DNA of 64,000 nt, taken from the NCBI RefSeq assembly GCF_009827545.1, contig NZ_WTYS01000001.1, positions 2,133,772 through 2,197,771 on the forward strand. The letters run 5' to 3'. How positions within the stretch are numbered: the first letter of the stretch is position 1; every line of letters starts with the position of its first letter. Below, in pieces: positions 1 through 64,000 of the stretch. Made by a program: the position numbers and the translations under genes. The stretch is from Pontixanthobacter gangjinensis. GTDB taxonomy: Bacteria > Pseudomonadota > Alphaproteobacteria > Sphingomonadales > Sphingomonadaceae. A model generated the notes under the pieces. It was given only the letters and a program-made list of their open reading frames with translations. It was not told where the DNA came from and ran no database searches.

Positions 1-497
1 ACGGCGCAAAGCTGGTGCAAGGCTTCATCTATTCGCGGCCTTTGAACGAGGAAGTCGTTCTTGATAGAATTGCCAGCGGCGAATTCACCATCGTGCCCGA
101 TGGCCCTGATACGTATCGGCCAGACCGCCGGTCTGTATTCCGGCGGATCGGCGTGATCCACGAAGATTATTATTATAACGCAGTCATGCGTGATCTTTCC
201 CGCAATGGCGCCGGACTTGATGGCATTGTCGGGGTCGACGTCGGCACGCATCTGGTCCTCGATTTAGGCGAAGGTCAGTTGGCCGTTTGCAAAGTGGTGC
301 GGTCCGAGAATGCAGAAATTGGCGTGGAATTTGAAACCCAATTGACCAGCGATGGCTCTGGCGGACTATGCACCCGCCACCGGATTTCTCCCTATACCAT
401 TGCCGCAGCGGGCCTGCCCAAAAAGCCGGGCACCGCGGGACCAACCGAGGGTAAACGGGACCAATCTACTCCCAAATTTTTGGAAGTCAGCGCTTAA
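1..497 (+). CDS. C-terminal end of EAL-PilZ cyclic-di-GMP protein (5' truncated by window)
   Basis: The reading frame is open from base 3 with no real start, so the gene begins before the window. The first residues (GAKLVQGFIYSRPL) match the closing segment of an EAL phosphodiesterase domain. They are followed by a PilZ domain: an arginine-rich RRSVFRR motif near residue 40 of the visible part and DLSRNGAGLDG about 20 residues later, the two c-di-GMP-contacting motifs. The role is inferred to be c-di-GMP turnover or sensing in the cytoplasm or at the membrane. The tail after the PilZ domain is about 50 residues and unremarkable. The EAL active site lies outside the window, so catalysis cannot be judged. 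Confidence 0.85.
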   Translation, partial: GAKLVQGFIYSRPLNEEVVLDRIASGEFTIVPDGPDTYRPDRRSVFRRIGVIHEDYYYNAVMRDLSRNGAGLDGIVGVDVGTHLVLDLGEGQLAVCKVVRSENAEIGVEFETQLTSDGSGGLCTRHRISPYTIAAAGLPKKPGTAGPTEGKRDQSTPKFLEVSA

Positions 498-717
498 CAG
501 CCGCCTCACTCGTATCATGCTAATTGCCCTGTGCCCTGTTTCCATGCTTTAACGAGCATCAAGGAACGGGAGAGATCACATCGCCAGCCTCATTGAACAA
601 AGCGAGAATGCGCCAAGTTTTGGCGGGTCGAAATTAGACGAGCAAAGTCATCCCCATGCCCAATCCTCAACTGCCCTGACGATTCGTCCGCTCACTCCGG
701 CAATCGGCGCGGAAATT

Positions 718-1497
718 TTGGACATTAATCTAGCGTCACCTGAAATTGCTGAGCAAGTACCCGCGATCCGTGCGGCTTTGCTGCAGTACAAGGTAATATT
801 CTTCCGCGACCAGAGCCTGACCGCCGAGCAGCATATCGCTTTTGCCAGGCATTTTGGCGATCTGGAAATCCACCCTGCAACGCCGAAGTCTCAACCCAAT
901 CCGGAAATTCTGCGTATCGCTCATGGGCCAGAAAGCCGCGGCCAAGAAAATTACTGGCACTCGGACGTCACTTGGCGAGAGAAACCGTCGCTAGGGTCCA
1001 TATTGCGCGCAGTTAAACTGCCCGAGGTTGGCGGAGACACGCTGTTTGCCAATATGCATTTGGCTTACGAACGATTGAGCCCAGTGATGAAGCGGTTTTG
1101 CGAGGGTTTGACCGCAGTCCATGATATCGCCCGGGTATTCGCCAAGCGATTAGGTAAGACGCCCGATGATCTGCGTGAAAAATATCCGCCGCAGCGCCAT
1201 CCAGTCATTCGCACCCATCCCGAAACGGGTAATCCTGTGATTTACGTCAACACCGCTTTCACTAGCCATATCGAAGGCTTGTCGGCCAAGGAAAGCAACT
1301 GGCTGTTAGATCATCTCTATGCGACCGCCGCCGATCCCGAAGTGCAATGCCGCTTCCGCTGGCAAGTCGGCTCGCTTGCCTTTTGGGATAACCGCGCCTG
1401 CCAACATAATGCCGCAAGCGATTATTTTCCTGCCAAACGGATAATGGAACGGGTAACGATCGCCGGTGACAAACCGTTTTTCAAAGCTTCGCCCTGA
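718..1497 (+). CDS. TauD/TfdA-family Fe(II)/2-oxoglutarate dioxygenase
   Basis: The family oxidises substrates such as taurine or other sulfonates using Fe(II), O2 and 2-oxoglutarate. The facial triad is visible: the HxD of YWHSDVTW and a distal His in RACQHNAASDY, followed by the 2-oxoglutarate arginine (IMERVTI). The substrate cannot be assigned. The start is odd: TTG at 718 is the only usual start codon in frame, but the frame stays open back to 553 and encodes TIRPLTPAIGAEILDINL, the conserved N-terminal strand of the family. The true start is therefore probably a rare codon such as CTG 676 or ATC 580. The latter has a purine-rich GGGAG at 568-572. A sequencing or frame error is the alternative. 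Confidence 0.85.
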   Translation: MDINLASPEIAEQVPAIRAALLQYKVIFFRDQSLTAEQHIAFARHFGDLEIHPATPKSQPNPEILRIAHGPESRGQENYWHSDVTWREKPSLGSILRAVKLPEVGGDTLFANMHLAYERLSPVMKRFCEGLTAVHDIARVFAKRLGKTPDDLREKYPPQRHPVIRTHPETGNPVIYVNTAFTSHIEGLSAKESNWLLDHLYATAADPEVQCRFRWQVGSLAFWDNRACQHNAASDYFPAKRIMERVTIAGDKPFFKASP

Positions 1498-1590
1498 CCG
1501 CATGTTTAGCTAGGCCTTTCGCACACAGAACCAGCAATAAAGGCACGCGATTTGCGCAGTCCCAACGCACCCAATCGAGTAGACAACACC

Positions 1591-2277
1591 ATGCAAGAAT
1601 CAATGACTTATGACGAAGTGGTCCTCGGACGCCGCTCAATCCGAGGATATCTGGACAAGCCTGTTCCGCGCGAGTTGATCGAGGAAGTGCTTGCACTTGC
1701 CAGTCGTTCACCTTCCTCAATGAATACCCAGCCGTGGCATTTCCACGTCATCACTGGCGATCCGCTCGACCGCATCCGGCGCGGCAACACCGAACGCATT
1801 CTGGCGGGCGAGCCCGACAGCCGCGAATTCCGCCGGGGTCAACCGTTCGCCGGTGTCCACCGCGACCGTCAGGTCGGCGTCGCCAAGCAATTGTTTGGCG
1901 CGATGGGTATCGAGCGTGACGACAAGGATGCACGGCAAGACTGGGTGCTGCGCGGCTTCCGCCAATTCGACGCGCCGGTTTGCGTGATCGTGACTTACGA
2001 CCGCGAATTGTCCGAAAGCGACGACACCGCCTTCGATTGTGGCGCGGTGACCACCTGCCTCGTCAACGCCGCATGGAGCCGCGGGCTCGGCTGCGTGATT
2101 AATTCGCAAGGCATCATGCAAAGCCCGGTCGTGCGCGAACATGCCGGCATTCCTGACGATCAGGTCATCATGAAAGCAATCGCACTGGGCTGGCCGGACA
2201 ATAGCTTCCCGGCCAACGCCGTGGTCAGCGAGCGCAAGAGCGTGGATGAAGCGGCACGGTTTGTGGGGTTTGATTAA
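1591..2277 (+). CDS. nitroreductase-family FMN oxidoreductase
   Basis: Nitroreductase family enzymes use FMN and NAD(P)H to reduce nitro compounds, quinones or related acceptors in the cytoplasm. The N-terminus shows the FMN-phosphate motif RRSIRGY and the SPSSMNTQPWHF segment. The C-terminal half has the family GWPD segment (ALGWPDNSFPANAV). The ATG at 1591 is preferred over the upstream TTG 1552 because it gives the normal start just before MTYDEVVLGRRS; ATG 1603 is also possible. The product is about 228 residues, normal for the family. It stands alone in the + direction after the dioxygenase. The substrate is unknown. Confidence 0.88.
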   Translation: MQESMTYDEVVLGRRSIRGYLDKPVPRELIEEVLALASRSPSSMNTQPWHFHVITGDPLDRIRRGNTERILAGEPDSREFRRGQPFAGVHRDRQVGVAKQLFGAMGIERDDKDARQDWVLRGFRQFDAPVCVIVTYDRELSESDDTAFDCGAVTTCLVNAAWSRGLGCVINSQGIMQSPVVREHAGIPDDQVIMKAIALGWPDNSFPANAVVSERKSVDEAARFVGFD

Positions 2278-2279
2278 GA

Positions 2280-2310
2280 GATAACGAGCGGCTGACAAAG
2301 GTCCGTTATC
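2280..2310. terminator. weak hairpin downstream of nitroreductase
   Basis: A perfect 7-bp inverted repeat, GATAACG (2280-2286) and CGTTATC (2304-2310), encloses 17 bases just after the nitroreductase stop. There is no clear T-run, so a terminator role is only a guess. Confidence 0.25.
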
Positions 2311-2374
2311 AGGAAGTACGGCAGACGCCAGACACGGCATTAAATGGGGTGGTTAGCGGAAGGTCTCCGCAACG

Positions 2375-2695
2375 CTACCGCTCCAGAATATCCTTCTTGC
2401 GCTGGAGATATTCCTCGCGATCAATTTCACCATTGGCATAACGTTCGTCGAGACGGTCCATAGCGACCTTGCCATTGCTTTTTTCGGCCCTGCTGCTGCC
2501 CAACCTGCGCGTAAGAAGGATTGTAGTGATTATAATCGCGGCCAGCACCAACAACCCAAGCAAAGTGTGCACGAGGCTTGCGCCACAGCCCCATGAGTGG
2601 CCGAACGCGTGGCTGCCATCGTGCATATGCCAGCCTTCAACTTGATGAACTCTTGCGCTGACGAACAAGAGCAGTGCCGTTCCTTGGTTCAACAT
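2375..2695 (-). CDS. small membrane protein with C-terminal SHOCT domain
   Basis: A 106-residue protein. One hydrophobic helix lies at about residues 41-63 (LVHTLLGLLVLAAIIITTILL). The last 25 residues (LDERYANGEIDREEYLQRKKDIL) are a typical SHOCT motif, a short oligomerisation or anchoring module. The His-rich segment before the helix (HMHDGSHAFGHSWGCG) could bind metal. It starts 28 bases after the stop of the copper ATPase on the same strand and has a GAGGAG ribosome-binding site, so the two genes probably form a copper-stress operon. The specific function is unknown. Confidence 0.75.
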   Translation of the reverse strand: MLNQGTALLLFVSARVHQVEGWHMHDGSHAFGHSWGCGASLVHTLLGLLVLAAIIITTILLTRRLGSSRAEKSNGKVAMDRLDERYANGEIDREEYLQRKKDILER

Positions 2696-2723
2696 GTTCC
2701 GGCTCCTCTCCTCAAATGACCGC

Positions 2724-4961
2724 TTAGATCGTTACCGTGCGCAGTCGCAGTGAATTCGTCACCACCGAAATCGAGGACGCGCTCATCGCTAGGGCTGCGA
2801 ACATCGGGCTGATAAGAATGCCAAGCCACGGATAAAGCAGGCCAGCTGCGATGGGCACTCCCAGTCCGTTATAGAAGAGTGCAAAGAACAGGTTTTGGTG
2901 GATATTCCGCATGGTGGCGCGGGCGAGCCGCCGCGCGCGAACGATCCCATCCAGATCTCCTCTCACCAGTGTAATCCCGGCACTTTCAATCGCCACGTCC
3001 GCGCCGGTGCCCATGGCAATGCCGACATCGGCCTGTGCCAGGGCTGGGGCATCGTTGACCCCGTCTCCTGCCATGGCAACCTTGCGTCCTTGCCGCTGGA
3101 GATCGTCGATTATCATGGCCTTGTCTTGCGGCAGCACATCCGCGCGGATTTCGTCGATCCCAAGCGAACCCGCGACCGCCTTGGCAGTCCTCTTATTATC
3201 GCCTGTCGCCATGATTATACGAAACCCTAGCGCGTGAAGTTCCTTGATTGCTGCGGGGGTCGTTTTCTTGACAACATCGGCGACGCAGACGAGTCCGGCC
3301 ACCGCGCCATCAACAACCACGAACATCACGGTCTCGCCCTCGTCGCGGCGGCTATCAGCCTTCCCTCGCGAACCGTTGGGCAGAATTTGCAGTTGCTCCA
3401 GAAGTCTTGAGTTGCCCAGCGCGACGTCCCTGCCGTCTACCTGTCCCCGTACGCCCTTTCCGGTAATGGCTTCGAAATCCAGAGCATTTTCGAGCACTAT
3501 GTTGCGATCTTCCGCACCTTTAACGATTGCCTCTGCAAGAGGATGTTCCGATCCCTTTTCAAGCGCGGCGGCGAGCCTGAGCACATCATTTTGCGTAAAA
3601 CCCTCCTCGGGAAGAACGGCAACCAGCTTCGGTTTGCCCTCTGTGAGCGTGCCGGTCTTGTCGACGATCAGTGTGTCGATCTTCTCGAAGCGTTCAAGTG
3701 CCTCGGCGTTCTTGATCAGCACGCCCGCCTGAGCGCCACGTCCGGTCGCCGTCATCACTGACATCGGGGTAGCCAAGCCAAGGGCGCAAGGGCAGGCGAT
3801 GATAAGCACCGAGACGGCTGAGATGAGGGCATAGGACAGCGCAGGGGGCGGTCCCCAGATCGACCATCCAACGAAAGCAAGAACTGCTACGCCGATAACT
3901 ACGGGTACGAACCAGCTGGCGACCTGGTCGGCATACTTCTGGATCGGCGCGCGCGACCGCTGCGCCTTGGTGACCATGTCGACGATCTGGCTCAACATGG
4001 TGTCTGAGCCGACGCGGCGGGCGGCGAGGACAAGGCTACCGGTCCCGTTGAGCGTGGCACCGGTTACGGCGTCACCGAAGGACTTCTCGACTGGCACAGG
4101 CTCGCCCGTGATCATACTTTCGTCGACGGAGGAGTGCCCTTCTAGAACCTCGCCATCCACCGGTATCTTTTCGCCCGGCCTTATCCGCAGGCGATCACCC
4201 ACCTGAACCTCCTCGAGCGGGATCTCCTCCTCGCGATTGTCAGCCCGGATTAAGCGCGCAGTCTTGGGCGCAAGGTCGAGCAGGGCGCGGATTGCCTTGC
4301 CGGTTCCCGCCCTCGCGCGCAGTTCCATCACCTGGCCCAACAGCACCAGCACCACAATCACAGCCGCAGCTTCGAAATAGACCGGGACATGCCCGTGCAT
4401 GTCGAGAATGCCCTCAGGAAAGATCGAAGGTGCCACAACTGCGGAGACGCTGAACAGCCAGGCTGCGGCAACGCCCATGGTGATCAGCGAAAACATGTTG
4501 AGATTCCAGGAGCCGAAGGACTTCACTCCTCGTTCGAGGAAGGGCCAGCCGCACCACAAGACGACAGGGGTTGCCAGCAGCAGTTCAGCCCATCGCGCCA
4601 CGCCTTCGCCCAATGTCTGCCTGAACCAGCCTAGACCAACCATGGGCCCCATTGCCAAGAGTAGGATAGGAACTGTCAGCACCGTGCCAATCCAGAAGCG
4701 GCGTGTGAAATCAGTCAGTTCGGGATTGGCCTGCTCATCCTCCATCGCTGCCGATTCCAGCTCGAGGGCCATCCCACAAAGAGGGCATGGCCCCGGCTCA
4801 ATCTGCCGCACCTGCGGGTGCATCGGGCAAGTATAGACCGCTCCCTTGTGACCTTCGAGCACCATGTCATACGGCCGCGCATCCGGTGCGTTGTTGCCGC
4901 GAGAGTGGTGCTCATGATCGTGGCACGCATCTTCGCTCATAACATCCAAGCTTACAGACAT
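2724..4961 (-). CDS. copA: copper-translocating P1B-type ATPase with N-terminal heavy-metal-binding domain
   Basis: An inner-membrane P1B ATPase that exports Cu(I) with ATP. The N-terminus is His-rich (CHDHEHH) and carries the YTCPMHP...CPLCGM heavy-metal-binding motif. The CPC transport motif (IIACPCALG) is near residue 390, the phosphorylated DKTGTLT near 435, then MATGDN and [11 protein letters not shown] in the hinge. Length and helix layout are normal. The longest frame reaches TTG 5006, but that extension is encoded by an imperfect palindrome at 4964-5005, so ATG 4961 (or 4940, [12 protein letters not shown]) is preferred. Copper rather than silver specificity is inferred from family resemblance. 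Confidence 0.92.
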
Positions 4962-4963
4962 GC

Positions 4964-5005
4964 TGTCAGTTCTGCAAATGTCCGCAATTGGGCCGAAAGC
5001 TGACA
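4964..5005. repeat. imperfect palindromic element upstream of copA
   Basis: The element is bounded by TGTCAG at 4964 and CTGACA at 5000-5005. Its inner part, TGTCCGCAATTGGGCCGAAA, resembles short dispersed palindromes common between alphaproteobacterial genes, which often get read in frame as MSAFGP-like peptides. Only this copy was noticed here. The family assignment is from memory of such elements, not from a search. Confidence 0.4.
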
Positions 5006-5069
5006 AGCTGCTTTTATCTGTAACTCAAAGTAAAGCAGCCATGTAAAAACTGTGTCGGGGCATTGGCTT

Positions 5070-6275
5070 CTACCGCAAGCTCACCACATTGTCGCTTTCG
5101 CGCGGGTCAATCCGGTCGCCGCGGTAGAGGCTCGCCATTGGCTCGTCCACTACATCGACCTGCACCGCATTGCCGAAGCCGTTGAATCCGGTTTTCATGG
5201 CTGCGCCATAAGCGCCGAGCATTCCAACTTCGATGAAATCATCGGCCTTTATGTCTCCGGGCAGCAGAAACGGGCCTTTCATAAAGTCGGCATCGTCGCA
5301 GGTGGGACCAAAGAAGCTGAATTCTTCCTCCGCATCGCGCAGATCCTCTTCGAGTGCGGCAACGGGAAAACGCCATTCGACATGGGCTGCATCATACAGC
5401 GCGCCATAGGCGCCATCATTGATGAATAGCTCGTCACCGCGCCTCTTCTCCACGCGTACGATCAGCGAGGAATATTCGGCGCACAGCGCTCTGCCCGGTT
5501 CGCACCACAGCTCCGCATTATAAGCGATGGGCAGTTCGTAGAAATGGCGGTGAATGACCGAGAAGTAGTCTTCGAGTGGTGGCGGCTCCATACCCGGATA
5601 AATGCTCGGGAACCCGCCTCCCACATCGACCATGTCAATGACCACGCTGGCATCGGCAATTGCCGCTCGCACACGCTCCAGCGCCTGAACATAGGCAAAT
5701 GGCGTCATCGCCTGACTACCCACGTGGAAACACACACCAAGCCAGTCACAATGTTGGCGGGTCACTTGCAGCAATTCTCCTGCATCAGCGACATCGACAC
5801 CGAATTTGGAGGCAAGTGAAAGCTCGGCATATTCGCTCGACACGCGCAGACGGACCAGCAGGCGCAGGTCCTTGGCCGGGTTGCCCTTTTCATCGCTGCA
5901 GCCTTCGACAATTTTTTCCAATTCCTCGATAGAATCGAGGCTGAAGGTCTTTACGCCGTGCTGGTGATATGCCTCGCGGATGGCGCGCGCGGTTTTGACA
6001 GGATGCATAAAGCACAGCACCGATTCTGGCACAGCTTCACGCGCAAGGCGAACCTCCGCGATCGATGCCACATCGAAATGCGTGATCCCATTCGCAAAAA
6101 GGATTTTCAGCAGTTCGGGAGAAGGATTTGCCTTTACCGCATACAGCGACTTGCCCGGAAACTTCTCAACGAAGAAACGAGCGGCACGCGCAGCGGCGTG
6201 AGGGCGATTGAGGATAACTGGTTCGTCCGGCGAAAGATCGCGAACTACAGCAGCAGCATTAGGATAGATGTGCAA
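5070..6275 (-). CDS. PLP-dependent ornithine/lysine/arginine decarboxylase, fold type III
   Basis: Decarboxylates a basic amino acid, most likely ornithine to putrescine, as the entry to polyamine synthesis. It is the alanine-racemase-fold (group IV) type. The PLP lysine is K48 in YAVKANP; the glycine-rich phosphate loop is VDVGGGFPS; the EPGRALCAE motif and the catalytic cysteine in GPTCDDADF (near residue 327) are present. The length of 401 residues matches short bacterial ornithine/lysine decarboxylases. The polyamine genes that follow on the same strand (8089-9300 and 6624-7799) support this role. Ornithine versus lysine preference cannot be told from sequence. Confidence 0.9.
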   Translation of the reverse strand: MHIYPNAAAVVRDLSPDEPVILNRPHAAARAARFFVEKFPGKSLYAVKANPSPELLKILFANGITHFDVASIAEVRLAREAVPESVLCFMHPVKTARAIREAYHQHGVKTFSLDSIEELEKIVEGCSDEKGNPAKDLRLLVRLRVSSEYAELSLASKFGVDVADAGELLQVTRQHCDWLGVCFHVGSQAMTPFAYVQALERVRAAIADASVVIDMVDVGGGFPSIYPGMEPPPLEDYFSVIHRHFYELPIAYNAELWCEPGRALCAEYSSLIVRVEKRRGDELFINDGAYGALYDAAHVEWRFPVAALEEDLRDAEEEFSFFGPTCDDADFMKGPFLLPGDIKADDFIEVGMLGAYGAAMKTGFNGFGNAVQVDVVDEPMASLYRGDRIDPRESDNVVSLR

Positions 6276-6623
6276 CTCAAGGGACCCCCTGAAGGTAACT
6301 AACGGTCAAGGCTGCCTTGCGGTTTATGGCCCCACCCTTTTTCGAGGGATCTTGGCAGTGAAGCGGGCCTATATATCGCAGGGCGGCAAATTCAACAAAA
6401 AACGTTGATAATGTATAATCTCAACGACCAAGACACCCCTGCGTTCCGGGACTAACGCCCGGAAGCAAATCTCGGGGGCCTGATCGACAGCGGCAATCAG
6501 GTTCAAGCCGCTCCATCGCCGTCCAAGATGATAGCCACCGATTGGAACAGATCATTGCACAATTTACAACACCGGCCGACCTCGCCAAATTTCTAAACGA
6601 GCTTGCTCGGGGCTATCCCGCCG
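6276..6623. other. intergenic region upstream of the PLP decarboxylase
   Basis: About 350 bases between two polyamine genes. It contains a perfect 7-bp hairpin, TTCCGGG (6444-6450) and CCCGGAA (6458-6464), without a T-run, and an AT-rich patch near 6390-6420 that could hold the decarboxylase promoter. The + frame 6419-6631 is open and reads like a protein tail (LEQIIAQFTTPADLAKFL) but has no ATG or GTG start; it may be a gene remnant or chance. Confidence 0.4.
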
Positions 6624-7799
6624 CTAGCTAAGCCGGCTGCGAAAATCCTCATATCCGAAGCTCTTGACCAGCTCGAGCACATCGGTCTCGCTATCCCACA
6701 GATAAATGCTCGGCAATTGTACGCCATTGAATGTGTTGGTCTTGACCATCGAATAATGTGCCTGATCGAGGAAGGCGATGCGCTGGCCCGGTTGATTGGG
6801 AACAGGCAGTGAATAATCGCCGATCACGTCCCCTGCGAGGCATGACGGGCCGCCTAAACGGACCGGAGCCCCCTTCCCTTCGGCCTCATGCAGCATTGCT
6901 GGCCGATAGGGTGCCTCGATCACATCGGGCATGTGGCACGTTGCAGAAATATCGGTAATAGCGAGCGGCATTTCGTTGAAACCATTATCAAGAATGGTGC
7001 CGACTAGAATACCGGCATCGAGCGCCACAGCCTCACCCGGCTCCAGATAGATTTCGCAGCCAGTATCTTCCTTCGCATCGCGCAGAAATTCGATCAACTC
7101 ATCACGCTCGTAATCGGCGCGGGTGATATGGTGCCCCCCACCCATATTGATCCATTTCAGCCGGTCAAAATAAGGCTCAATTACATCAAACACCTTATCC
7201 CAGGTCTGCTGCAACGGTTCGAAGGTTTGCTCACACAGATTATGGAAATGGATGCCGTCGACACCTTCCATATGCTCTTCGGTAAGCTGCTCGAGCGGGA
7301 AGCCGAGCCGCGAACCGGGGCTGGAGGGGTCGTAACGCGGCACTTCGCCAGTGGGCACTTGCGGATTGATCCGCAGGCCGACATCAAATCCACCGCCTTG
7401 TGACCGACCGTGTTCCAGAATCAGCGAAGCTCTGTGGTGCTGTTGCGGTGAATTGAAGATCACATGGTCTGAAAGGCGGCAAATTTCCTCCAATTCATCG
7501 GGCTTATATGCGGCACAATAGGTTGCAATCTCACCATCGTAGAATTCGGAAGCAAGCCGCGATTCCCACAAACCGGAGCTGCACACACCGTCGAGATACT
7601 CACCAATGATCGGCGCAACCGACCACATCGAAAACGCCTTCAGAGCAGCGAGAACCTTGATGTCCGCCGCATCGCGAATGTCGGCGAGTATTTGCAAGTT
7701 CGCGCGCAATTTTTGCGCGTCCACCACAAAAGCAGGGCTGTCGACGCGGCTAAGGTCGAATTGGGCAAATGCCCCGGGATCACCGGCTTTGGTTTCCAT
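6624..7799 (-). CDS. nspC: carboxynorspermidine (carboxyspermidine) decarboxylase
   Basis: Removes the carboxyl group from carboxynorspermidine or carboxyspermidine, the last step of the alternative triamine route that does not need decarboxylated S-adenosylmethionine. It is a PLP enzyme of the alanine-racemase fold: lysine K54 in AALKAF, HFHNLCE motif, glycine loop NMGGGHHIT, EPGEAV, and GPSCLAGD carrying the catalytic cysteine. Length (391) is normal. The synthase partner is directly upstream (8089-9300) on the same strand and the diamine-producing decarboxylase is downstream, giving the complete pathway. The ATG 7799 start is the natural one. Confidence 0.9.
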   Translation of the reverse strand: METKAGDPGAFAQFDLSRVDSPAFVVDAQKLRANLQILADIRDAADIKVLAALKAFSMWSVAPIIGEYLDGVCSSGLWESRLASEFYDGEIATYCAAYKPDELEEICRLSDHVIFNSPQQHHRASLILEHGRSQGGGFDVGLRINPQVPTGEVPRYDPSSPGSRLGFPLEQLTEEHMEGVDGIHFHNLCEQTFEPLQQTWDKVFDVIEPYFDRLKWINMGGGHHITRADYERDELIEFLRDAKEDTGCEIYLEPGEAVALDAGILVGTILDNGFNEMPLAITDISATCHMPDVIEAPYRPAMLHEAEGKGAPVRLGGPSCLAGDVIGDYSLPVPNQPGQRIAFLDQAHYSMVKTNTFNGVQLPSIYLWDSETDVLELVKSFGYEDFRSRLS

Positions 7800-8034
7800 T
7801 AGGTCAATTTCACTATCAATTGGCGTTGCTCGTCGCAGAATTTGATTGCTTCTAGGTGGACATCGCGAGCGTCAGAACCACCATTCGCATTGCGCCAATC
7901 AGAGTCAACAAGAGGCATAAACAAGCAACCACTACTCACAAGCACTCAGCCTTGTGGCGACCTACGACAAGCAAAGAAAATTCAGAATCATTTTAGATAT
8001 TCAGCTCATGGCGATATAATGCATAATCTCTGTC

Positions 8035-8085
8035 CCTTTGAGGTGATTTGCTGCGGCGACTGCGCTTTAATAGCCACCTCAAAGG
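8035..8085. repeat. long 11-bp inverted repeat between the two polyamine genes
   Basis: CCTTTGAGGTG (8035-8045) and CACCTCAAAGG (8075-8085) are perfect complements separated by 29 bases. They start 4 bases beyond the stop of the carboxynorspermidine synthase. There is no T-run on either side, so besides a terminator it could be an mRNA-processing or stabilising hairpin between nspC and the synthase. The rest of 7800-8034 holds nothing recognisable. Confidence 0.6.
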
Positions 8086-8088
8086 CCA

Positions 8089-9300
8089 TCAAAACCCAAC
8101 CGGCGCATCCATCTCCACTACATTCCATGATAGGCCGTGTTCGTTCAGCATTTCCATGAAGGGATCGGGGTCCATCTGCTCCATGTTGAACACGCCGTTT
8201 CCTGCCCAAGTGCCTTGCAGCATCATCGCACTGCCGATCATCGCGGGAACGCCGGTGGTGTAACTTACGCCCTGATTTCCGGTTTCCTCATAAGCGGCCT
8301 CGTGGCTGCAGATGTTGTTGATGTAGAAAGTCTTCTCGCCTGACCCATCCAGTGCTTCGCCAGTCGCGATCACGCCGATATTGGTGTTACCTGTGGTCGT
8401 TTCCCCAAGTGTTTCGGGCTTGGGCAATACCGCAGCAAGGAATTGCAGCGGGATGATTTCCTTGCCTTGATATTTGATCGGCTCGATCCCGGTCATGCCG
8501 ACATTTTGCAGCACGGTCAGATGTTTGATATATTCATCGCCAAAGGTCATCCAGAATCGCCCACGCTCCAGTTCGGGGATGAATTTGGAGAGGCTTTCCA
8601 GCTCCTCGTGATACATCATATACATGTTCTTGGGGCCGACCGCTTCGAAGTCGAACTCCACCTTCTTGCTTAGCGCCGGTGTCTCCACAAATGCACCATT
8701 TTCCCAGTGCCTCGCCGGGGCGGTCACTTCGCGAATGTTGATTTCGGGGTTGAAATTGGTCGCAAACGCTTGGCCGTGATCGCCGCCGTTGCAATCGAGA
8801 ATGTCGAGCTGGCGGATGGTCTTGAGCTTGTGCTTCTTCAGCCACATGGTGAACACGCTGGTTACGCCCGGATCGAAACCCGAACCGAGCAGCGCCATCA
8901 GGCCCGCTTCTTTGAAACGGTCATGATAGGCCCATTGCCAGTGATATTCGAATTTCGCCTCGTCCTTCGGCTCGTAATTCGCCGTGTCGAGATAGCTCAC
9001 GCCCGCTTCCAAGCAGGCATCCATGATCGGCAAGTCCTGATACGGCAGTGCAAGGTTGACGACGAGGCTGGGCTGGATTTTGCGGATCAGATTGACCATC
9101 GCGGGTACTTCTTCCGCGTCGATCTCATATGTCGCCACTTCCTGTCCGCAGCGGGTTTTAACACTCGCAGCAATCGCATCACATTTGCTCTTGGTTCTGC
9201 TGGCGAGATGAATGTCGGTGAAAATCTCCGAATTAAACGCCATTTTGTGAACGCAAACCGAGCTAACCCCGCCTGCACCGATTACCAGAACTGTCGCCAT
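8089..9300 (-). CDS. carboxynorspermidine synthase (saccharopine dehydrogenase family)
   Basis: Condenses aspartate-semialdehyde with a diamine (putrescine or 1,3-diaminopropane) using NADPH to give carboxyspermidine or carboxynorspermidine. The Rossmann motif VIGAGGVSSV begins at residue 5; ASRTKSKCD and the conserved SGFDPGVTSVF and NGGDHGQAF segments are typical of the carboxynorspermidine branch rather than lysine-pathway saccharopine enzymes. Length 403 is typical. The start ATG 9300 has GGAG about 6 bases upstream. With nspC downstream it makes the two-step pathway, separated by the 11-bp inverted repeat. Confidence 0.9.
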   Translation of the reverse strand: MATVLVIGAGGVSSVCVHKMAFNSEIFTDIHLASRTKSKCDAIAASVKTRCGQEVATYEIDAEEVPAMVNLIRKIQPSLVVNLALPYQDLPIMDACLEAGVSYLDTANYEPKDEAKFEYHWQWAYHDRFKEAGLMALLGSGFDPGVTSVFTMWLKKHKLKTIRQLDILDCNGGDHGQAFATNFNPEINIREVTAPARHWENGAFVETPALSKKVEFDFEAVGPKNMYMMYHEELESLSKFIPELERGRFWMTFGDEYIKHLTVLQNVGMTGIEPIKYQGKEIIPLQFLAAVLPKPETLGETTTGNTNIGVIATGEALDGSGEKTFYINNICSHEAAYEETGNQGVSYTTGVPAMIGSAMMLQGTWAGNGVFNMEQMDPDPFMEMLNEHGLSWNVVEMDAPVGF

Positions 9301-9570
9301 AATAACTCCATTGTCTTGTCGCGCCGCGCTGCATCAAGCGCGTATGCCTTGTTAACGCTCCACATAGTCGAATGCGCGCTGACCGCAATATGGTCCCACT
9401 TTATTCATTTCCTACGAATCAAAAACCATGCAGAAGCAGCGCATGACAAATGTTCTCCTTCCGTTGCCCCGCCCATCCCCTACGGCGCTCCATCCGGGCA
9501 CCAGTTTGCTTAGCCCTGGACTGTGTTCCAGGTGTTCCACATCGCGGTTTTGTGCGGGTTTGCTGGCGAA

Positions 9571-10527
9571 ATGAGCGAGCAACGCAAGCCAACTCACGAA
9601 GGTGTTCTATTGGCAGCGCAGAAGATTGCTTCAATCCTGCCGCCGACCCCGCTTTTACCCGTTTGGATCGGCGACGTGCGCTGCTGGGTAAAGGTGGAGA
9701 GCCTGCAACCGATTGGCGCCTTCAAGATCCGTGGCGGCTGGCACCGACTTAGCGCTCTGACCGAAGCAGAGCGCTCGCTTGGCATAGTCGCGGTATCAAG
9801 CGGGAACCACGCGCAAGGCGTCGCTTGGGCAGCGAAGCGGCTCGCCATCAAGGCTACAATCGTGATGCCCCGGGATGCACCCAAAGTGAAACTCGATGCG
9901 ACCAGAGCGCTCGGTGCCGATATCGTTCTTTACGACCGCCCCGGCGAAGACCGCGACGCAGTAGCGGCCCGTATCATCGCGCGAACAGGCGCGATCTTGG
10001 TGCACGCCTTCGCCGATCCGTGGGTGATCGAGGGCCAAGGCAGCGCAGGCATCGAAGCCACCGCGCAACTGGGACGCCAGCCATCACGGCTGATCGTCTG
10101 TTGCGGCGGCGGCGGACTGACTGCGGGCCTCTCGCTGGCTTGCCCAGAAGCCGAAGTCGTTCCGGTGGAGCCAGTGGGCTGGGACATGGTGGGGCAAGCG
10201 CTCGAAAAAGGTGAAATTGTGAAAGCCGCCGCAGACGCACCGAAAACCATCTGTGATGCCCTGCAACCCACCGCGACCGGAGAAATTGTCTTGTCCGTTC
10301 TGCAAGGTCGCTCGCAACCGGGTGTTTCCGTGACCGACGCAGAAGTGCGGACTGCCCAACGCTTTGCATTCTCCCACTTGCAGCTCGTTCTTGAACCAGG
10401 GGGCGCAGCCGCGTTGGCGGCGGCGCTTGCGGGCAAGGTCACGCTGGACGAACACACCGTCATCTTGCTGACAGGCGGTAACACAGATGCGGCCAGCTTT
10501 GGCCATACAATTCAAATTGAAGACTAG
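9571..10527 (+). CDS. threonine/serine dehydratase-like PLP enzyme (fold type II)
   Basis: Likely deaminates threonine or serine, or racemises/dehydrates a related hydroxy amino acid, in the cytoplasm. The PLP lysine is K52 in GAFKIRGGW; SSGNHAQG and the glycine loop CCGGGGLTAG bind the cofactor; LLTGGN lies near the C-terminus. The protein is about 318 residues and has no C-terminal ACT domain, so it is the short, non-allosteric kind. ATG 9571 (MSEQRKPTHEG) is preferred over 9523 because the extra 16 residues are not family-like. Biosynthetic versus catabolic use is not decidable here. Confidence 0.85.
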   Translation: MSEQRKPTHEGVLLAAQKIASILPPTPLLPVWIGDVRCWVKVESLQPIGAFKIRGGWHRLSALTEAERSLGIVAVSSGNHAQGVAWAAKRLAIKATIVMPRDAPKVKLDATRALGADIVLYDRPGEDRDAVAARIIARTGAILVHAFADPWVIEGQGSAGIEATAQLGRQPSRLIVCCGGGGLTAGLSLACPEAEVVPVEPVGWDMVGQALEKGEIVKAAADAPKTICDALQPTATGEIVLSVLQGRSQPGVSVTDAEVRTAQRFAFSHLQLVLEPGGAAALAAALAGKVTLDEHTVILLTGGNTDAASFGHTIQIED

Positions 10528-10588
10528 TTGCAATTGACAATTTAACGGGCGCGCATCAGGGTCCGTGAAAATTTCAGGGAGGGAATTT

Positions 10589-11035
10589 ATGCAAGCTCAA
10601 ATGCTCGCACCAGCTGCTGTGCTGGTGCTTTGGTCCATCGTCATGTTATTCTGGATGGCTGGGACCAGGCTTCCGGCAATGAAGAAACTTGGCAGCAGCG
10701 TAAGTGAAAGCAAGCCGGGCGGACGGGGCCAAGATTTAGAAGGCGTAATCCCAGATAGCGTCCAATGGAAAGCGCATAATTACGCGCATTTGATGGAACA
10801 GCCGACCATCTTTTATCCTGCCGTAATCATTCTCGCAATGATGGGTGCAGGCTCGCTGGATGTGACGTTGGCTTGGGTCTATGTCGCACTTCGGATTGTC
10901 CACTCGATCTGGCAATCTACGGTCAATAAAGTGTCAGTCCGCTTCTTGATCTTCCTCGCATCTTCGCTTGCACTCACCATTCTTGCAGTTCGCGCGGTTA
11001 TAGCCACTCTCTTTGCAAACCCGGGAGTATTGTGA
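10589..11035 (+). CDS. MAPEG-family membrane protein (first of a pair)
   Basis: A small four-helix integral membrane protein of the MAPEG family (membrane-associated proteins in eicosanoid and glutathione metabolism). Hydrophobic segments are at roughly residues 5-25, 70-88, 92-108 and 120-142 of the product, with the polar MEQPTIFYPAVI and RIVHS segments characteristic of the family. ATG 10589 has a GGGAGG ribosome site 6-8 bases upstream. The stop overlaps the start of the next, homologous gene, so they are co-translated and probably arose by duplication. No specific substrate is known for bacterial members. Confidence 0.82.
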   Translation: MQAQMLAPAAVLVLWSIVMLFWMAGTRLPAMKKLGSSVSESKPGGRGQDLEGVIPDSVQWKAHNYAHLMEQPTIFYPAVIILAMMGAGSLDVTLAWVYVALRIVHSIWQSTVNKVSVRFLIFLASSLALTILAVRAVIATLFANPGVL

Positions 11036-11481
11036 TGATCCAAGCCGATATTTTCCAGCCCGTCGTCGTGCTACTCGCCTGGACTATGGTGATGTGGGCG
11101 TGGATGTATGCGACACGCATTCCCGCAATGTCGAAGGCTCCGGAGATTGAAGACCCGGCAAAACTAGTCGGGACAACTGGCGCCAGCTTACGCGGAAAAT
11201 TGCCCGATAGGGTCAATTGGAAGGCCGACAATTACAACCATCTGCATGAAGCACCGACGGTGTTCTATGCGGTTGCAATCGTGCTGGCTTTGGTCGGACA
11301 AGGCGACGGGATGAATGCCTTACTCGCATGGATTTATGTAGGACTGCGGATCATCCACTCACTCGTGCAAGTCACCGCGAATAGAGTCTTGGCAAGGTTT
11401 GTGTTGTTTGCCTTGTCAAGCCTAGTGCTAATCGCACTGATATTTCACGCGGCAATCACCGTTTTCGATATTCACTTTTAA
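11035..11481 (+). CDS. MAPEG-family membrane protein (second of a pair)
   Basis: A paralogue of the preceding gene: matching HEAPTVFYAVAIVLAL and GLRIIHSLVQVTANR segments and the same four-helix layout. The start overlaps the upstream stop (TGATG). A GTG directly before the ATG is an alternative. The gene ends just ahead of a strong bidirectional hairpin at 11488-11514. The function is unknown beyond membership of the family. Confidence 0.82.
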   Translation: MIQADIFQPVVVLLAWTMVMWAWMYATRIPAMSKAPEIEDPAKLVGTTGASLRGKLPDRVNWKADNYNHLHEAPTVFYAVAIVLALVGQGDGMNALLAWIYVGLRIIHSLVQVTANRVLARFVLFALSSLVLIALIFHAAITVFDIHF

Positions 11482-11487
11482 TGGTTA

Positions 11488-11514
11488 AGGAGCCTAGCTT
11501 AGCGCTGGGCTCCT
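11488..11514. terminator. bidirectional terminator hairpin between MAPEG pair and trxB
   Basis: AGGAGCCTAGC (11488-11498) pairs with GCTGGGCTCCT (11504-11514) around a 5-base loop, with one G-T pair. It lies between two converging genes, as expected for a shared rho-independent terminator, although T-runs are short. Confidence 0.7.
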
Positions 11515-11520
11515 CTCACC

Positions 11521-12495
11521 TTATTCAGCTGCCTCAGCAGTCTCTTTCTTCGCATAGTCCATTGTTGCCAAGAAACGTTCTGCGTCTAGCGCAGCCATAC
11601 ACCCCGTGCCCGCAGCGGTAACTGCCTGCCGGTAAGTGTGGTCCATAACATCGCCGCAGGCAAAGACTCCGGGAATTATGGTCTTTGGCGTACCCGGCTC
11701 GACTTCCAGATAACCGCCATCATCCATTGGCAATTTGCCTTTGAAAAGTTCGGTCGCAGGGGCGTGGCCAATTGCCACAAATGCACCATCGGCTTTGATA
11801 GTAGATTTCTCGCCAGTGACGGTATCGACCAGTTCAAGGTGGTCAAGCGCCCCCTTCTCGTTCGCAACAAAGGCAGAAACAGTCTTATTCCACAGGGGGG
11901 TAATTTTGTCAGAAGCAAACAGACGCTCCTGCAGAATTTTTTCCGACCGCAGTTCATCGCGGCGGTGGATCAAAGTAACATCATCCGAGTGATTGGTTAG
12001 ATAGAGGGCTTCCTCGACTGCGGTGTTACCGCCGCCGATGACGACCACTTTCTTGCCGCGATAGAAGAAACCATCACAGGTCGCACAGGCAGACACACCC
12101 TTGCCGCCCAGTTCCTGCTCCCCCGGCGCACCCAGCCATTTGGCCTGAGCCCCGGTCGCGATGACTAGCGTTTCGCCAATATATTCATCTCCACTGTCGC
12201 CAATCGCACGGAAGGGAGAGCCGCCAGCGATATCGACTTCGACAATCGTGTCCCACATCATCCGCGTGCCAACATGCTCTGCTTGGGCCTGCATTTGCTC
12301 CATCAGCCACGGTCCCTGCACCACATCCTTAAAACCGGGGTAGTTCTCAACATCGGTTGTAATAGTCAGCTGTCCGCCAGGCTGCAGGCCCTGCACCACA
12401 ATCGGCTCGAGCATAGCGCGTGCGCCATAAATCGCAGCAGAATATCCCGCTGGACCCGATCCGATAATCAGCATCTTGGTGTGATGGGTAGCCAT
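11521..12495 (-). CDS. trxB: thioredoxin reductase
   Basis: Flavoenzyme that reduces thioredoxin with NADPH. Both nucleotide-binding motifs are visible: FAD GSGPAGYSAAIYGARA at residues 12-27 and NADPH GGGNTAVEEALYL. The redox-active pair is C137/C140 in CATCDG. The length of 324 residues is standard. The C-terminal AALDAERFL segment of the FAD domain is intact. The gene converges on the MAPEG pair across the shared hairpin. Confidence 0.96.
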   Translation of the reverse strand: MATHHTKMLIIGSGPAGYSAAIYGARAMLEPIVVQGLQPGGQLTITTDVENYPGFKDVVQGPWLMEQMQAQAEHVGTRMMWDTIVEVDIAGGSPFRAIGDSGDEYIGETLVIATGAQAKWLGAPGEQELGGKGVSACATCDGFFYRGKKVVVIGGGNTAVEEALYLTNHSDDVTLIHRRDELRSEKILQERLFASDKITPLWNKTVSAFVANEKGALDHLELVDTVTGEKSTIKADGAFVAIGHAPATELFKGKLPMDDGGYLEVEPGTPKTIIPGVFACGDVMDHTYRQAVTAAGTGCMAALDAERFLATMDYAKKETAEAAE

Positions 12496-12571
12496 AGTGT
12501 TTTTCCGTTTTGTGGTCGGACAGACTTGTCGCCTTACCGTCCATTGATAGTAGAATTAAGGTCTGAATTGG

Positions 12572-13369
12572 CTACGCTTCGATCAGATGCAAGCGCAAAG
12601 CCTCACGCTGTTTGTCATCAACCTCCAGCACATCGCGCAGGAACGCGTCGAGAGAACCATGCGCCTCTTCCACAGCTTTGCGCATCGCCAGTAAGTAGCT
12701 GGCATCAACGCCCATCAACACACGGATTGTGCTGTCACTGATATTGCCCCACTTTTCGCGCACCGCGCTAGCTCCTGCCTCGATCCGAGCATCAATGTTG
12801 CCAGCGGTATTTGTCAGCAAAAAATCCTCCATCGCGTCATCAGGATGCACGCCGAGCGCATGATGCAGCAATGCAACCGCCATGCCGGTGCGATCCTTGC
12901 CCGCCAGACAGTGGACAAGGGTAGCTCCATCGCCTTGAGCTAGTAACTCAAAATATCTCCGCATTATCCAAAGAACAGGTTCCCTGGTTGGCAGGCGCGA
13001 ATACAGCCTCTCCATTTTCTTATGCACCGCTGCGTCATCCAGCGCGCCGCTCGCGGCCTCAACGTGAGGCGCCAAAGCAGCTGTCTCGCCATCATAGAAT
13101 ACAACGCTTGCGGAAAACGTATCAGCGCGACGGCACGGGTAGCTCGACCGCTCACTAGCCCCGCGCATATCGATAATATGCTTCAGTCTGAGCCTCTCAA
13201 TCCCGGCGAGGTCAGCATCGGTAGCTTCCAAATGCTGGCCTGAACGGAAGAGTAGGCCCGATTTAACTCGCCCCCCACCCTCGACTGGGTAGCCGCCATA
13301 ATCGCGGAAATTGTGGACACCATCTAACGGTATGACTCGGGATTTTTCCATGGTCAAAGCCAGTGCCAT
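12572..13369 (-). CDS. protein tyrosine/serine phosphatase (Y_phosphatase3 family)
   Basis: A cysteine-based phosphatase, with the P-loop HCLAGKDRTG about two thirds along; the Cys and Arg needed for catalysis are present. The N-terminal signature GVHNFRDYGGYPVEGGGRVKSGLLFRSG is typical of this family, which resembles eukaryotic dual-specificity and lipid phosphatases. The start is either ATG 13369 or ATG 13351 (MEKSRVIPLDGVHNF); neither has a strong ribosome site. It lies 76 bases from trxB on the same strand. The target, phosphoprotein or phosphoinositide-like, is unknown. Confidence 0.87.
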   Translation of the reverse strand: MALALTMEKSRVIPLDGVHNFRDYGGYPVEGGGRVKSGLLFRSGQHLEATDADLAGIERLRLKHIIDMRGASERSSYPCRRADTFSASVVFYDGETAALAPHVEAASGALDDAAVHKKMERLYSRLPTREPVLWIMRRYFELLAQGDGATLVHCLAGKDRTGMAVALLHHALGVHPDDAMEDFLLTNTAGNIDARIEAGASAVREKWGNISDSTIRVLMGVDASYLLAMRKAVEEAHGSLDAFLRDVLEVDDKQREALRLHLIEA

Positions 13370-13494
13370 CCACAGGAGTGGGTGACAAGAACATTGGCGC
13401 TAACGCTGCGTGGTTATGCCTACCCCTTGCTTTACCGCCCATTGCCTCGCCCGCTCCTATCTAAAGAAACAGCCTTAATACAGGGAACTGATCG

Positions 13495-13956
13495 ATGGCG
13501 CATATTCTAATTGCAGATGACGATGAACTGATCGCCGAACTGGCGTCCGATGTTCTGATTAACGCTGGCCATGCTTGCGGCTGGGTTACCGACGGTAATC
13601 AGGCTTTGAAACTGGTTGAATGGAAAAGGCCTGACTTGCTGCTGCTTGATCAGGATATGCCCGGCGTCACTGGGTCGACGGTGCTAAAAAGGCTTCGCAA
13701 TTCATCCAAATTCTACGATTTGCCAGTCATCATGTTTACCGCAATGACCGGGGCAAGCGACGAACAACAGGCGCTCTATCACGGTGCGCAGGATTACATC
13801 CGCAAACCGTTCGACCCCAAATTCCTGATCTGGCGCGTCAATCAAGTACTCAAATCGCGCGTAGACCGGCCCAAGCATCTGGAACTCGATGAATGGATGC
13901 GGCGCAATCAAGGTATCGATAGGCAGGCAGTAGCAAGCGACAGATCGGTGCTTTGA
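13495..13956 (+). CDS. single-domain response regulator (CheY-like)
   Basis: A stand-alone receiver domain of 153 residues. The acidic pocket is at D8-D10, the phospho-acceptor is D52 in LLLLDQDMPG, the conserved Thr is in MFTAMTG, and the Lys is in IRKPFDP. After the receiver are about 30 polar residues with no output domain. ATG 13495 has AGGGAAC upstream. No kinase is adjacent. A small ORF overlaps or directly follows the stop. Confidence 0.9.
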   Translation: MAHILIADDDELIAELASDVLINAGHACGWVTDGNQALKLVEWKRPDLLLLDQDMPGVTGSTVLKRLRNSSKFYDLPVIMFTAMTGASDEQQALYHGAQDYIRKPFDPKFLIWRVNQVLKSRVDRPKHLELDEWMRRNQGIDRQAVASDRSVL

Positions 13957-13991
13957 AGTGCGAATTGATTGCTGCGCTGAAAATCAGCAAA

Positions 13992-14102
13992 ATGGACGTT
14001 GAAGCGCGCCTCCAACACATTCGCCAAATATTTGATCTTTATCGAAGTCTATTGCTCGCAGAAAAGGGACTTGAACCCCACGACACACGGTCCTCTGATT
14101 GA
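13992..14102 (+). CDS. small ORF after the response regulator, 36-49 residues
   Basis: In the frame ending TGA 14100-14102, ATG 13992 gives 36 residues: MDVEARLQHIRQIFDLYRSL followed by LLAEKGLEPH and a short polar tail. The sequence is amphipathic and looks protein-like. A TTG at 13953 overlapping the regulator stop would give 49 residues. Translational coupling to the CheY-like gene is plausible. I do not recognise the family; it could be a small partner of the regulator or a chance frame. Confidence 0.5.
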   Translation: MDVEARLQHIRQIFDLYRSLLLAEKGLEPHDTRSSD

Positions 14103-14111
14103 TGCGAGCGA

Positions 14112-14579
14112 CTAAGGGTAGCTAGCAAAAACAGCAAAGCCTTTCGGACCAAAAGCGATCACTTGATATGGCTCGGTGCGGCCGCCCTGCTCCATGCCCG
14201 GCGAGCCAATCGGCATTCCCGGCACAGCTAAACCGCTTACGTCTGAGGGGCGTTCTTTGAGCAATTTAGCGATAGTTTCAGCAGGGACATGACCCTCGAT
14301 AACGTACCCATCAATTACCATTGTATGACAAGAACGCAGCTGTTTGGGAACACCAAGCCGCTCTTTCACAGCCGACATATTTCCAACGTCCTGTGCAACT
14401 ACGGACATCGGTAGAGCGCCCTCCAAATGCTCGCGCCATGCAAGGCAGCAACCGCAATTAACATCTCGGTACATTGTGTGCACGGCCGACTGGGCTGTGG
14501 GCGCGCACGCAACCAACGCCAAGAGAAACGATCCGACCAAGCCTGCATTGCGGAGTTTCAGAGATAATTTGGCGATCAC
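14112..14579 (-). CDS. DUF411 metal-binding lipoprotein/periplasmic protein
   Basis: DUF411 proteins bind metal, usually copper, through the motif MYRDVNCGCCLAW, which is present after the leader. The GTG at 14579 with GGAGG six bases upstream gives a clean signal sequence (AGLVGSFLLALVACAPTAQS) ending in a lipobox-like LVAC, so the mature protein is probably a lipoprotein or periplasmic. The longer frame from 14642 has no such support. The C-terminal half (VIEGHVPAETI, GLAVPGMPIGSPGME) is conserved in the family. It may be the first gene of the stress island or the last of the flanking chromosome. Confidence 0.82.
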   Translation of the reverse strand: MIAKLSLKLRNAGLVGSFLLALVACAPTAQSAVHTMYRDVNCGCCLAWREHLEGALPMSVVAQDVGNMSAVKERLGVPKQLRSCHTMVIDGYVIEGHVPAETIAKLLKERPSDVSGLAVPGMPIGSPGMEQGGRTEPYQVIAFGPKGFAVFASYP

Positions 14580-14751
14580 ATAAGCCTCCAATGATCGGTG
14601 AATTGAACATACGCTATACCGTCGTATCTCCCGCACGATCAAGGTAAGAACCTTGTTCGATTAAAGCTGACGTTATCGTCCACTCTGGAATAACAAGCGC
14701 AATGTAACACCATCCGAGGACGCCCTACCGAAAACGTCCACCAAGTCGGGA

Positions 14752-15069
14752 TTAACGGGCGCAGTCGATGCAGCGTGTGGCTATCGGTCGGATCTTAAGC
14801 CGCTCGACACCGATATCCTTGCCGCATTTCGCGCAAGTCCCGTAGGTTCCGCTTTCGATGCGAGCTAGAGCCAACCGGATCTGCCGGATTTCCGCTCGCA
14901 AGGTTTCTTCGACGCCTTCCAAAGCCTCGTCATCGGCAAGATCCACCGCTTGTTCGCTCCAATCTGGATCTAGCGGATGCCTGAGGTCATCTTCGATCAT
15001 CTGCGCGCGCGCGACCAAATCCTTTAGCCTAGCTTTGAGAGTCTCGGACAAGTCGGCATTATTGTTCAT
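14752..15069 (-). CDS. TraR/DksA-type zinc-finger protein
   Basis: A 105-residue DksA/TraR-like protein, expected to act on RNA polymerase in the secondary channel. The C-terminus holds a four-Cys zinc finger (CAKCGKDIG...CIDC); the N-terminal half is a helical hairpin rich in D and E (VDLADDEALEGVEE). ATG 15069 (MNNNADLSETL) is chosen over 15117 because GGGAAAG precedes it. It is the short type rather than full-length DksA. It is divergent from the UspA gene across a promoter region carrying a candidate FixJ box. Confidence 0.85.
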   Translation of the reverse strand: MNNNADLSETLKARLKDLVARAQMIEDDLRHPLDPDWSEQAVDLADDEALEGVEETLRAEIRQIRLALARIESGTYGTCAKCGKDIGVERLKIRPIATRCIDCAR

Positions 15070-15204
15070 CGAACTTTCCCTTTCGTGCGAGACCCGATTC
15101 TGAGACCGCTCAAACATCTGTTAAAATCGGTAGACCCTTTCCATAGGGGCAGGCCGCGCGCATCGATCCACGCCTCAGCTACTACCTAAGTAAGCATCGC
15201 ACCT

Positions 15205-15221
15205 TACGGCAATTTACGTAG
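15205..15221 (+). promoter_or_regulatory. candidate FixJ box (exact) upstream of UspA gene
   Basis: TACGGCAATTTACGTAG is an exact match to the island motif [AC]GG-N4-TT[AG]CG[TG]A[GT]. A -10-like TATTCA is at 15243-15248, 21 bases after the box, so an activator here would overlap the -35 region. CCTAAGTAAG at 15185-15194 resembles the half-site seen at the fixK promoter. Confidence 0.6.
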
Positions 15222-15279
15222 TTGCGATTTCGCTGAGGCAACTATTCAAGCCTTGTGTTCTGACAGCGGTAAAAGCGAG

Positions 15280-16107
15280 ATGGTGATCATGCGTAGAATA
15301 CTCCTACACATCTACGACGATGAATGCTTCGAAGCGAGACTTCAGGTTGCACTTGACATTTCTCGGCGATTCAGCGGGCACCTCACCTGCATTCAGGCTG
15401 TACCGTATGACTATGGTGTGCCGAATGATTTCTATGGCACGATGGCCGCGCAAATGATCGTAGACTACGAACGGATCGCGAAGAAAGCCAAGGAGCAAAT
15501 TGAGGCTCGCTTGGCCAAAGAAGATGTACCGTGGAACTGGATCAAGGGCAGAGGCTCGGCGGCACTTGCGATCGCACATTACGCCCCTCTCCATGACTTG
15601 GTCGTTGTCGGTGCGCTCAACCCCGACGGAAAAGCGACCTCGCCCTCCCGCCTTGTGAGTGAGCTCCTCGAAAGAGTGCGGGCACCGATCCTGGTCGTGC
15701 CGAAAAGTCTCCGTTCGTTTGATTTGGATGGACCAGCGGCCGTCGCTTGGAACAATTCGGCCGAAAGCGCGCATGCGTTGCGCGCAGCTATGCCTGTGCT
15801 GAAGTTGGCCAGCTCTGTCCATGTATTGACTATCAGGGAGAAGAAGGAAGCTGGGCGCTTCGACTTGCCTTCCACCAAGGCGTCGGAGTACTTGGCCGAT
15901 GACGGTATCAAGAGCGAATTGACCGAGTTGCCAGAAGACGAATCGGCGTCAATTGCTGAAATATTGCTCGAAGCCGCCCAGGCACGTCAGGCCGGTTACA
16001 TCGTCATGGGAGCCTACGGCCACTCCCGCTTCAGGGAGAGAGTGCTCGGCGGTGTTACTCATGACATGCTGAAGGACCCTGCAATTCCTCTCCTGCTGTC
16101 GCATTGA
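15280..16107 (+). CDS. tandem universal stress protein (two UspA domains)
   Basis: Two Usp folds of about 140 residues each. The first begins MRRILLHIYDDE; the second covers the DGPAAVAWNNSAESAHALR half and ends with the ATP-binding signature MGAYGHSRFRERVLGG followed by the final strand ending PLLLSH. Such proteins are typical of oxygen-limited and stationary survival regulons. The start is ATG 15280 or 15289. It is a clear paralogue of the gene at 49559-50380. Expression is probably governed by the box at 15205-15221. Confidence 0.9.
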   Translation: MVIMRRILLHIYDDECFEARLQVALDISRRFSGHLTCIQAVPYDYGVPNDFYGTMAAQMIVDYERIAKKAKEQIEARLAKEDVPWNWIKGRGSAALAIAHYAPLHDLVVVGALNPDGKATSPSRLVSELLERVRAPILVVPKSLRSFDLDGPAAVAWNNSAESAHALRAAMPVLKLASSVHVLTIREKKEAGRFDLPSTKASEYLADDGIKSELTELPEDESASIAEILLEAAQARQAGYIVMGAYGHSRFRERVLGGVTHDMLKDPAIPLLLSH

Positions 16108-16290
16108 TAGTATGCGTGTTGGCAAGGGCCTAGGAGATACACTTGTTTCTTTGAGGTCGGTTCCGCAAACAGCATGATGATGACTGCGACAGGACAGAAG
16201 GCGCGCTTCTAGCAATCGCTTCTCACTATTTTGAAAATTCACTAATCCTGCCTCGACGCGATCTGCTGCGTCTTTGCGACACGCAAAAGC

Positions 16291-16554
16291 TCATTCTGCT
16301 TCCACTGGCTCAGCATCGACTGGCGCTGCTTCAGCCGGTGTATTGGTCATTCGCGCCTCCGGTAGATTGACTTCAACACCACCCTCGGGCCGGGAAGTCC
16401 ACTCGGATGATGGCGGAGTAGTCTCGACTTCGACGTCCGCGTTTTGTCCTTGGCTCTGAACCCAGAGATAAAAGGCTCCTGCAAACAGAATGACCAGACC
16501 CGCAACGATCCAGCCACTTCCTGACTTCCTGGATCCTCGTTCATCCGCTCCCAT
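16291..16554 (-). CDS. small single-pass membrane protein with acidic Pro/Glu tail
   Basis: ATG 16554 with AAGGAAG upstream gives 87 residues. A polar N-terminus (MGADERGSRKSG) is followed by one transmembrane helix at about residues 14-31 and then a 55-residue acidic, Pro/Ala/Glu-rich tail, predicted to be outside the membrane. No known domain is recognised. It lies inside the stress island between UspA and the decayed sulfur-transport genes. Its function is unknown. Confidence 0.6.
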   Translation of the reverse strand: MGADERGSRKSGSGWIVAGLVILFAGAFYLWVQSQGQNADVEVETTPPSSEWTSRPEGGVEVNLPEARMTNTPAEAAPVDAEPVEAE

Positions 16555-16685
16555 CGCACTTCCTTTCTCGCACATATAATAACTCCAGAGCGAAATAAGT
16601 CCGCTCAAACGCCTTCGAAATAGGTATTTTTCCTTAGATCGCGCGCGGAGCGTCTCACTCGATCCTCCCAATCTGCTCATGACAA

Positions 16686-17127
16686 TTATAAGTGTATGCC
16701 ACGAATTGCGCTGGGTAAGAGAGAAGCGATGCTCTTCCCAAACAGGTCCCCGTCAGTCGCCGCACTGGATAATGCCGCAGCCTGCGATAAAAAGACCTGC
16801 CCATTCAGTTTCTCGAGGAGATGGCTCCGCCCGAGTAAGTCCGGGATCAGCCCCCTGACCTCCGATTGGTGCAAACCTACGCCGGTATCCAAGAGACGAT
16901 GATTGTCGCAGGCAGGCTGCCGATGGACAGACTGAAGAGCAGGGGTGTCAGAAACAATCCCGCAAGCGCAATCCCTACCGCAGTGGTGGCGTCTGCCGCT
17001 GGCCCCTCCGCTCCAGCATCGAATTTGATCACAGACCGGGCCAGCCCGTAAGCAGCGCATATGTCAGGCTCTGCGGGATGAGCATGATGGTCACAATAAC
17101 GGCCGTCATCAGATCATTTGTGAAAAC
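16686..17127 (-). pseudogene. remnant of a SulP-type anion permease
   Basis: Pieces of a SulP transporter appear in consecutive frames: the first-helix motif NDLMTAVIVTIMLIPQSLTY near 17040-17127, then after a stop and an apparent large deletion the late-helix segment TTAVGIALAGLFLTPLLFSL near 16900-17000, then a STAS-like tail (LNGQVFLSQAAAL) down to 16686. No intact frame links them, and roughly two thirds of a normal SulP gene is missing. The longest open frame here is mixed and not a real protein. It directly follows the yeeE remnant. Confidence 0.65.
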
Positions 17128-17133
17128 TGAGCC

Positions 17134-17523
17134 TTATTCGAGTATGGGAAAAAGCGGGCCAGCAATGCAATGTTTTCTTACGCCGCAAACGCCGTGACCG
17201 CTGGTGCAACCGCTTCCCAAGCGCGTTTCAATGCCGACTAGCAATCTAACCAAAAGCATCACTGGCGGGCTGGCAAAGCTCACTTCAAGACCTCCAGAAG
17301 CCAACCCAACGACCATTGCGCCCAGCGGCAAGCCGACGAGAAAGATCCCGGCACTGGATTTGGACATACTGGAGTCGCTGAAACCCGTTGCGCGCGCGGT
17401 TATCCCAGACAACCCTGTGATACCTCCAGCATCCAAAAGCATCAGGGCGGCGACAAGGCTGATAAGGCCCCTCCGACCAGACCGGAAACTGGCGCTGCGT
17501 TTGGGAAATCGGACGGGCTCATA
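17134..17523 (-). pseudogene. remnant of YeeE/YedE sulfur-transport gene
   Basis: Begins with an ATG overlapping the stop of the MBL-fold gene (ATGA, about 17520-17523). The N-terminus (MSPSDFPNAAPVSGLVGGA) shifts frame near 17470 and continues as MLLDAGGITGLSGI through the hallmark ETRLGSGCTSGHGVCG, after which homology stops and the frame ends. The intact family has a second copy of the motif and is much longer. In many proteobacteria an MBL-fold sulfur hydrolase is followed by two YeeE/YedE genes; here that unit has decayed. Confidence 0.7.
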
Positions 17524-18451
17524 CTGCGTCCACCGGCAGCTTGAGGTAGGTCATTCCATTGTCGTCGGGAGGCGGCAAATGCCCGGCGCGCATATTGACC
17601 TGCACCGATGGGAGGATCAGCCGCGGCATGTCCAGCATCGCATCGCGCGCCTCGCGCATCCTCACGAACTCCTCTTCGGCAACGCCGTCATGGGCATGAA
17701 TATTGCTCTGGCGCTGGACTGCGACCGTCGTTTCCCAGGCATAATGCTGGCGCCCCTTCGGCAAATAGTCGTGGCACATGAAAAGCCGGGTCTGTGGCGG
17801 GAGGGCGAGAATGCGTTTTAGCGACCGGTACAACAGCCTTGCATCACCGCCGGGGAAGTCCGCCCTCGCCGTGCCGTAGTCTGGCATAAACATTGTGTCC
17901 CCGACAAACACCGATTCTCCGATCACATATGCGATGCAGGCTGGGGTATGTCCCGGCACGTGGAGAACGGTCACTGGCACCTCGCCAAGACCGAAGGTTT
18001 CGCCGTCGCGCAAGAGGACATCAAACTGCGATCCGTCCATCCGGAAATCGGGCTCCGCGTTGAACAGCTTGCCAAACACCTGCTGCACCGTCGTAATATG
18101 TTCGCCGATAGCCAGCTTTCCGCCAAGTTCGGCCTTGAAATAGGGTGCTGCCGATAGATGGTCGGCATGTGCATGGGTTTCCAGCAACCACGCCACTTCC
18201 AAAGCTTCCGACCTGATGAAATCGATAACGCGATCCGCAGAAGTATGTGAAGTGCGGCCGGAACTTGGATCAAAGTCCAGCACCGGATCGACGACCGCCG
18301 CCGTCTTGCTTGCCGCATCCCAGACCACATAGGTCACGGTGAAGGTCGCCTCGTCGAAAAAGCCTCGTACCTGGGGGCGGTAGGCATCATTGGTCAATGC
18401 TAGGGCTACCTGCTCTTGAGCAGCTATTAACGTCGGGTCACTATTGCCCAT
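17519..18451 (-). CDS. MBL-fold hydrolase of the Blh / persulfide dioxygenase-like group
   Basis: A metallo-beta-lactamase-fold enzyme of about 310 residues. Metal ligands are visible: THAHADH (HxHxDH), HVPGHTPACI, GDTMFMPDYGTARADFPGGD and the C-terminal MCHDY. The pattern matches Blh/ETHE1-like proteins that act on glutathione persulfide or related sulfane sulfur. ATG 18451 with GGAG upstream is chosen because the longer frame adds unrelated residues. Its stop overlaps the decayed yeeE, so it once led a sulfide-handling operon. A weaker FixJ-like box lies at 18547-18563. Confidence 0.87.
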   Translation of the reverse strand: MGNSDPTLIAAQEQVALALTNDAYRPQVRGFFDEATFTVTYVVWDAASKTAAVVDPVLDFDPSSGRTSHTSADRVIDFIRSEALEVAWLLETHAHADHLSAAPYFKAELGGKLAIGEHITTVQQVFGKLFNAEPDFRMDGSQFDVLLRDGETFGLGEVPVTVLHVPGHTPACIAYVIGESVFVGDTMFMPDYGTARADFPGGDARLLYRSLKRILALPPQTRLFMCHDYLPKGRQHYAWETTVAVQRQSNIHAHDGVAEEEFVRMREARDAMLDMPRLILPSVQVNMRAGHLPPPDDNGMTYLKLPVDAV

Positions 18452-18766
18452 AAATCTCTCCGACCTCCTCAGGATGCACTTAATCGTCTTTCGACAGGCA
18501 AAATCGGAAGCTAGAGCCGCTGCTTCTCTTGCGGGAATACGCAATTATCCGCAATGTCAGGACAGCAATCGCGATCACCTAAGGTCGATAATGATGCATG
18601 GGAAACAAGTCGGCCCGCGGCAAACCCTTGCTGAATTCATTGCCTTCCAGCAATGTCATGCCAAGTTCGCCGCGAGCCTATGCGAATGGATCACTGTTCG
18701 CTTTCGCTAACTCCCCATTCGACGAAATCTATTTGGCACGGGAAGTATGTAGTGACTTGACGGTCA
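18452..18766. other. intergenic region upstream of the MBL-fold gene
   Basis: About 315 bases without a gene. On the minus strand 18547-18563 reads GTCCTGACATTGCGGAT, two mismatches from the island motif, followed at once by a second TTGCGTAT half. At 18757-18770 TTGACGGTCATCAA is a perfect FNR/FixK-type dyad, but it overlaps the stop of the CBS gene and is over 300 bases from the next start, so its role is doubtful. Confidence 0.45.
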
Positions 18767-19186
18767 TCAAGCGTGATGTGCGGAAACCGCCTGCATCGTC
18801 TCGTTGCAAAGCGCGGGTGAGGACGCGGCCGCCAAATCCCCGATGCTTAGCATCCCAACCATCCGGCGAGCCTCGCTAATGACCGGAAGCCGCCTCACCT
18901 TGTGCTTTTCCATAAGATGAGCTGCCTGCTCCAAATCAGCCTCCTCGCTACAGAACAGGATTGGTTCGGACATAACGTCACGCGCGGTCAGGTGGATCGG
19001 ATCGCGTGCCTCGTCAAAACCACGGACGACGACATCGCGATCAGTTACCATTCCGATCAGCTTGTCGTTCTCTCCGACTGGTAAGGCCCCCACATCCTGC
19101 TCACGCATGATCTTGGCAATATCGGGCAATTGCATGTCGGGTGCTATCCAGACCGCATTCTCGTGCATTGCATCGCGTACTTTCAT
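18767..19186 (-). CDS. CBS-domain-pair protein
   Basis: A 139-residue protein made of two CBS motifs (about residues 7-60 and 70-125), with the typical MVTDRDVVVRG and VRRLPVISEARRMVGMLSIGDL strands. Stand-alone CBS pairs bind adenine nucleotides and act as energy sensors; the mycobacterial hypoxic-response protein Rv2626c/Hrp1 has the same architecture. ATG 19186 has a GGAGG site. An FNR/FixK-like dyad at 19242-19255 is at a distance suitable for activating this gene. It is divergent from fixK. Confidence 0.88.
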   Translation of the reverse strand: MKVRDAMHENAVWIAPDMQLPDIAKIMREQDVGALPVGENDKLIGMVTDRDVVVRGFDEARDPIHLTARDVMSEPILFCSEEADLEQAAHLMEKHKVRRLPVISEARRMVGMLSIGDLAAASSPALCNETMQAVSAHHA

Positions 19187-19241
19187 CTTGGCCTCCTATG
19201 TTAAGTGGAACTCCATCTTCACATTTATCACGAGACAACGA

Positions 19242-19255
19242 TTGGTGATGGTCAA
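19242..19255. promoter_or_regulatory. candidate FixK/FNR dyad in the CBS-fixK divergent promoter
   Basis: TTGGTGATGGTCAA is one base off the FixK/FNR consensus TTGAT-N4-ATCAA allowing the C/G variants. Its centre lies about 62 bases from the CBS start codon, which would place it near -41 of a transcript starting about 20 bases upstream of that ATG. FixK autoregulation is the alternative. Confidence 0.4.
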
Positions 19256-19275
19256 GTTGGCCGCAAGAGATGCCC

Positions 19276-19292
19276 TAAGTAGGTTTACCGAT
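19276..19292 (+). promoter_or_regulatory. weak FixJ-like box upstream of fixK
   Basis: TAAGTAGGTTTACCGAT differs at two positions from the island motif but shares the CCTAAGTA start with 15185-15192 and resembles the TTAAGTAATTTCCC element known at rhizobial fixK promoters. It lies 62 bases before ATG 19354. Confidence 0.45.
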
Positions 19293-19353
19293 GCCCGTCC
19301 GTGCACCCTGCCCGTAGCGCTTGGAGTTCACCAATCAGGAGCCGCGCGAGCTG

Positions 19354-19986
19354 ATGCAAATGTTGAAGCACAACCTGTTCGAACAACGAACCATCGGAAT
19401 GCCTGCATCATGCGGAGAAACCCTTTTTCTTGAAGGCGAGCCCTGCGATGAAGTCTTCGAGATCAGGAAAGGCATGGCCCGCGCGGTCTCCATGTCACGC
19501 GAGGGGGAGCGGCAAATCCTTGCATTTTTCTTTCCCGGGGATTTCATTGGTCTTCCCCTTTCGCGGCACCACAGATATTCGGTCGAGGCTGTGACCGACC
19601 TCGTCCACGTTAGGCATTCAACCCAAAGATGGCAGGAATCGCTAGCGCGAACCTGCCAGGAAGATTCCTCCATGCTGAAGTCGGTGTGGCGGGAAGAGAA
19701 AGCCTTCATCGAGCGCGGACTGATCCTTGGCCGCGTAGGTGCTCTGGCCCGGCTGTCCGCCTTCCTCATCGTGCTGTCGAAACACTTGCCGACGGAACAT
19801 GGTCTTTGCGCTCTCGAGCTTCCGCAGACCGACATTGCATCCTACCTTGCGGCTTCACCGGAAACGGTCTGCCGCGGCCTCAAACGCCTGCGCGAGATGC
19901 AGATCATCGCCATGCCGCGAAGAGACCGTTTCGCAATCCAGTATCCGGCACGGCTCGAACTGCTCGCAGAAGGCATTTTGGCATGA
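19354..19986 (+). CDS. fixK: Crp/Fnr-family regulator, FixK-like
   Basis: An N-terminal cyclic-nucleotide-binding beta roll (GETLFLEGEPCDEVFEIRKG...RQILAFFFPGDFIGLP) is followed by the long dimer helix and a C-terminal winged helix (LPQTDIASYLAASPETVCRGLKRLRE). The recognition helix with E-T-V-x-R is that of FNR/FixK proteins binding TTGAT-N4-ATCAA. The N-terminal Cys cluster of oxygen-sensing FNR is absent, which points to FixK, normally switched on by FixJ. fixLJ lies 28 kb away in the same island. ATG 19354 is chosen; TTG 19321 has no ribosome site. Confidence 0.85.
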   Translation: MQMLKHNLFEQRTIGMPASCGETLFLEGEPCDEVFEIRKGMARAVSMSREGERQILAFFFPGDFIGLPLSRHHRYSVEAVTDLVHVRHSTQRWQESLARTCQEDSSMLKSVWREEKAFIERGLILGRVGALARLSAFLIVLSKHLPTEHGLCALELPQTDIASYLAASPETVCRGLKRLREMQIIAMPRRDRFAIQYPARLELLAEGILA

Positions 19987-19999
19987 CGAACGCGCCCCT

Positions 20000-20016
20000 C
20001 GCGGAAAATTACGTAT
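20000..20016 (+). promoter_or_regulatory. candidate FixJ box (exact) upstream of erythromycin esterase operon
   Basis: CGCGGAAAATTACGTAT matches the island motif exactly. It lies 14 bases after the fixK stop and 91 bases before ATG 20107; CATTCT at 20040-20045 could be the -10. Confidence 0.6.
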
Positions 20017-20106
20017 AGCGACCGGCTAGGTCACTTCGCCATTCTCCAACCCGAGAAGGCATCGTCGTACCATCACAAAGCACGGTGCGAAACAGTACGA
20101 GGTGTT

Positions 20107-21435
20107 ATGACGATTCACCAACCAAATCTGGCGGCACGATCAGACGTCGCGGCAGAATTGCGTGCGCGAGCGGAACGCTTGGTCACGCCCGATAGTCCGA
20201 ATTTCGCGGTGCCTTTCGACCGCTATGGCGACGCGCGGCTCGTCCTGCTTGGAGAGGCAACACATGGCACGCACGAGTTCTACACCGCCCGTGCCGCAAT
20301 CTCGCGCCGGCTGATCGAACGCCACGGTTTCAACATCATCGCCTTGGAGGGCGACTGGCCCGATATCGCCCGGCTCGACGACTACGTGCGACACCGCGGC
20401 CCCCGCCCACGTCTGGGCGAACCTTTCGTTCGCTTCCCAACCTGGATGTGGCGAAATGAAGAAATGCTCGGCTTCGTCGACTGGTTGCGCGACCACAACA
20501 ATCGGCTGCCAGAAGAGGAGCGAGTCAGCCTACGTGGTCTGGATGTTTACAGTCTGAGCGAATCGATCCACGCCGTCATCGAATATCTCGATAGCCACGA
20601 CCCCCGGGCAGCAGAAAGAGCCCGTCGACGTTACGGCTGTATCACGCCATGGCAGGACGAGCCGCAACTCTATGGACATGCCGTCGAGCGCGGCCGTCAG
20701 ACGGCCAGTTGCGAGGATGCGGTGGTTGAGCAATTGCGGGACCTCCTCGCCCGTCGGGTGGATTGGGCGACGCAGGATGGCGAGGCATTCTTCGATGCGG
20801 AGCGCAACGCGCGGATCGTGCGCGCTGCCGAGCAATACTACCGTTCGATTTATCGCGGGGCTGCAGAAAGCTGGAACCTGCGTGACCGCCACATGTTCGA
20901 AACCCTCCAAACCTTGATGGCCCATCACGAGAATTCACGCGCTATCGTCTGGGCTCACAATTCTCATGTCGGCAATGCGGCCGCAACGGCGATGGGCTGG
21001 CGCGGAGAATTCAACATCGGTGAACTTGTGCGCACCGCCTATGGCGAGGATGCAGTACTTGTCGGCTTCGGGACCGATCGCGGCAGTGTCGCCGCCGCAG
21101 CAGACTGGGGAGCCGCCATGCAGGTCATGGATCTGCGCCCCGCCCGGTCGGACAGCTGGGAAGCGGCCTTCCGCGACGTTGGTGAAATGCGTTGTCTGGT
21201 TGACTGGCGTCGATCCGAAGACCGCGATCTAAGAGAAGCACTCTCTCAGGTCTTTCTAGAGCGCGCTGTAGGCGTCGTCTATCGGCCCGAGACCGAGCTC
21301 CTGAGCCACTATTTCCAATCTGCACTGGGCGAACAATTCGATGCCTTCGTATGGTTCGAGGAAACACGCGCGGTGACGCCGCTGGGTGCCGAACGACCCG
21401 ATGGCGTACCTGAAACCTGGCCCTACGGCCTCTAA
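20107..21435 (+). CDS. erythromycin esterase-family protein
   Basis: A 442-residue member of the Ere-like fold. The signature LLGEATHGTHEFYTARAAISRRLIE carries the conserved Glu-His pair, and IALEGDWPD and WAHNSHVGNA supply further active-site residues. Despite the name, most chromosomal members do not hydrolyse macrolides. A homologous domain is fused to a phosphoribosyltransferase in the mycobacterial dormancy protein Rv2030c; here the two are separate genes of one operon with a hydrolase between them. The next gene begins 12 bases after the stop. Biochemical activity is unknown. Confidence 0.85.
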   Translation: MTIHQPNLAARSDVAAELRARAERLVTPDSPNFAVPFDRYGDARLVLLGEATHGTHEFYTARAAISRRLIERHGFNIIALEGDWPDIARLDDYVRHRGPRPRLGEPFVRFPTWMWRNEEMLGFVDWLRDHNNRLPEEERVSLRGLDVYSLSESIHAVIEYLDSHDPRAAERARRRYGCITPWQDEPQLYGHAVERGRQTASCEDAVVEQLRDLLARRVDWATQDGEAFFDAERNARIVRAAEQYYRSIYRGAAESWNLRDRHMFETLQTLMAHHENSRAIVWAHNSHVGNAAATAMGWRGEFNIGELVRTAYGEDAVLVGFGTDRGSVAAAADWGAAMQVMDLRPARSDSWEAAFRDVGEMRCLVDWRRSEDRDLREALSQVFLERAVGVVYRPETELLSHYFQSALGEQFDAFVWFEETRAVTPLGAERPDGVPETWPYGL

Positions 21436-21447
21436 CGGAGTTGAAAG

Positions 21448-22104
21448 ATGGAGAATTCTGTTCTGGATTTTCACGAAGTTGTGCTGCCTGGTGATCCGCC
21501 GCTCCACGCTCTTCTAGGCGTACCGGTCGACGCGATGGGGCTCGTAATATTTGCGCATGGCAGCGGCAGCGGCAGATTGAGCCCGCGCAACGGCTATGTT
21601 GCGCAGCGCATGCGCGACATAGGGCTGGGAACCCTTTTGCTGGACCTGCTGTCGCCAGCTGAAGAAGTCGATCGCCGCAATGTTTTCGACATACCTTTGC
21701 TCGCCTCGCGGCTCGCCCGCGCAACCGATTGGGCGTCGGAATTAGAAGAAACGCGTGGATTGAAACCCGGCTACTTCGGTTCGAGTACAGGGGCTGGCGC
21801 AGCCCTGCGCGCCGCTGCGGGAGATGACCGTATCGCCGCCGTGGTATCGCGTGGCGGTCGTCCCGACCTCGCTGGCAAACCCGCACTGGCGGCTGTTGCC
21901 GCACCAACACTTTTCATCGTCGGTTCGCGCGACAATCAGGTTATCGAGCTCAACAAATTCGCGGCCTCTTCGCTACACTGTCCCCATGAGCTCGTGATTG
22001 TTCCTGGAGCCGGACACCTGTTCGAGGAACCAGGGACGCTCGACCGGGTTGTGGAGCTCGCCTGCGACTGGTTTCAGTTAAATTTTGAGGGTGCTACACC
22101 ATGA
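21448..22104 (+). CDS. alpha/beta hydrolase, dienelactone hydrolase-like
   Basis: An alpha/beta-hydrolase of 218 residues. The oxyanion segment LVIFAHGSGSGR is near residue 30, the nucleophile elbow is GYFGSSTGAG (near residue 110), the acid Asp is in IVGSRDNQVI and the His is in VPGAGHLFEEPG. The fold is complete. It has a GGAG-like ribosome site and ends overlapping the next gene (ATGA at 22101-22104), giving tight coupling with the phosphoribosyltransferase. The substrate is unknown; in related genomes this hydrolase is often fused to that transferase. Confidence 0.85.
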   Translation: MENSVLDFHEVVLPGDPPLHALLGVPVDAMGLVIFAHGSGSGRLSPRNGYVAQRMRDIGLGTLLLDLLSPAEEVDRRNVFDIPLLASRLARATDWASELEETRGLKPGYFGSSTGAGAALRAAAGDDRIAAVVSRGGRPDLAGKPALAAVAAPTLFIVGSRDNQVIELNKFAASSLHCPHELVIVPGAGHLFEEPGTLDRVVELACDWFQLNFEGATP

Positions 22105-22775
22105 GAAGTTCCTGGGCCTTCCGAGATCGGACCGAGGCCGGGCAAGCGCTGGCGGAGCGCTTGCAGGAGATGAGCCTGACCAACCCTGTAGTGCTCGCCC
22201 TCCCGCGCGGAGGGGTGCCAGTAGGCTATGAAGTCGCCAGAGCGCTGGCGGCGCCACTTGATGTCATCCTTGTCAGGAAAATCGGTGCACCTGGGCACGA
22301 GGAGTTCGGTATCGGTGCTGTCGTTGACGGTGCCGCGCCGCAGACGGTGATCGACGAAGCGGCAGCCCAAATGGCGGGAGCAACCCCCGATTACATACAG
22401 CGCAAGGTTGCAGAAGAGCTTGCTCTCATCGAACGCCGGCGGACCGCCTATCGGACAGGACCTCCCGTTTCCGTGACGGGGCGAACCGCTATCCTCGTTG
22501 ACGATGGCATCGCCACCGGTAATACCGCCCAGGTGGCGCTTCAGGCGCTCGCAGGCACCTCTCCAACACGGGTAGTACTCGCCGTTCCGGTCGCCCCGCG
22601 CGACACTTTAACCCGCCTGGGTGCCATGTGCGACGACATTGTCTGCCTCGCCGTTCCGGACCCGTTTCATGCAGTCGGCGCGCATTACCGCGATTTCGGC
22701 CAGACCAGCGACGCGGAGGTTATCCGCCTGCTCCAATTGGCACGTGATGATATGGCAAGCGCAACCCGACCCTAG
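22101..22775 (+). CDS. phosphoribosyltransferase-domain protein
   Basis: A type I PRTase fold of 224 residues. The PRPP loop is TAILVDDGIATGNTAQVAL; an early LALPRGGVPVGYEVA segment and the flexible loop are present. It resembles Rv0571c and the PRTase half of Rv2030c, both DosR-regulon proteins. Substrate base unknown; it does not look like apt, hpt or upp. It overlaps the hydrolase and converges on the PfkB gene 4 bases away. Confidence 0.85.
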   Translation: MRSSWAFRDRTEAGQALAERLQEMSLTNPVVLALPRGGVPVGYEVARALAAPLDVILVRKIGAPGHEEFGIGAVVDGAAPQTVIDEAAAQMAGATPDYIQRKVAEELALIERRRTAYRTGPPVSVTGRTAILVDDGIATGNTAQVALQALAGTSPTRVVLAVPVAPRDTLTRLGAMCDDIVCLAVPDPFHAVGAHYRDFGQTSDAEVIRLLQLARDDMASATRP

Positions 22776-22779
22776 ACGA

Positions 22780-23706
22780 TCAATCGCTTGATCGCTCGTA
22801 GATACGCTCGACATCATCGGGACGACACAGGTCGGTACCCGGCGTCAGGACGGCTGCAGCGCCAGCGGCGAGTCCGAAACGAAAAGCCTCGTCGACTGCC
22901 TTGCCGGCTGCCAGCGCAAAGACCATGGCAGCAAGGAAACTGTCGCCCGCTCCGACTGCGCTGCGCGCCTCAACTGCGATAGCAGGCAGACGCAACGAAC
23001 CTCCCCGGCGAGCCAGCAGGGCACCCTTTTCGGCCATCGTCACCGCCAGGAATTCGACTTTCCCGCGCTCGACGAACTCCATCGCCGCTTCCGCGATTGA
23101 TGTCTCATCGGGCAGGTCAGCCCCGATTATTGCGCGGAACTCACTAAGGCTGGGTTTGGCAAGGAAGACATGTCCTCCGGCTATTCCTGCCTCGAGCGCC
23201 TCCCCCGAAGTATCTAGCACGAAGCGCTGCTCCCGTTGAGACGCGATGGCGGCTGCCTGCGCATAAAAGTCGACTGGCACACCACGCGGCAACGAACCGC
23301 TTGAAACGATGTAGTCGTGACGTGCATCACCCAGTCGCGAAAGGCATTCGGTCCACTCGGATTCAGCGACTTCCGGGCCTTGCGGGACGAAGCGGTATTC
23401 CTGTCCCGAGCAGCGCTCATGGACGACCGTACTGACACGCGTTTGACCGCCGATACGGATGGTTGATCGCACAAGTTGGTGGAGGTCGAGCAATCCATCG
23501 AGTGCAGCTCCGGTGGCACCGCCGGAGAGGTAGTAGCAACGGGCGTTCCCGCCTAGCCGCACAAAAACCCGAGCCACGTTGATGCCGCCCCCGCCCGGGT
23601 CATAATGCTCGCCTCGTGCACGCATCTTACGCATGGGGAAGACCTCCTCGACCTCGCACGCGACATCAAGTGTTGGATTCATGGTCAACGTGCCGATATC
23701 GAACAT
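22780..23706 (-). CDS. PfkB-family sugar-phosphate kinase (1-phosphofructokinase/6-PFK-2-like)
   Basis: A ribokinase-fold kinase of 308 residues. GGGGINVARVFVRLGG is the N-terminal PfkB signature and SAVGAGDSFLAAMVFALA holds the catalytic Asp and anion hole. The closest architecture is that of PfkB/FruK/LacC, using fructose 6-phosphate, fructose 1-phosphate or tagatose 6-phosphate. ATG 23706 with AAGGAGG overlaps the stop of the PEP synthase (TGATG). Mycobacterial Rv2029c pfkB occupies the same kind of neighbourhood. The substrate is inferred only. Confidence 0.87.
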   Translation of the reverse strand: MFDIGTLTMNPTLDVACEVEEVFPMRKMRARGEHYDPGGGGINVARVFVRLGGNARCYYLSGGATGAALDGLLDLHQLVRSTIRIGGQTRVSTVVHERCSGQEYRFVPQGPEVAESEWTECLSRLGDARHDYIVSSGSLPRGVPVDFYAQAAAIASQREQRFVLDTSGEALEAGIAGGHVFLAKPSLSEFRAIIGADLPDETSIAEAAMEFVERGKVEFLAVTMAEKGALLARRGGSLRLPAIAVEARSAVGAGDSFLAAMVFALAAGKAVDEAFRFGLAAGAAAVLTPGTDLCRPDDVERIYERSSD

Positions 23707-26117
23707 CACCGTGCCTCCTTGTGGGAAAAGCGCCACTGCCGCGCATTCTCTGCAGCCGCGACATGCTCCTTCACGGCCACGAAGCTGTCGGGTGTCACCG
23801 AGATCGAGTCGATCCCGCAATCGACCAGAAAGCGCGCGAACTCGGGATCGTCACTCGGCGCCTGACCGCACAAGCCTATCTTGGTCCCGTGGGTGTGGGC
23901 CTCTCTGATTACATGGCGGATCATCCATTCGACGGCGGGATCACGCGCATCGAACTGGTCGGCGAGCAGTTCGGAATCACGATCGATGCCGAGCGTCAGT
24001 TGGGTCAGGTCGTTGCTGCCTATAGAGAACCCGTCGAAGCGCTGAGCGAACTCGCCCGCCAGCACAACGTTGGAGGGAATCTCGCACATCACATAAACTT
24101 CGAGACCGTCTTTACCCCTTGTCAGCCCCTCCTCTTGCATCTCCGCGAGAACCCGATCAGCCTCGGCCAAAGTGCGACAAAACGGGATCATGACAGCGAC
24201 GTTGGTAAAACCCAGAACTTCTCGAAGGCACCTGATGGCGCGACATTCCAAAGCGAAACCAGCACGGTATTGCGGAGAAGTGTAGCGCGCAGCGCCACGA
24301 AAGCCGAGCATGGGGTTTTCCTCGTGCGACTCGAATTCCCTCCCGCCGATAAGGCCAGCATATTCATTGGTCTTGAAGTCGCTCATCCGCACGATCACGG
24401 GCCGTGGGAACTGAACAGCTGCGATCCGGGCGAGGCCCTGTGCCAGTTCATCGACGAAAAAGTTGCGCCGGTCGGGATAATGCGCGGTCATTTGCTCGAT
24501 CTGAATCTTTGCTTCCGCATCCCTAAGGTCATCGAACTTTACCAGCGCCATCGGATGGATCTTGATCGTATTGGCAATCACGAACTCCATACGCGTCAGC
24601 CCAACCCCGTCGCTGGGCAATTGCCACCAGCGCGCCGCAGCCCCCGGATCGGCCAGGTTCAGCATAATCCTCGTATCCGTTTTTGGCACGGCGGTAAGGT
24701 CTATCTCCTCGCTCACCACATCGGCCCGTCCCGAGTAGACGATGCCCTTCTCTCCGCCGATACAACTGACCGTGACCGATTGCCCCGATTGCAGCGTGGT
24801 CGTTGCATTGCCAGTTCCCACGATGGCAGGGAGACCAAATTCGCGGCTGACGATGGCTGCGTGCGATGTGCGGCCACCATGATCCGTTACAATGGCAGCC
24901 GCTCGCTTCATGACCGGCACCCAGTCGGGATCGGTGGTCGACGTGACCAGCACCGAGCCATCAACAAAGCTGGCAATGTCGGCCGCGCTCTTGATAAGAC
25001 ACACCGGACCCTGAGCTGCGACGGCGCCGATCGCCAGCCCGGTCACCAGTTCCTCGCCTGTACGTGAGAGCGAGTAGGTCCTGAGTGTGCCGGGCGTGAC
25101 GCGCGACTGGACGGTTTCAGGGCGGGCCTGAAGAATGAAGAGGTCGCCTTCGGGACCGTCCTTCCCCCATTCGATATCCATCGGACAGTTGAAGTGATCT
25201 TCGATCAGCACCGCCCAGCGGGCTAACTGGAGGACGTCCATGTCGGATAAAACGAACGCACCGCGTTCCTCTGTAGTGGTTTCGACGTTGACTGTCGAAG
25301 CGCCATCCCCTTCGGAATAGACCATTTTGACAGCCTTCGCTCCGCGCCTGCGCGCAATGATCGGGCTGAGTTCTGGCTCGCCGAGCAACGGCTTGAAGAC
25401 CTGCCACGAATCGGGATTGACCGCGCCCTGCACCACATTTTCGCCTAGCCCCCACGCCCCATCGATCATCACCACGTCGGGAAAGCCGGTCTCAGTATCG
25501 ATAGTGAAGATCACTCCTGAGCACGCCTGATCGGCGCGCACCATACGTTGCACCCCCACCGACAGCGCAACCACGCCTTGAGCGAAGCCCTGTGCCGCGC
25601 GGTAGATGATAGCCCGGTCTGTGTAGAGCGATGCGAAACAGCGTCGGCATGCATCTAGCAGGGCTTCCTCGCCGGATATGTTGAGGTATGTCTCCTGCTG
25701 CCCTGCGAAGCTGGCCTCGGGCAGGTCTTCCGCTGTGGCGCTCGAACGAACCGCGACTGCGGGCGCAATTTCGTCAGCATCCGCTGCCATCTGGCCATAG
25801 GCATCACAAATCGCCTCGCGCAGGTCTGCCGGCCACGTTCCGCTTGCGATGGCGTCCCTGATCGCGGTGCCGGTCCGCGCGAGATCGGACTCGCCCGTCT
25901 CATATTGGGATACAAGATGAGGGATTACATCGTTCAGATGATTGTGGTCGAGGAACAATCGAAAGGCATGTGCGGTGGTCGCAAAACCAGGAGGAACCCC
26001 AATGCCCTGCGGAACGAGCTCGCCGATCAACTCGCCCAACGAGGCATTCTTGCCACCGACGAGGCCGACATCCGCCCTGGTGACATTTTCGAATTTCAGG
26101 ACCAGATCGTGTGTCAT
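23706..26117 (-). CDS. ppsA: phosphoenolpyruvate synthase
   Basis: Converts pyruvate, ATP and water to PEP, AMP and phosphate, a gluconeogenic step. The N-terminal ATP-grasp part starts GLVGGKNASLGEL; the phosphohistidine is in GGRTSHAAIVSRE (about residue 415); the PEP-binding barrel ends with GSNDLTQLTLGIDRD and LCGQAPSD. The length of 803 residues is typical. ATG 26117 with GGAG overlaps the glucan synthase stop (ATGA). Putting PEP synthase between a giant glucan synthase and a PfkB kinase in one overlapping operon is unusual. Confidence 0.95.
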   Translation of the reverse strand: MTHDLVLKFENVTRADVGLVGGKNASLGELIGELVPQGIGVPPGFATTAHAFRLFLDHNHLNDVIPHLVSQYETGESDLARTGTAIRDAIASGTWPADLREAICDAYGQMAADADEIAPAVAVRSSATAEDLPEASFAGQQETYLNISGEEALLDACRRCFASLYTDRAIIYRAAQGFAQGVVALSVGVQRMVRADQACSGVIFTIDTETGFPDVVMIDGAWGLGENVVQGAVNPDSWQVFKPLLGEPELSPIIARRRGAKAVKMVYSEGDGASTVNVETTTEERGAFVLSDMDVLQLARWAVLIEDHFNCPMDIEWGKDGPEGDLFILQARPETVQSRVTPGTLRTYSLSRTGEELVTGLAIGAVAAQGPVCLIKSAADIASFVDGSVLVTSTTDPDWVPVMKRAAAIVTDHGGRTSHAAIVSREFGLPAIVGTGNATTTLQSGQSVTVSCIGGEKGIVYSGRADVVSEEIDLTAVPKTDTRIMLNLADPGAAARWWQLPSDGVGLTRMEFVIANTIKIHPMALVKFDDLRDAEAKIQIEQMTAHYPDRRNFFVDELAQGLARIAAVQFPRPVIVRMSDFKTNEYAGLIGGREFESHEENPMLGFRGAARYTSPQYRAGFALECRAIRCLREVLGFTNVAVMIPFCRTLAEADRVLAEMQEEGLTRGKDGLEVYVMCEIPSNVVLAGEFAQRFDGFSIGSNDLTQLTLGIDRDSELLADQFDARDPAVEWMIRHVIREAHTHGTKIGLCGQAPSDDPEFARFLVDCGIDSISVTPDSFVAVKEHVAAAENARQWRFSHKEAR

Positions 26118-29100
26118 TGTGTTTCTCCAACTGGCTCGCGCTGCGACGGCAGGCAGCAAACACTTACGTGTCGCGTCATGCCGTCCGCAGGGAAGGCGAT
26201 GGCACCCTTGCCGAAATCCTCGCCATCGACTGTAATGGTGAGATCACGTCCCTCGCTGGCCCGCAGAACCTCAACGGCAATCCTCGCATCACCCCGACGT
26301 ATAACTGCACGATATCCTGGCCAATCCTCGGGTATCGATGGCGCAATGCGCAACTTGCCATCCTCGAGAGTAAGGCCGAGCAACCCTTCGACGCCAAGTC
26401 GCCATGTCCACGCAGCCGCGCCTGTGTACCAACTCCATCCGCCTTTTCCGCGATGCGGTGGTGCCGAGGCGATATCGCCAGCGACCACATAGGGTTCGAT
26501 CCTGTAGTGCTCAGCACCTTCGCTGCTGGCAGTTCGCTTCCCCGGACAAATCATGTGAAATATATCGAGCGCTGCCTCGGGGTCACCGCTCTCCGCGAGC
26601 GCGAGGCCGAGCCAGGCGGCCGCATGGGAATACTGACCGCCATTCTCGCGCAGACCCGGCGGATAGGCGGCGATGTAACCGGGATCGATGGCGCTTCGCT
26701 GGAATGGAGGCCAAAGCAGGCGTGCGAGACCTGCCTCACGGTCGATCAGTTCGCTGCGCGCGGATTCGGTTGCCGTTGCGGAGCGCTTCCGATCTGCGCC
26801 GGCGAACACCGCCCAACTCTGCGTAATGGAATCGATCCGGCATTCTTCGTTGCGAGCAGAACCAAGGGGATGCCCCTCGTCATCATAGGCCCGCCGGTAC
26901 CAGCGACCGTCCCACCCCGCGTCCTCGCCGTTGCACCGCCATTCACCAGCCAATCCGGCCCAGTGTTCAGATTGATGCACGCGGCCCAATCGTGCTTCGA
27001 GATCGGACAGCATGCTCGCGGCCACAGAGGCGAACCAGGCCAGCCAGACGCTCTCGCCGCGACCACTATCTCCTACGCGGTCCATTCCGTCGTTCCAGTC
27101 GCCAGTACCCATCAAAGGAAGGCCATGGGCGCCAAGCGTCACTCGTTCGAGAGCACGCTCACAATGTTCGATCAAAGACGCACTCGTTTCGGAGACCGAA
27201 AATTGCGCGTAGCGGTCGTGCTCCTGCGGGCTGAGTGGCGGCGCGGTAAGGAACGGCACGCTCTCCTGCAAGATCGTCACGTCTCCGGTCGCGCGGACAT
27301 AGGTCCCTGTGGCATAGGGCAACCATAGCAAATCGTCGGAAAAGCGCGTACGAACGCCACGATCGGCAGGAGGGTGCCACCAGTGAAGCACGTCGCCCTC
27401 CTCAAACTGGTGAGCAGCACATGTCAGTATGTGGGCTCGGGTCCTTGCAGGATCGCTTGGCAACAGCGCGAGCACGTCCTGCAACTGGTCGCGGAAACCG
27501 ATCGCGCCGCTCGCCTGATAGAACCCCGCCCGAGCCATAATTCGGGAAGAAACCGACTGGTATATCAGCCAGTGATTGACCATCGTGTCGAAAACAGGGT
27601 CGGGAGTTTCGACGTGGACCGCGCCCAGTAGTTCATTCCATTTTCTGGCCTGGCCGATTTCCGCATTCGCTATGGCGGCAGGATCTCTCCACTTCTTGGC
27701 CAAAGCAACAGCCTCTGCTTCACTCTCACCCTGCCCGAGTAAAAAGGTCAATTCCTTGCTTTCACCCGGTGCCAAATCGATATGCACCTGATAGGCACCG
27801 CACGCATCCGGTCCGGCGACTTGCGTGTCGGAAAAGCCCCATCGTCGCAGGCCTTCCGGCTCGGCATAACGACCCTCGCGCCCAAGGAACTCTTCCCGAT
27901 CCGTTGTAAAGCCGTGTGCTCCAATGGTGGCAGACAGGAAAGCGCTGCGCTCAGCGAAATCGGCGTTCCACGGGTTCGACGCCAGTAGCACCTGAGCGCT
28001 CTCGTCGAAACGGCAACGTACATGTCGCCGGGACACCGATGGCAGAGAACCCAATAACCATTCGGCATAATAAGTTGCAGTCAGCCTGCGGTTGCGGTCG
28101 GTCGTGTTCTCTAGGCGCAGGCGAATCAGCTTAACCGGCGCGTCGGGCGCGACGAACACCCGTTGGGATTGCAGAAGGCCATGCGAGTTTTTGCGCCATT
28201 CGGAATATCCCAGGCCATGCGTGACATCGCAGGCGCTATTCTGTCCAGAAGGTCCCGGCGTAACCGTCCAGATCGCCACGGTTTCCTCATCGCGCAAATA
28301 AAGCGCTTCTGAGGGAGGATCGCAGACCGGATCATTGGTCCAAGGTGTAAGACGGTTCTCGCCGCTGTTTACTGACCAGGTGAAGCCGCCCCCGGCTTCG
28401 GTTACAAGCGTACCAAAATCATCGTTGGCCAGCACATTCGACCATGGCGCAGGTGTGCTTTGGCCCGGTCCGAGCCGAATGACATATTCTCGGCCGTCTC
28501 CTGAAAAATCGCCGAATTCATTGGGCCCCGCGGGTTCAGCGCCCCCTGATGGCTCGGGGCTCGCAGCGCCGTTTTGTGGCAGGGTAGGCAGAATCGGTGG
28601 CGGCATGAGCTTAGCGCGCCGAGTGAGGGCGAGCTGTTGCTCGAGCGATCCGCCGTTATCATCCAGTATTGCCCAAGCGATCGCCTCCAGCATGCGCACT
28701 TGGTCGGCACCGCTTTGATCCGCGAATAGCAAGTGGATGCCCCCGTTGCGACCCATCATCTCGGTCGCTCCGATGTCCCTCAGGAGGTCAATCAGTTCGC
28801 TACGAAGGGGTTCCACATAGGCAGAACCGGTATTTTGCAGGATTACGAGGTCCACCGCCAGACCCGTTCGCCGCCAGAGTTCGTGCGCGCTTGCAAGAAG
28901 CGGAAGCAATGCTTCATCGCCGTGGTTAACGCGCAAGAGGAGGATCGGAAGGTCGCCAGACAAGGCAAGACCCCAAAGGCTGGGCTGTCCGAGTCGATTT
29001 TCCCTTATCCGACCAGGTTCGGCCCGTAGAATGCCATGTGGCTGGATCATGAGGGACCCGAGAATTTGCACCAGCGGAAGATCGGGCCCTTTAAGCCTGC

Positions 29101-32100
29101 AGCGGGCGATGGTGCGACTTGCCTCCACTGCAGCGTCCCCGAATATCCACTCCATGGCCGACAAGGTTGCGTGGCGCTCTGCCACTTCCAGCGCCTTGGA
29201 GGTACTGGCGGCTGCAGCGGTGACAAAGCACATGACCTTCATCTCGCCGGGTTTCAATACGATATCCCTCTGAAGCGCCGAGACCGGATCAAGCGTGAAC
29301 CCACTTGCACCTGACAAACTTCGCGATGCGCCAAGCGGAGCTTCCTGCGTGTGGCCGCGCCCGATGAAGGCACGACGGTCCGTCTCGTAACGCACGCTCT
29401 CGATCGGGCCGTTTTCGTCGATCATGAACTGAGCCATTGCGGCAGGAGTTTCGCTTGAGCTTCTCGGTTTTCGGTTAAACAGAAGCGCGCCCATCTGCGG
29501 CACGAACTGTCCTGTGACGAAAAGCTTGCTGAAGGCCGGGTGCCGCTCATCCTCCAGCGGCCTTGCGAGAACCACTTCGGCATAGCTCGTGAGGCGCAAC
29601 CGGCGCACACGTCCGGTTTCATTGACCAGACTTAGCCGGCGGATCTCGATATCCTCACCACTCCCGACGCAGACCTCTAGCCGCAGATCGATGCCATGAT
29701 CACGGCGGTGGAACTCGGCGCAATGAGGCTGGAACTGGACCTGATATTCGTCGGGAATGGCACCGGTTGGCTGGCGCGTCGCAGACCACAAGGTCTCGCT
29801 GTCGAGATCGGCGAGGTAGAGCCACATACCGTCCGCCTCGCGCGTTGCATCGGGGACGAATCGCGTTAGGCCTTGGCCCTGCCAGCGAAGAGCGCCCGCG
29901 CCGCTTTCGCCAATCCAGCTTGACATTCGACCGTTGCCGAGGACCTGCGTCTGCGGAAACGGCATCGTCGCCGGCGTCCACGGTTCTATCGTAGAGACAT
30001 CAACCGCGGCTGCACCTTCGGCAATCGTCTCGAGGCGTTCGATCTCGGACGAAATCTCGGTAGGAATACGCTCGCTGAGCAGCAATGACACGAGCTTCAT
30101 CTGCGGATTGCGCAGAAACCGGTTGACCATGCGGTCGTCCATAAGCGCATTGGTTATCGCGCACAGGATCATACCCTGGTGATGCGCCATATAGGCTATC
30201 ACCGGCATGAAGCGCTGGGAAGCGGGCGCGCGTTCGGGCGTGAAGTCCAGCGCCTCCCACATTCCGTAGCGGCCTTGTGCTCCCAGATCTGAGAGTCTCC
30301 TCAGGTTCGCAGTGGCCTCTGCCGGAGCGACAGCCAGTGCCAGAGCCGAGGCATAGGGCGATACAACATGATCGCGCGCGAGCCCGCGCCTGAGCCCGAG
30401 CCCCGGAGTTCCGAATGCCTGATAACGATAACGGTGCTCCGGATCGCGTTCGGCATAGGCAGATTCTGATACGCCCCAGGGAAGATCCTGCGATTGGGCA
30501 TGTCGCTGCTGGATAGCCACCGAAACGCGCTCACTCTCTCCGAGCAGAGTTTCCGGTTCGCCACGCAAGAGGAGGCGGGGCATAAGATATTCGAACATCG
30601 ACCCATTCCATGAGACCAGCGAGAGACCGCCGTGAGCGCGCGTCACGGGGCGCTGGAGGTGGAACCAGTGCTCGACTGGGACGTCGCGCTTTGCGATGGC
30701 GAAGTAGCTCGCCAGACGCGCCTCCGAGGCGAGCAAGTCGTAGTGGTGCGTGTCAACGCGGCTAGCGGTGACATTGTGGCCGATGTAGAATAGCCGCTGG
30801 TCGAGATCGTAAAGCCAGGTGAAGTCCATCGACCATGCCAGTGCACCCACTTCCTCGGCCAATCTGCTAATTTCGTCGGCTTGAGCAGCTTGCAGATCGA
30901 GATCCCGATGCATCTCATCGACATGGTGACGCAGCCTATCCAGCCAAACGAGCATATCACGCATCCGCTCGGTCGCTTCCTCGCCGACTGCATCGACAAT
31001 TGCATCGGCACATTCAGCGAGTTCCAAGATTTCGCGGTCTCGCATGCGATGAATGCAGGTCGTACGCTCGACCTCTCCACCTGTCGCGGCCACGAGTTTC
31101 GCGCGCGTGCGGATCGCAGCAACCAAAGTGCGTAGATCGGCCGTATCTGAGATGTCTGCGGCGGCCTGGTCAAGCAGCGCAAGGACATCATCCAGACCCT
31201 GCCAGCGCTGCGCTTCCACCCCCGCACCCGAGGCAGCCTCGCGCAAAGTCTCGGCATAAGCGATCAGGCTGACCGCCAAATTGCCGCTATCAACGGTCGA
31301 GACATAGCGGGGCTCGAGCGGACGCAGGTGGCGCGTCTCGTACCAGTTGTAGAAATGCCCACGATAACGCTCCAACTGTTCCAAGGCGTCAAGGACGTTG
31401 CGTCCCCGCGCGAGCAGCTCGGCCCGCCCCAAGAAACCAAGATCCCATGCCGCAGCGGTCGAGACCAGAAGCATACCGATGTTGGTAGGGGACGTTCGAT
31501 GCCCGATCTCTTCATGGGGGGGGCCTTGATAATTGTCCGGCGGCAGCCAGTTGTCTTCGGGCCCGGCAAACCGTTCGAAGAAATACCAGGTGCGACGAGC
31601 GAGCAGCCGGAGGAATTCAGTGTCGGTTTCATCCAGCGGTCTTGCCTGCGTCTGGCGCGGCCTACCGCTGATCAGCGCGATTTCAGGCGCCGCTAGCCAG
31701 ACTGCCAGCAACGGAAGTGCAACTGGCAAGGCTGTGGGTCGCAGGACGCTTAACGTCAAACCGATGGCAATCGCCAGTATCGATCCGATCCACATTTCGC
31801 GCCATACGAGCCTGCGTGCACTTTGTTGCGCCATGCGCGAGGCGACATGCGCGGCTGCAGTCCATTCTAGCATATTGCGGCCACTGACAAACGTGCGCCA
31901 CAAGGTGATCATGATCGCGTGCAGAGAAAGCACCGCCTCGTTCATGAGATAGACAATCAGTTGCAGCCAGCGCCCTGCCTGGTCCGCCAGTCGCGCACGC
32001 AAGCCGAAGGTGGCACCTAGCCGCCGTCCGCGCGCCATTCCGCTCACAATATCGGTCACAAGCTGCCAACCGGGGGCCAAGATGACCAGAGCGGTCCAGA

Positions 32101-34336
32101 ATAAAGGATTCCCAGGGAGCACAAACCATCCGGCAATCGCCATCAACACGAGCCCTGGGGCGACGAGACTGCGGCGAAGGTTGTCGAGCATTTTCCACCG
32201 GTCGATCCCGCTGATCCGGCTGGCTAGCCGTACTCTACCCGGGCCAGGGACACGCGGCCAAAGCCAGGCGAGAAGTTGCCAGTCGCCGCGAATCCATCGG
32301 TGCAGGCGGCGGGCGTATTCGGGGTAGCTGGTCGGGAAGCCTTCGTAGAGCACGATGTCTGTCGCCAGAGCAGCGCGGCCATGCGCACCCTCAAACAGGT
32401 CATGACTCAGGATGCGGTTTTCCGGCACGCGACCGTCTACGGCGGCATGAAAGGCCCGCACATCGTAGATCCCCTTGCCCACGAAGATGCCTTCGCCGAA
32501 CAGGTCTTGATAGACGTCAGAAACGGCGCGGCTGTATATGTCAATGGCCGTGTCGCCGGTGAACAATCGTGTAAAAAGGCTGCGGTTGCCCGCCTGCGGT
32601 GAAATCTCCACTCGCGGCTGGATCAGGGCATATCCGCGCTCGACCTTTCCATTTTTGGGATCAAAACGCGCACGATTGAGCGGGTGACTGATTGTCCCGA
32701 CAAGCCGTGCGACAGCGCCCGGTGGCAGCATAGTATCTGCATCCACAGTGACAACATAGCGGATATCGCCAAGCGCCTCACGATTTCCGATGTGCCGCGA
32801 AAAACCGCTCCAGTCTCCTTCGACGAGAAGCTGGTTAAATTGCTCGAGCTTTCCGCGCTTGCGTTCCCAGGCCATCCAGCAGCCTTGCGAGGGATTGAAC
32901 CGGCGCTGGCGCAGAAACAGGTGGAATGGGCCCTTCGACAATCGATCGCCGTGCAGTCGGTTAAGGTCCCCAATAGCCTTGGCGAGCTCTTCCTCGATCG
33001 CATCATCCAGCGGTATGGACTCGCTTGGCGCGTCCGCCGGATCGGCCAGCAGGGCCACTTGCAAACCCGGGTCGGCATTGGCTAGCCAGTGTGTTTCGAG
33101 CTGTCGCGCGAGGTCGGTGATTTCCGCGACTGCTCCGACTAGGACCGGAACCACGACGATACATGCTGCGTCTCGCGGCAATCCCTCCCGGCAATCGATC
33201 TTAGGCAGTACAGCCGGGGGGACGACGCGCGTGACTGTCCAGTGAACAGCAGTCATCGCTAGCACGGAAGCCGGTACCGTGCTCACCATCATGGCGCCGA
33301 TCCAACCACCCAGGGACGCGCCGACCCACGCGAGGTACAGCGCGGGCAAAACCAAAGTCGCAAGACCGCTCGCGAGAATGGCTGCCGTGTATAATTTTCC
33401 GGGATGCCTTCTCACCAGACGGCGCATGCGCAGCTTCATGTGAAGCGCAGCTCCGAGATCGCGCTCCAGAGCGGCGCGCCCCTGATCAATTAGCCAATAC
33501 CCGACATGGTTTTCCGCACTCTTGTCATGGCTGAGCCGCGCATGTTGAATGGCTGCTTCGGCAATTTCGATCTCGTCACAGTCGCTGGTTCGCGCCAATT
33601 TCTCCACAGCGTCGCGGTAACGATCGCGCGTTTCGAAATCCATTTGGGTGTAGTGGTGCGTCGGATCGCGGCCCAAAATTGCTTCAACGAGGCTGACCCG
33701 ATCGAAGAAATCCTCCCACGGGATGGCAGCGATGCCGGCGAGGTTCGAGATAGACCGTGCAGTCCTCTCGGTCGCGTCAAGGGAAAGCGTGTCTTGACAC
33801 GCGTCCTCCGGTTGAAAAGGTAGGTCGGATACGCCAGGCAAAAGCGAAATAAGGGAGGTCATGAGCTGCTCAATGCAGGCCACGCGCAGCATGGTGGGTA
33901 GCGCCCAAATCTCCGCAATCTTCAGCGGCAAGTGGTCCTGATAGGCCTCGACAAATATCGCCAGACTAGCGGATGAGACCTGCATGTGACTGGCACGCAG
34001 GTACTGGATCGCCAAGGCATAGATGCGTGGAACCCTGCGCTGGTCCGAGCTTAGCGCCGGAAGTTGCCGATAGAAATTCCGGGGCATATCCTCCTCGACG
34101 CGCTGCAGAGCGCGAAAGACCTGGTAGTCGTTGTCGAGCAGCCACTCGGCAGCCTTCCCGGCACTCGGCGGGGGATCGACCGAAGCCTGCCGCACTTCCT
34201 TAAGCCAAAGCTTTGACCGGGAAACTTCCTGCAGCAGCGAGATAGGATCCGGCGCGGAGCCATCAAGCCTGTGTTGAATTGCCAGATCGTGCGCCGCTTG
34301 CTTTAGCGGCGTCTCAAGATCGAACGAGGCCGTCAC
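26114..34336 (-). CDS. ndvB: cyclic beta-1,2-glucan synthase-like protein (NdvB family, GT84-GH94)
   Basis: A 2740-residue inner-membrane enzyme that would build beta-glucan on itself from UDP-glucose, extend and cyclise it, and release it to the periplasm. Order: N-terminal soluble region; two helices near residues 310-370; a family-2 glycosyltransferase part with VDADTML (about 530) and the RWIRGDWQ motif (about 680); more helices (720-900); a glycoamylase-like domain; and two glucan-binding modules ending in a GH94 phosphorylase-like part with GDWNDGMD (about 2410). The GTG 34336 start overlaps the UspA stop. It is the centrepiece of a five-gene overlapping operon. Confidence 0.9.
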   Translation of the reverse strand: MTASFDLETPLKQAAHDLAIQHRLDGSAPDPISLLQEVSRSKLWLKEVRQASVDPPPSAGKAAEWLLDNDYQVFRALQRVEEDMPRNFYRQLPALSSDQRRVPRIYALAIQYLRASHMQVSSASLAIFVEAYQDHLPLKIAEIWALPTMLRVACIEQLMTSLISLLPGVSDLPFQPEDACQDTLSLDATERTARSISNLAGIAAIPWEDFFDRVSLVEAILGRDPTHHYTQMDFETRDRYRDAVEKLARTSDCDEIEIAEAAIQHARLSHDKSAENHVGYWLIDQGRAALERDLGAALHMKLRMRRLVRRHPGKLYTAAILASGLATLVLPALYLAWVGASLGGWIGAMMVSTVPASVLAMTAVHWTVTRVVPPAVLPKIDCREGLPRDAACIVVVPVLVGAVAEITDLARQLETHWLANADPGLQVALLADPADAPSESIPLDDAIEEELAKAIGDLNRLHGDRLSKGPFHLFLRQRRFNPSQGCWMAWERKRGKLEQFNQLLVEGDWSGFSRHIGNREALGDIRYVVTVDADTMLPPGAVARLVGTISHPLNRARFDPKNGKVERGYALIQPRVEISPQAGNRSLFTRLFTGDTAIDIYSRAVSDVYQDLFGEGIFVGKGIYDVRAFHAAVDGRVPENRILSHDLFEGAHGRAALATDIVLYEGFPTSYPEYARRLHRWIRGDWQLLAWLWPRVPGPGRVRLASRISGIDRWKMLDNLRRSLVAPGLVLMAIAGWFVLPGNPLFWTALVILAPGWQLVTDIVSGMARGRRLGATFGLRARLADQAGRWLQLIVYLMNEAVLSLHAIMITLWRTFVSGRNMLEWTAAAHVASRMAQQSARRLVWREMWIGSILAIAIGLTLSVLRPTALPVALPLLAVWLAAPEIALISGRPRQTQARPLDETDTEFLRLLARRTWYFFERFAGPEDNWLPPDNYQGPPHEEIGHRTSPTNIGMLLVSTAAAWDLGFLGRAELLARGRNVLDALEQLERYRGHFYNWYETRHLRPLEPRYVSTVDSGNLAVSLIAYAETLREAASGAGVEAQRWQGLDDVLALLDQAAADISDTADLRTLVAAIRTRAKLVAATGGEVERTTCIHRMRDREILELAECADAIVDAVGEEATERMRDMLVWLDRLRHHVDEMHRDLDLQAAQADEISRLAEEVGALAWSMDFTWLYDLDQRLFYIGHNVTASRVDTHHYDLLASEARLASYFAIAKRDVPVEHWFHLQRPVTRAHGGLSLVSWNGSMFEYLMPRLLLRGEPETLLGESERVSVAIQQRHAQSQDLPWGVSESAYAERDPEHRYRYQAFGTPGLGLRRGLARDHVVSPYASALALAVAPAEATANLRRLSDLGAQGRYGMWEALDFTPERAPASQRFMPVIAYMAHHQGMILCAITNALMDDRMVNRFLRNPQMKLVSLLLSERIPTEISSEIERLETIAEGAAAVDVSTIEPWTPATMPFPQTQVLGNGRMSSWIGESGAGALRWQGQGLTRFVPDATREADGMWLYLADLDSETLWSATRQPTGAIPDEYQVQFQPHCAEFHRRDHGIDLRLEVCVGSGEDIEIRRLSLVNETGRVRRLRLTSYAEVVLARPLEDERHPAFSKLFVTGQFVPQMGALLFNRKPRSSSETPAAMAQFMIDENGPIESVRYETDRRAFIGRGHTQEAPLGASRSLSGASGFTLDPVSALQRDIVLKPGEMKVMCFVTAAAASTSKALEVAERHATLSAMEWIFGDAAVEASRTIARCRLKGPDLPLVQILGSLMIQPHGILRAEPGRIRENRLGQPSLWGLALSGDLPILLLRVNHGDEALLPLLASAHELWRRTGLAVDLVILQNTGSAYVEPLRSELIDLLRDIGATEMMGRNGGIHLLFADQSGADQVRMLEAIAWAILDDNGGSLEQQLALTRRAKLMPPPILPTLPQNGAASPEPSGGAEPAGPNEFGDFSGDGREYVIRLGPGQSTPAPWSNVLANDDFGTLVTEAGGGFTWSVNSGENRLTPWTNDPVCDPPSEALYLRDEETVAIWTVTPGPSGQNSACDVTHGLGYSEWRKNSHGLLQSQRVFVAPDAPVKLIRLRLENTTDRNRRLTATYYAEWLLGSLPSVSRRHVRCRFDESAQVLLASNPWNADFAERSAFLSATIGAHGFTTDREEFLGREGRYAEPEGLRRWGFSDTQVAGPDACGAYQVHIDLAPGESKELTFLLGQGESEAEAVALAKKWRDPAAIANAEIGQARKWNELLGAVHVETPDPVFDTMVNHWLIYQSVSSRIMARAGFYQASGAIGFRDQLQDVLALLPSDPARTRAHILTCAAHQFEEGDVLHWWHPPADRGVRTRFSDDLLWLPYATGTYVRATGDVTILQESVPFLTAPPLSPQEHDRYAQFSVSETSASLIEHCERALERVTLGAHGLPLMGTGDWNDGMDRVGDSGRGESVWLAWFASVAASMLSDLEARLGRVHQSEHWAGLAGEWRCNGEDAGWDGRWYRRAYDDEGHPLGSARNEECRIDSITQSWAVFAGADRKRSATATESARSELIDREAGLARLLWPPFQRSAIDPGYIAAYPPGLRENGGQYSHAAAWLGLALAESGDPEAALDIFHMICPGKRTASSEGAEHYRIEPYVVAGDIASAPPHRGKGGWSWYTGAAAWTWRLGVEGLLGLTLEDGKLRIAPSIPEDWPGYRAVIRRGDARIAVEVLRASEGRDLTITVDGEDFGKGAIAFPADGMTRHVSVCCLPSQREPVGETQ

Positions 34337-35388
34337 CCCTCGAAGCGGAATACAGACTGATTACGGCAATCGGCTGCTTCTGGACCAAAGCTGCAGCGCA
34401 GATTTGGTCTGACGATCATTAGCGGAACCGGGGAATGGCCTGCGAGGTACTCGGCGACGCTGCCGCAGGCGACATCGCTCAATCCCGTGACGCCATGCGA
34501 AGCCATCACCACCAAATCGATCTGCTCGGTGGCCAACACCTCGCGCAGGATCGAGCGCGCATCACCGGGGCCGCGAATTATTGTACGAACGTCTACCCCG
34601 TCCTCTTGGCTACGGCGGCGCAGCGTTTCCAAGTGCTTGATGCCGCACCGCTCCCTGTGCTTATCGAGTTCGCTGCTCAGGTGTCGGAGCTGCGCCCCCT
34701 GCCCCTTTTCGCTAAGTTCCACTTGCGGCACGACATGAACAAGGACCAGTTCAGCCCCGTGAGTCCGCGCGATCCGGCGGGCGACCGGCAGGACAGAATC
34801 GCCGCGATCCGATCCGTCAACCGGGACCATGATCCTGCGGTAACCAGCCTCCCGCTCAAAACCAGGTGGAATTACCAGCAGCGAGTGTTCCCCGCGTTCG
34901 AGAAGCGACAGAGTGGTGGACCCGAGCCCCTTCTTGCCTTCACTTCGGCGTCGACCTGTCGCAAGCATGGTCCCGCCGTGCTCCAGCGCCCAATCGGAAA
35001 GTTCCTGCGCGGGCGCGCCCGCCAACAGAACGCTGTTGGCAACGACTTGCGCCTCCTTGCAACCCGCAAAGCGACGCAGGTTGTCTTGTTGCACCCGTCG
35101 GCGCAGCTGCCATTCGATCGGGTCGGCCGGAGATGCGAACTGACCAGGTGCATCAATCACCCGCGCAAAGGTCACCTCAAGGCCGAGACTGCAGGCAATC
35201 GCCAAGGCTTGCGACGATATCGAGCGCGCCATATCGCCGTCATCGATGCAGGCGATAAGACGGGGCGCATTGATTTCCGCTCGGAGGCTCTCTTGCGGCG
35301 ATGCGTGCGAGTGGAATGTAATCGGGGCAGTGCGTGGCCCAGTCTCTACAAAATTTCTAAACTGACTACCGATCACAACGACCTCCAT
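34333..35388 (-). CDS. tandem universal stress protein (two UspA domains), operon leader
   Basis: A 351-residue protein. An N-terminal extension of about 40 residues precedes the first Usp fold (PRLIACIDDGD). The second, canonical one (RRIMVPVDGSDRGDSVLPVARRIA...) ends with MASHGVTGLSDVACGSVAEYLAGH, the G-2x-G-9x-G(S/T) ATP-binding type. It is the first gene of the UspA-ndvB-ppsA-pfkB operon, with its stop overlapping the GTG of ndvB. Upstream on this strand lies a one-mismatch FixJ-like box (35458-35474). It differs from the other two Usp genes, which form a pair. Confidence 0.88.
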   Translation of the reverse strand: MEVVVIGSQFRNFVETGPRTAPITFHSHASPQESLRAEINAPRLIACIDDGDMARSISSQALAIACSLGLEVTFARVIDAPGQFASPADPIEWQLRRRVQQDNLRRFAGCKEAQVVANSVLLAGAPAQELSDWALEHGGTMLATGRRRSEGKKGLGSTTLSLLERGEHSLLVIPPGFEREAGYRRIMVPVDGSDRGDSVLPVARRIARTHGAELVLVHVVPQVELSEKGQGAQLRHLSSELDKHRERCGIKHLETLRRRSQEDGVDVRTIIRGPGDARSILREVLATEQIDLVVMASHGVTGLSDVACGSVAEYLAGHSPVPLMIVRPNLRCSFGPEAADCRNQSVFRFEG

Positions 35389-35457
35389 GCAAAATTGAAG
35401 GCGGGAGCGATTCTCCCGCCGTTAGGTCGAAGATGAGATCAGGCTGGCAGACAGCCT

Positions 35458-35474
35458 ATACGGAACCCTCCGTA
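35458..35474 (-). promoter_or_regulatory. FixJ-like box/dyad serving the UspA-ndvB operon
   Basis: On the minus strand TACGGAGGGTTCCGTAT matches the island motif with one mismatch. The same bases form a perfect dyad TACGGA-N4-TCCGTA (35459-35474), the symmetry expected for a LuxR/NarL-family dimer. It lies 70 bases before ATG 35388. Confidence 0.55.
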
Positions 35475-35484
35475 AACGCGTCAC

Positions 35485-35501
35485 TTAGGACACTTACGGA
35501 T
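35485..35501 (+). promoter_or_regulatory. candidate FixJ box (exact) upstream of cation exchanger
   Basis: TTAGGACACTTACGGAT is an exact match to the island motif, ten bases from the divergent dyad. It is followed by a small hairpin AGGCTC-CGC-GAGCCT (35515-35529) in the presumed leader. Confidence 0.6.
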
Positions 35502-35605
35502 GGATAACAGCGACAGGCTCCGCGAGCCTGAATTATCATGCACTCGACTGGATCTCCGGGCCGCGCGCCGCCCCTGCTCCGCGCTGGTCGGACGGATAGC
35601 CGGCG

Positions 35606-36640
35606 GTGAGTACCCTGCCGCTTCCCGTCCTCATTCTCCTTTTCTGCCTTGCCGCTGGCGCGGTGTGGTGGGCTGGGACACGACTGCCGCGTTATGTCGT
35701 CTCACTCAGCGACAAGACCGGCCTTGGTCAGGGGTTCGCGGGAATGCTCGTCCTTGGCGGAATCACTTCTTTACCCGAGCTCGCCACCGCGACTACTGCT
35801 GCGGCAATCGGTGCACCGCTGCTGGCTATGAACGATGTCTTGGGGAGCGCGGCTTTCAATGTTCTGCTTCTCGCAATGGCAGACATGCTTCTTGGCCCAC
35901 GCCCGCTGACATCGGTTGTCGCACGGCCCGTGACCCTGATCCAGGGCGTCTCGGGGATGATGGTACTGGCGCTTATTATCGCCGCCATTACTGCTGACGG
36001 TCGCGCGCCTCTGGCCGCCCCCTACGTCTGGCCGATAATCATATTCTTGGCTGCACTCACTTCTATCCGCATTGCGGACCGGGCCGAGCGCCGTCCAATG
36101 TGGCAGGTGGTCGACCAGCCGGAACGCGCGTTCGCAGAGGCCGCAAAGCACAGTGACATCGGATGGCGTCGCCTGTCGCTCTGGCTCGCGATCTTGGCCC
36201 TGATCATCCTCGCTGCCGGGGCGATCCTCGCCGCCACCGCGACGCAGATTGCGGGACGAACCGGGATAGGCGGGAGCTTAATGGGCTTCCTCTTCGTATC
36301 GGCAGCGACTTCGCTGCCGGAATTCTCAGCCATAATCGGGGCTATCCGAAACAAGCGCTACGAGCTCGCAATCGGCGAGGTATTCGGGTCCAACCTTTTC
36401 AACTTTGCACTAATACTCGTCATCGATCTGGTGTCCTCCGGCGCCCCAATTCTAGAACGGGCGGGCGCATTCGAGGCGATGGCAGCACTGCTCGCGCTGC
36501 TGATGTCGGGGGTGTTCGTGCTCGGCTTGGTTGAGCGCCGTGATCGCACAATTTTTCGAATGGGTGAGGATTCCCTCGCCGTGCTGCTGCTCTACGCAGT
36601 TGGCCTCGCCTTCCTTCTGGGGGTTTCGCCCACCCTCTGA
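35606..36640 (+). CDS. sodium/calcium exchanger-family membrane protein
   Basis: A CaCA-type antiporter with two inverted repeats of about five helices. The alpha-repeat motifs are GGITSLPELATATTAAAIG...NDVLGSAAFNVLLL (about residues 52-95) and SAATSLPEFSAIIGAI...GEVFGSNLFN (about 232-268). Expected to exchange Ca2+ for Na+ or H+ at the inner membrane. The GTG start at 35606 gives a hydrophobic N-terminus immediately; no better ATG exists. It is transcribed away from the UspA-ndvB operon. Confidence 0.88.
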   Translation: MSTLPLPVLILLFCLAAGAVWWAGTRLPRYVVSLSDKTGLGQGFAGMLVLGGITSLPELATATTAAAIGAPLLAMNDVLGSAAFNVLLLAMADMLLGPRPLTSVVARPVTLIQGVSGMMVLALIIAAITADGRAPLAAPYVWPIIIFLAALTSIRIADRAERRPMWQVVDQPERAFAEAAKHSDIGWRRLSLWLAILALIILAAGAILAATATQIAGRTGIGGSLMGFLFVSAATSLPEFSAIIGAIRNKRYELAIGEVFGSNLFNFALILVIDLVSSGAPILERAGAFEAMAALLALLMSGVFVLGLVERRDRTIFRMGEDSLAVLLLYAVGLAFLLGVSPTL

Positions 36641-36665
36641 CCGACTGGGACACTGCTCGCGGAAA

Positions 36666-36682
36666 TAAGGAATGTTGCGTAG
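36666..36682 (+). promoter_or_regulatory. candidate FixJ box (exact) upstream of ABC export operon
   Basis: TAAGGAATGTTGCGTAG matches the island motif exactly. TAGGAT at 36706-36711 would be the -10, placing the transcript start at or very near the ATG 36718, so the ABC gene may be translated from a leaderless mRNA. Confidence 0.6.
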
Positions 36683-36717
36683 CGCACAGGCGGCTTGTTC
36701 CGCCCTAGGATCGGCCC

Positions 36718-37458
36718 ATGCCACTTGCGGTCGAGACCAATCCAGCGCCTGAACGCAACATTGCCTTTATCGGAGAGGCTTTGCGCAAAACGTACCTCAC
36801 CGGCGAAACCGAGGTTCATGCTTTGCGCGGGGTTAATCTCAAAATGTTTTCAGGGGAGATTTTGGTCCTCCTCGGACCCTCCGGTAGCGGCAAATCGACT
36901 TTGCTCAATATCGTCGGCGGGCTCGATCGTCCCACGTCGGGCCGCCTATGGTACAGGGACACGGACCTGACCTCGCTCGACGATGCTGATCTGACCCGCT
37001 TCCGCCGCAAGAATATCGGCTTCATCTTCCAGTTCTACAACCTCATCCCAAGTCTTACGGCGGAAGAGAACGTGCGTCTGGTCACTGATATTTCGGATGA
37101 TCCCATGTCAGCGGCGGAAGCTCTTGATCTTGTCGGCCTTGCCCCTCGTCGTCACCATTTTCCCGCCCAGCTGTCCGGCGGCGAGCAACAGCGCGTCGCG
37201 GTAGCAAGGGCGATCGCGAAACGTCCCGGCGTACTGCTGTGCGACGAACCTACAGGTGCTCTCGACAGCGCGACCGGAGTAAGGGTGCTTGAAACACTGG
37301 CCGCGGCGAACCGCGAACTCGGGACAACGTTGATCCTCATCACCCACAACGCAGGCATTGCCGCCATGGCCGACCGGGTGTTCAACTTCCTCGACGGCCG
37401 GATCGCATCGATTCAAACCAACGAGACACGCATATCCGCCACGGATATGGTCTGGTGA
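36718..37458 (+). CDS. ABC transporter ATP-binding protein, LolD/MacB type
   Basis: ATPase of a lipoprotein/macrolide-type export system. Walker [11 protein letters not shown]-loop [10 protein letters not shown], signature [16 protein letters not shown], Walker [13 protein letters not shown] and the switch His in LILITHN are all present in 246 residues. The stop overlaps the permease start. ATG 36718 is only seven bases beyond a -10-like hexamer, and no ribosome site is evident. Confidence 0.92.
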
Positions 37459-39818
37459 ACGCGCTGAATACCAAGCTTTTACGAGACCTTTGGCGGCTGC
37501 GCGGACAGGCCTTCGCTATCGGGTTGGTGATCGGGGCAGCCATGGCGACTTTCGTCATGGCGATGGGCGTCCATCATTCGCTCACGCAGACCCGCGACGC
37601 CTACTATGACCGCTACCAATATGGTGATGTCTTCGTCAGCATGACCAGGGCACCGCTCAGCGTCGCAGGGCGGGTTGAGGCAATCAAAGGCGTCGCGGTG
37701 GCCGAAGGCCGGATCGAGCAGTTCGCCACACTCGAATTGCCCGGACGGATCGAGCCAATACGTGCGATCATCAATTCGGTGGGCCCCAGCGGCGAAACCA
37801 GACTCAACAATCTGGTCCTGCTGCGCGGACGCGGGCCGGTGGTCGACAATGCCGCCGAGGTGGTAATCGACAAAGCCTTTGCCGACGCCAACGGCATTGA
37901 CCTCGGAGCGCGAATAGACGCGGTCATCTACGGTAGCAGAAGCCGTCTGGAGGTTGTCGGCATAGGGCTCGCGCCGGATTACATCTGGTCGATTGCGCCG
38001 GGCGAACTGGTCCCCGATGCCAGCCGCTTCGGGATATTCTGGATGGGCGAGAAAGCACTTGAGGCAGCTTCGGGCCACACGGGGGCCATCAACTCGCTGT
38101 CGCTAAGACTTCAGCACGGCGCGCGCGAACCGGAGGTCATCCGCCATATTGATACTGTTTTGGCGCAATATGGCGGTACCGGCGCGGTCGGCCGGCAGGA
38201 CCATGTCTCCAATGCCTTCCTCACAAGTGAACTCGACCAGCTTCAGGCGATGACCAAGATCATCCCGCCGATCTTCCTGCTGGTATCTACATTCCTCGTC
38301 TATGTCGTGCTCGGACGCACAATCCGCACCGAGCGAGAGGAAATCGGGCTGATGAAAGCGTTCGGCTACGGCAACGGCGCTATTGGCTGGCACTATCTCA
38401 AATTCGCTATTGCCGTCGCTCTCTTGGGGATAACGATGGGAGCGGCGGTGGGCTGGTGGATGGGTCTGTCAATGACTGAGCAGTATGCTGAGTACTACCG
38501 TTTCCCGTTCCTGTTCTACCAGGTATCGGCCGATGTCTTCGCCACAGGGGCGACTCTAGCGCTCGGTTCGGCAGCCATCGGAGCGATCGGCGGCGTTCGG
38601 GCGGCAGTCTCGCTTACTCCGGCCGTCGCGATGTCGCCTCCACCCCCGCCGGTTTACCGAGCCGGCCTTTTCGAACGCTTGGGCGCTTGGGCCAAGCTGT
38701 CCTCGGTCGGTAACATGATCGTCCGGCACATCGCGCGCTGGCCGGGACGTTCAGCAGTGACGGTTTCCGGGGTCGCGCTTTCGCTCGGCCTGCTCTTCGC
38801 CACGATCCAGTTTATCGACGGCTCTCGCGCCATGTTGGACAATTATTTCTTCCGTGCCCAGCGACAGGACCTATCCGTGGCTTTCATCGAGCCGCAAAAC
38901 GAGAAAATTCTGACGGAGCTGGCTTCATTACCAGGCGTCATGAGAGTCGAAGCTACTCGCGCGGTTCCAGTGTTGCTTCGTAATGGGCCCCGATCCGAAC
39001 GCGTTGCGATCGAGTCTGCCGGAGAATTTGATCGGCTGACCGCACGCGTCGATGCGAACGGTTTCGAGGTAGCCGTTCCCGCATCCGGGCTGATGCTAAG
39101 CCGGTCGCTTGCCGCCAAGTTGGACCTTTCCCCCGGCAACCGAACGCAAGTCACGCTGCTGGGCGGCAGGCAGACCGAAACGACTTTGACCGTCGCCAGC
39201 ATCATCGACGAGTTGATCGGCACACGAGCCTACGCCCGGCCGGAAGCGTTGACGCAGCTAACCCGCGACGGAACCCCCGTGGGTAGCGCCAACTTGCTGA
39301 TCGACCCGCTTTATCGAGACGAGTTGATCGTCGAACTGGGTAATATGCCGCAGGTCCTCGGTTTGACCGAGCGCGATGCGGCCATGCGCCTGTTTGAGGA
39401 AATCATCGAGGAGAACATCATGTCGATGATGGGCTTTTACATCTCCTTTGCTGCGGCTATCGCCGTAGGCGTGGTCTACAACGGCGCGCGAATCCTGTTT
39501 TCAGAGCGTGCCCACGAACTCGCGACCATGCGCGTGCTGGGCTATCATCGCAGCGAGGTCGGCCTTGTCCTGCTGGGAGAACTGGCGCTGCTAGTCGTAA
39601 TCGCCGTGCCGGTAGGATGCCTCACCGGTTACTGGCTCGCGCAGTTGATGGTGACGATGTTCAGCTCGGATCTCTTCCGGCTGCCTTTTGCACCAAACCG
39701 GTCAAGCTACGGTCTCGCCTCTCTAGTGATCCTTGCCGCCGCGAGCGCGACCGCGCTCATCGTCGCCCGGCGAGTGGCGCGGCTCGATATGGTCCGCGTA
39801 TTGAAGGCGCGCGACTGA
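37455..39818 (+). CDS. ABC transporter permease with two FtsX domains
   Basis: A 787-residue inner-membrane permease. It has an N-terminal helix, a large extracytoplasmic domain, a first FtsX helical block (about residues 265-385, with [26 protein letters not shown]), a second start helix near 430, another periplasmic domain and a final FtsX block (about 655-780, [23 protein letters not shown]). The double-FtsX layout is typical of heterologous export permeases. The gene overlaps both neighbours by four bases or fewer, so ATPase, permease and adaptor form one unit. The cargo is unknown. Confidence 0.9.
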
Positions 39819-40984
39819 TGTGGGAGCGGATCAAGAGCTGGCGTTGGGCCATTGTAATAGCGATGCTGCTTATGGGCGGTCTCGCTTATAGCTTCTGGCC
39901 GGAAGCGGAGGCGGTCGATCTCGGAACCGTAAGTAAGGGATCCATGGAAGTCGGCCTAACCGATGACGGGGTTACGCGCGTGCACGAACTTTACACAGTG
40001 ACTGCCCCGGTGACGGGCTATCTGACCCGCATTGAGCTCGAACCAGGAGATCAGGTCATCGCCGGCCGGACAGTCATCGCCCGCATGGCTGGCATTCCCT
40101 CGCAGCCGCTCGACCAACGCAGCCGAGTGGAGATTGGCAACGCTATCGTGGCGTCAAAGGCGGGCGAGGCCAGCGCTTCTGCGGCACTGAAGCTCGCGGA
40201 AGCCGATCTGGGACGCGCTGAAGCGCTGGCGGAACGCGGTTTTCTGTCCAGAGCTGATCTCGATGCGCGACGGGCTGCCGCCTCCTCGGCTCGCAGCGAA
40301 GTCGCCCGCAATCGCGCCGAAACGCGTCGTCTGCGTAGCCTGCTGACCGAACCCGCTGCCTCCGGCACGCCATCGGGTGGTGCGATCGCTGTCCGCTCGC
40401 CGGAAAGCGGCGTCGTTCTGAGAAGGCTTGTCGAGAGTGAAGGCGTAGTGGGACAGGGAGCGGCACTCGTCGAGATCGGTGATCCGGCGCGTATCGAAGT
40501 TGTCGCCGATCTTCTGTCTCGCGAGGCAGCACAGATAGCACCAGGGTATGCCGTCAAGATCACCCGCTGGGGTGGCGAAGGCGCCCTGCCCGGCCGGGTA
40601 CGCCGCATCGAACCTTTCGGCCAGCTGAAGATTTCCGCGCTGGGGATCGAGGAGCAGCGTGTCAATGTCATCATCGACTTCGCGCCGGAGGCTGCGGAGC
40701 AAATTGCGCGGCTCGGCCATGGTTATCAGGTCGACGCCACCGTCATCCTTTGGCAAAGCCCCGATGTCTTGCGGGTACCGGTCGGAGCACTATTTCGCGG
40801 CAACGACGGGAGCTGGCAGGTGTTCGTCGAGGAAGGTGGCAGGGCGCACCTGCGCGCCATCTCGATTGGTCAACTGAACGAGGATTTCGGCGAGGTGCTC
40901 GAGGGACTCGAACCTAATCAGCAGGTCGTGCTAAACCCATCGGGCAATATAGAGGACGGCACGAAGATTGCGACCAGGGACTAG
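39818..40984 (+). CDS. HlyD/MacA-type periplasmic adaptor
   Basis: The membrane-fusion protein of the ABC system. ATG 39818 overlaps the permease stop (TGATG) and gives one N-terminal helix (AIVIAMLLMGGLAYSFW). It is followed by the lipoyl-like half (LYTVTAPVTGYLTRIELEPGDQV), an alpha-helical hairpin of about 90 residues rich in Ala/Arg/Glu (coiled coil), the second lipoyl half (VRSPESGVVLRRLVESEGVVGQG) and a beta-barrel domain. No outer-membrane channel gene is adjacent. It ends overlapping the convergent stop of the next gene. Confidence 0.9.
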   Translation: MWERIKSWRWAIVIAMLLMGGLAYSFWPEAEAVDLGTVSKGSMEVGLTDDGVTRVHELYTVTAPVTGYLTRIELEPGDQVIAGRTVIARMAGIPSQPLDQRSRVEIGNAIVASKAGEASASAALKLAEADLGRAEALAERGFLSRADLDARRAAASSARSEVARNRAETRRLRSLLTEPAASGTPSGGAIAVRSPESGVVLRRLVESEGVVGQGAALVEIGDPARIEVVADLLSREAAQIAPGYAVKITRWGGEGALPGRVRRIEPFGQLKISALGIEEQRVNVIIDFAPEAAEQIARLGHGYQVDATVILWQSPDVLRVPVGALFRGNDGSWQVFVEEGGRAHLRAISIGQLNEDFGEVLEGLEPNQQVVLNPSGNIEDGTKIATRD

Positions 40985-41571
40985 CGGTCACCGGGGTAGA
41001 CCACACGCGGCCCAATCCGCTCGATCACCTCGCGCGCATCGAAAGCCCGCAGATTTCCATTTGGAAGGGGTCCGTCGCCTAGCCGGATTTCGGCAATGGC
41101 CTCAAACCGTTCGACCTCGCGGATGTCGACGTGGTCGGTCCAGAAGGAATGACCGTAGTAAGGATACCAGGGGCGCCAGCCGCGCCGGTCGTGATAGCGC
41201 CAGTAGGGTCGCCAATAGCCATAGTAGCTATGAAACCAGGGATCGTAGAGTGGGTCGCGTCGCGCTGTTCTCTCGACATCATGTTCCACCAGCCGGTCCT
41301 CGATGACGAACCATGTATGCCCCTGCTCAAGCGTCAATTCAGCGGCGCGAAACAAGAGGTAGCTTTCCACTTGCTCGCGTGAGGTCAGCGAATTGCCCAC
41401 AAAGGAAACACGGAAACGGTTCTCGCTGAGCTGCTCGTCACTATAACCGCCGGCAATTCGATTGGCGGATGAAACAGGCTGGTAAGGTGTGCTGCTAGAA
41501 ACACAGGCGGTCGTCACCAGCAAGCTGGCCGCAAGGACTGCCAGTGCAGCTTTTCGAGAATTTTGGCGCAT
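40981..41571 (-). CDS. putative lipoprotein (CC0125/CC1285-like)
   Basis: ATG 41571 with GGGAG upstream gives 196 residues. The signal sequence ends in a lipobox (LLVTTAC), so the protein is probably anchored in an outer or inner membrane leaflet. After the ENRFRVSFVGNSLTSREQVESYLLFRAAEL region comes a strikingly Tyr/Trp/Pro/His-rich stretch (residues about 105-140) and a conserved EIRLGDGPLP end. It resembles a lipoprotein family first noted in Caulobacter; the function is unknown. It lies 53 bases after the ATPase on the same strand. Confidence 0.65.
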   Translation of the reverse strand: MRQNSRKAALAVLAASLLVTTACVSSSTPYQPVSSANRIAGGYSDEQLSENRFRVSFVGNSLTSREQVESYLLFRAAELTLEQGHTWFVIEDRLVEHDVERTARRDPLYDPWFHSYYGYWRPYWRYHDRRGWRPWYPYYGHSFWTDHVDIREVERFEAIAEIRLGDGPLPNGNLRAFDAREVIERIGPRVVYPGDR

Positions 41572-41624
41572 CGCAGTTCTCCCAAAGGAATGGACATCGG
41601 CGCATTGTCGGCATCGCTCACGGG

Positions 41625-44309
41625 TCACTCCATAAGTAATGTTCCGTTGGCCGGCGCAGGCGCTCTGCGCCCGAGCCACCATTTCGCAGCCTCGGTTGCC
41701 AAAAGCACGGCCAGAGCGGCAGCTAAACTCTGCATTGCCACGTCGATCCCGATTGGGCTGACGCCAAGTAAATGCTGCGTCAGCGGCAATTGCTGTGCGG
41801 CAAGGTGCAGAAGCAGGGCCATACTTAACCCTGCGAACAGCCAGCCGTTCTCGGGCGGATGCCATCGCCAGAATGGCAGATGCAGGTTTCGCACGCTCAG
41901 GAGAAAGGCGTTCTGGAAAATGACGACCAGAAACAGGACCGCATTTCGGGCTTCGTCCACGCTTTCACCCGCCGCGAGATGTTCCGCCATCATCCAGACC
42001 GCTACCAAAGTCATGACCAATGTTCCGGGCAACATCAGAACAAGAGCATCTCGATCGATCAGTGCGGACAGCTTGCTCCTGGGCACCTGTCGCAGTTCGT
42101 CGCCCTCGCCCTTGCCGAAGCCCAGCGTCACATCCTGCAAGCCATTGGTAACAAGGTTGAGCCAGAGGAGCTGGACCGGAGTGAGTGGCATCGGTAGGCC
42201 GGCGGAAAGCGCTGCGATGAACATAAGAATTTCGGCTAAGCCAGTTGCCAACATGAAGATCACGATCTTGCGAATATTGAGGAAGGTCACCCGTCCCTCT
42301 TCAATCCCCGCAAGGATAGTCGCAAAATTGTCGTCGGCGATGACCAAGTCTGAAGCCGCCCGGGCCACGTCCGTTCCGCCCTTTCCCATCGCAACGCCAA
42401 TGTCTGCTGCGTGCAAGGCCGGTCCATCGTTCACACCATCACCGGTGACCGCCACGATATGCCCGCTGCGCTGCAAAGCAGTAACGATGGCGAGCTTCTG
42501 CGCCGGTTCGATCCGGGCAAAGATTTCTGCCTTCCCGACCGCCTCGATGAAAGACTGGCTTCCCTCCTGAAGACGGGCAAGATCGGACCCCGTGATGACG
42601 TGTTCGTCGCGCTCTTCGAGGCCCAGCTGCCGCGCAATCGCCAACGCTGTGGTAGGATGGTCTCCGGTTATCATCCGAACGGATATCCCCGCCTCGCGGC
42701 ACTTCGCGATCGCCTCAACCACGCCAAATCGTAAAGGGTCGGACAAGCCCACAAAGCCGAGCAGCCGAAGCCCGTGCAGGCGGCTGGAGATGGGGCCAGA
42801 ACTGCACGAAGATCGTGCATCCGCCAGCACCAGCACGCGGTATCCATCGCGCGCAATCTGCTCGGCAAGTTCCAAAGCATCATCTGGAAGGTCGGAGCAC
42901 ATCGCGAGAACCGTCTCGGGTGCTCCCTTCACTACGAGACGACTGCCGTCGGGCAAATCAGCTTCGACGGCCGCAAATTTGGCGACCGGTTCATAGGGCA
43001 CGATGGCAAGGCGTTCGATACCGAGCAATTCCTCCGGGTCATTGCCCGTTTCGTGCGCAAGATCGAGAAGGGCAATATCGACGGCATCGCCGACCGGGCT
43101 GCCCGTGTCGGTTAGATGCGCTTCATTGCAGATGGCCGCAGCAGAGCCAATTTCGGCAAGAATTTTCCGGCGCGACCCGTCCAGCCATTGATCGCGATTT
43201 ACAGCCGTTCCGTCGGGCAGCATAACCCGATTGACCGTCAGCCGGTTGAGGGTCAGGGTCCCGGTCTTGTCGGTTGCGATTAGTGTGCAAGAGCCGAGAC
43301 CTTCGACCGCTGGAAGCGCGCGTACGATGACATTGCGATCGGCCATGCGACTCGCGGCGGCGGACAAGGCAACTGTGACCGCGATTGGTAGCCCTTCGGG
43401 AATCGCGGCAACGGCAAGCGCGATCGCAAGCAGCACGATGTCGCGCCACCCTTCTCCCTGCAACGCAAGCAACAGCGCAAGCACTAGGATCAGAGACACG
43501 GTCGCCAGGGCAATGCGACGTGCAAGTCTCGCCATCCGCCTGACCAAAGGGGTCTCGACTGCGCTGCGAGCGCTGTCGGAGAGCATCGATCCGATTCCGG
43601 CGAGCAAGGTTGCTCCTCCTGTGGCGGCGACGACACCCGATCCACGCCCCTCAACGACGATCGTACCGGCGTGGGCAATGTTCCGCCGATCGCCAGCAAC
43701 TGTCTCAGCGTCGAGGACGAGAGCCGCGTCCTTCAAGACAGGCATGGATTCACCAGTAAGGGAGCTTTCGTCGATATGGAGGCCGTGAGTGTCCACCAGG
43801 CGCAGGTCAGCAGTCACCTTCATCCCGCTTTCCAGCTCGACGATATCTCCGGCCACGACCTCGACGGCAGGGATTTCCTGTATCATTCCATCTCGCCTGA
43901 CCCGGGCGACCTGTGGGACCAGATCGCGCAAGGCCCGCGCCCCCGCGTCGGCCTTAAACTCCTGATAGCTTCCGACCAGCGCATTCGAGAGCAGGACCCC
44001 GAAAATGAAAAGCGCGTCCCACCGGTCTCCGATAGCAAGTGAGAGGACGCCCGCGAAGACAAGGAGATAGATCAATGGGCTGGCAAACTGTCGCAGGAAG
44101 ATGGCCAAGGGCCCTACTCGGTTCGGATGGGGAAGTACGTTTGGTCCGCCGGTCGCAAGGCGCTGTTCCGCTTCGGCGTGACTGAGTCCGCTATGCGCTG
44201 AGCCAAGCTTTGCAAGCGCGTCTATCGCATCGACTGCATGCCAGCCCCCCTCAATGGGTGGGGCCTCAAGCGGGATGGCAGATTTTTTCGACAAGCAGCT
44301 CACATGCAT
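41625..44309 (-). CDS. P2-type cation-transporting ATPase (CtpF/PacL-like)
   Basis: A calcium/cation pump of about 894 residues. N-terminal cation-ATPase domain (residues 15-80, GLSHAEAEQRLATGGPNVLP), phosphorylation motif DKTGTLTLNR (about 347), the helix-4 motif AIPEGLPIAV, hinge VTGDGVNDGPAL and a ten-helix membrane layout are visible. Family members move Ca2+, Mn2+ or Na+. CtpF, its mycobacterial counterpart, belongs to the DosR regulon. ATG 44309 (MHVSCLSKKS) overlaps the upstream gene by about 44 bases; nearby GTG or TTG starts are possible. Confidence 0.9.
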   Translation of the reverse strand: MHVSCLSKKSAIPLEAPPIEGGWHAVDAIDALAKLGSAHSGLSHAEAEQRLATGGPNVLPHPNRVGPLAIFLRQFASPLIYLLVFAGVLSLAIGDRWDALFIFGVLLSNALVGSYQEFKADAGARALRDLVPQVARVRRDGMIQEIPAVEVVAGDIVELESGMKVTADLRLVDTHGLHIDESSLTGESMPVLKDAALVLDAETVAGDRRNIAHAGTIVVEGRGSGVVAATGGATLLAGIGSMLSDSARSAVETPLVRRMARLARRIALATVSLILVLALLLALQGEGWRDIVLLAIALAVAAIPEGLPIAVTVALSAAASRMADRNVIVRALPAVEGLGSCTLIATDKTGTLTLNRLTVNRVMLPDGTAVNRDQWLDGSRRKILAEIGSAAAICNEAHLTDTGSPVGDAVDIALLDLAHETGNDPEELLGIERLAIVPYEPVAKFAAVEADLPDGSRLVVKGAPETVLAMCSDLPDDALELAEQIARDGYRVLVLADARSSCSSGPISSRLHGLRLLGFVGLSDPLRFGVVEAIAKCREAGISVRMITGDHPTTALAIARQLGLEERDEHVITGSDLARLQEGSQSFIEAVGKAEIFARIEPAQKLAIVTALQRSGHIVAVTGDGVNDGPALHAADIGVAMGKGGTDVARAASDLVIADDNFATILAGIEEGRVTFLNIRKIVIFMLATGLAEILMFIAALSAGLPMPLTPVQLLWLNLVTNGLQDVTLGFGKGEGDELRQVPRSKLSALIDRDALVLMLPGTLVMTLVAVWMMAEHLAAGESVDEARNAVLFLVVIFQNAFLLSVRNLHLPFWRWHPPENGWLFAGLSMALLLHLAAQQLPLTQHLLGVSPIGIDVAMQSLAAALAVLLATEAAKWWLGRRAPAPANGTLLME

Positions 44310-44772
44310 CGCCCGGACCCATCTTGATCGAAGGACCCATTTTACGCTCAAGATACAACGCGTCGGCCTGGCAGAAACTCTGGACAGAAAATATCCTGCC
44401 CAACCCCATTGCCTGCGCGTAAGATGTTGCATGGCCCAGCCAGGACCAGCCGACACCCTTCTTCTTGGCATCCGTACGGGTGCAGACGGCAAACTCGGCG
44501 GAGTTGAACTCGGCTTTCGTGACCAGCATGGCCGTGACAAGAATTTTACTGGTATCCTGATCTAGCGCGAGCACATCGATGGTCTGATCACCGTTATCGC
44601 GCGGCATCGCCCAGGTCCGATCCTCTATAGAGGCCGACAGGATCATCAATTTCGAACCTTCCAGCGCTTCGACGTTCCGGTTCCGGTCCTTCTTGACCTC
44701 TCCATTCGAAAAGCGCCGTGCCGCAGTTGCACTAACATTATGTCTGGTCAGCAATGCAGGCACGTCTTTCAT
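44266..44772 (-). CDS. GNAT-like acetyltransferase-domain protein
   Basis: A 168-residue protein. The second half (TAMLVTKAEFNSAEFAVCTRTDAKKKGVGWSWLGH...) follows the GNAT pattern, with a degenerate acetyl-CoA motif (KKKGVGWSW instead of the usual R/Q-x-x-G-x-G/A), as in the GNAT modules attached to protein acyl-CoA ligases. The N-terminal part is not recognised. It heads the operon with the cation ATPase, whose start overlaps its 3' end, and has an exact FixJ box upstream on the minus strand. Confidence 0.6.
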   Translation of the reverse strand: MKDVPALLTRHNVSATAARRFSNGEVKKDRNRNVEALEGSKLMILSASIEDRTWAMPRDNGDQTIDVLALDQDTSKILVTAMLVTKAEFNSAEFAVCTRTDAKKKGVGWSWLGHATSYAQAMGLGRIFSVQSFCQADALYLERKMGPSIKMGPGDACELLVEKICHPA

Positions 44773-44826
44773 CGTCTGCCACCTCGTTTGGAATGCGCAG
44801 GCTGCTCAGCCATGAGGCGTACGACC

Positions 44827-44843
44827 ATCCGTAAATGCCCTAG
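44827..44843 (-). promoter_or_regulatory. candidate FixJ box (exact) upstream of GNAT-ATPase operon
   Basis: On the minus strand CTAGGGCATTTACGGAT matches the island motif exactly and lies 55 bases before ATG 44772. It is half of a divergent pair with 44893-44909. Confidence 0.6.
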
Positions 44844-44892
44844 GTCCGCGCCCAAAACTTACTCACTGCGACTTGATCTCTACGGAGAGGGT

Positions 44893-44909
44893 TAAGGGAC
44901 ATTCCGGAT
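44893..44909 (+). promoter_or_regulatory. FixJ-like box (one mismatch) upstream of the ABC ATPase
   Basis: TAAGGGACATTCCGGAT differs from the motif only at the purine position. The ATG at 44908 lies inside it, which argues that the true start of the following gene is further downstream. Confidence 0.5.
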
Positions 44910-45060
44910 GCCTAAGCGACTGCGGCTCGTGATGATGGGACAGGCTCGCTATCTCCCCAATCGTCGAGAGCTGGCTGAGCATGCCAACCCATCGGGTCCC
45001 AAGGGAATGGATCGCCAAGTGAAACAGCGCATTGCAGATCCTGTCATCGAGACCCCTTGC

Positions 45061-45810
45061 ATGGACAACACAAGCGCAAACGAACTGGCTAAGCCTAAAC
45101 TTCTGCAGGTCGTCGACATTTTCAAGGTTCTGGGCAAGCGCTCCGTCTTAAACGGCTTGTCCTTATCAGTTTGCGAAGGCGAAATTCTCGGATTGTTCGG
45201 TCCCGACGGTGCGGGGAAGACGATTTCTCTTCAATGCATACTCGGCTTAATAATGGCTGACCGGGGTCGGGTCATTCTCCAAGGACAGGACGTTACACCG
45301 CTGCCTTTTTACCGCCGGGCACTTCTCGGAATGGGATACCTGCCTCAGCAGCCGTCCATTTTCAGAGGTTTGACAGTGGCTCAAAATATTATGGCGATGA
45401 TCGAGATTGTAGAACCCAATTCTCTGATGCGGGGCACACGCCTCGACCGGTTACTCGCTGATCTCGGGATCGCGCATTTGCGAGACACGCGCGCCACCGC
45501 TTTATCGGGAGGAGAACGGAGACGCTGCGAGATCGCGCGGTCACTTGCTCTGGAACCCGTCATCATGATGCTCGACGAGCCCTTCGCAGGAATCGATCCG
45601 CTCACCATAGAAAGCATCAAGCATTTGATCCTTGCCATGAAGAGACGGGGCATTGCGGTGTTGGTGACAGATCAGAACGTCGCCGTGATGATGGAACTGA
45701 TCGATCGCGCCTGCGTAATCGACGAAGGAACGCCGATCTTCGAGGGATCGCCACAAGAAATGTTGCATAGCCCAATGGTGATCGAGCATTATCTCGGCCT
45801 CGGTAATTGA
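45061..45810 (+). CDS. LptB-like ABC ATP-binding protein (orphan)
   Basis: An ABC ATPase of about 249 residues resembling LptB, the cytoplasmic ATPase of LPS export. Walker A is GPDGAGKTIS, where Asp replaces the usual Asn and the second Thr is Ile. Signature LSGGERRRCEIARSLA, Walker B IMMLDEPFAGIDP and the VTDQNVAVMM switch are intact. No permease is nearby and a housekeeping lptB is presumably elsewhere, so this is a stress-linked paralogue. The frame is open from ATG 44908, but that codon sits inside a promoter-like box, so ATG 45061 (or 45006) is preferred. Confidence 0.8.
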   Translation: MDNTSANELAKPKLLQVVDIFKVLGKRSVLNGLSLSVCEGEILGLFGPDGAGKTISLQCILGLIMADRGRVILQGQDVTPLPFYRRALLGMGYLPQQPSIFRGLTVAQNIMAMIEIVEPNSLMRGTRLDRLLADLGIAHLRDTRATALSGGERRRCEIARSLALEPVIMMLDEPFAGIDPLTIESIKHLILAMKRRGIAVLVTDQNVAVMMELIDRACVIDEGTPIFEGSPQEMLHSPMVIEHYLGLGN

Positions 45811-45834
45811 ATGTGGTCCAATCGCTCAGATCGA

Positions 45835-46278
45835 TCAGCCGTCCCATGGCACAAAACTCGGCCAAATTTCGCGGATGGGCTTTGGCAATGCGCGGTAAAC
45901 CTTTTCGACCTGCCCGCTAGACAGATGTCGGTCGAGGACCCCGACGATTGCCTCAATGGCCGCTGTCGCGCTGATAGCACGCGCATCCGAGAGCCCGTCT
46001 TCGATATGCTGGCGGAACTCATCGGCCGTATGCCAATTTGCCGGCATCTTGGAGGGGTCGAACCCAGCGTAATAGGTGCCGCGAACCAACAAGGGTAGCT
46101 GAGCGCCGAAGTGAGCCGCCAATTCAACCGGGAGACGGTCGCGCAATGTCTGCAAAACGACCGAGAGCACTTTCCAAGCGAGCCCCCGGTCCGGACCGAT
46201 CTCCTCCATAATTTCGTCGAGCCAGATATGAGTGGATTGCAGGGTCTTGTCGAAGACTTCGAGGCCAGTAGTACTCAT
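45835..46278 (-). CDS. DUF2267-family protein
   Basis: A 147-residue helical protein matching DUF2267, a family often found with Usp and Hsp20 genes in stress clusters. The tell-tale LRDRLPVELAAHFGAQLPLLVRGTYYAGFDP segment is at about residues 47-77. ATG 46278 with AGAGGAA is the correct start; the longer frame adds unrelated sequence. There is no signal peptide or membrane segment. Its biochemical role is unknown. Confidence 0.82.
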   Translation of the reverse strand: MSTTGLEVFDKTLQSTHIWLDEIMEEIGPDRGLAWKVLSVVLQTLRDRLPVELAAHFGAQLPLLVRGTYYAGFDPSKMPANWHTADEFRQHIEDGLSDARAISATAAIEAIVGVLDRHLSSGQVEKVYRALPKPIREIWPSFVPWDG

Positions 46279-46395
46279 AGTTGATTCCTCTTTTGCGTCA
46301 CAGAATAAAATTGCAAAACAAGGCTGGTCTGCTGACCAAACACTACCGCAATTCCCGCGCCCGCATTTATGGAAGTTGATACTGCTTAAAGTTGG

Positions 46396-46421
46396 GTCCC
46401 GGTGCCCGACTGCACCGGGAC
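46396..46421. terminator. hairpin between hsp20 and DUF2267 gene
   Basis: GTCCCGGTGC (46396-46405) and GCACCGGGAC (46412-46421) form a perfect 10-bp stem with a 6-base loop, about 95 bases after the hsp20 stop on the minus strand. No proper T-run follows, so termination of hsp20 is likely but unproved. A run of eight G lies nearby at about 46474-46481. Confidence 0.5.
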
Positions 46422-46513
46422 GTGTGCCCAAAGGGACTGGCTAGAACCGTTCCACTTAGGGCGGACTGCCTGTGGGGGGGGTCGTGAATTGTCGGGACGT
46501 CAGGCAATCCAAC

Positions 46514-47002
46514 TCAATCGCTCGTCCCTGAACGTATCTCGATTTTCCGTTTATCCGATTTTGCATCAGTGCTGCGCGGGATGGATATCCGCAACATGCC
46601 ATCAACCGCATCGGCAACGATTTCGTCGGTCAAAGCGTCTGCCGGCAGAGCAATGCGTCGCTCGAAAGAACCGTAGGCGCGCTCACTAATCACATAGTCA
46701 CAGTCTTCCTCGCGGCGCTCTTCCTTTTTCTCGCCCTTGAGCACCAACATGTCACGATCGACTTGCAGTTCGACGTCCTCGCTTGGCACCCCCGGAAGTT
46801 CAGCAGTGATGGTATAGAGTTTGTCGGTCTCAGTCATTTCAATCGCAGGTGTGGCCGGAAACTGAAATGCGGACCATCGTGTGGGAAAGTCCTCCAATAG
46901 GTGGTCGACGCCGGATCGCATCCTATGGAGCGGCTCTATAAAACGCTCGGCAAAGCTTGGCTGAATTTTTTGGCGCGGGAGTGCCTCTATCTGGTTTTCC
47001 AT
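46514..47002 (-). CDS. small heat-shock protein, Hsp20 family
   Basis: An ATP-independent holdase chaperone of 162 residues. The alpha-crystallin domain spans about residues 50-145: ITAELPGVPSEDVELQVDRDMLVLKGEKKEE, then FERRIALPADALTDEIVADAVDGMLRISIPR, with the C-terminal extension rich in Lys/Arg. ATG 47002 has AAGGA upstream. An exact FixJ box is at 47064-47080 and a -10-like GATAGT at 47038-47043 on the same strand. It is the counterpart of mycobacterial HspX in this island. Confidence 0.93.
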   Translation of the reverse strand: MENQIEALPRQKIQPSFAERFIEPLHRMRSGVDHLLEDFPTRWSAFQFPATPAIEMTETDKLYTITAELPGVPSEDVELQVDRDMLVLKGEKKEERREEDCDYVISERAYGSFERRIALPADALTDEIVADAVDGMLRISIPRSTDAKSDKRKIEIRSGTSD

Positions 47003-47063
47003 GGGTTGATCCTTCTTACTGGAAATCGCAAATCCGGACTATCTGGAGAGGGGGACCGCGACG

Positions 47064-47080
47064 ATACGCAAACCTCCGTA
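47064..47080 (-). promoter_or_regulatory. candidate FixJ box (exact) upstream of hsp20
   Basis: On the minus strand TACGGAGGTTTGCGTAT matches the island motif exactly. GATAGT follows 20 bases downstream (47038-47043) as the likely -10. A second TTAGGACA half-site precedes it at about 47086-47093. Confidence 0.62.
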
Positions 47081-47257
47081 GACCTTGTCCTAATCAGCAC
47101 GGGAATTTGCGCGTGAAAGGCAAAATATGATGCAAAATTAAAGTGTCGAAGAATCTTGTAAAATCATATAGAGCAGAATCAAAATACTGGGTCGCTGATA
47201 GTATAAGGTTGCTGGCAATCAGCGCCGAACTTGAAGAAAGAAGCAAGGGCCAGGCGT

Positions 47258-48415
47258 ATGACCAATACAGCGGAGAATGACGATCAATCTGATTCGGCAT
47301 TCAGCGAATTGGAAAAGCTGCACGCCCTGATCGATATGGTTCCGGAAGCGATGGTAATCATTGATCAGCGCGGACACATTCGGTCTTTCAGCAAAGGTGC
47401 CGAACGCATGTTCGGATACGACGAAGAGCAGGTATTGGGCGAAAACGTAAGCATGTTGATGCCTTCACCCGATCGTGAGGCGCACGACGATTATATCAAT
47501 CATTATCTCGACACCGGCGAGAAGCGAATGATCGGCACGAGGCGGGTCACGACTGCCAGCAGATGTAATGGCAGCACCTTTCCAATAGAGCTTTCGGTTG
47601 GTGAAATGCCGATCGCAGGAAAGCGCCATTTCACCGGTTTCATTCGAGACATTACTGAATCCGAAGAAAGGGAACAAACCTTACAGGCGTTGCAGGCTGA
47701 TCTCGCGCATGTCTCGCGCATCTCTGCGATGGGAGGAATAGCCAATTCAATCGCACATGAATTGAACCAGCCTCTTACAGGGATTGCGAACTATTCAGCC
47801 GCAGGAGTTGATCTGTTGGCAGATCCCTCCGGTGCCTACATTGAAGAGGCGCGCCATGCTTTTTCCGAATGCCGAAGTGAAGCACTTCGTGCGGCGGGGA
47901 TAATTAGCAAGCTGCGCGATTTCATATCCCGAGGCAATACAGTGCTTGAGATCGCCAGCATCGATCGGCTTGTCAATTCGGCTACCGCACTTGCGCTTGT
48001 GAATGGTGACGGCCGTGACGTAGATTTGTCCGTCAGCATCGATCCGCGATGCAAATCTGTTCTCGCGGTCCCGGTCCAAATCCAGCAGGTGTTGTTTAAC
48101 CTGATCCGAAATGCTCTCGAAGCGATGGAGAGAACCCATAGTAAACGCCTTCGCGTGACCAGCACATGTGCCCCTGAGGGCAAGGTTCAAGTCTCCGTCA
48201 GCGATTGCGGACCGGGACTCGATCCTCACGTGGCCAGCCGCTTGTTTCATCCTTTTATCAGCACCAAAGCGAGTGGGATCGGCCTCGGTTTGGCCATCTG
48301 CCACACGATCGTGAACGCTCATGGTGGAAAGATCCGCGCCGGTCCATCTGATATGGGCGGAACCGAGTTTGCATTCACACTGAAACGCGCCGACTTGGGA
48401 GGTGAGTATGACTAA
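47258..48415 (+). CDS. fixL: oxygen-sensing histidine kinase FixL
   Basis: A heme-PAS sensor kinase of 385 residues. The PAS domain (about residues 25-140) retains the FixL heme-proximal histidine in DREAHDDYINHY (H76 here) and the distal arginine equivalent to R220 in IGTRRV; the propionate arginine of rhizobial FixL is His here. The H-box SIAHELNQPLTGIANY (about residue 165) and ATP-binding N, D and G boxes (FNLIRNALEAM, DCGPGLDP, GIGLGLAIC) follow. No membrane helices are seen, so it is soluble. Unliganded heme at low oxygen would activate the kinase. ATG 47258 is preferred to TTG 47231. Confidence 0.92.
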   Translation: MTNTAENDDQSDSAFSELEKLHALIDMVPEAMVIIDQRGHIRSFSKGAERMFGYDEEQVLGENVSMLMPSPDREAHDDYINHYLDTGEKRMIGTRRVTTASRCNGSTFPIELSVGEMPIAGKRHFTGFIRDITESEEREQTLQALQADLAHVSRISAMGGIANSIAHELNQPLTGIANYSAAGVDLLADPSGAYIEEARHAFSECRSEALRAAGIISKLRDFISRGNTVLEIASIDRLVNSATALALVNGDGRDVDLSVSIDPRCKSVLAVPVQIQQVLFNLIRNALEAMERTHSKRLRVTSTCAPEGKVQVSVSDCGPGLDPHVASRLFHPFISTKASGIGLGLAICHTIVNAHGGKIRAGPSDMGGTEFAFTLKRADLGGEYD

Positions 48416-49022
48416 CTACCCTATCTATGTGGTCGACGACGATCCGTCGGTCAGGCGCTCGATTGGGTTCCTGCTGCGCACCTCGGGCCGTAACGTCCAG
48501 ACGTTCGATAACGGGACAGAATTGCTTAACCATGTCGACAAGCTTGAGCCAGGTTGCATTCTTATGGATGTTCGCATGCCTGGCCCAGATGGTATCGAAG
48601 TCCAGGAGGAAATCGATCGGCGCGGGATACGTTTGCCTATAGTCGTCATGACCGGACATGGTGATATTGATCTGGCGGTGAAGGCCATGAAGGCCGGAGC
48701 GGTCGATTTTATCGAGAAGCCTTTCGACAAGCCTGTGGTTTTGGCAGCCATCGAAGAAGCCTCGCGCAGGCTGGATGATAGCGGCCGTCGCAGCGTGATG
48801 CGCGAAGAAGCGCGTGCCAGATTAATGCCGCTAACGAGCCGGGAATATGAAGTGCTCGAAGGGCTGGTCAAGGGGCATCCCAACAAGACCATTGGCTATG
48901 ACCTCGGGATTAGTCCGCGCACAGTCGAAATTCATCGTGCCAATCTTATGGCCAAGCTGGAAGTGCGTAATCTGTCCGACCTGCTGCGTGTGGCTTTCTC
49001 AGCCGGCGTAGGGGAGGAGTAG
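48408..49022 (+). CDS. fixJ: response regulator FixJ
   Basis: Receiver plus LuxR/NarL-type HTH, 204 residues. Acidic pocket D10-D12, phospho-acceptor D54 in GCILMDVRMPG, Thr in VVMTGHGDI, Lys in FIEKPFDKP. The C-terminal HTH reads LTSREYEVLEGLVKGHPNKTIGYDLGISPRTVEIHRANLMAKL. ATG 48408 follows a GGGAGG site and overlaps the end of fixL by eight bases. It is the best candidate to bind the shared motif found across this island. Confidence 0.93.
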   Translation: MTNYPIYVVDDDPSVRRSIGFLLRTSGRNVQTFDNGTELLNHVDKLEPGCILMDVRMPGPDGIEVQEEIDRRGIRLPIVVMTGHGDIDLAVKAMKAGAVDFIEKPFDKPVVLAAIEEASRRLDDSGRRSVMREEARARLMPLTSREYEVLEGLVKGHPNKTIGYDLGISPRTVEIHRANLMAKLEVRNLSDLLRVAFSAGVGEE

Positions 49023-49558
49023 GACGAGGGTTAACCAAAACTCAGCACGCATCAATTTCTGCTAATATATATATAGCATTGACCTGCCATCAGGGCCGAA
49101 AATTTCGACAGTCGCCCCTCCCCTAAACCGGCAGTCTGGAAATCCTGCGAACGAGCAGACGGTTTTAGGGCTGCCGATGTCACAAGCTCGCCAGCCTTGA
49201 CGAGATAAGCGGATTGATTGGCCTGGCAAGGCCAGAATTTTCGGATCGTTGCCCGTCGCGGCTCGCAATCGACAAGCGCCTCGTCAAATCGACCGGAACT
49301 CTTGAAGTGAAGGCAAATCTTGTAACCTCGGCAGGCCGAACAGCAAGAGAACTCGGTCATCGAGGCTAACTCGAATGTAACGATATTCCAACTGTTCATA
49401 TGACGTGACGGTGCCTTTCGCGTTCGCAGCTTGATGGCCATGCCAGCGTGTAGGAATACCCTATCTCACTGAGCACCTGTTCAGGACATTTGCGTAGTCC
49501 TCTGTGGCCTTACCGGTGCTAATCTTTGTCATTCAGATTTTACAGAGGGGGACACGCG
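49023..49558. other. intergenic region between fixJ and the second UspA gene
   Basis: About 536 bases. A minus-strand frame at 49052-49441 (129 codons, with FSCCSACRGYKICLHF) is open but resembles no family, is rich in rare residues and has no clear ribosome site; I do not call it a gene. The useful content is the exact FixJ box at 49481-49497 and the promoter for the Usp gene. Confidence 0.4.
49481..49497 (+). promoter_or_regulatory. candidate FixJ box (exact) upstream of second UspA gene
   Basis: TCAGGACATTTGCGTAG matches the island motif exactly. TAATCT at 49520-49525 is a good -10 starting 22 bases after the box, and ATG 49559 follows with an AGAGGGGGA ribosome site. Confidence 0.65.
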
Positions 49559-50380
49559 ATGCGCTCGATATTGCTCCACATTTACGATGATGAAGGTATG
49601 GAAGCCCGGCTGCAGGTGGCGTTAGACCTTGTGCGCAACTTCGATGGCCACATAACCTGCGTGCAAGCGGTGCCCTTTGAATTCGGCGTGCCAAGCGATG
49701 TATATTTCTCAATGGCAATGGAGATGGCATCTGCTTTCCGTGCAAGCGCGGATAGGTTGCAGGAGGAACTGGAAAGCAAGCTTGAGGACGAGGATGTCAG
49801 GTGGGACTGGATACGCAGCAACGGCGACGCAATCAGTGAAATTGCCCGGTTGGCCCCGCTTTCGGAAATTGTCGTCTTGGGCGCGCGCAATCCCACTGGC
49901 AAACCAAGCCTGCCCTCACGCCTTGCTTCGGAAACCGTCGTGAGCGTCCGGCCGCCGGTCCTGCTCGCACCCCCATCGTCCTCGCGTCTCCAGCTTGACG
50001 CGCCGGCGGTGATCGCCTGGAATGGTTCGGCCGAATGTGGCCACGCGCTCCAGGCTTCCTTACCGCTGCTTCGACGAGCATCGGAGGTCGAAATTCTTAC
50101 GGTTCGGGAACAAAGGCCCAAGAGCAACGTGGAGCGCCTGTCGGCATCGGACGCCGCAAAGTTTCTATCGAGACATGAAATCGAGCCGCTCATCACCGAA
50201 CTTTCGCCTGAGGATGACGCATCGATAGCCGCCACGCTCATTGACGCAGCGCAGGCCCGCAAGGTCGGGCTTGTCATCATGGGCGCCTACGGCCGTTCCC
50301 GGCTTCGTGAGCGAGTGCTTGGTGGAGTTACTCGCGACATGCTGTGCGATCCGGCACTCCCCCTCCTTCTTAGTCACTAG
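49559..50380 (+). CDS. tandem universal stress protein (paralogue of 15280-16107)
   Basis: Two Usp folds in 273 residues, starting MRSILLHIYDDEGMEARLQV and ending MGAYGRSRLRERVLGG with the same final PLLLSH. It is alignable along its full length with the gene at 15280-16107, so the two are a duplication within the island. ATG 49559 is chosen for its strong AGAGGGGG ribosome site and its position after the predicted -10; the longer frame to 49526 would begin at the transcript start itself. The ATP-binding signature is kept only in the second domain. Confidence 0.9.
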   Translation: MRSILLHIYDDEGMEARLQVALDLVRNFDGHITCVQAVPFEFGVPSDVYFSMAMEMASAFRASADRLQEELESKLEDEDVRWDWIRSNGDAISEIARLAPLSEIVVLGARNPTGKPSLPSRLASETVVSVRPPVLLAPPSSSRLQLDAPAVIAWNGSAECGHALQASLPLLRRASEVEILTVREQRPKSNVERLSASDAAKFLSRHEIEPLITELSPEDDASIAATLIDAAQARKVGLVIMGAYGRSRLRERVLGGVTRDMLCDPALPLLLSH

Positions 50381-50559
50381 GGCGTCCGAAGCGCCTCTTG
50401 CGGGATTTCATCCGGGCCGCGATCCGGCTCGGCGATATCCGGCGTTGAAGGTTCGATTTCCGGCGGGCGAACCGGAGCTGGCTCATCGGGTTGCATCGGC
50501 GTTTCGGGCGGTGATTGCGGATTTATCCGGTCGGGTTCGTGCGGCGGAGTGGTTGCCAT
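50377..50559 (-). CDS. 60-residue proline-rich acidic small protein
   Basis: The product starts MATTPPHEPDRINPQ and is about one quarter proline with many Glu/Asp and no hydrophobic segment, so it is probably disordered and cytoplasmic. It has a clear AAGGAAG ribosome site and an exact FixJ box 66 bases upstream (50625-50641, minus strand) with a -10-like GAAGAT. These signals are why I call it a real gene. Its stop overlaps the convergent UspA stop. Family and function unknown. Confidence 0.6.
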   Translation of the reverse strand: MATTPPHEPDRINPQSPPETPMQPDEPAPVRPPEIEPSTPDIAEPDRGPDEIPQEALRTP

Positions 50560-50624
50560 GAGGCTTCCTTTGTCTTGGCATGTGTCTGATCACACCATCT
50601 TCGGTCCATGCATTTCGATAGACG

Positions 50625-50641
50625 ATACGTAACCTCCCGCA
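50625..50641 (-). promoter_or_regulatory. candidate FixJ box (exact) upstream of the proline-rich protein
   Basis: On the minus strand TGCGGGAGGTTACGTAT matches the island motif exactly; GAAGAT at 50597-50602 is the possible -10. It is also about 165 bases before the divergent membrane protein at 50804 and might serve both. Confidence 0.55.
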
Positions 50642-50803
50642 TGGTCAGCGGAGAATTGCTGCAGGCCACAAAGAATGCACGGGTCGGATCTCTCGCTAGA
50701 ATCTAAGGAGCATCCCCTAAAGACCGATCGTGCAAATCCGCGGAAACTCGTACGCAGACCATATGCAAAGCCCAATTCTTGCGCCGACGAGGAAAGGATA
50801 ATC

Positions 50804-51979
50804 ATGACCTTCCAGACCAGAACAATTGTTCGAATGGTGGTAATTCTTGCGGCAATATTGCTCGCGTTGTTCCTTGCCAGCAGGAGCTACCCGCAAATCA
50901 CAGGGGAAATCGGCGAAGAAATCGATATCGGGCTGAAAGCGCCCGATATGTCGTTTTTTTCAGCCGATACGATCAACTTGAAGGTCAATAGCTCGGACGA
51001 TGTGTTCGCGGCTGGCAGCACAGTGAATGTGGATACAACAAGCGCGGATCACTTGGTCATCGCCGGAGGCGAAGTCACAGTCAGAAATGTAGCCATCGAA
51101 GACCTCTTCGCCGCCGGCGGTGAACTCGATCTGGTGTCGGGAACCGTTGCCGACGATATTGTCGTGGCTGGGGGCGAAATCACCGTGAGAAAGACTTTCG
51201 AAATCGGTGGTTCTGCCGTGATTGCAGGTGGAGAGGCGCTGATCGAGGCACCCGTGCCTGTTGATCTTCGTGCGGGCGCCGGAACGGTCTATCTCAATTC
51301 CCGGGTGGGCGGTGATGCACGCCTTAGCGGTGACAAGGTCACCCTCGGGCCCGAGGCCGTAGTGGGCGGCGATCTTCTTTACCGGACCGAGAATCTCGTG
51401 ATCGAGTCTGGTGCAGTCGTGTCCGGCCAACGCAGGGCAATGCCAGCCGAGGACCATTCCGCATTCGAAAGCTGGGGGCGCGGCGCGGGCGAACTTTTCG
51501 GGAAGCTCCTACTTGCCGCGACACTCGGTTTTGCCGTTCTCGTCCTTACAGTTGCCGTAGCTGTTCCCAGCCTCATGCGATCGTCCGCCGGGTTCATCAA
51601 GTCACGCCCGCTGCAGAGTGTGGGGATCGGCACGCTGATAGCGATCGGTACACCTGTCGCCATCGTCTTGCTGTTCGCCAGTGTGATCGGTGCCCCGCTT
51701 GCCATGCTCCTTATCGCTATCTGCCTCGCGATTACGCCGGTAGCAGTCGCGGCGACCGCGTTCTTTGTTGGTATGGAGAGCCGTAAGATCGCGACGAAGG
51801 CGGAAGCCCCCCCGACCGGTTGGGGTGGGCGCTTGTTATGGCCTGCGCTCGGCGCGCTGGTGATCTTGCTGCTCGGCATGATACCCTTCGTGGGAATCCT
51901 CGTATGGCTCTTCGCCTTGCTCTTCGGCCTCGGCGCGGTGGCAAGCCGGGGAGGCCGCGCTCTCGCCGTGAGCGCCTAA
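50804..51979 (+). CDS. membrane protein with bactofilin-like beta-repeat ectodomain
   Basis: A 391-residue protein. An N-terminal anchor (MVVILAAILLALFLASRSY) is followed by about 170 residues of repeating short beta-turns (DHLVIAGGEVTV, DDIVVAGGEITV, GSAVIAGGEALI), a right-handed beta-helix pattern like bactofilins and polymer-forming proteins, and then four to five transmembrane helices (about residues 230-385). ATG 50804 has GAGGAAAGGA upstream. The aldolase begins three bases after its stop, so they are co-transcribed. Role unknown, perhaps envelope integrity. Confidence 0.7.
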   Translation: MTFQTRTIVRMVVILAAILLALFLASRSYPQITGEIGEEIDIGLKAPDMSFFSADTINLKVNSSDDVFAAGSTVNVDTTSADHLVIAGGEVTVRNVAIEDLFAAGGELDLVSGTVADDIVVAGGEITVRKTFEIGGSAVIAGGEALIEAPVPVDLRAGAGTVYLNSRVGGDARLSGDKVTLGPEAVVGGDLLYRTENLVIESGAVVSGQRRAMPAEDHSAFESWGRGAGELFGKLLLAATLGFAVLVLTVAVAVPSLMRSSAGFIKSRPLQSVGIGTLIAIGTPVAIVLLFASVIGAPLAMLLIAICLAITPVAVAATAFFVGMESRKIATKAEAPPTGWGGRLLWPALGALVILLLGMIPFVGILVWLFALLFGLGAVASRGGRALAVSA

Positions 51980-51982
51980 CCA

Positions 51983-52906
51983 ATGGACGCGCGCACAGTC
52001 GATGCAAGAATGCTCTCCCGTATCGGAGACGCGCCGGGATTCATTGCGGCGCTCGACCAGAGCGGTGGATCGACACCCCGTGCACTCGAAGCCTACGGTA
52101 TCCGTCGCGATGCCTATCCTGACGAGGCCACCATGTTTGCGCTGATACATGAAATGCGCGTGCGGATCATGACATCTCCCAGTTTCGGTGCCGGCAAGAT
52201 CATCGGCGCAATCCTCTTCGACAGGACCATGAACAGCGCTGTTAACGGTCAGCCGGTGCCCGCGTTGCTCCGTGAGCTTGACATCGTACCCTTCCTGAAG
52301 ATCGACAAGGGTTTGGAGGACCAGGCCGATGGGACACAGCTGATGCGCCCCATCCCGGATCTCGACAGCGTGCTCAGTAAGGCGCGCCTGGCGGGCATGG
52401 CGGGTACCAAGACACGCTCGCTCATCCATGCCCCCTCGCCCGCTGGTATAAAGGCGGTCGTTGCGCAACAGTTCGAGCTTGCAGGACGCATACTTGATCA
52501 CGGGCTCCTGCCCATCATCGAGCCGGAAGTACATTTGGAAAGTGAAAGGCGCGAGCGATGCGACGCCATGCTTACTCAAGAGCTGGCGACACAGCTGGAT
52601 ATGCTTTCAGAAAAGAGCCAGGTCATCCTAAAGCTATCATTGCCTGTCCGCCCCAACCTTTATGAAGACCTGATAGACCACCCGAGAACCGTGCGCGTCG
52701 CCGCGCTTTCCGGTGGCCACTCTCGCGAGCAGGCCTGCGCAGAGCTGGCAAAGAATAGGGACATGATCGCCAGTTTCTCTCGGGCACTGCTCCAAGACCT
52801 GCGCCACACCATGAGCAGCGCCGAGTTCGATCGCACACTTGGGGCGGCTATCGAGCAAATCTATCGTGCATCTTCCGAGAAGGTGGCAAGCGCGAACATC
52901 GTTTGA
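51983..52906 (+). CDS. class I fructose-bisphosphate aldolase
   Basis: Interconverts fructose 1,6-bisphosphate with the triose phosphates through a lysine Schiff base. The family hallmarks are AALDQSGGSTPRALEAYGI near the N-terminus, PFLKIDKGLED, LPIIEPEVHL (catalytic Glu) and QVILKLSLPVRPNLY, with the Schiff-base lysine. The length of 307 residues suits the fda type. It is three bases from the membrane protein upstream. With PfkB and PEP synthase it supplies both directions of lower glycolysis in this island. Confidence 0.9.
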   Translation: MDARTVDARMLSRIGDAPGFIAALDQSGGSTPRALEAYGIRRDAYPDEATMFALIHEMRVRIMTSPSFGAGKIIGAILFDRTMNSAVNGQPVPALLRELDIVPFLKIDKGLEDQADGTQLMRPIPDLDSVLSKARLAGMAGTKTRSLIHAPSPAGIKAVVAQQFELAGRILDHGLLPIIEPEVHLESERRERCDAMLTQELATQLDMLSEKSQVILKLSLPVRPNLYEDLIDHPRTVRVAALSGGHSREQACAELAKNRDMIASFSRALLQDLRHTMSSAEFDRTLGAAIEQIYRASSEKVASANIV

Positions 52907-52967
52907 CTGCCTACCTTGGACATGCAGTTTTGCGTAAAACGCCTTCGCGAGCCCTGCGGCCGCCGGT

Positions 52968-53411
52968 TCATGGCTCGTAGGCTGTGACGACCTTGACGAT
53001 GTCGTCGGTAGCCAGATTGACAACATCCTTGTCGATTTCTGCAATGATGCTTTTCCCAAGAGCCTGTGGGCAGTGCTTGCGAAAGGTGCCGAGGACTGAT
53101 GGTGCAGCGAGAACAATGACCGCCCCCCCCTCCCTCGCCTGAGTTTCGGACAGCGTGTCTACCGCATCGATTGCAAAGCGCTGCTCACCCTCTTCGTGCC
53201 AATCGGTATCGCCCACAGCACTGCGTCGCGGCCCAGAGCGGGAGAAGGAGCGGCCCGGACGATCTGTCCCCTGCAGTAACGTCCGTGGATTCTCTGCCGT
53301 ATGCTCCTCAATTGTCTCAAGAACAGGTCTCGGCACATCGCCCGCGTTGCGCATCAACAGCATCTTACCCCCATCGATGGCCATAACCAGCGTTCCATGT
53401 GCGATCTTCAT
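52968..53411 (-). CDS. host attachment-family protein (Host_attach)
   Basis: A 147-residue protein whose architecture and HTAENPRTLLQGTDRPGRSF motif match the host-attachment protein family first described in plant-associated bacteria. The C-terminal ALGKSIIAEIDKDVVNLATDDI is also typical. ATG 53411 with GGGAGAGG is the start. The family folds like peptide-release-factor-related proteins, and its role outside plant attachment is obscure; it is frequent in stress clusters. It is divergent from the acyl-CoA synthetase operon. Confidence 0.78.
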   Translation of the reverse strand: MKIAHGTLVMAIDGGKMLLMRNAGDVPRPVLETIEEHTAENPRTLLQGTDRPGRSFSRSGPRRSAVGDTDWHEEGEQRFAIDAVDTLSETQAREGGAVIVLAAPSVLGTFRKHCPQALGKSIIAEIDKDVVNLATDDIVKVVTAYEP

Positions 53412-53516
53412 ACGACCTCTCCCGTTTTCCTGAATGTCCAAACGCCAGATGACCTAGCCGGGAGGATGCTAATCGGCGCAAAGCAGGCGCTCACTAAGGA
53501 AAGCTCCTGATCTGCT

Positions 53517-53541
53517 CTCACGGCGGTTCGTTTGCCGTGAG
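53517..53541. repeat. 8-bp inverted repeat next to the synthetase promoter
   Basis: CTCACGGC (53517-53524) and GCCGTGAG (53534-53541) with a 9-base spacer abut the exact FixJ box at 53542. It may be a second regulator's dyad or a leader hairpin for the opposite strand. Confidence 0.45.
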
Positions 53542-53558
53542 TGCGGGACATTGCGTAG
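53542..53558 (+). promoter_or_regulatory. candidate FixJ box (exact) upstream of synthetase-PDH operon
   Basis: TGCGGGACATTGCGTAG matches the island motif exactly. It overlaps ATG 53551 of the longest synthetase frame, supporting the downstream start at 53674. Confidence 0.62.
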
Positions 53559-53673
53559 TTACTGCCGCCATACCCCTGCCGATGACAGCGTGACAGAGTG
53601 CCTGAAAACGGGGAGAGTTGGCTTGGCTTTTGCCACTATAATTAAACCGACATCCGCCAAACGGGCGGCGGTC

Positions 53674-55374
53674 ATGCGCGATTACGACATCGCCTCCGAG
53701 CAGTTAGGTTGGGATACCTTCCGATCTTGGCTCGATGCAGAGCCCGACAGCTGGCTAAACATCGCTCACGAGGCGGTAGATACCCATGTGATGCATGGCG
53801 GCGGAAGCAAGGAGGCCTTGCGCTGGTTCGGCAAGAATGGTGAACACCGATCGCTGACCTACGCCGATCTTGAGCACGAAACGGATCGGTTTGCACGCCT
53901 GCTCGCCGATCGCGGCTTCGGCAAAGGAACACGGGTCTTCTCATTGCTTGGCAGGGTGCCGGAGCTCTACTGCGCCGCGCTCGGCACGCTCAAGGTAGGT
54001 GGAATCTTCTGTCCGCTTTATTCCGCTTTCGGGCCGGAACCGATCCGGGCCCGCATGGAACTGGGCCGGGCCCAGGTGCTCCTCGTGAGTCCGCAGGACT
54101 ACAAGAAGAAAGTCGCCGAAGCTCGAGAAACGCTACCAGACCTCGAACTCGTTCTAGTCACACCAGGCGTTGATGAAGCGATCCCCGGCACTGTTGATCT
54201 GACCGAGGCACTGGACGCAACGCCCCCTGAATTCAAATGCGTCCAGACACTACCCGAAGATCCGGCCCTACTCCATTTCACAAGCGGCACGACGGGCAAA
54301 CCAAAGGGCGTGGTCCATGTCCACGAAGCCGTGGTGATGCACAATGCCACCGCGCGGCTCGCGCTCGACCTGAGGCCCGATGACGTGTTCTGGTGCACCG
54401 CCGACCCCGGCTGGGTCACTGGCACTTCCTACGGCATCATCGCACCGCTGTGCGTTGGTGCCACGCTGGTGATTGAGGAAGCAGAATTCGATGCGGAGCG
54501 CTGGTACTCGCTGCTTGAGCGGGAGCGAGTCACTATCTGGTACACTGCGCCCACTGCAATCAGACTGCTGATGCGTGCGGGCGCCGAGCTTGCACGTAAG
54601 CACGATCTTTCGCACCTGCATTTCCTTGCCAGCGTCGGAGAGCCACTCAACCCCGAAGCAGTGGTCTGGAGCAACGAGGTCTTCGGCATGCCTTTCCACG
54701 ATAACTGGTGGCAGAGCGAAACCGGCGGGATTATGATCGCCAACTACGCAGCAATGGACATCAAGCCTGGTTCGATGGGCAAACCGTTACCAGGCGTTGA
54801 AGCGGAGATTCTAGATGTCGGGGAAGATTGCGTGACGCCGATTACAGAACCGATGTCCCCCGGACATCTCGCCATTCGCAGCGGCTGGCCGTCAATGTTC
54901 CGTGACTATCTCGACCAGCACGAGCGCTACGAAAAATCGTTCCGCGATGGCTGGTACCTGACGGGCGATCTCGCGATGCGCGATGCCGATGGTTATTTCT
55001 GGTTCGTTGGGCGAGCCGACGATGTCATAAAGTCTGCCGGCCACCTGATCGGTCCCTTCGAAGTCGAGAGCGCTCTGGTCGAGCACCGGGCGGTGGCCGA
55101 GGCTGCGGTTATCGGCGTGCCGGACGAACGCGCGGGCGAAATGGTCAAGGCATTCGTAACGCTGAATGCCGGATACGCAGCCACCGATGATCTGATTAAG
55201 GAACTGCTCGGCCACGCACGTAAGAAGCTGGGCGCGGCGATCGCGCCGCGACAAATCGAAGTGCGCGAGGATCTTCCGCGGACGCGCTCAGGCAAGATCA
55301 TGCGGCGCCTGCTCAAAGCGCGCGAATTGGGCCTTCCGGAAGGCGACACCTCTACTCTGGAGGTACAAGCATGA
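53674..55374 (+). CDS. AMP-forming acyl-CoA synthetase (acetyl-CoA synthetase-like)
   Basis: Activates a short carboxylic acid, probably acetate, to its CoA thioester through an acyl-AMP. P-loop-like [19 protein letters not shown] (about residues 195-215), [10 protein letters not shown] and [30 protein letters not shown] are the A3-A8 motifs; the acetylatable lysine is in [13 protein letters not shown]. About 566 residues, shorter than housekeeping Acs. ATG 53674 is preferred as the longer frame overlaps the promoter box; TTG 53623 behind GGGGAGAG is an alternative. First gene of a five-gene overlapping operon. Confidence 0.88.
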
Positions 55375-56363
55375 GCAAAGCGGCACTCAAGGTTCGGCTG
55401 ACGCGCGAGCATTGCCGCACTCTGCTCCACCAGATGCTGCGCGTTCGCCGATTCGAGGAGAAATGCGCCGAGCTTTACACACAGGAAAAGATCCGCGGCT
55501 TCTTGCACCTTTACATTGGTCAGGAAGCGGTCGCGACCGGTGTCATGCAGGCGCTGGGTCCAGAGGACGCGGTCGTCGCCACTTATCGTGAGCACGGCCA
55601 TGCGTTACTCAAAGGTGTATCCGCCGAGGCGATCATGGCCGAAATGTACGGCAAGCAAGAAGGCTGCAGCCGCGGGCGAGGAGGCTCCATGCACCTATTT
55701 GACGCCAGGACGCGATTTTACGGAGGGAATGCCATCGTCGCGGGCGGATTGCCGATCGCAGTCGGCCTTGCCCTCGCCGACAAGCTAGCCGGCCGCCAGC
55801 GAGTGACAGCCTGCTTTTTTGGCGAAGGCGCCGCGGCCGAAGGAGAATTCCACGAAAGCCTCAACCTCGCAGCGCTGTGGCGGCTGCCTGTCCTGTTCGT
55901 GTGTGAAAACAACCTCTACGCGATGGGTACTGCGCTTGACCTGAGCGAATCCGAAACCAGTATCGCGGCCAAGGCGGCGTGCTACAGGATCGGTTCGGAA
56001 ACGGTCGACGGAATGGACGTTGTCGCCGTCGAAGTGGCCGCACGGCGCGCGATCGCCGCACTTCAGGAAGCTGGCGCGCCGCAATTCCTTGAGTGCCGGA
56101 CGTACCGCTTTCGTGCGCACTCGATGTACGATCCGCAGCTCTACCGCACCAAGGATGAGGTTGAGCAGTGGAAAGAACGCGGGCCGATCAAGCGGTTCCA
56201 GGAATGGGCGCTGGCGTCTGGTGAGCTCCACGCTAACGACGTGCACGAAATCGAAAAGGAAGTGGCGCTCGAGGTTGCCCAAGCGGTTGCCGTCGCCGAG
56301 GCCGGGACCTGGGAACCAGTCGAGCACCTGCTCCGGCACGTGGGAGCGGAGCAGAGGATATGA
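55371..56363 (+). CDS. pdhA: pyruvate dehydrogenase E1 alpha subunit
   Basis: Decarboxylates a 2-oxo acid on thiamine diphosphate. The TPP motif [31 protein letters not shown] (about residues 148-180) is complete, and the phosphorylation-loop region [19 protein letters not shown] is typical of PDH-type E1 alpha. 330 residues. It overlaps both neighbours by four bases (ATGA junctions). As an island copy with its own synthetase it is likely additional to the housekeeping complex, but its substrate, pyruvate or acetoin, is not certain. Confidence 0.88.
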
Positions 56364-57334
56364 CCCAAGTTTCCTATCGCGAAGCCGTACGCGGCGCCAT
56401 CCGCATGGCGATGCAGGCCGACGAGCGTGTCTTTTTGATGGGCGAGGATGTCGGCCACTATGGCGGCTGCTACGCCGTATCGCAGGGTCTGCTCGATGAA
56501 TTCGGGCCTGAGCGCATCCGTGACACCCCTCTTTCTGAAAGCGCCTTCACCGGGGCTGGTATCGGCGCCGCACTGGGAGGCATGCGCCCGATCGTCGAGG
56601 TCATGACGTGCAACTTCTCGCTGCTCTCGATCGACCAGATCATGAACAATGCGGCTACCATCCGGCACATGTCGGGCGGGCAGTTCACCGTGCCTGTGGT
56701 GATCCGCATGGCGACGGGTGGAGGCCGGCAATTGGCCGCGCAGCATTCGCACAGTCTAGAAGGCTGGTACGCGCATATTCCAGGCATCAGGGTGCTCGCC
56801 CCGGCCACGGTCGAAGATGCCGCCGGTATGCTGGCCCCGGCGCTCGATGATCCCGATCCGGTCCTGATTTTCGAAAACGCGCTGCTCTACAACGATACCG
56901 CCGATGTGGACGATGCAGTGGCGGTCGACATCGATCACGCCGTGATCCGCCGCGAAGGCAGCGACATCAGCTTGATTACCTATGGCGGTTCGCTCGGCAA
57001 GACGCTGGCTGCTGCCGAAGAACTGGCTGCGCAGGACATCTCCGCCGAAGTCCTCGACCTTCGCATTCTGCGCCCGCTCGACGAGGCGGCGATTCTGGCA
57101 ACCGTCTCCAAGACGCAGCGCTGCGTCATTGTGGACGAAGGATGGCGATCCGGCAGCCTCGCGGCGGAAATCATGGCCCGAATTATCGAACACGCCTTCT
57201 GGACACTCGACGCCCCGCTGGCACGCGTGTGCAGTGAAGAGGTGCCGGTACCATACGCACGGCATCTGGAAGAAGCGGCGCTGCCCAGCACGGAGAAGAT
57301 AGTCGCTGCTGCGCTTGCGGTGCTGGGCCGGTAA
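56360..57334 (+). CDS. pdhB: pyruvate dehydrogenase E1 beta subunit
   Basis: Partner of the E1 alpha subunit in an alpha2beta2 E1. Conserved [48 protein letters not shown] and [24 protein letters not shown] segments are visible, with [18 protein letters not shown] at the C-terminus. 324 residues; unlike many alphaproteobacterial PdhB proteins it carries no N-terminal lipoyl domain. It starts overlapping E1 alpha; the E2 gene begins two bases after its stop. Confidence 0.9.
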
Positions 57335-57336
57335 CC

Positions 57337-58503
57337 ATGGGCACCTTCGTTATGCCCTCGCTCGGTGCCGACATGGCAGCAGGGACTTTGGTCGAATGGC
57401 TGAAACAGCCGGGCGATACGGTGGAACATGGCGACATCATTGCCGTGGTGGAAACCGACAAGGGTGCCATCGAGGTCGAAGTCTTCGAAAAGGGCCGCAT
57501 CGACGAACTGCTGGTCGAAGCTGGTAGCGCGGTCCCGGTCGGCACCCCACTCGCTCGGATCGACGGCGAGGCGAACGGGGTAAAGCCGTCCGCCACGGGA
57601 CCCGCGAAACCGAAGGTCGGGACGGAGCCGGTTCGCGCGACCCCGCCTCGCCCATCCGCTCTCCTTGTTATGAAGGGCCAAGGTCCGCGCGCCTCACCCG
57701 CCGCACGGCAACACGCCGCCGAGCGCGGGATCGACCTTGCCTCGCTGGCCGGAAGCGGACCGGACGGCGCGATCCAACTTGTCGATGTCGAACGGGCTGA
57801 ATGCATTCGGTCCGAACCTGGGCTGGGCTCAGGCCCTGACCTGTCCGCCATGCGCCGCGCCATTGCGGCAGCCATGGCGCGGTCCAAGCGCGAGATCCCG
57901 CATTACTATCTATCTCACCGGTTCGATCTCTCGGCCGCTCTCGAATGGCTTGAGCGCTATAATGCCGAGCGCCCGCCGCCCGAGCGGCTGCTTCTTGGTG
58001 CGCTGCAGATTAAGGCGGTGGCTAGTGCTTTGAAGGAATTCCCGGAGTTCAACGGTTTCTACGGCGAGGAAGGCTTCTCTCCATTCCCCGCAGTCCATCT
58101 CGGCACCGCGATCGCGATCAGGGGCGGCGGGCTGGCCGCGCCCTGTATCCGGCACACTGATACCCTCACCCTTAGCGACCTGATGGAAAGCTTGCGCGAC
58201 CTTGTCGCACGCACGCGGCGCGGCCAGTTCCGCTCATCGGAAATCGCCGATGCAACAGCGACTGTTTCCAATCTTGGCGAGCGGGGCGTCGAAAGCCTGT
58301 GGCCTGTCATCTACCCGCCGCAAGTGGCGATCGTAGGCTTTGGCAGCGTAATGTGGCGACCCTGGGCCGTGAAGGACGAGCCCGTTGTGCGCCCCGTCAT
58401 CACCACCACACTGGCGGGCGACCACCGCGCAAACAACGGGCACCGCGGCGCGCTCCTACTAAGGCGCATCGAGCAGATCCTATCAGAACCGGACAAGCTA
58501 TGA
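57337..58503 (+). CDS. 2-oxo acid dehydrogenase E2 acyltransferase with altered active site
   Basis: One lipoyl domain at the N-terminus (lipoylated K42 in VETDKGAIEV), a Pro/Ala linker, a peripheral subunit-binding domain (SPAARQHAAERGIDLASLAG, about 110-145) and a catalytic CAT domain from about 165. Near the end the normal DHRxxDG active-site motif reads DHRANNG (about residues 362-368): the His is kept but the catalytic Asp is Asn. The shortness (388 residues) fits a single-lipoyl E2. No E3 gene follows. The acyl-carrier-like gene overlaps its stop (ATGA). Confidence 0.87.
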   Translation: MGTFVMPSLGADMAAGTLVEWLKQPGDTVEHGDIIAVVETDKGAIEVEVFEKGRIDELLVEAGSAVPVGTPLARIDGEANGVKPSATGPAKPKVGTEPVRATPPRPSALLVMKGQGPRASPAARQHAAERGIDLASLAGSGPDGAIQLVDVERAECIRSEPGLGSGPDLSAMRRAIAAAMARSKREIPHYYLSHRFDLSAALEWLERYNAERPPPERLLLGALQIKAVASALKEFPEFNGFYGEEGFSPFPAVHLGTAIAIRGGGLAAPCIRHTDTLTLSDLMESLRDLVARTRRGQFRSSEIADATATVSNLGERGVESLWPVIYPPQVAIVGFGSVMWRPWAVKDEPVVRPVITTTLAGDHRANNGHRGALLLRRIEQILSEPDKL

Positions 58504-58751
58504 CCTATCAGGAAGCACGCAGCATCGTAATCGAGGAAATCGAAAATATCGCTCCCGATGTCGCCCCCGTGGCCATCGGCGATACTGAGGACGTGCGCGA
58601 GGCGCTCGATCTCGACTCGATGGATATCTACAACCTCATTGCCGCGCTGCACAAGCGGCTCGAAATCGACATTCCTGACAAAGACGCTGCGCAGTTTGTA
58701 ACCATCGGCGGCGCGGCGCGGTGGCTGGATGAGTATACAGCCCGGCAATGA
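58500..58751 (+). CDS. acyl carrier protein-like phosphopantetheine protein
   Basis: An 83-residue carrier protein. The attachment motif is LDLDSMDIYNLI with S40 as the expected phosphopantetheine site; the surrounding helices are acidic as in ACPs. ATG 58500 overlaps the E2 stop. Its fusion to a PDH-type operon with an acyl-CoA synthetase is uncommon and suggests that acyl groups made here are handed to a carrier rather than only to CoA. No ketosynthase or phosphopantetheinyl transferase is nearby. Confidence 0.82.
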   Translation: MTYQEARSIVIEEIENIAPDVAPVAIGDTEDVREALDLDSMDIYNLIAALHKRLEIDIPDKDAAQFVTIGGAARWLDEYTARQ

Positions 58752-58783
58752 CCCGGGTCGGCGACAGAAATGCGAGGTGACCA

Positions 58784-59083
58784 ATGAATGCAAAGCACAC
58801 TGATCCGACAGTTATCGCTGCCGCCACGTTCGCAGGATTGATAGGTCTTTTTCTAGTCGCTCGGTCGCGAACTCGGTCTGGCGGGGGGGCTAATATGCGG
58901 GAGCGGGCCATGCGCAGAATGCTCAGATCCATGCCCGACGACGCTCCACCGCGGCTTGTCGCAGGGATCCTGCCCAAATTGCAGGAACAGAACACCCAAA
59001 TTCTTGCGCTGCTCGAGAACCAAACACGTCTGATCGAAGCCATCATCGCATCACCACCCGTTGATCGTGATGCCAAAAACTAG
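58784..59083 (+). CDS. small membrane-anchored protein, unknown
   Basis: A 99-residue protein with one N-terminal helix (VIAAATFAGLIGLFLVA, residues 10-26), a basic stretch (RERAMRRMLRSMP) and a C-terminal amphipathic, coiled-coil-like segment (LPKLQEQNTQILALLENQTRLIEAI). GAGG and an 8-base spacing precede ATG 58784. Probably the last gene of the synthetase-PDH operon, 32 bases after the carrier protein. No family recognised. Confidence 0.62.
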   Translation: MNAKHTDPTVIAAATFAGLIGLFLVARSRTRSGGGANMRERAMRRMLRSMPDDAPPRLVAGILPKLQEQNTQILALLENQTRLIEAIIASPPVDRDAKN

Positions 59084-59147
59084 AGATTTGGCTGCTGGTC
59101 GTGTCGGTGACAGCAATGGGTGGCCGTAGATGGATTTGGCGACCGGC

Positions 59148-59176
59148 AAAAAAAGAGGCGGCCCGAGAGCCGCCTC
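59148..59176 (-). terminator. rho-independent terminator for the TauE/SafE gene
   Basis: A perfect 8-bp stem, GAGGCGGC (59155-59162) with GCCGCCTC (59169-59176), followed on the minus strand by seven T residues (59148-59154). It lies about 135 bases after the TauE/SafE stop. It may also stop the convergent operon. Confidence 0.85.
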
Positions 59177-59311
59177 CTAAGTCTCGCCAATCTCTTGGCT
59201 TCGGGTCGCATTGAGATCTATCGCCCTTCTTCTCGCTTCAGTATCTAGGTAAATGTCCGTAGCCCGTCGCACGACGGTCCCGGATCCACGACCGAGCATG
59301 GTCGGGCTAGT

Positions 59312-60076
59312 TCAGAAGAACTTGCCTGCAAGCCAATACATGGTCGTGGCCGTAAGGACCGTGCCGACGATCACCAGCATCGCGGAAGCAGGGAGATATT
59401 TCGCTGCGAGCGCGCCAAACGGAGCGGCAAGCACTCCGCCCAAAAGCAATCCCAGCGTCGTGGCAGTAAATTCTTCGAGCCCCAGATGCAGGAGGAATGC
59501 TGCCGAAATCGCGATCGCCACGAAGAACTCCGCAGCATTGACTGAGCCCACCACCTTGCGCGGCTCGATGCCTTGGAGCATGAGACCGGAACTGACAACC
59601 GGTCCCCATCCTCCTCCGCCTACCGCATCAAGAATACCGCCGAGAAGCCCCAGCGGTATCGCGCCTTTAGGGCTTTGTGGGCGCGTGTTTCTGCGCAGCC
59701 CCTTGCCGATGAGCAAGACGCCAAGCAAGCCAAGATAGGCAAATATGAAGGGCTTGATGGCCTCACCGTCAAGACTCGCCAAACCGTATGCTCCGATCAC
59801 ACCGCCCACAACTCCCGCAGGCAGAACAAGCAAAAATAGTCGTTTGTCGATATTCCCGCTGAAAGCGTGGCTAATGCCAGATGCAGCTGTTGTGAAACAC
59901 TTCACGAGGTGGATTTGGTAGGATGCGCGCGCGGGGGTCACTCCCATGACACCGACCAGCAAGGCCGAGGCGATCGCCCCGAAGGCCATACCAAGAGCAC
60001 CATCGATCAGTTGCGCGAAAAAGCCGATTGCGACAAACGGCAGAGCTGCCTGCCAATCAACGCCGAATATCTCCAA
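59312..60076 (-). CDS. TauE/SafE-family sulfite/anion exporter
   Basis: An inner-membrane permease of about 254 residues with seven to eight helices. The first motif GFFAQLIDGALGMAFGAIAS and the second GGILDAVGGGGWGPVVSSGLML are the two inverted halves typical of TauE/SafE (DUF81). TTG 60076 with GGGAG six bases upstream is chosen; the longer frame to 60160 adds a polar Cys-rich stretch unlike the family. TACGTA half-sites occur upstream. Substrate (sulfite, sulfonate or other) unknown. Confidence 0.82.
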   Translation of the reverse strand: MEIFGVDWQAALPFVAIGFFAQLIDGALGMAFGAIASALLVGVMGVTPARASYQIHLVKCFTTAASGISHAFSGNIDKRLFLLVLPAGVVGGVIGAYGLASLDGEAIKPFIFAYLGLLGVLLIGKGLRRNTRPQSPKGAIPLGLLGGILDAVGGGGWGPVVSSGLMLQGIEPRKVVGSVNAAEFFVAIAISAAFLLHLGLEEFTATTLGLLLGGVLAAPFGALAAKYLPASAMLVIVGTVLTATTMYWLAGKFF

Positions 60077-60184
60077 AAACGTTCTCCCTGCCAAGGCAAG
60101 GACTTGTGTGCAGTGAGATGGATCGCATGAATATACGTAGTCTGTCGTGTTTGCATACAAGAGCGCTAAACGAGAATAAGCGCC

Positions 60185-60823
60185 TCAGTCGGCTGCAAAA
60201 AGCAGTCTGCCCGGCCCCAGCAATTCGAGAACCCCTCCGATCTCCGAGAGCTCGAAAGCAAAGCACCCCAAACTGCGGCCAACGCGTCCCTGTAATTCGG
60301 CCATGGTTCGGTCGACATACCCAGCGCCATGAATAACGATAGCGCGTTGGAATGCCTGGTCGTTTGCCTCATCGAGACCATGCAAACGCCGCGAGCGACC
60401 ATGCTTGCCGACGTAGGCATCGCCGGTCAGGTAACTTCCATTCGACGATGCATGCGAGCCGGGTCGATTAGAGAATCGCGTCGCATAGCCGCTGTTGTCA
60501 GGGTCCGAACCCCGCCCATGCGAAACCAACAACGAACGCAGGATGCTTCCGCCTTCGATATCCGCGACATGAAAGCGGGTCTTGCCTGAATGCTTGGCAA
60601 AGTCGACCAGGCCAATGCGATCGCGATAGGTGAAGTGAGCGGAATGGCGATCCAACGCTGCAAGTGCCTTCTGCAAAAGCGGCGGCTCGGCTGCCAGCCG
60701 CGTTTCCGGCGGATGATTGAGCGGAGTGTTCACCTTCCTCGGCGAGGATAAGGATGCAGGTGCAATGAGCGAAGCCGAGGCGGCAATTGTCGCACCAAGA
60801 AAATGACGGCGGTCTAGTTTCAT
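60185..60823 (-). CDS. exported L,D-transpeptidase-like murein enzyme (YkuD_2 family)
   Basis: A 212-residue protein with a Tat-type leader (DRRHFLGATIAASASLIAPAS). The catalytic motif is HGAGYVD...GRSLGCFAF with the Cys near residue 187, as in the YkuD_2 murein L,D-transpeptidase catalytic family, often annotated as hypothetical. It would act on peptidoglycan in the periplasm. It is divergent from the second L,D-transpeptidase gene, 65 bases away, suggesting joint control of cell-wall 3-3 crosslinking. Confidence 0.82.
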   Translation of the reverse strand: MKLDRRHFLGATIAASASLIAPASLSSPRKVNTPLNHPPETRLAAEPPLLQKALAALDRHSAHFTYRDRIGLVDFAKHSGKTRFHVADIEGGSILRSLLVSHGRGSDPDNSGYATRFSNRPGSHASSNGSYLTGDAYVGKHGRSRRLHGLDEANDQAFQRAIVIHGAGYVDRTMAELQGRVGRSLGCFAFELSEIGGVLELLGPGRLLFAAD

Positions 60824-60888
60824 ATCGTAAAGAGCATTAATATGCTGGCAGATGTGGGTACGGGAACCCTGAAAGGCAAGGTGACGCA

Positions 60889-62139
60889 GTGTTGGCGAAG
60901 AGTAATCGAGCCCTTCTGGCAGCGCTCACCTTGATCGCTTGTCAGGTTCCTGGAGCGGCCCATGATAGCGGCGAGAGGTGGTCGAACGCAAACCTCGCAA
61001 CGCTAGATCGATGGATTGAGGCAGCTCCGCTCGACGCCTTGCCGCCGGTCTCGAAAAACGCGCTCGATCAGGCGAGAAATTCGAGAGTCCCGGGACGTAT
61101 CGACGAAGAGGCGGACCGCTTGGCGCTGCGGCTCGCGAGAATGCACCTTCTGGGTGCCGCCAACCACTCTGGACGGGCAGGCTGGAATATCAACGATACT
61201 GATGCGAATCTTCCTCTCGATACTATGCTGGCACGCGGCCTCGCTGATGGGAACCTTGATACATTTTTCGCGCTGATGCGCCCTGCCCACCAAGAGTACG
61301 CCGCACTGAGGTCGGCCTACCAAGTCGAACCTGACGTCCAGCACAAGCGGACGATCGCACGTAACATGGAGCGCTGGCGTTGGATGCCCCGTTCGCTAGG
61401 CAAGAATTACGTCCTCGTGAATATCGTCGGATACGAGGCAAGCCTATGGCGCGAAGCCAAGCTCGTCGATCACTGGCGCGTCATCATCGGTAAGCGGAGC
61501 ACGCCCACTCCCGTGTTCGAGACCCAGATCGAAGGGGTTATTCTCAATCCGTGGTGGGATATTCCTGCCAGCATTGTTCGCGAGAGCGTAGGTGCACTTG
61601 TCAGACGCAACCCATCCCTAGCCCGTGCGCGCGGCTATGTCTGGAGCGGCGGGCGCTATCGCCAACGCCCAGGGCCGAACAATGCCCTCGGCCAGATGAA
61701 GCTGGTCATGCCCAACCGCTTCTCCGTCTTCATGCACGACACCCCGAACAAGCAATTGTTCGAGGAGGACGTGCGATCTTTCAGTCATGGCTGCATCCGC
61801 ACCGATGATGCGATCGGCTATGCGGCGACGCTGTTGCAAGACATCAAGACCCGCGAAGAGATCGATGTCATTCTTGCCTCGGGGCAAACGACACAAATCG
61901 AGATTGGAAAACCGCTGCCCCTTTATGTGACCTATTTCACTGCGGTCAGCGACGGGTTAGGCCGCGTCAAACTGCTCGACGATCTTTACGACAGGGACCG
62001 GCGGATTGCCGTCCCAGCATCACTGGCAATTGTCGACAACTATGCAGCCGATGATGCGCTCTCGCTTCTCCGCGCCAGCTACGGAGAGTCAGCTGCCACA
62101 CAGGATGCGAATCGCTCGATATCCGACATCGAGTGCTGA
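60889..62139 (+). CDS. L,D-transpeptidase, YcbB/LdtD-like
   Basis: A periplasmic transpeptidase of 416 residues. Signal peptide ALLAALTLIACQVPGAAH at the N-terminus, a YcbB-type middle region (RNMERWRWMPRSLGKNYVLVNI) and the catalytic YkuD motif SFSHGCIRTDDAI (Cys near residue 302). It lacks the N-terminal peptidoglycan-binding domain of full LdtD. The GTG start at 60889 has AAGG upstream. 3-3 crosslinks made by such enzymes are typical of resting cells. Confidence 0.88.
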   Translation: MLAKSNRALLAALTLIACQVPGAAHDSGERWSNANLATLDRWIEAAPLDALPPVSKNALDQARNSRVPGRIDEEADRLALRLARMHLLGAANHSGRAGWNINDTDANLPLDTMLARGLADGNLDTFFALMRPAHQEYAALRSAYQVEPDVQHKRTIARNMERWRWMPRSLGKNYVLVNIVGYEASLWREAKLVDHWRVIIGKRSTPTPVFETQIEGVILNPWWDIPASIVRESVGALVRRNPSLARARGYVWSGGRYRQRPGPNNALGQMKLVMPNRFSVFMHDTPNKQLFEEDVRSFSHGCIRTDDAIGYAATLLQDIKTREEIDVILASGQTTQIEIGKPLPLYVTYFTAVSDGLGRVKLLDDLYDRDRRIAVPASLAIVDNYAADDALSLLRASYGESAATQDANRSISDIEC

Positions 62140-62185
62140 GTCAGCCTAGGCCATAAACGACTGTATCGCTCCAGACTCTGCGCAA

Positions 62186-62202
62186 TACGGACCTATGCGT
62201 AT
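62186..62202 (+). promoter_or_regulatory. FixJ-like box (one mismatch) upstream of hydrogenase operon
   Basis: TACGGACCTATGCGTAT differs from the island motif at one T. It lies 71 bases before ATG 62273, in the same arrangement as the other boxes. Confidence 0.5.
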
Positions 62203-62272
62203 GGGGCGGGATGGATAGGTGCCTAGACTGTCCTGATGGAACACGTGCGCGTGTCGGTCTTGGAGCCATGGC

Positions 62273-63418
62273 ATGAAAAAAGAGGCGAAGTACGGACCAC
62301 CGGCTCTGATCGGCCCCGACGACCTCGAACTTTTAATTCAGGCGCTTGTGCAGAGCGGCCGCCAAGTTATCGGCCCGGTCGTGCGCGACGACGCGATCGT
62401 CTACGATAAGATCAGAGGCGTAGACGATCTGCCCGCCGGATGGACCGATCGACAGGCTCCGGGACGCTACACGCTGGAGCATCGCGCGGATGCGGCTTTA
62501 TTCGGTTATGCAGTGGGTCCGCATTCATGGAAGCGCTTTCTCCATCCCCCTGTGCAGACTGTCTGGTCGGCTACCCGCGGTGATGCCGGAGAAGCAATAG
62601 ACTTTGCTTTCACGCCCGATCCCGCAAGGCCATACGCATTCATTGGCGTGCGTGCCTGCGAACTGCTTGCCATTGAGATTCAGGACAAGGTGCTACGCGA
62701 CGGCCCGACCGCCGGCCGCGCCTATGCCGGACGTTGCGACAACGCCTTCATCGTCGCGGTCAACTGCAGCCAGCCCGCCGAGACGTGCTTTTGCGTTTCG
62801 ATGGATGCCGGGCCCCGCGCAAAGACGGGCTTCGACCTAGCGCTCACCGAACTTGTCGATGATCACCGGCACGAATTTCTTGTCGAGATCGGAAGCAAGG
62901 CCGGTGCCGATCTTATGGCCAAAATACCGCACGAGGTAGCCAATCAAATCGCCCACAAGCAGGCCAATGCACTTTTGGAGCGAACATCAGCTGGCATGAG
63001 CCGTCGGATGGAGACCAAAGGGATTAAGGAGCTGCTCCAGCACAATCCCGAACACCCTCGATGGGACGATGTCGCCAATCGATGCCTGTCCTGCGGAAAT
63101 TGCACGATGGTGTGTCCTACTTGCTTCTGCACCACCACCGAAGATACCAGCGATCTTGCAAATCACACCGCCGAACGCGTGCAGAAATGGGATTCCTGTT
63201 TTTCGCTCGATTTCTCATACATTCACAGCGGCAGCGTGCGAAATTCAACCCGTTCCCGCTATCGCCAATGGCTCACGCACAAACTGGCGCACTGGATCGA
63301 CCAGTTTGGCACTTCAGGATGCGTTGGATGCGGGCGCTGCATGACATGGTGCCCGGTCGGCATCGACCTCACCGAGGAAGTAAACGCCATTCGCGCGGAC
63401 ACTGGCGTGCTCCAATGA
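62273..63418 (+). CDS. 4Fe-4S beta subunit of group 3b-type hydrogenase / sulfhydrogenase
   Basis: A 381-residue electron-transfer protein resembling HydB/AsrA. Two ferredoxin-like clusters sit near the C-terminus: [16 protein letters not shown] (about residues 271-286) and [14 protein letters not shown] (about 349-362). The N-terminal part ([20 protein letters not shown]) is typical of the family. The next genes, a cyclic-nucleotide-binding-domain protein and the FAD/NAD-binding gamma subunit, are in the order seen in group 3b NiFe hydrogenase operons. The catalytic subunits would lie beyond the window. Confidence 0.85.
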
Positions 63419-63885
63419 TCGCAGCCGTTAAAACGATGGACCAAATACTCGGGCAGCATCGGTTCTTCGCCGATTTCCCGTCCGACTTCGCCAAGCTGAT
63501 CGGCGGGTGCGCACGCAATATTCATTTCAAGCCCGGTGAATATATGGCACGCGAAGAGGACCCCGCCGACACCTTTTTCATCCTTTCTAAAGGCAAGGTT
63601 GCGCTCGAAGTCGCAGTGCCGGGCAAGAGCCCAGTAGTCATAGCCACACTCGGGGCGCAGGATGTAGTCGGTGTCTCATGGCTGGTGGCACCATATTGCT
63701 GGCTGTTCGACGCTCGTGCAATCGAAGACTTGCGGGCCATCAGCATCGACGCGAAATGCCTCCGCGAAAAATGCGAGGCCGATCATGATCTCGGCTATGA
63801 GATGATGAAGCGCTTCTTGCCGCTTCTGACGCAGCGACTGCATGCGACGCGGATGCAGGTCCTCGATGTGTACGGAAAGTCCTGA
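63415..63885 (+). CDS. cyclic nucleotide-binding-domain protein in hydrogenase operon
   Basis: A 156-residue protein consisting of one cNMP-binding beta roll ([31 protein letters not shown]) plus a long C-terminal helix, with no DNA-binding domain. ATG 63415 overlaps the stop of the beta subunit (ATGA), and the next gene overlaps its own stop. It is probably a ligand-sensing or regulatory partner of the hydrogenase; which nucleotide it binds is unknown. Confidence 0.82.
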
Positions 63886-64000
63886 TGCAGGCTTCGCAAT
63901 CCACCGAAGAAGACCCTCTTCTGCCGGCACCCTACCGCGTCGTGGAGAGGGTCCGGGAACTGGATGATGTGACGACTTTGCACCTTGAACCGCGAACGGG
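63885..64000 (+). CDS. FAD/NAD(P)-binding gamma subunit, truncated by window end
   Basis: Only the first 38 residues are seen. The start ([20 protein letters not shown]) continues with RVRELDDVTTLHLEP, the opening strand of ferredoxin-NADP reductase-like proteins such as HydG of sulfhydrogenase. ATG 63885 overlaps the preceding stop (TGATG). It continues outside the window and would accept electrons from NAD(P)H or donate to it. Confidence 0.7.
   Translation, partial: MQASQSTEEDPLLPAPYRVVERVRELDDVTTLHLEPRT

Follow-up and report, generated by a model that had tools for sequence, protein, structure and literature searches.

A putative FixJ operator repeated across a 47-kb island of stress and metabolism genes in Pontixanthobacter gangjinensis

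Genes and dyads of the island

The window, a 64,000-nucleotide (64-kb) stretch of the Pontixanthobacter gangjinensis genome, holds a 47-kb island in which a fixL-fixJ pair lies among stress and metabolism genes, including three of the genome's five universal stress protein (Usp) genes. Gene models were chosen among open reading frames by length and third-position GC and are not annotation. The features are as follows, with dyad scores on the matrix built from the window:

15205..15220 (+): FixJ-type dyad, matrix 23.0; before Usp gene 15253-16107 (+)
16621..16636 (-): further candidate dyad, matrix 17.3; near short minus-strand putative ORFs
18538..18553 (-): FixJ-type dyad, matrix 23.9, exact match; before metallo-beta-lactamase-fold gene 17519-18544 (-), related to Blh by family matches
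19276..19291 (+): weak candidate dyad, core 8.1, 20-mer 9.2; before FixK/FNR-type gene 19321-19986 (+)
20000..20015 (+): FixJ-type dyad, matrix 24.1; before 20107-22775 (+), by family erythromycin-esterase, DLH-like and phosphoribosyltransferase genes
35459..35474 (-): FixJ-type dyad with perfect arms (6/6 positions pair), matrix 21.9; before a row running from 35388 down to 22780 (-), by family Usp, GH94 (2740 aa), PPDK and PfkB
35485..35500 (+): FixJ-type dyad, matrix 19.8; before Na/Ca-exchanger-family gene 35606-36640 (+)
36666..36681 (+): FixJ-type dyad, matrix 21.7; before ABC, FtsX and HlyD genes 36718-40984 (+)
44828..44843 (-): FixJ-type dyad, matrix 18.0; before small conserved ORF 44266-44772 (-) and, beyond it, CtpF-like cation ATPase gene 41625-44540 (-)
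44893..44908 (+): FixJ-type dyad, matrix 20.0; before ABC ATPase gene 44908-45810 (+)
47065..47080 (-): FixJ-type dyad, matrix 23.1; between hsp20 46514-47002 (-) and fixL 47231 (+)
47231..48415 (+): FixL-type heme-PAS histidine kinase (families; PAS alignment to solved FixL)
48402..49022 (+): FixJ-type response regulator (receiver and GerE domains; 1x3u and 5xso alignments)
49481..49496 (+): FixJ-type dyad, matrix 21.9; before Usp gene 49526-50380 (+)
50626..50641 (-): FixJ-type dyad, matrix 22.1; in the gap upstream of 50675-51979 (+), with the reverse orientation to that gene; a Pfam scan of the product found no family
53495..53510 (-): further candidate dyad, matrix 13.0; before ORF 52968-53441 (-)
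53542..53557 (+): FixJ-type dyad, matrix 18.7; before 53551-58503 (+), by family acyl/acetyl-CoA-synthetase-like, dehydrogenase E1 alpha, E1 beta and E2
62186..62201 (+): FixJ-type dyad, matrix 21.5; before 4Fe-4S protein gene 62273-63418 (+)

The repeated word is part of a 16-bp dyad

The earlier note had described a 15-bp word, [AC]GG-N4-TT[AG]CG[TG]A[GT], in nine exact and three one-mismatch copies. All twelve are present, but the true number of exact matches is 10, the tenth lying at 18537-18551 (-). This word belongs to a 16-bp inverted repeat, TNMGGR-N4-TNCGKA, whose arms pair at 47 of 78 positions at the dyad spacing compared to 10-18 when shifted; the dyad therefore explains the copies better and the direct word was rejected as the unit. 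The 17-bp coordinates previously assigned to the copies begin two bases ahead of the 15-bp word; this outer edge is that of the dyad.

The experimentally determined S. meliloti FixJ site, as quoted in PMC4999443, scores 17.5 on the core matrix of the window, inside the range of the window sites (15.6-21.6). DosR, FxkR and FNR words were rejected as the same site by their core-matrix scores, which are -2.3 for the DosR word and -11.9 for the FNR word.

The word is clustered in the island and at background elsewhere

In the 64-kb window the 10 exact matches compare with 0.54 expected, in line with the previous estimate of about 0.5, and none of 100 shuffles reaches 10. Seventeen matrix matches of at least 12.5 are found in the window, none of them before position 15,204, which agrees with the previously noted absence from the promoters of the first 14 kb. 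Elsewhere in the genome, thirteen 20-kb stretches (260 kb in all, including three that flank the window) hold 6 matrix matches, and 10 when reversed. Given the excess over expectation and these match-poor stretches, chance was rejected as the origin of the word.

Genome-wide (2.89 Mb), the exact word has 35 matches against 31 in a backwards control, 10 of the 35 falling in a 38.4-kb part of this window; hence the word is at background outside it. Among the 25 exact matches outside, 20 were inspected, of which 16 lie in open frames of at least 198 codons and four in shorter ones. Random scatter in coding DNA, which the earlier note would have taken as a refutation, is thus seen outside the island only and at the control rate.

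Many copies in one region, with the rest of the genome at background, could also be produced by a repeat element or a composition artefact rather than an operator. This seems very improbable, since the copies have the dyad in common but little of their flanks, stand before genes, and recur beside fixJ in other genomes despite shuffled gene order.

Position of the sites relative to genes

The sites had been described as intergenic, each preceding a gene that runs the same way. This fails for 50625-50639 (-), where no plausible minus-strand gene was seen; its target is likely the 50675 (+) gene, an orientation that a dyad allows. This site counts against the operator reading. For the sites at 18537, 44895 and 53544 the description is conditional on inner starts. 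Alignments of these three genes to proteins of relatives start at residues 30, 66 and 29 respectively, which fits true starts inside the longest ORFs; the start of 17519-18544 (-) is probably nearer 18457 and that of 44908-45810 (+) nearer 45103. Among the remaining matrix matches, the one at 59243 (-) sits between convergent genes, which likewise counts against that reading.

The FixL and FixJ proteins

The FixJ homologue at 48402-49022 is the only close one in the genome (E 1e-25) and lies inside the array, directly behind the heme-PAS kinase gene. It combines a receiver with a LuxR/GerE DNA-binding domain; its phospho-acceptor D56 is invariant in 19 sequences, and its recognition helix shows three differences, all conservative, from the solved DNA-binding domain 1x3u. 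In the FixL PAS domain, aligned to solved FixL, the heme-ligand histidine and the second arginine are kept. A histidine replaces one further arginine of the heme pocket. Both proteins fall short of the NCBIfam naming thresholds (246.9 of 255 bits for the FixJ equivalog model, 402.3 of 850 for the rhizobial FixL model), and for this reason the names FixJ-type and FixL-type are used.

Enrichment and turnover of the sites in relatives

The surroundings of fixJ in 80 related loci contain 94 matrix matches compared to 7 in reversed sequence; 86 of the 94 fall between genes or no further than 120 nt from the start of a gene model, and 6 lie deep in coding DNA. As these matches were found with the window matrix, their logo is biased. 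A matrix-free word count, unbiased by the matrix but made on loci picked by FixJ, puts TTACGTAG, the strong half of the dyad, at the top (25 against 0.73). The Pfam tally covered 80 of the 89 site-associated genes, the nine omitted being minus-strand frames at the fixJ end.

In one relative, G041, a site lies no more than 300 bp from each of the 12 orthologous starts that were listed. None of 20,000 random intergenic placements reaches 12, and 23 of 20,000 circular shifts do so, all between -61 and +69 bases; shifts of at least 300 bases never give over 4. These starts were compiled by hand from relatives' protein alignments. Among them are those of fixL and the 46431 gene, whose units in the window use the hsp20 site in common; the list has no esterase, metallo-beta-lactamase or Fe-S gene. 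In G041, hsp20 and fixL are each preceded by their own site, the orthologs of Usp gene 15253-16107 and of 50675-51979 (+) have sites as well, and the synthetase ortholog of the 53551 gene shares a 21.9 site with the ortholog of 52968-53441 (-). In another relative locus (L102) the same pair of small ORF and CtpF-like gene has a 25.0 site upstream, and at 7 of 10 relatives' loci with a gene similar to the FixK/FNR-type one a site lies no more than 420 bp away.

The set of genes with sites differs from lineage to lineage and is poorly conserved, which speaks against the operator reading. For the majority of the other island genes, the orthologs in the 80 loci have no site of at least 12.5 within 420 bp upstream (for example ABC gene at 36718, 0/7; CtpF, 1/19; FixL, 6/79), and the metallo-beta-lactamase ortholog of G041 has none of at least 12.5. 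No ortholog of 62273-63418 (+) was found in G041 at E 1e-20. Newly checked orthologs in other FixJ-positive genomes have a site in 1 of 10 cases for the erythromycin-esterase (in G011; equalled by 1 of 100 shuffles) and in 0 of 3 for CtpF. This check comprised esterase orthologs from 10 FixJ-positive and 2 FixJ-negative genomes and CtpF orthologs from 3 and 1, with seven weaker CtpF-like carriers left out, and gave that one site in all. Among 59 family genomes the word count exceeds the control only in the P. gangjinensis genome (14 vs 5), the other FixJ-positive genomes giving 135 vs 156 and the FixJ-negative ones 68 vs 95. FixJ itself is present in 13 of 15 esterase carriers (Fisher 0.014) and in 12 of 13 CtpF-like carriers (Fisher 0.004), both values uncorrected for relatedness.

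FixJ had been named as the natural candidate binder of the word. The S. meliloti site score, the recognition helix, the enrichment near fixJ of relatives, the matrix-free count and the clustering around the sole close homologue all support this proposal. The dyads might instead belong to another NarL/LuxR-type regulator, with FixJ reaching the island through fixK only: GerE domains occur in four proteins of the genome, three of which are encoded outside the window, and NarL-type words, which have a similar 7-2-7 layout, score 8.2 on the core matrix. This is unlikely, given that many relatives show matrix enrichment next to fixJ and that the S. meliloti FixJ site itself fits the matrix. As for the fixK route, only one perfect TTGA-N6-TCAA box occurs in the window, so that the island is not accounted for by FixK boxes, which were rejected as its switch.

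A predicted direct FixJ regulon

Taken together, the sequence evidence makes it highly probable that the word is the FixJ operator, through which FixL and FixJ would directly activate some 13 promoters within the 47-kb island at low oxygen. The FixL heme-PAS kinase would phosphorylate FixJ at low oxygen, and the phosphorylated dimer would bind the 16-bp dyad by its two 6-bp arms across the 4-bp spacer, centred near -43 and covering the -35 region. Activation of the roughly 13 promoters would be direct and not exerted through fixK alone. Predicted targets are the universal stress proteins, Hsp20, the Ca-type ATPase and the esterase/phosphoribosyltransferase, PPDK/glucan and acyl-CoA-synthetase/dehydrogenase operons.

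The -10-like hexamers previously noticed behind several sites were recovered, with best scores 20-21 nt past the 20-mer, but the signal is modest, and no convincing hexamer follows sites 44825 and 53541. A dyad overlapping the -35 region could also serve a repressor, or a regulator of mixed sign as for nifHDK in R. palustris, where unphosphorylated FixJ represses according to PMC13327599. However, a centre near -43 before -10-like hexamers fits class II activation, and published work describes phosphorylated FixJ as activating at fixK. Repression or mixed sign thus appears improbable, if slightly less so than another regulator. Since the dyad matches the known FixJ binding site, FixJ would probably switch on jointly genes for low-oxygen survival; the products (stress proteins, chaperone, ion pumps, exporters and enzymes rerouting carbon and energy) suggest survival of oxygen limitation.

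Comparison with known systems

As in the FixLJ systems of S. meliloti, Bradyrhizobium, Caulobacter and R. palustris, a heme-PAS FixL kinase adjoins the FixJ regulator here, and the window shares with them a 16-bp dyad like TAAGTAATTTCCCTTA. In PMC4999443, FixJ sites are imperfect palindromes in Rhizobiales and Caulobacterales; the reconstruction published there finds four direct targets in Rhizobiales (nifA, fixK, fixX and SMc03253) and fixK only in Caulobacterales, and contains no profile of FixJ for Sphingomonadales. According to PMC13327599 the fixK promoter of R. palustris contains GTACGTAG, which differs from TTACGTAG by one base. As far as the consulted sources describe them, published FixJ regulons are small and act mainly via FixK, whereas here about 13 stress and metabolism promoters carry the dyad.

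In gene content the island resembles the lxa locus of Burkholderia cenocepacia, where several Usp, a heat-shock/alpha-crystallin protein and a phosphofructokinase lie in one locus; the island likewise clusters three Usp-domain proteins, HSP20 and PfkB. In PMC6127331, which already states the likeness of lxa to DosR, the CRP/FixK-type BCAM0049 is proposed as central, unlike FixLJ with FixJ-type dyads here. The mycobacterial DosR regulon, as described in PMC4410610 and PMC4082495, likewise has a heme kinase with a NarL/FixJ-family regulator, and shares with the island product kinds (Usp, HspX, CtpF, PfkB and an erythromycin-esterase/phosphoribosyltransferase protein), a likeness resting on Pfam families and these papers. 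The operators differ, as the negative score of the DosR word indicates.

We favour, with fair but lesser confidence than the operator assignment, a reading in which sphingomonad FixJ is not mainly a fixK switch but a master regulator with direct control of a DosR/lxa-like anoxic-survival regulon, rebuilt in each lineage by genes gaining dyads. If so, it should be possible to read such regulons off genome sequences with the operator grammar described here. The 13 sites of the window, with the many more in relatives, provide a matrix fit for use and allow a direct regulon to be predicted. A heme kinase and a NarL/FixJ-family regulator would stand, outside mycobacteria, over a set of Usp, Hsp20, CtpF and PfkB genes, which makes it testable whether such dormancy sets were assembled independently.

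Distribution of the word in the window and the genome

Exact matches to the 15-bp word MGGNNNNTTRCGKAK number 10 in the 64-kb window compared to 0.54 expected, a count reached by none of 100 shuffles, and with at most one mismatch there are 33 compared to 12.9 expected. The pattern scan recovered all twelve sites named in the earlier note, and added one exact match which it had overlooked, 18537-18551 (-). In the genome (2,888,119 bases, one contig) 35 exact matches were observed, 10 of them at 15.2-53.6 kb of the window, while the control, the same pattern read backwards, gave 31; hence the word is at background frequency outside the island, the ~ 47 kb holding the site-bearing promoters. The scattering in coding DNA proposed as a refutation was thus found in part, namely outside the island, where 16 of 20 inspected matches fall within open frames 198 codons long or more. 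One exact match outside it (L018:1501-1515) is in divergent intergenic DNA, with a bicarbonate-transporter gene on one side and a lipoyl-synthase-like radical SAM gene on the other.

The edges of the island are sharp, since a matrix built from the window's 13 sites has 17 matches of at least 12.5 in the window and 6 in 260 kb elsewhere in the genome (10 reversed). Of the five Usp proteins encoded in the genome, three belong to the island.

Anatomy of the dyad

The word is an inverted repeat of two 6-bp arms with a 4-bp gap, in which 47 of 78 arm positions pair, falling to 10-18 when the right arm is shifted by 1-3 bases. Among the 13 sites, T is found at position -2 in 11, [AC]GG next in 13 and then A/G in 12; four loosely constrained bases lead to the second arm, which has T in 13, one variable base, CG in 13, G/T, and A in 13. 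Single features are as follows.

Selected features of the window
18757-18770: TTGA-N6-TCAA box (FNR/FixK-type), the sole perfect one in the window
26114-34336 (-): GH94/glucoamylase/glycosyltransferase protein, 2740 aa, cyclic-glucan-synthase-like, in the row behind dyad 35459-35474
35459-35474 (-): dyad with perfect arms
44266-44772 (-): small conserved ORF before the CtpF-like gene, no Pfam family; matched in 11 of 80 relatives' loci (best 80 of 584), 4 with an upstream site
50675-51979 (+): site-associated gene, no Pfam family; repeats, then several hydrophobic stretches; 46% identity to its counterpart in the family genome G041
59246-59261 (-): dyad, 17.3 bits, between apparently convergent genes 58784-59083 (+) and 59312-60160 (-), no evident target

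The probable regulator and its kinase

The 48402-49022 product has receiver and GerE domains, is the genome's sole match for a FixJ-type regulator at E 1e-25, and its DNA-binding part aligns to 1x3u, deposited as FixJ (E 2.9e-20), with three conservative differences in the recognition-helix stretch SPRTVEIHRANLMAKL. Its upstream neighbour encodes a FixL-type kinase whose PAS domain retains the heme-ligand histidine and one of the distal arginines, with a histidine in place of the second arginine. Neither protein reaches the NCBIfam cut-off for its name (FixJ 246.9/255; FixL 402.3/850).

The motif around fixJ in relatives

The best 80 of 584 FixJ-search loci, mainly from sphingomonads (1.52 Mb), contain 94 matrix matches of at least 14 compared to 7 in reversed sequence, and 50 of these 80 loci have a match of at least 13 compared to 12 in the control. 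Gene models cover 87.5% of this sequence; 66 of the 94 matches are intergenic, 20 lie in a model at most 120 nt from its start, 2 near an end and 6 in coding DNA; the reversed matches are coding (6) or near a model's end (1). In a matrix-free count of paired 4-mers in the relatives' intergenic DNA TTACGTAG ranks first (25 vs 0.73), and TTGA-N6-TCAA also stands out (26 vs 2.4). None of 51 TTACGTA[GA] matches, palindromic ones being entered twice, is more than 30 nt within a model, and this word stands directly behind fixJ in 20 of the best 80 of 584 loci. Around fixJ in 19 family genomes, 64 matches of at least 12.5 were found compared to 9 reversed. Between divergent genes at L171:2998-3020 and 8329-8351 there are dyads close to perfect, for example TACGCA-N4-TGCGTA and TACGTA-N4-TACGTA, which are possibly the strongest candidate FixJ sites.

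The site-associated genes inspected include a Crp-type regulator gene behind fixJ (L113) and receiver-only proteins (L112, L130), in this respect like FixT, a receiver-only protein. Near fixJ, Usp (12/80 site-associated genes vs 4/80 controls), HSP20 (6 vs no more than 1) and receiver genes (9 vs 4) recur, while kinase domains show no difference (7 vs 8).

Conservation of the proposed regulon

The FixJ of G041 is 63% identical to that of the window, and the 80 kb around its gene contain orthologs of many island genes in changed order, with 15 matrix matches compared to 1 reversed. All 12 listed orthologous starts have a match at most 300 bp upstream; random intergenic placement gave a mean of 2.9 (maximum 9 in 20,000) and circular shifts beyond 300 bases never more than 4. 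In G041 the erythromycin-esterase ortholog lies ~ 625 kb away from fixJ, and a site scoring 12.8 precedes its aligned start by ~ 140 bp; the metallo-beta-lactamase ortholog of this genome is without a site of at least 12.5. In other FixJ-positive genomes a site precedes one of 10 additional esterase orthologs and none of 3 CtpF orthologs, and in FixJ-negative genomes 0 of 3 esterase/CtpF orthologs, while the CtpF gene pair of L102 has an upstream site scoring 25.0. G037, of the same genus, is without FixJ, CtpF, esterase and lactamase-fold gene at the thresholds applied. The island therefore looks accessory and the regulon lineage-specific.

Comparison with known systems

None of the titles and abstract openings covered, in a search that reached few subscription journals, describes an island of this kind with numerous FixJ sites. 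Published work reports the DosR likeness of such gene content for the lxa locus (PMC6127331), microoxic induction of Usp and phosphofructokinase-type genes in B. diazoefficiens (PMC6515984) and, for Sphingopyxis granuli, a Usp gene controlled by an Fnr box (PMC7713065).

In the window the best-scoring -10-like hexamers follow the 20-mer at 20 and 21 nt; for the relatives' oriented sites the optimum is 20 nt (22 in the opposite direction). Provided that the hexamer starts at -12, the dyad centre would therefore be near -43. As the S. meliloti FixJ footprints are given as -69/-44 and -57/-31 (PMC4999443), the agreement is partial.

With the 16-bp core of the matrix, the window's 13 sites score 15.6-21.6, FxkR and FNR words -18.2 and -11.9. 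DosR and NarL words score -2.3 and 8.2. The S. meliloti FixJ site TAAGTAATTTCCCTTA (Kurashima-Ito 2005, as cited in PMC4999443) scores 17.5, a value reached or exceeded at 0.0094% of window positions, and its layout, as cited there, is identical to that of the window dyad.
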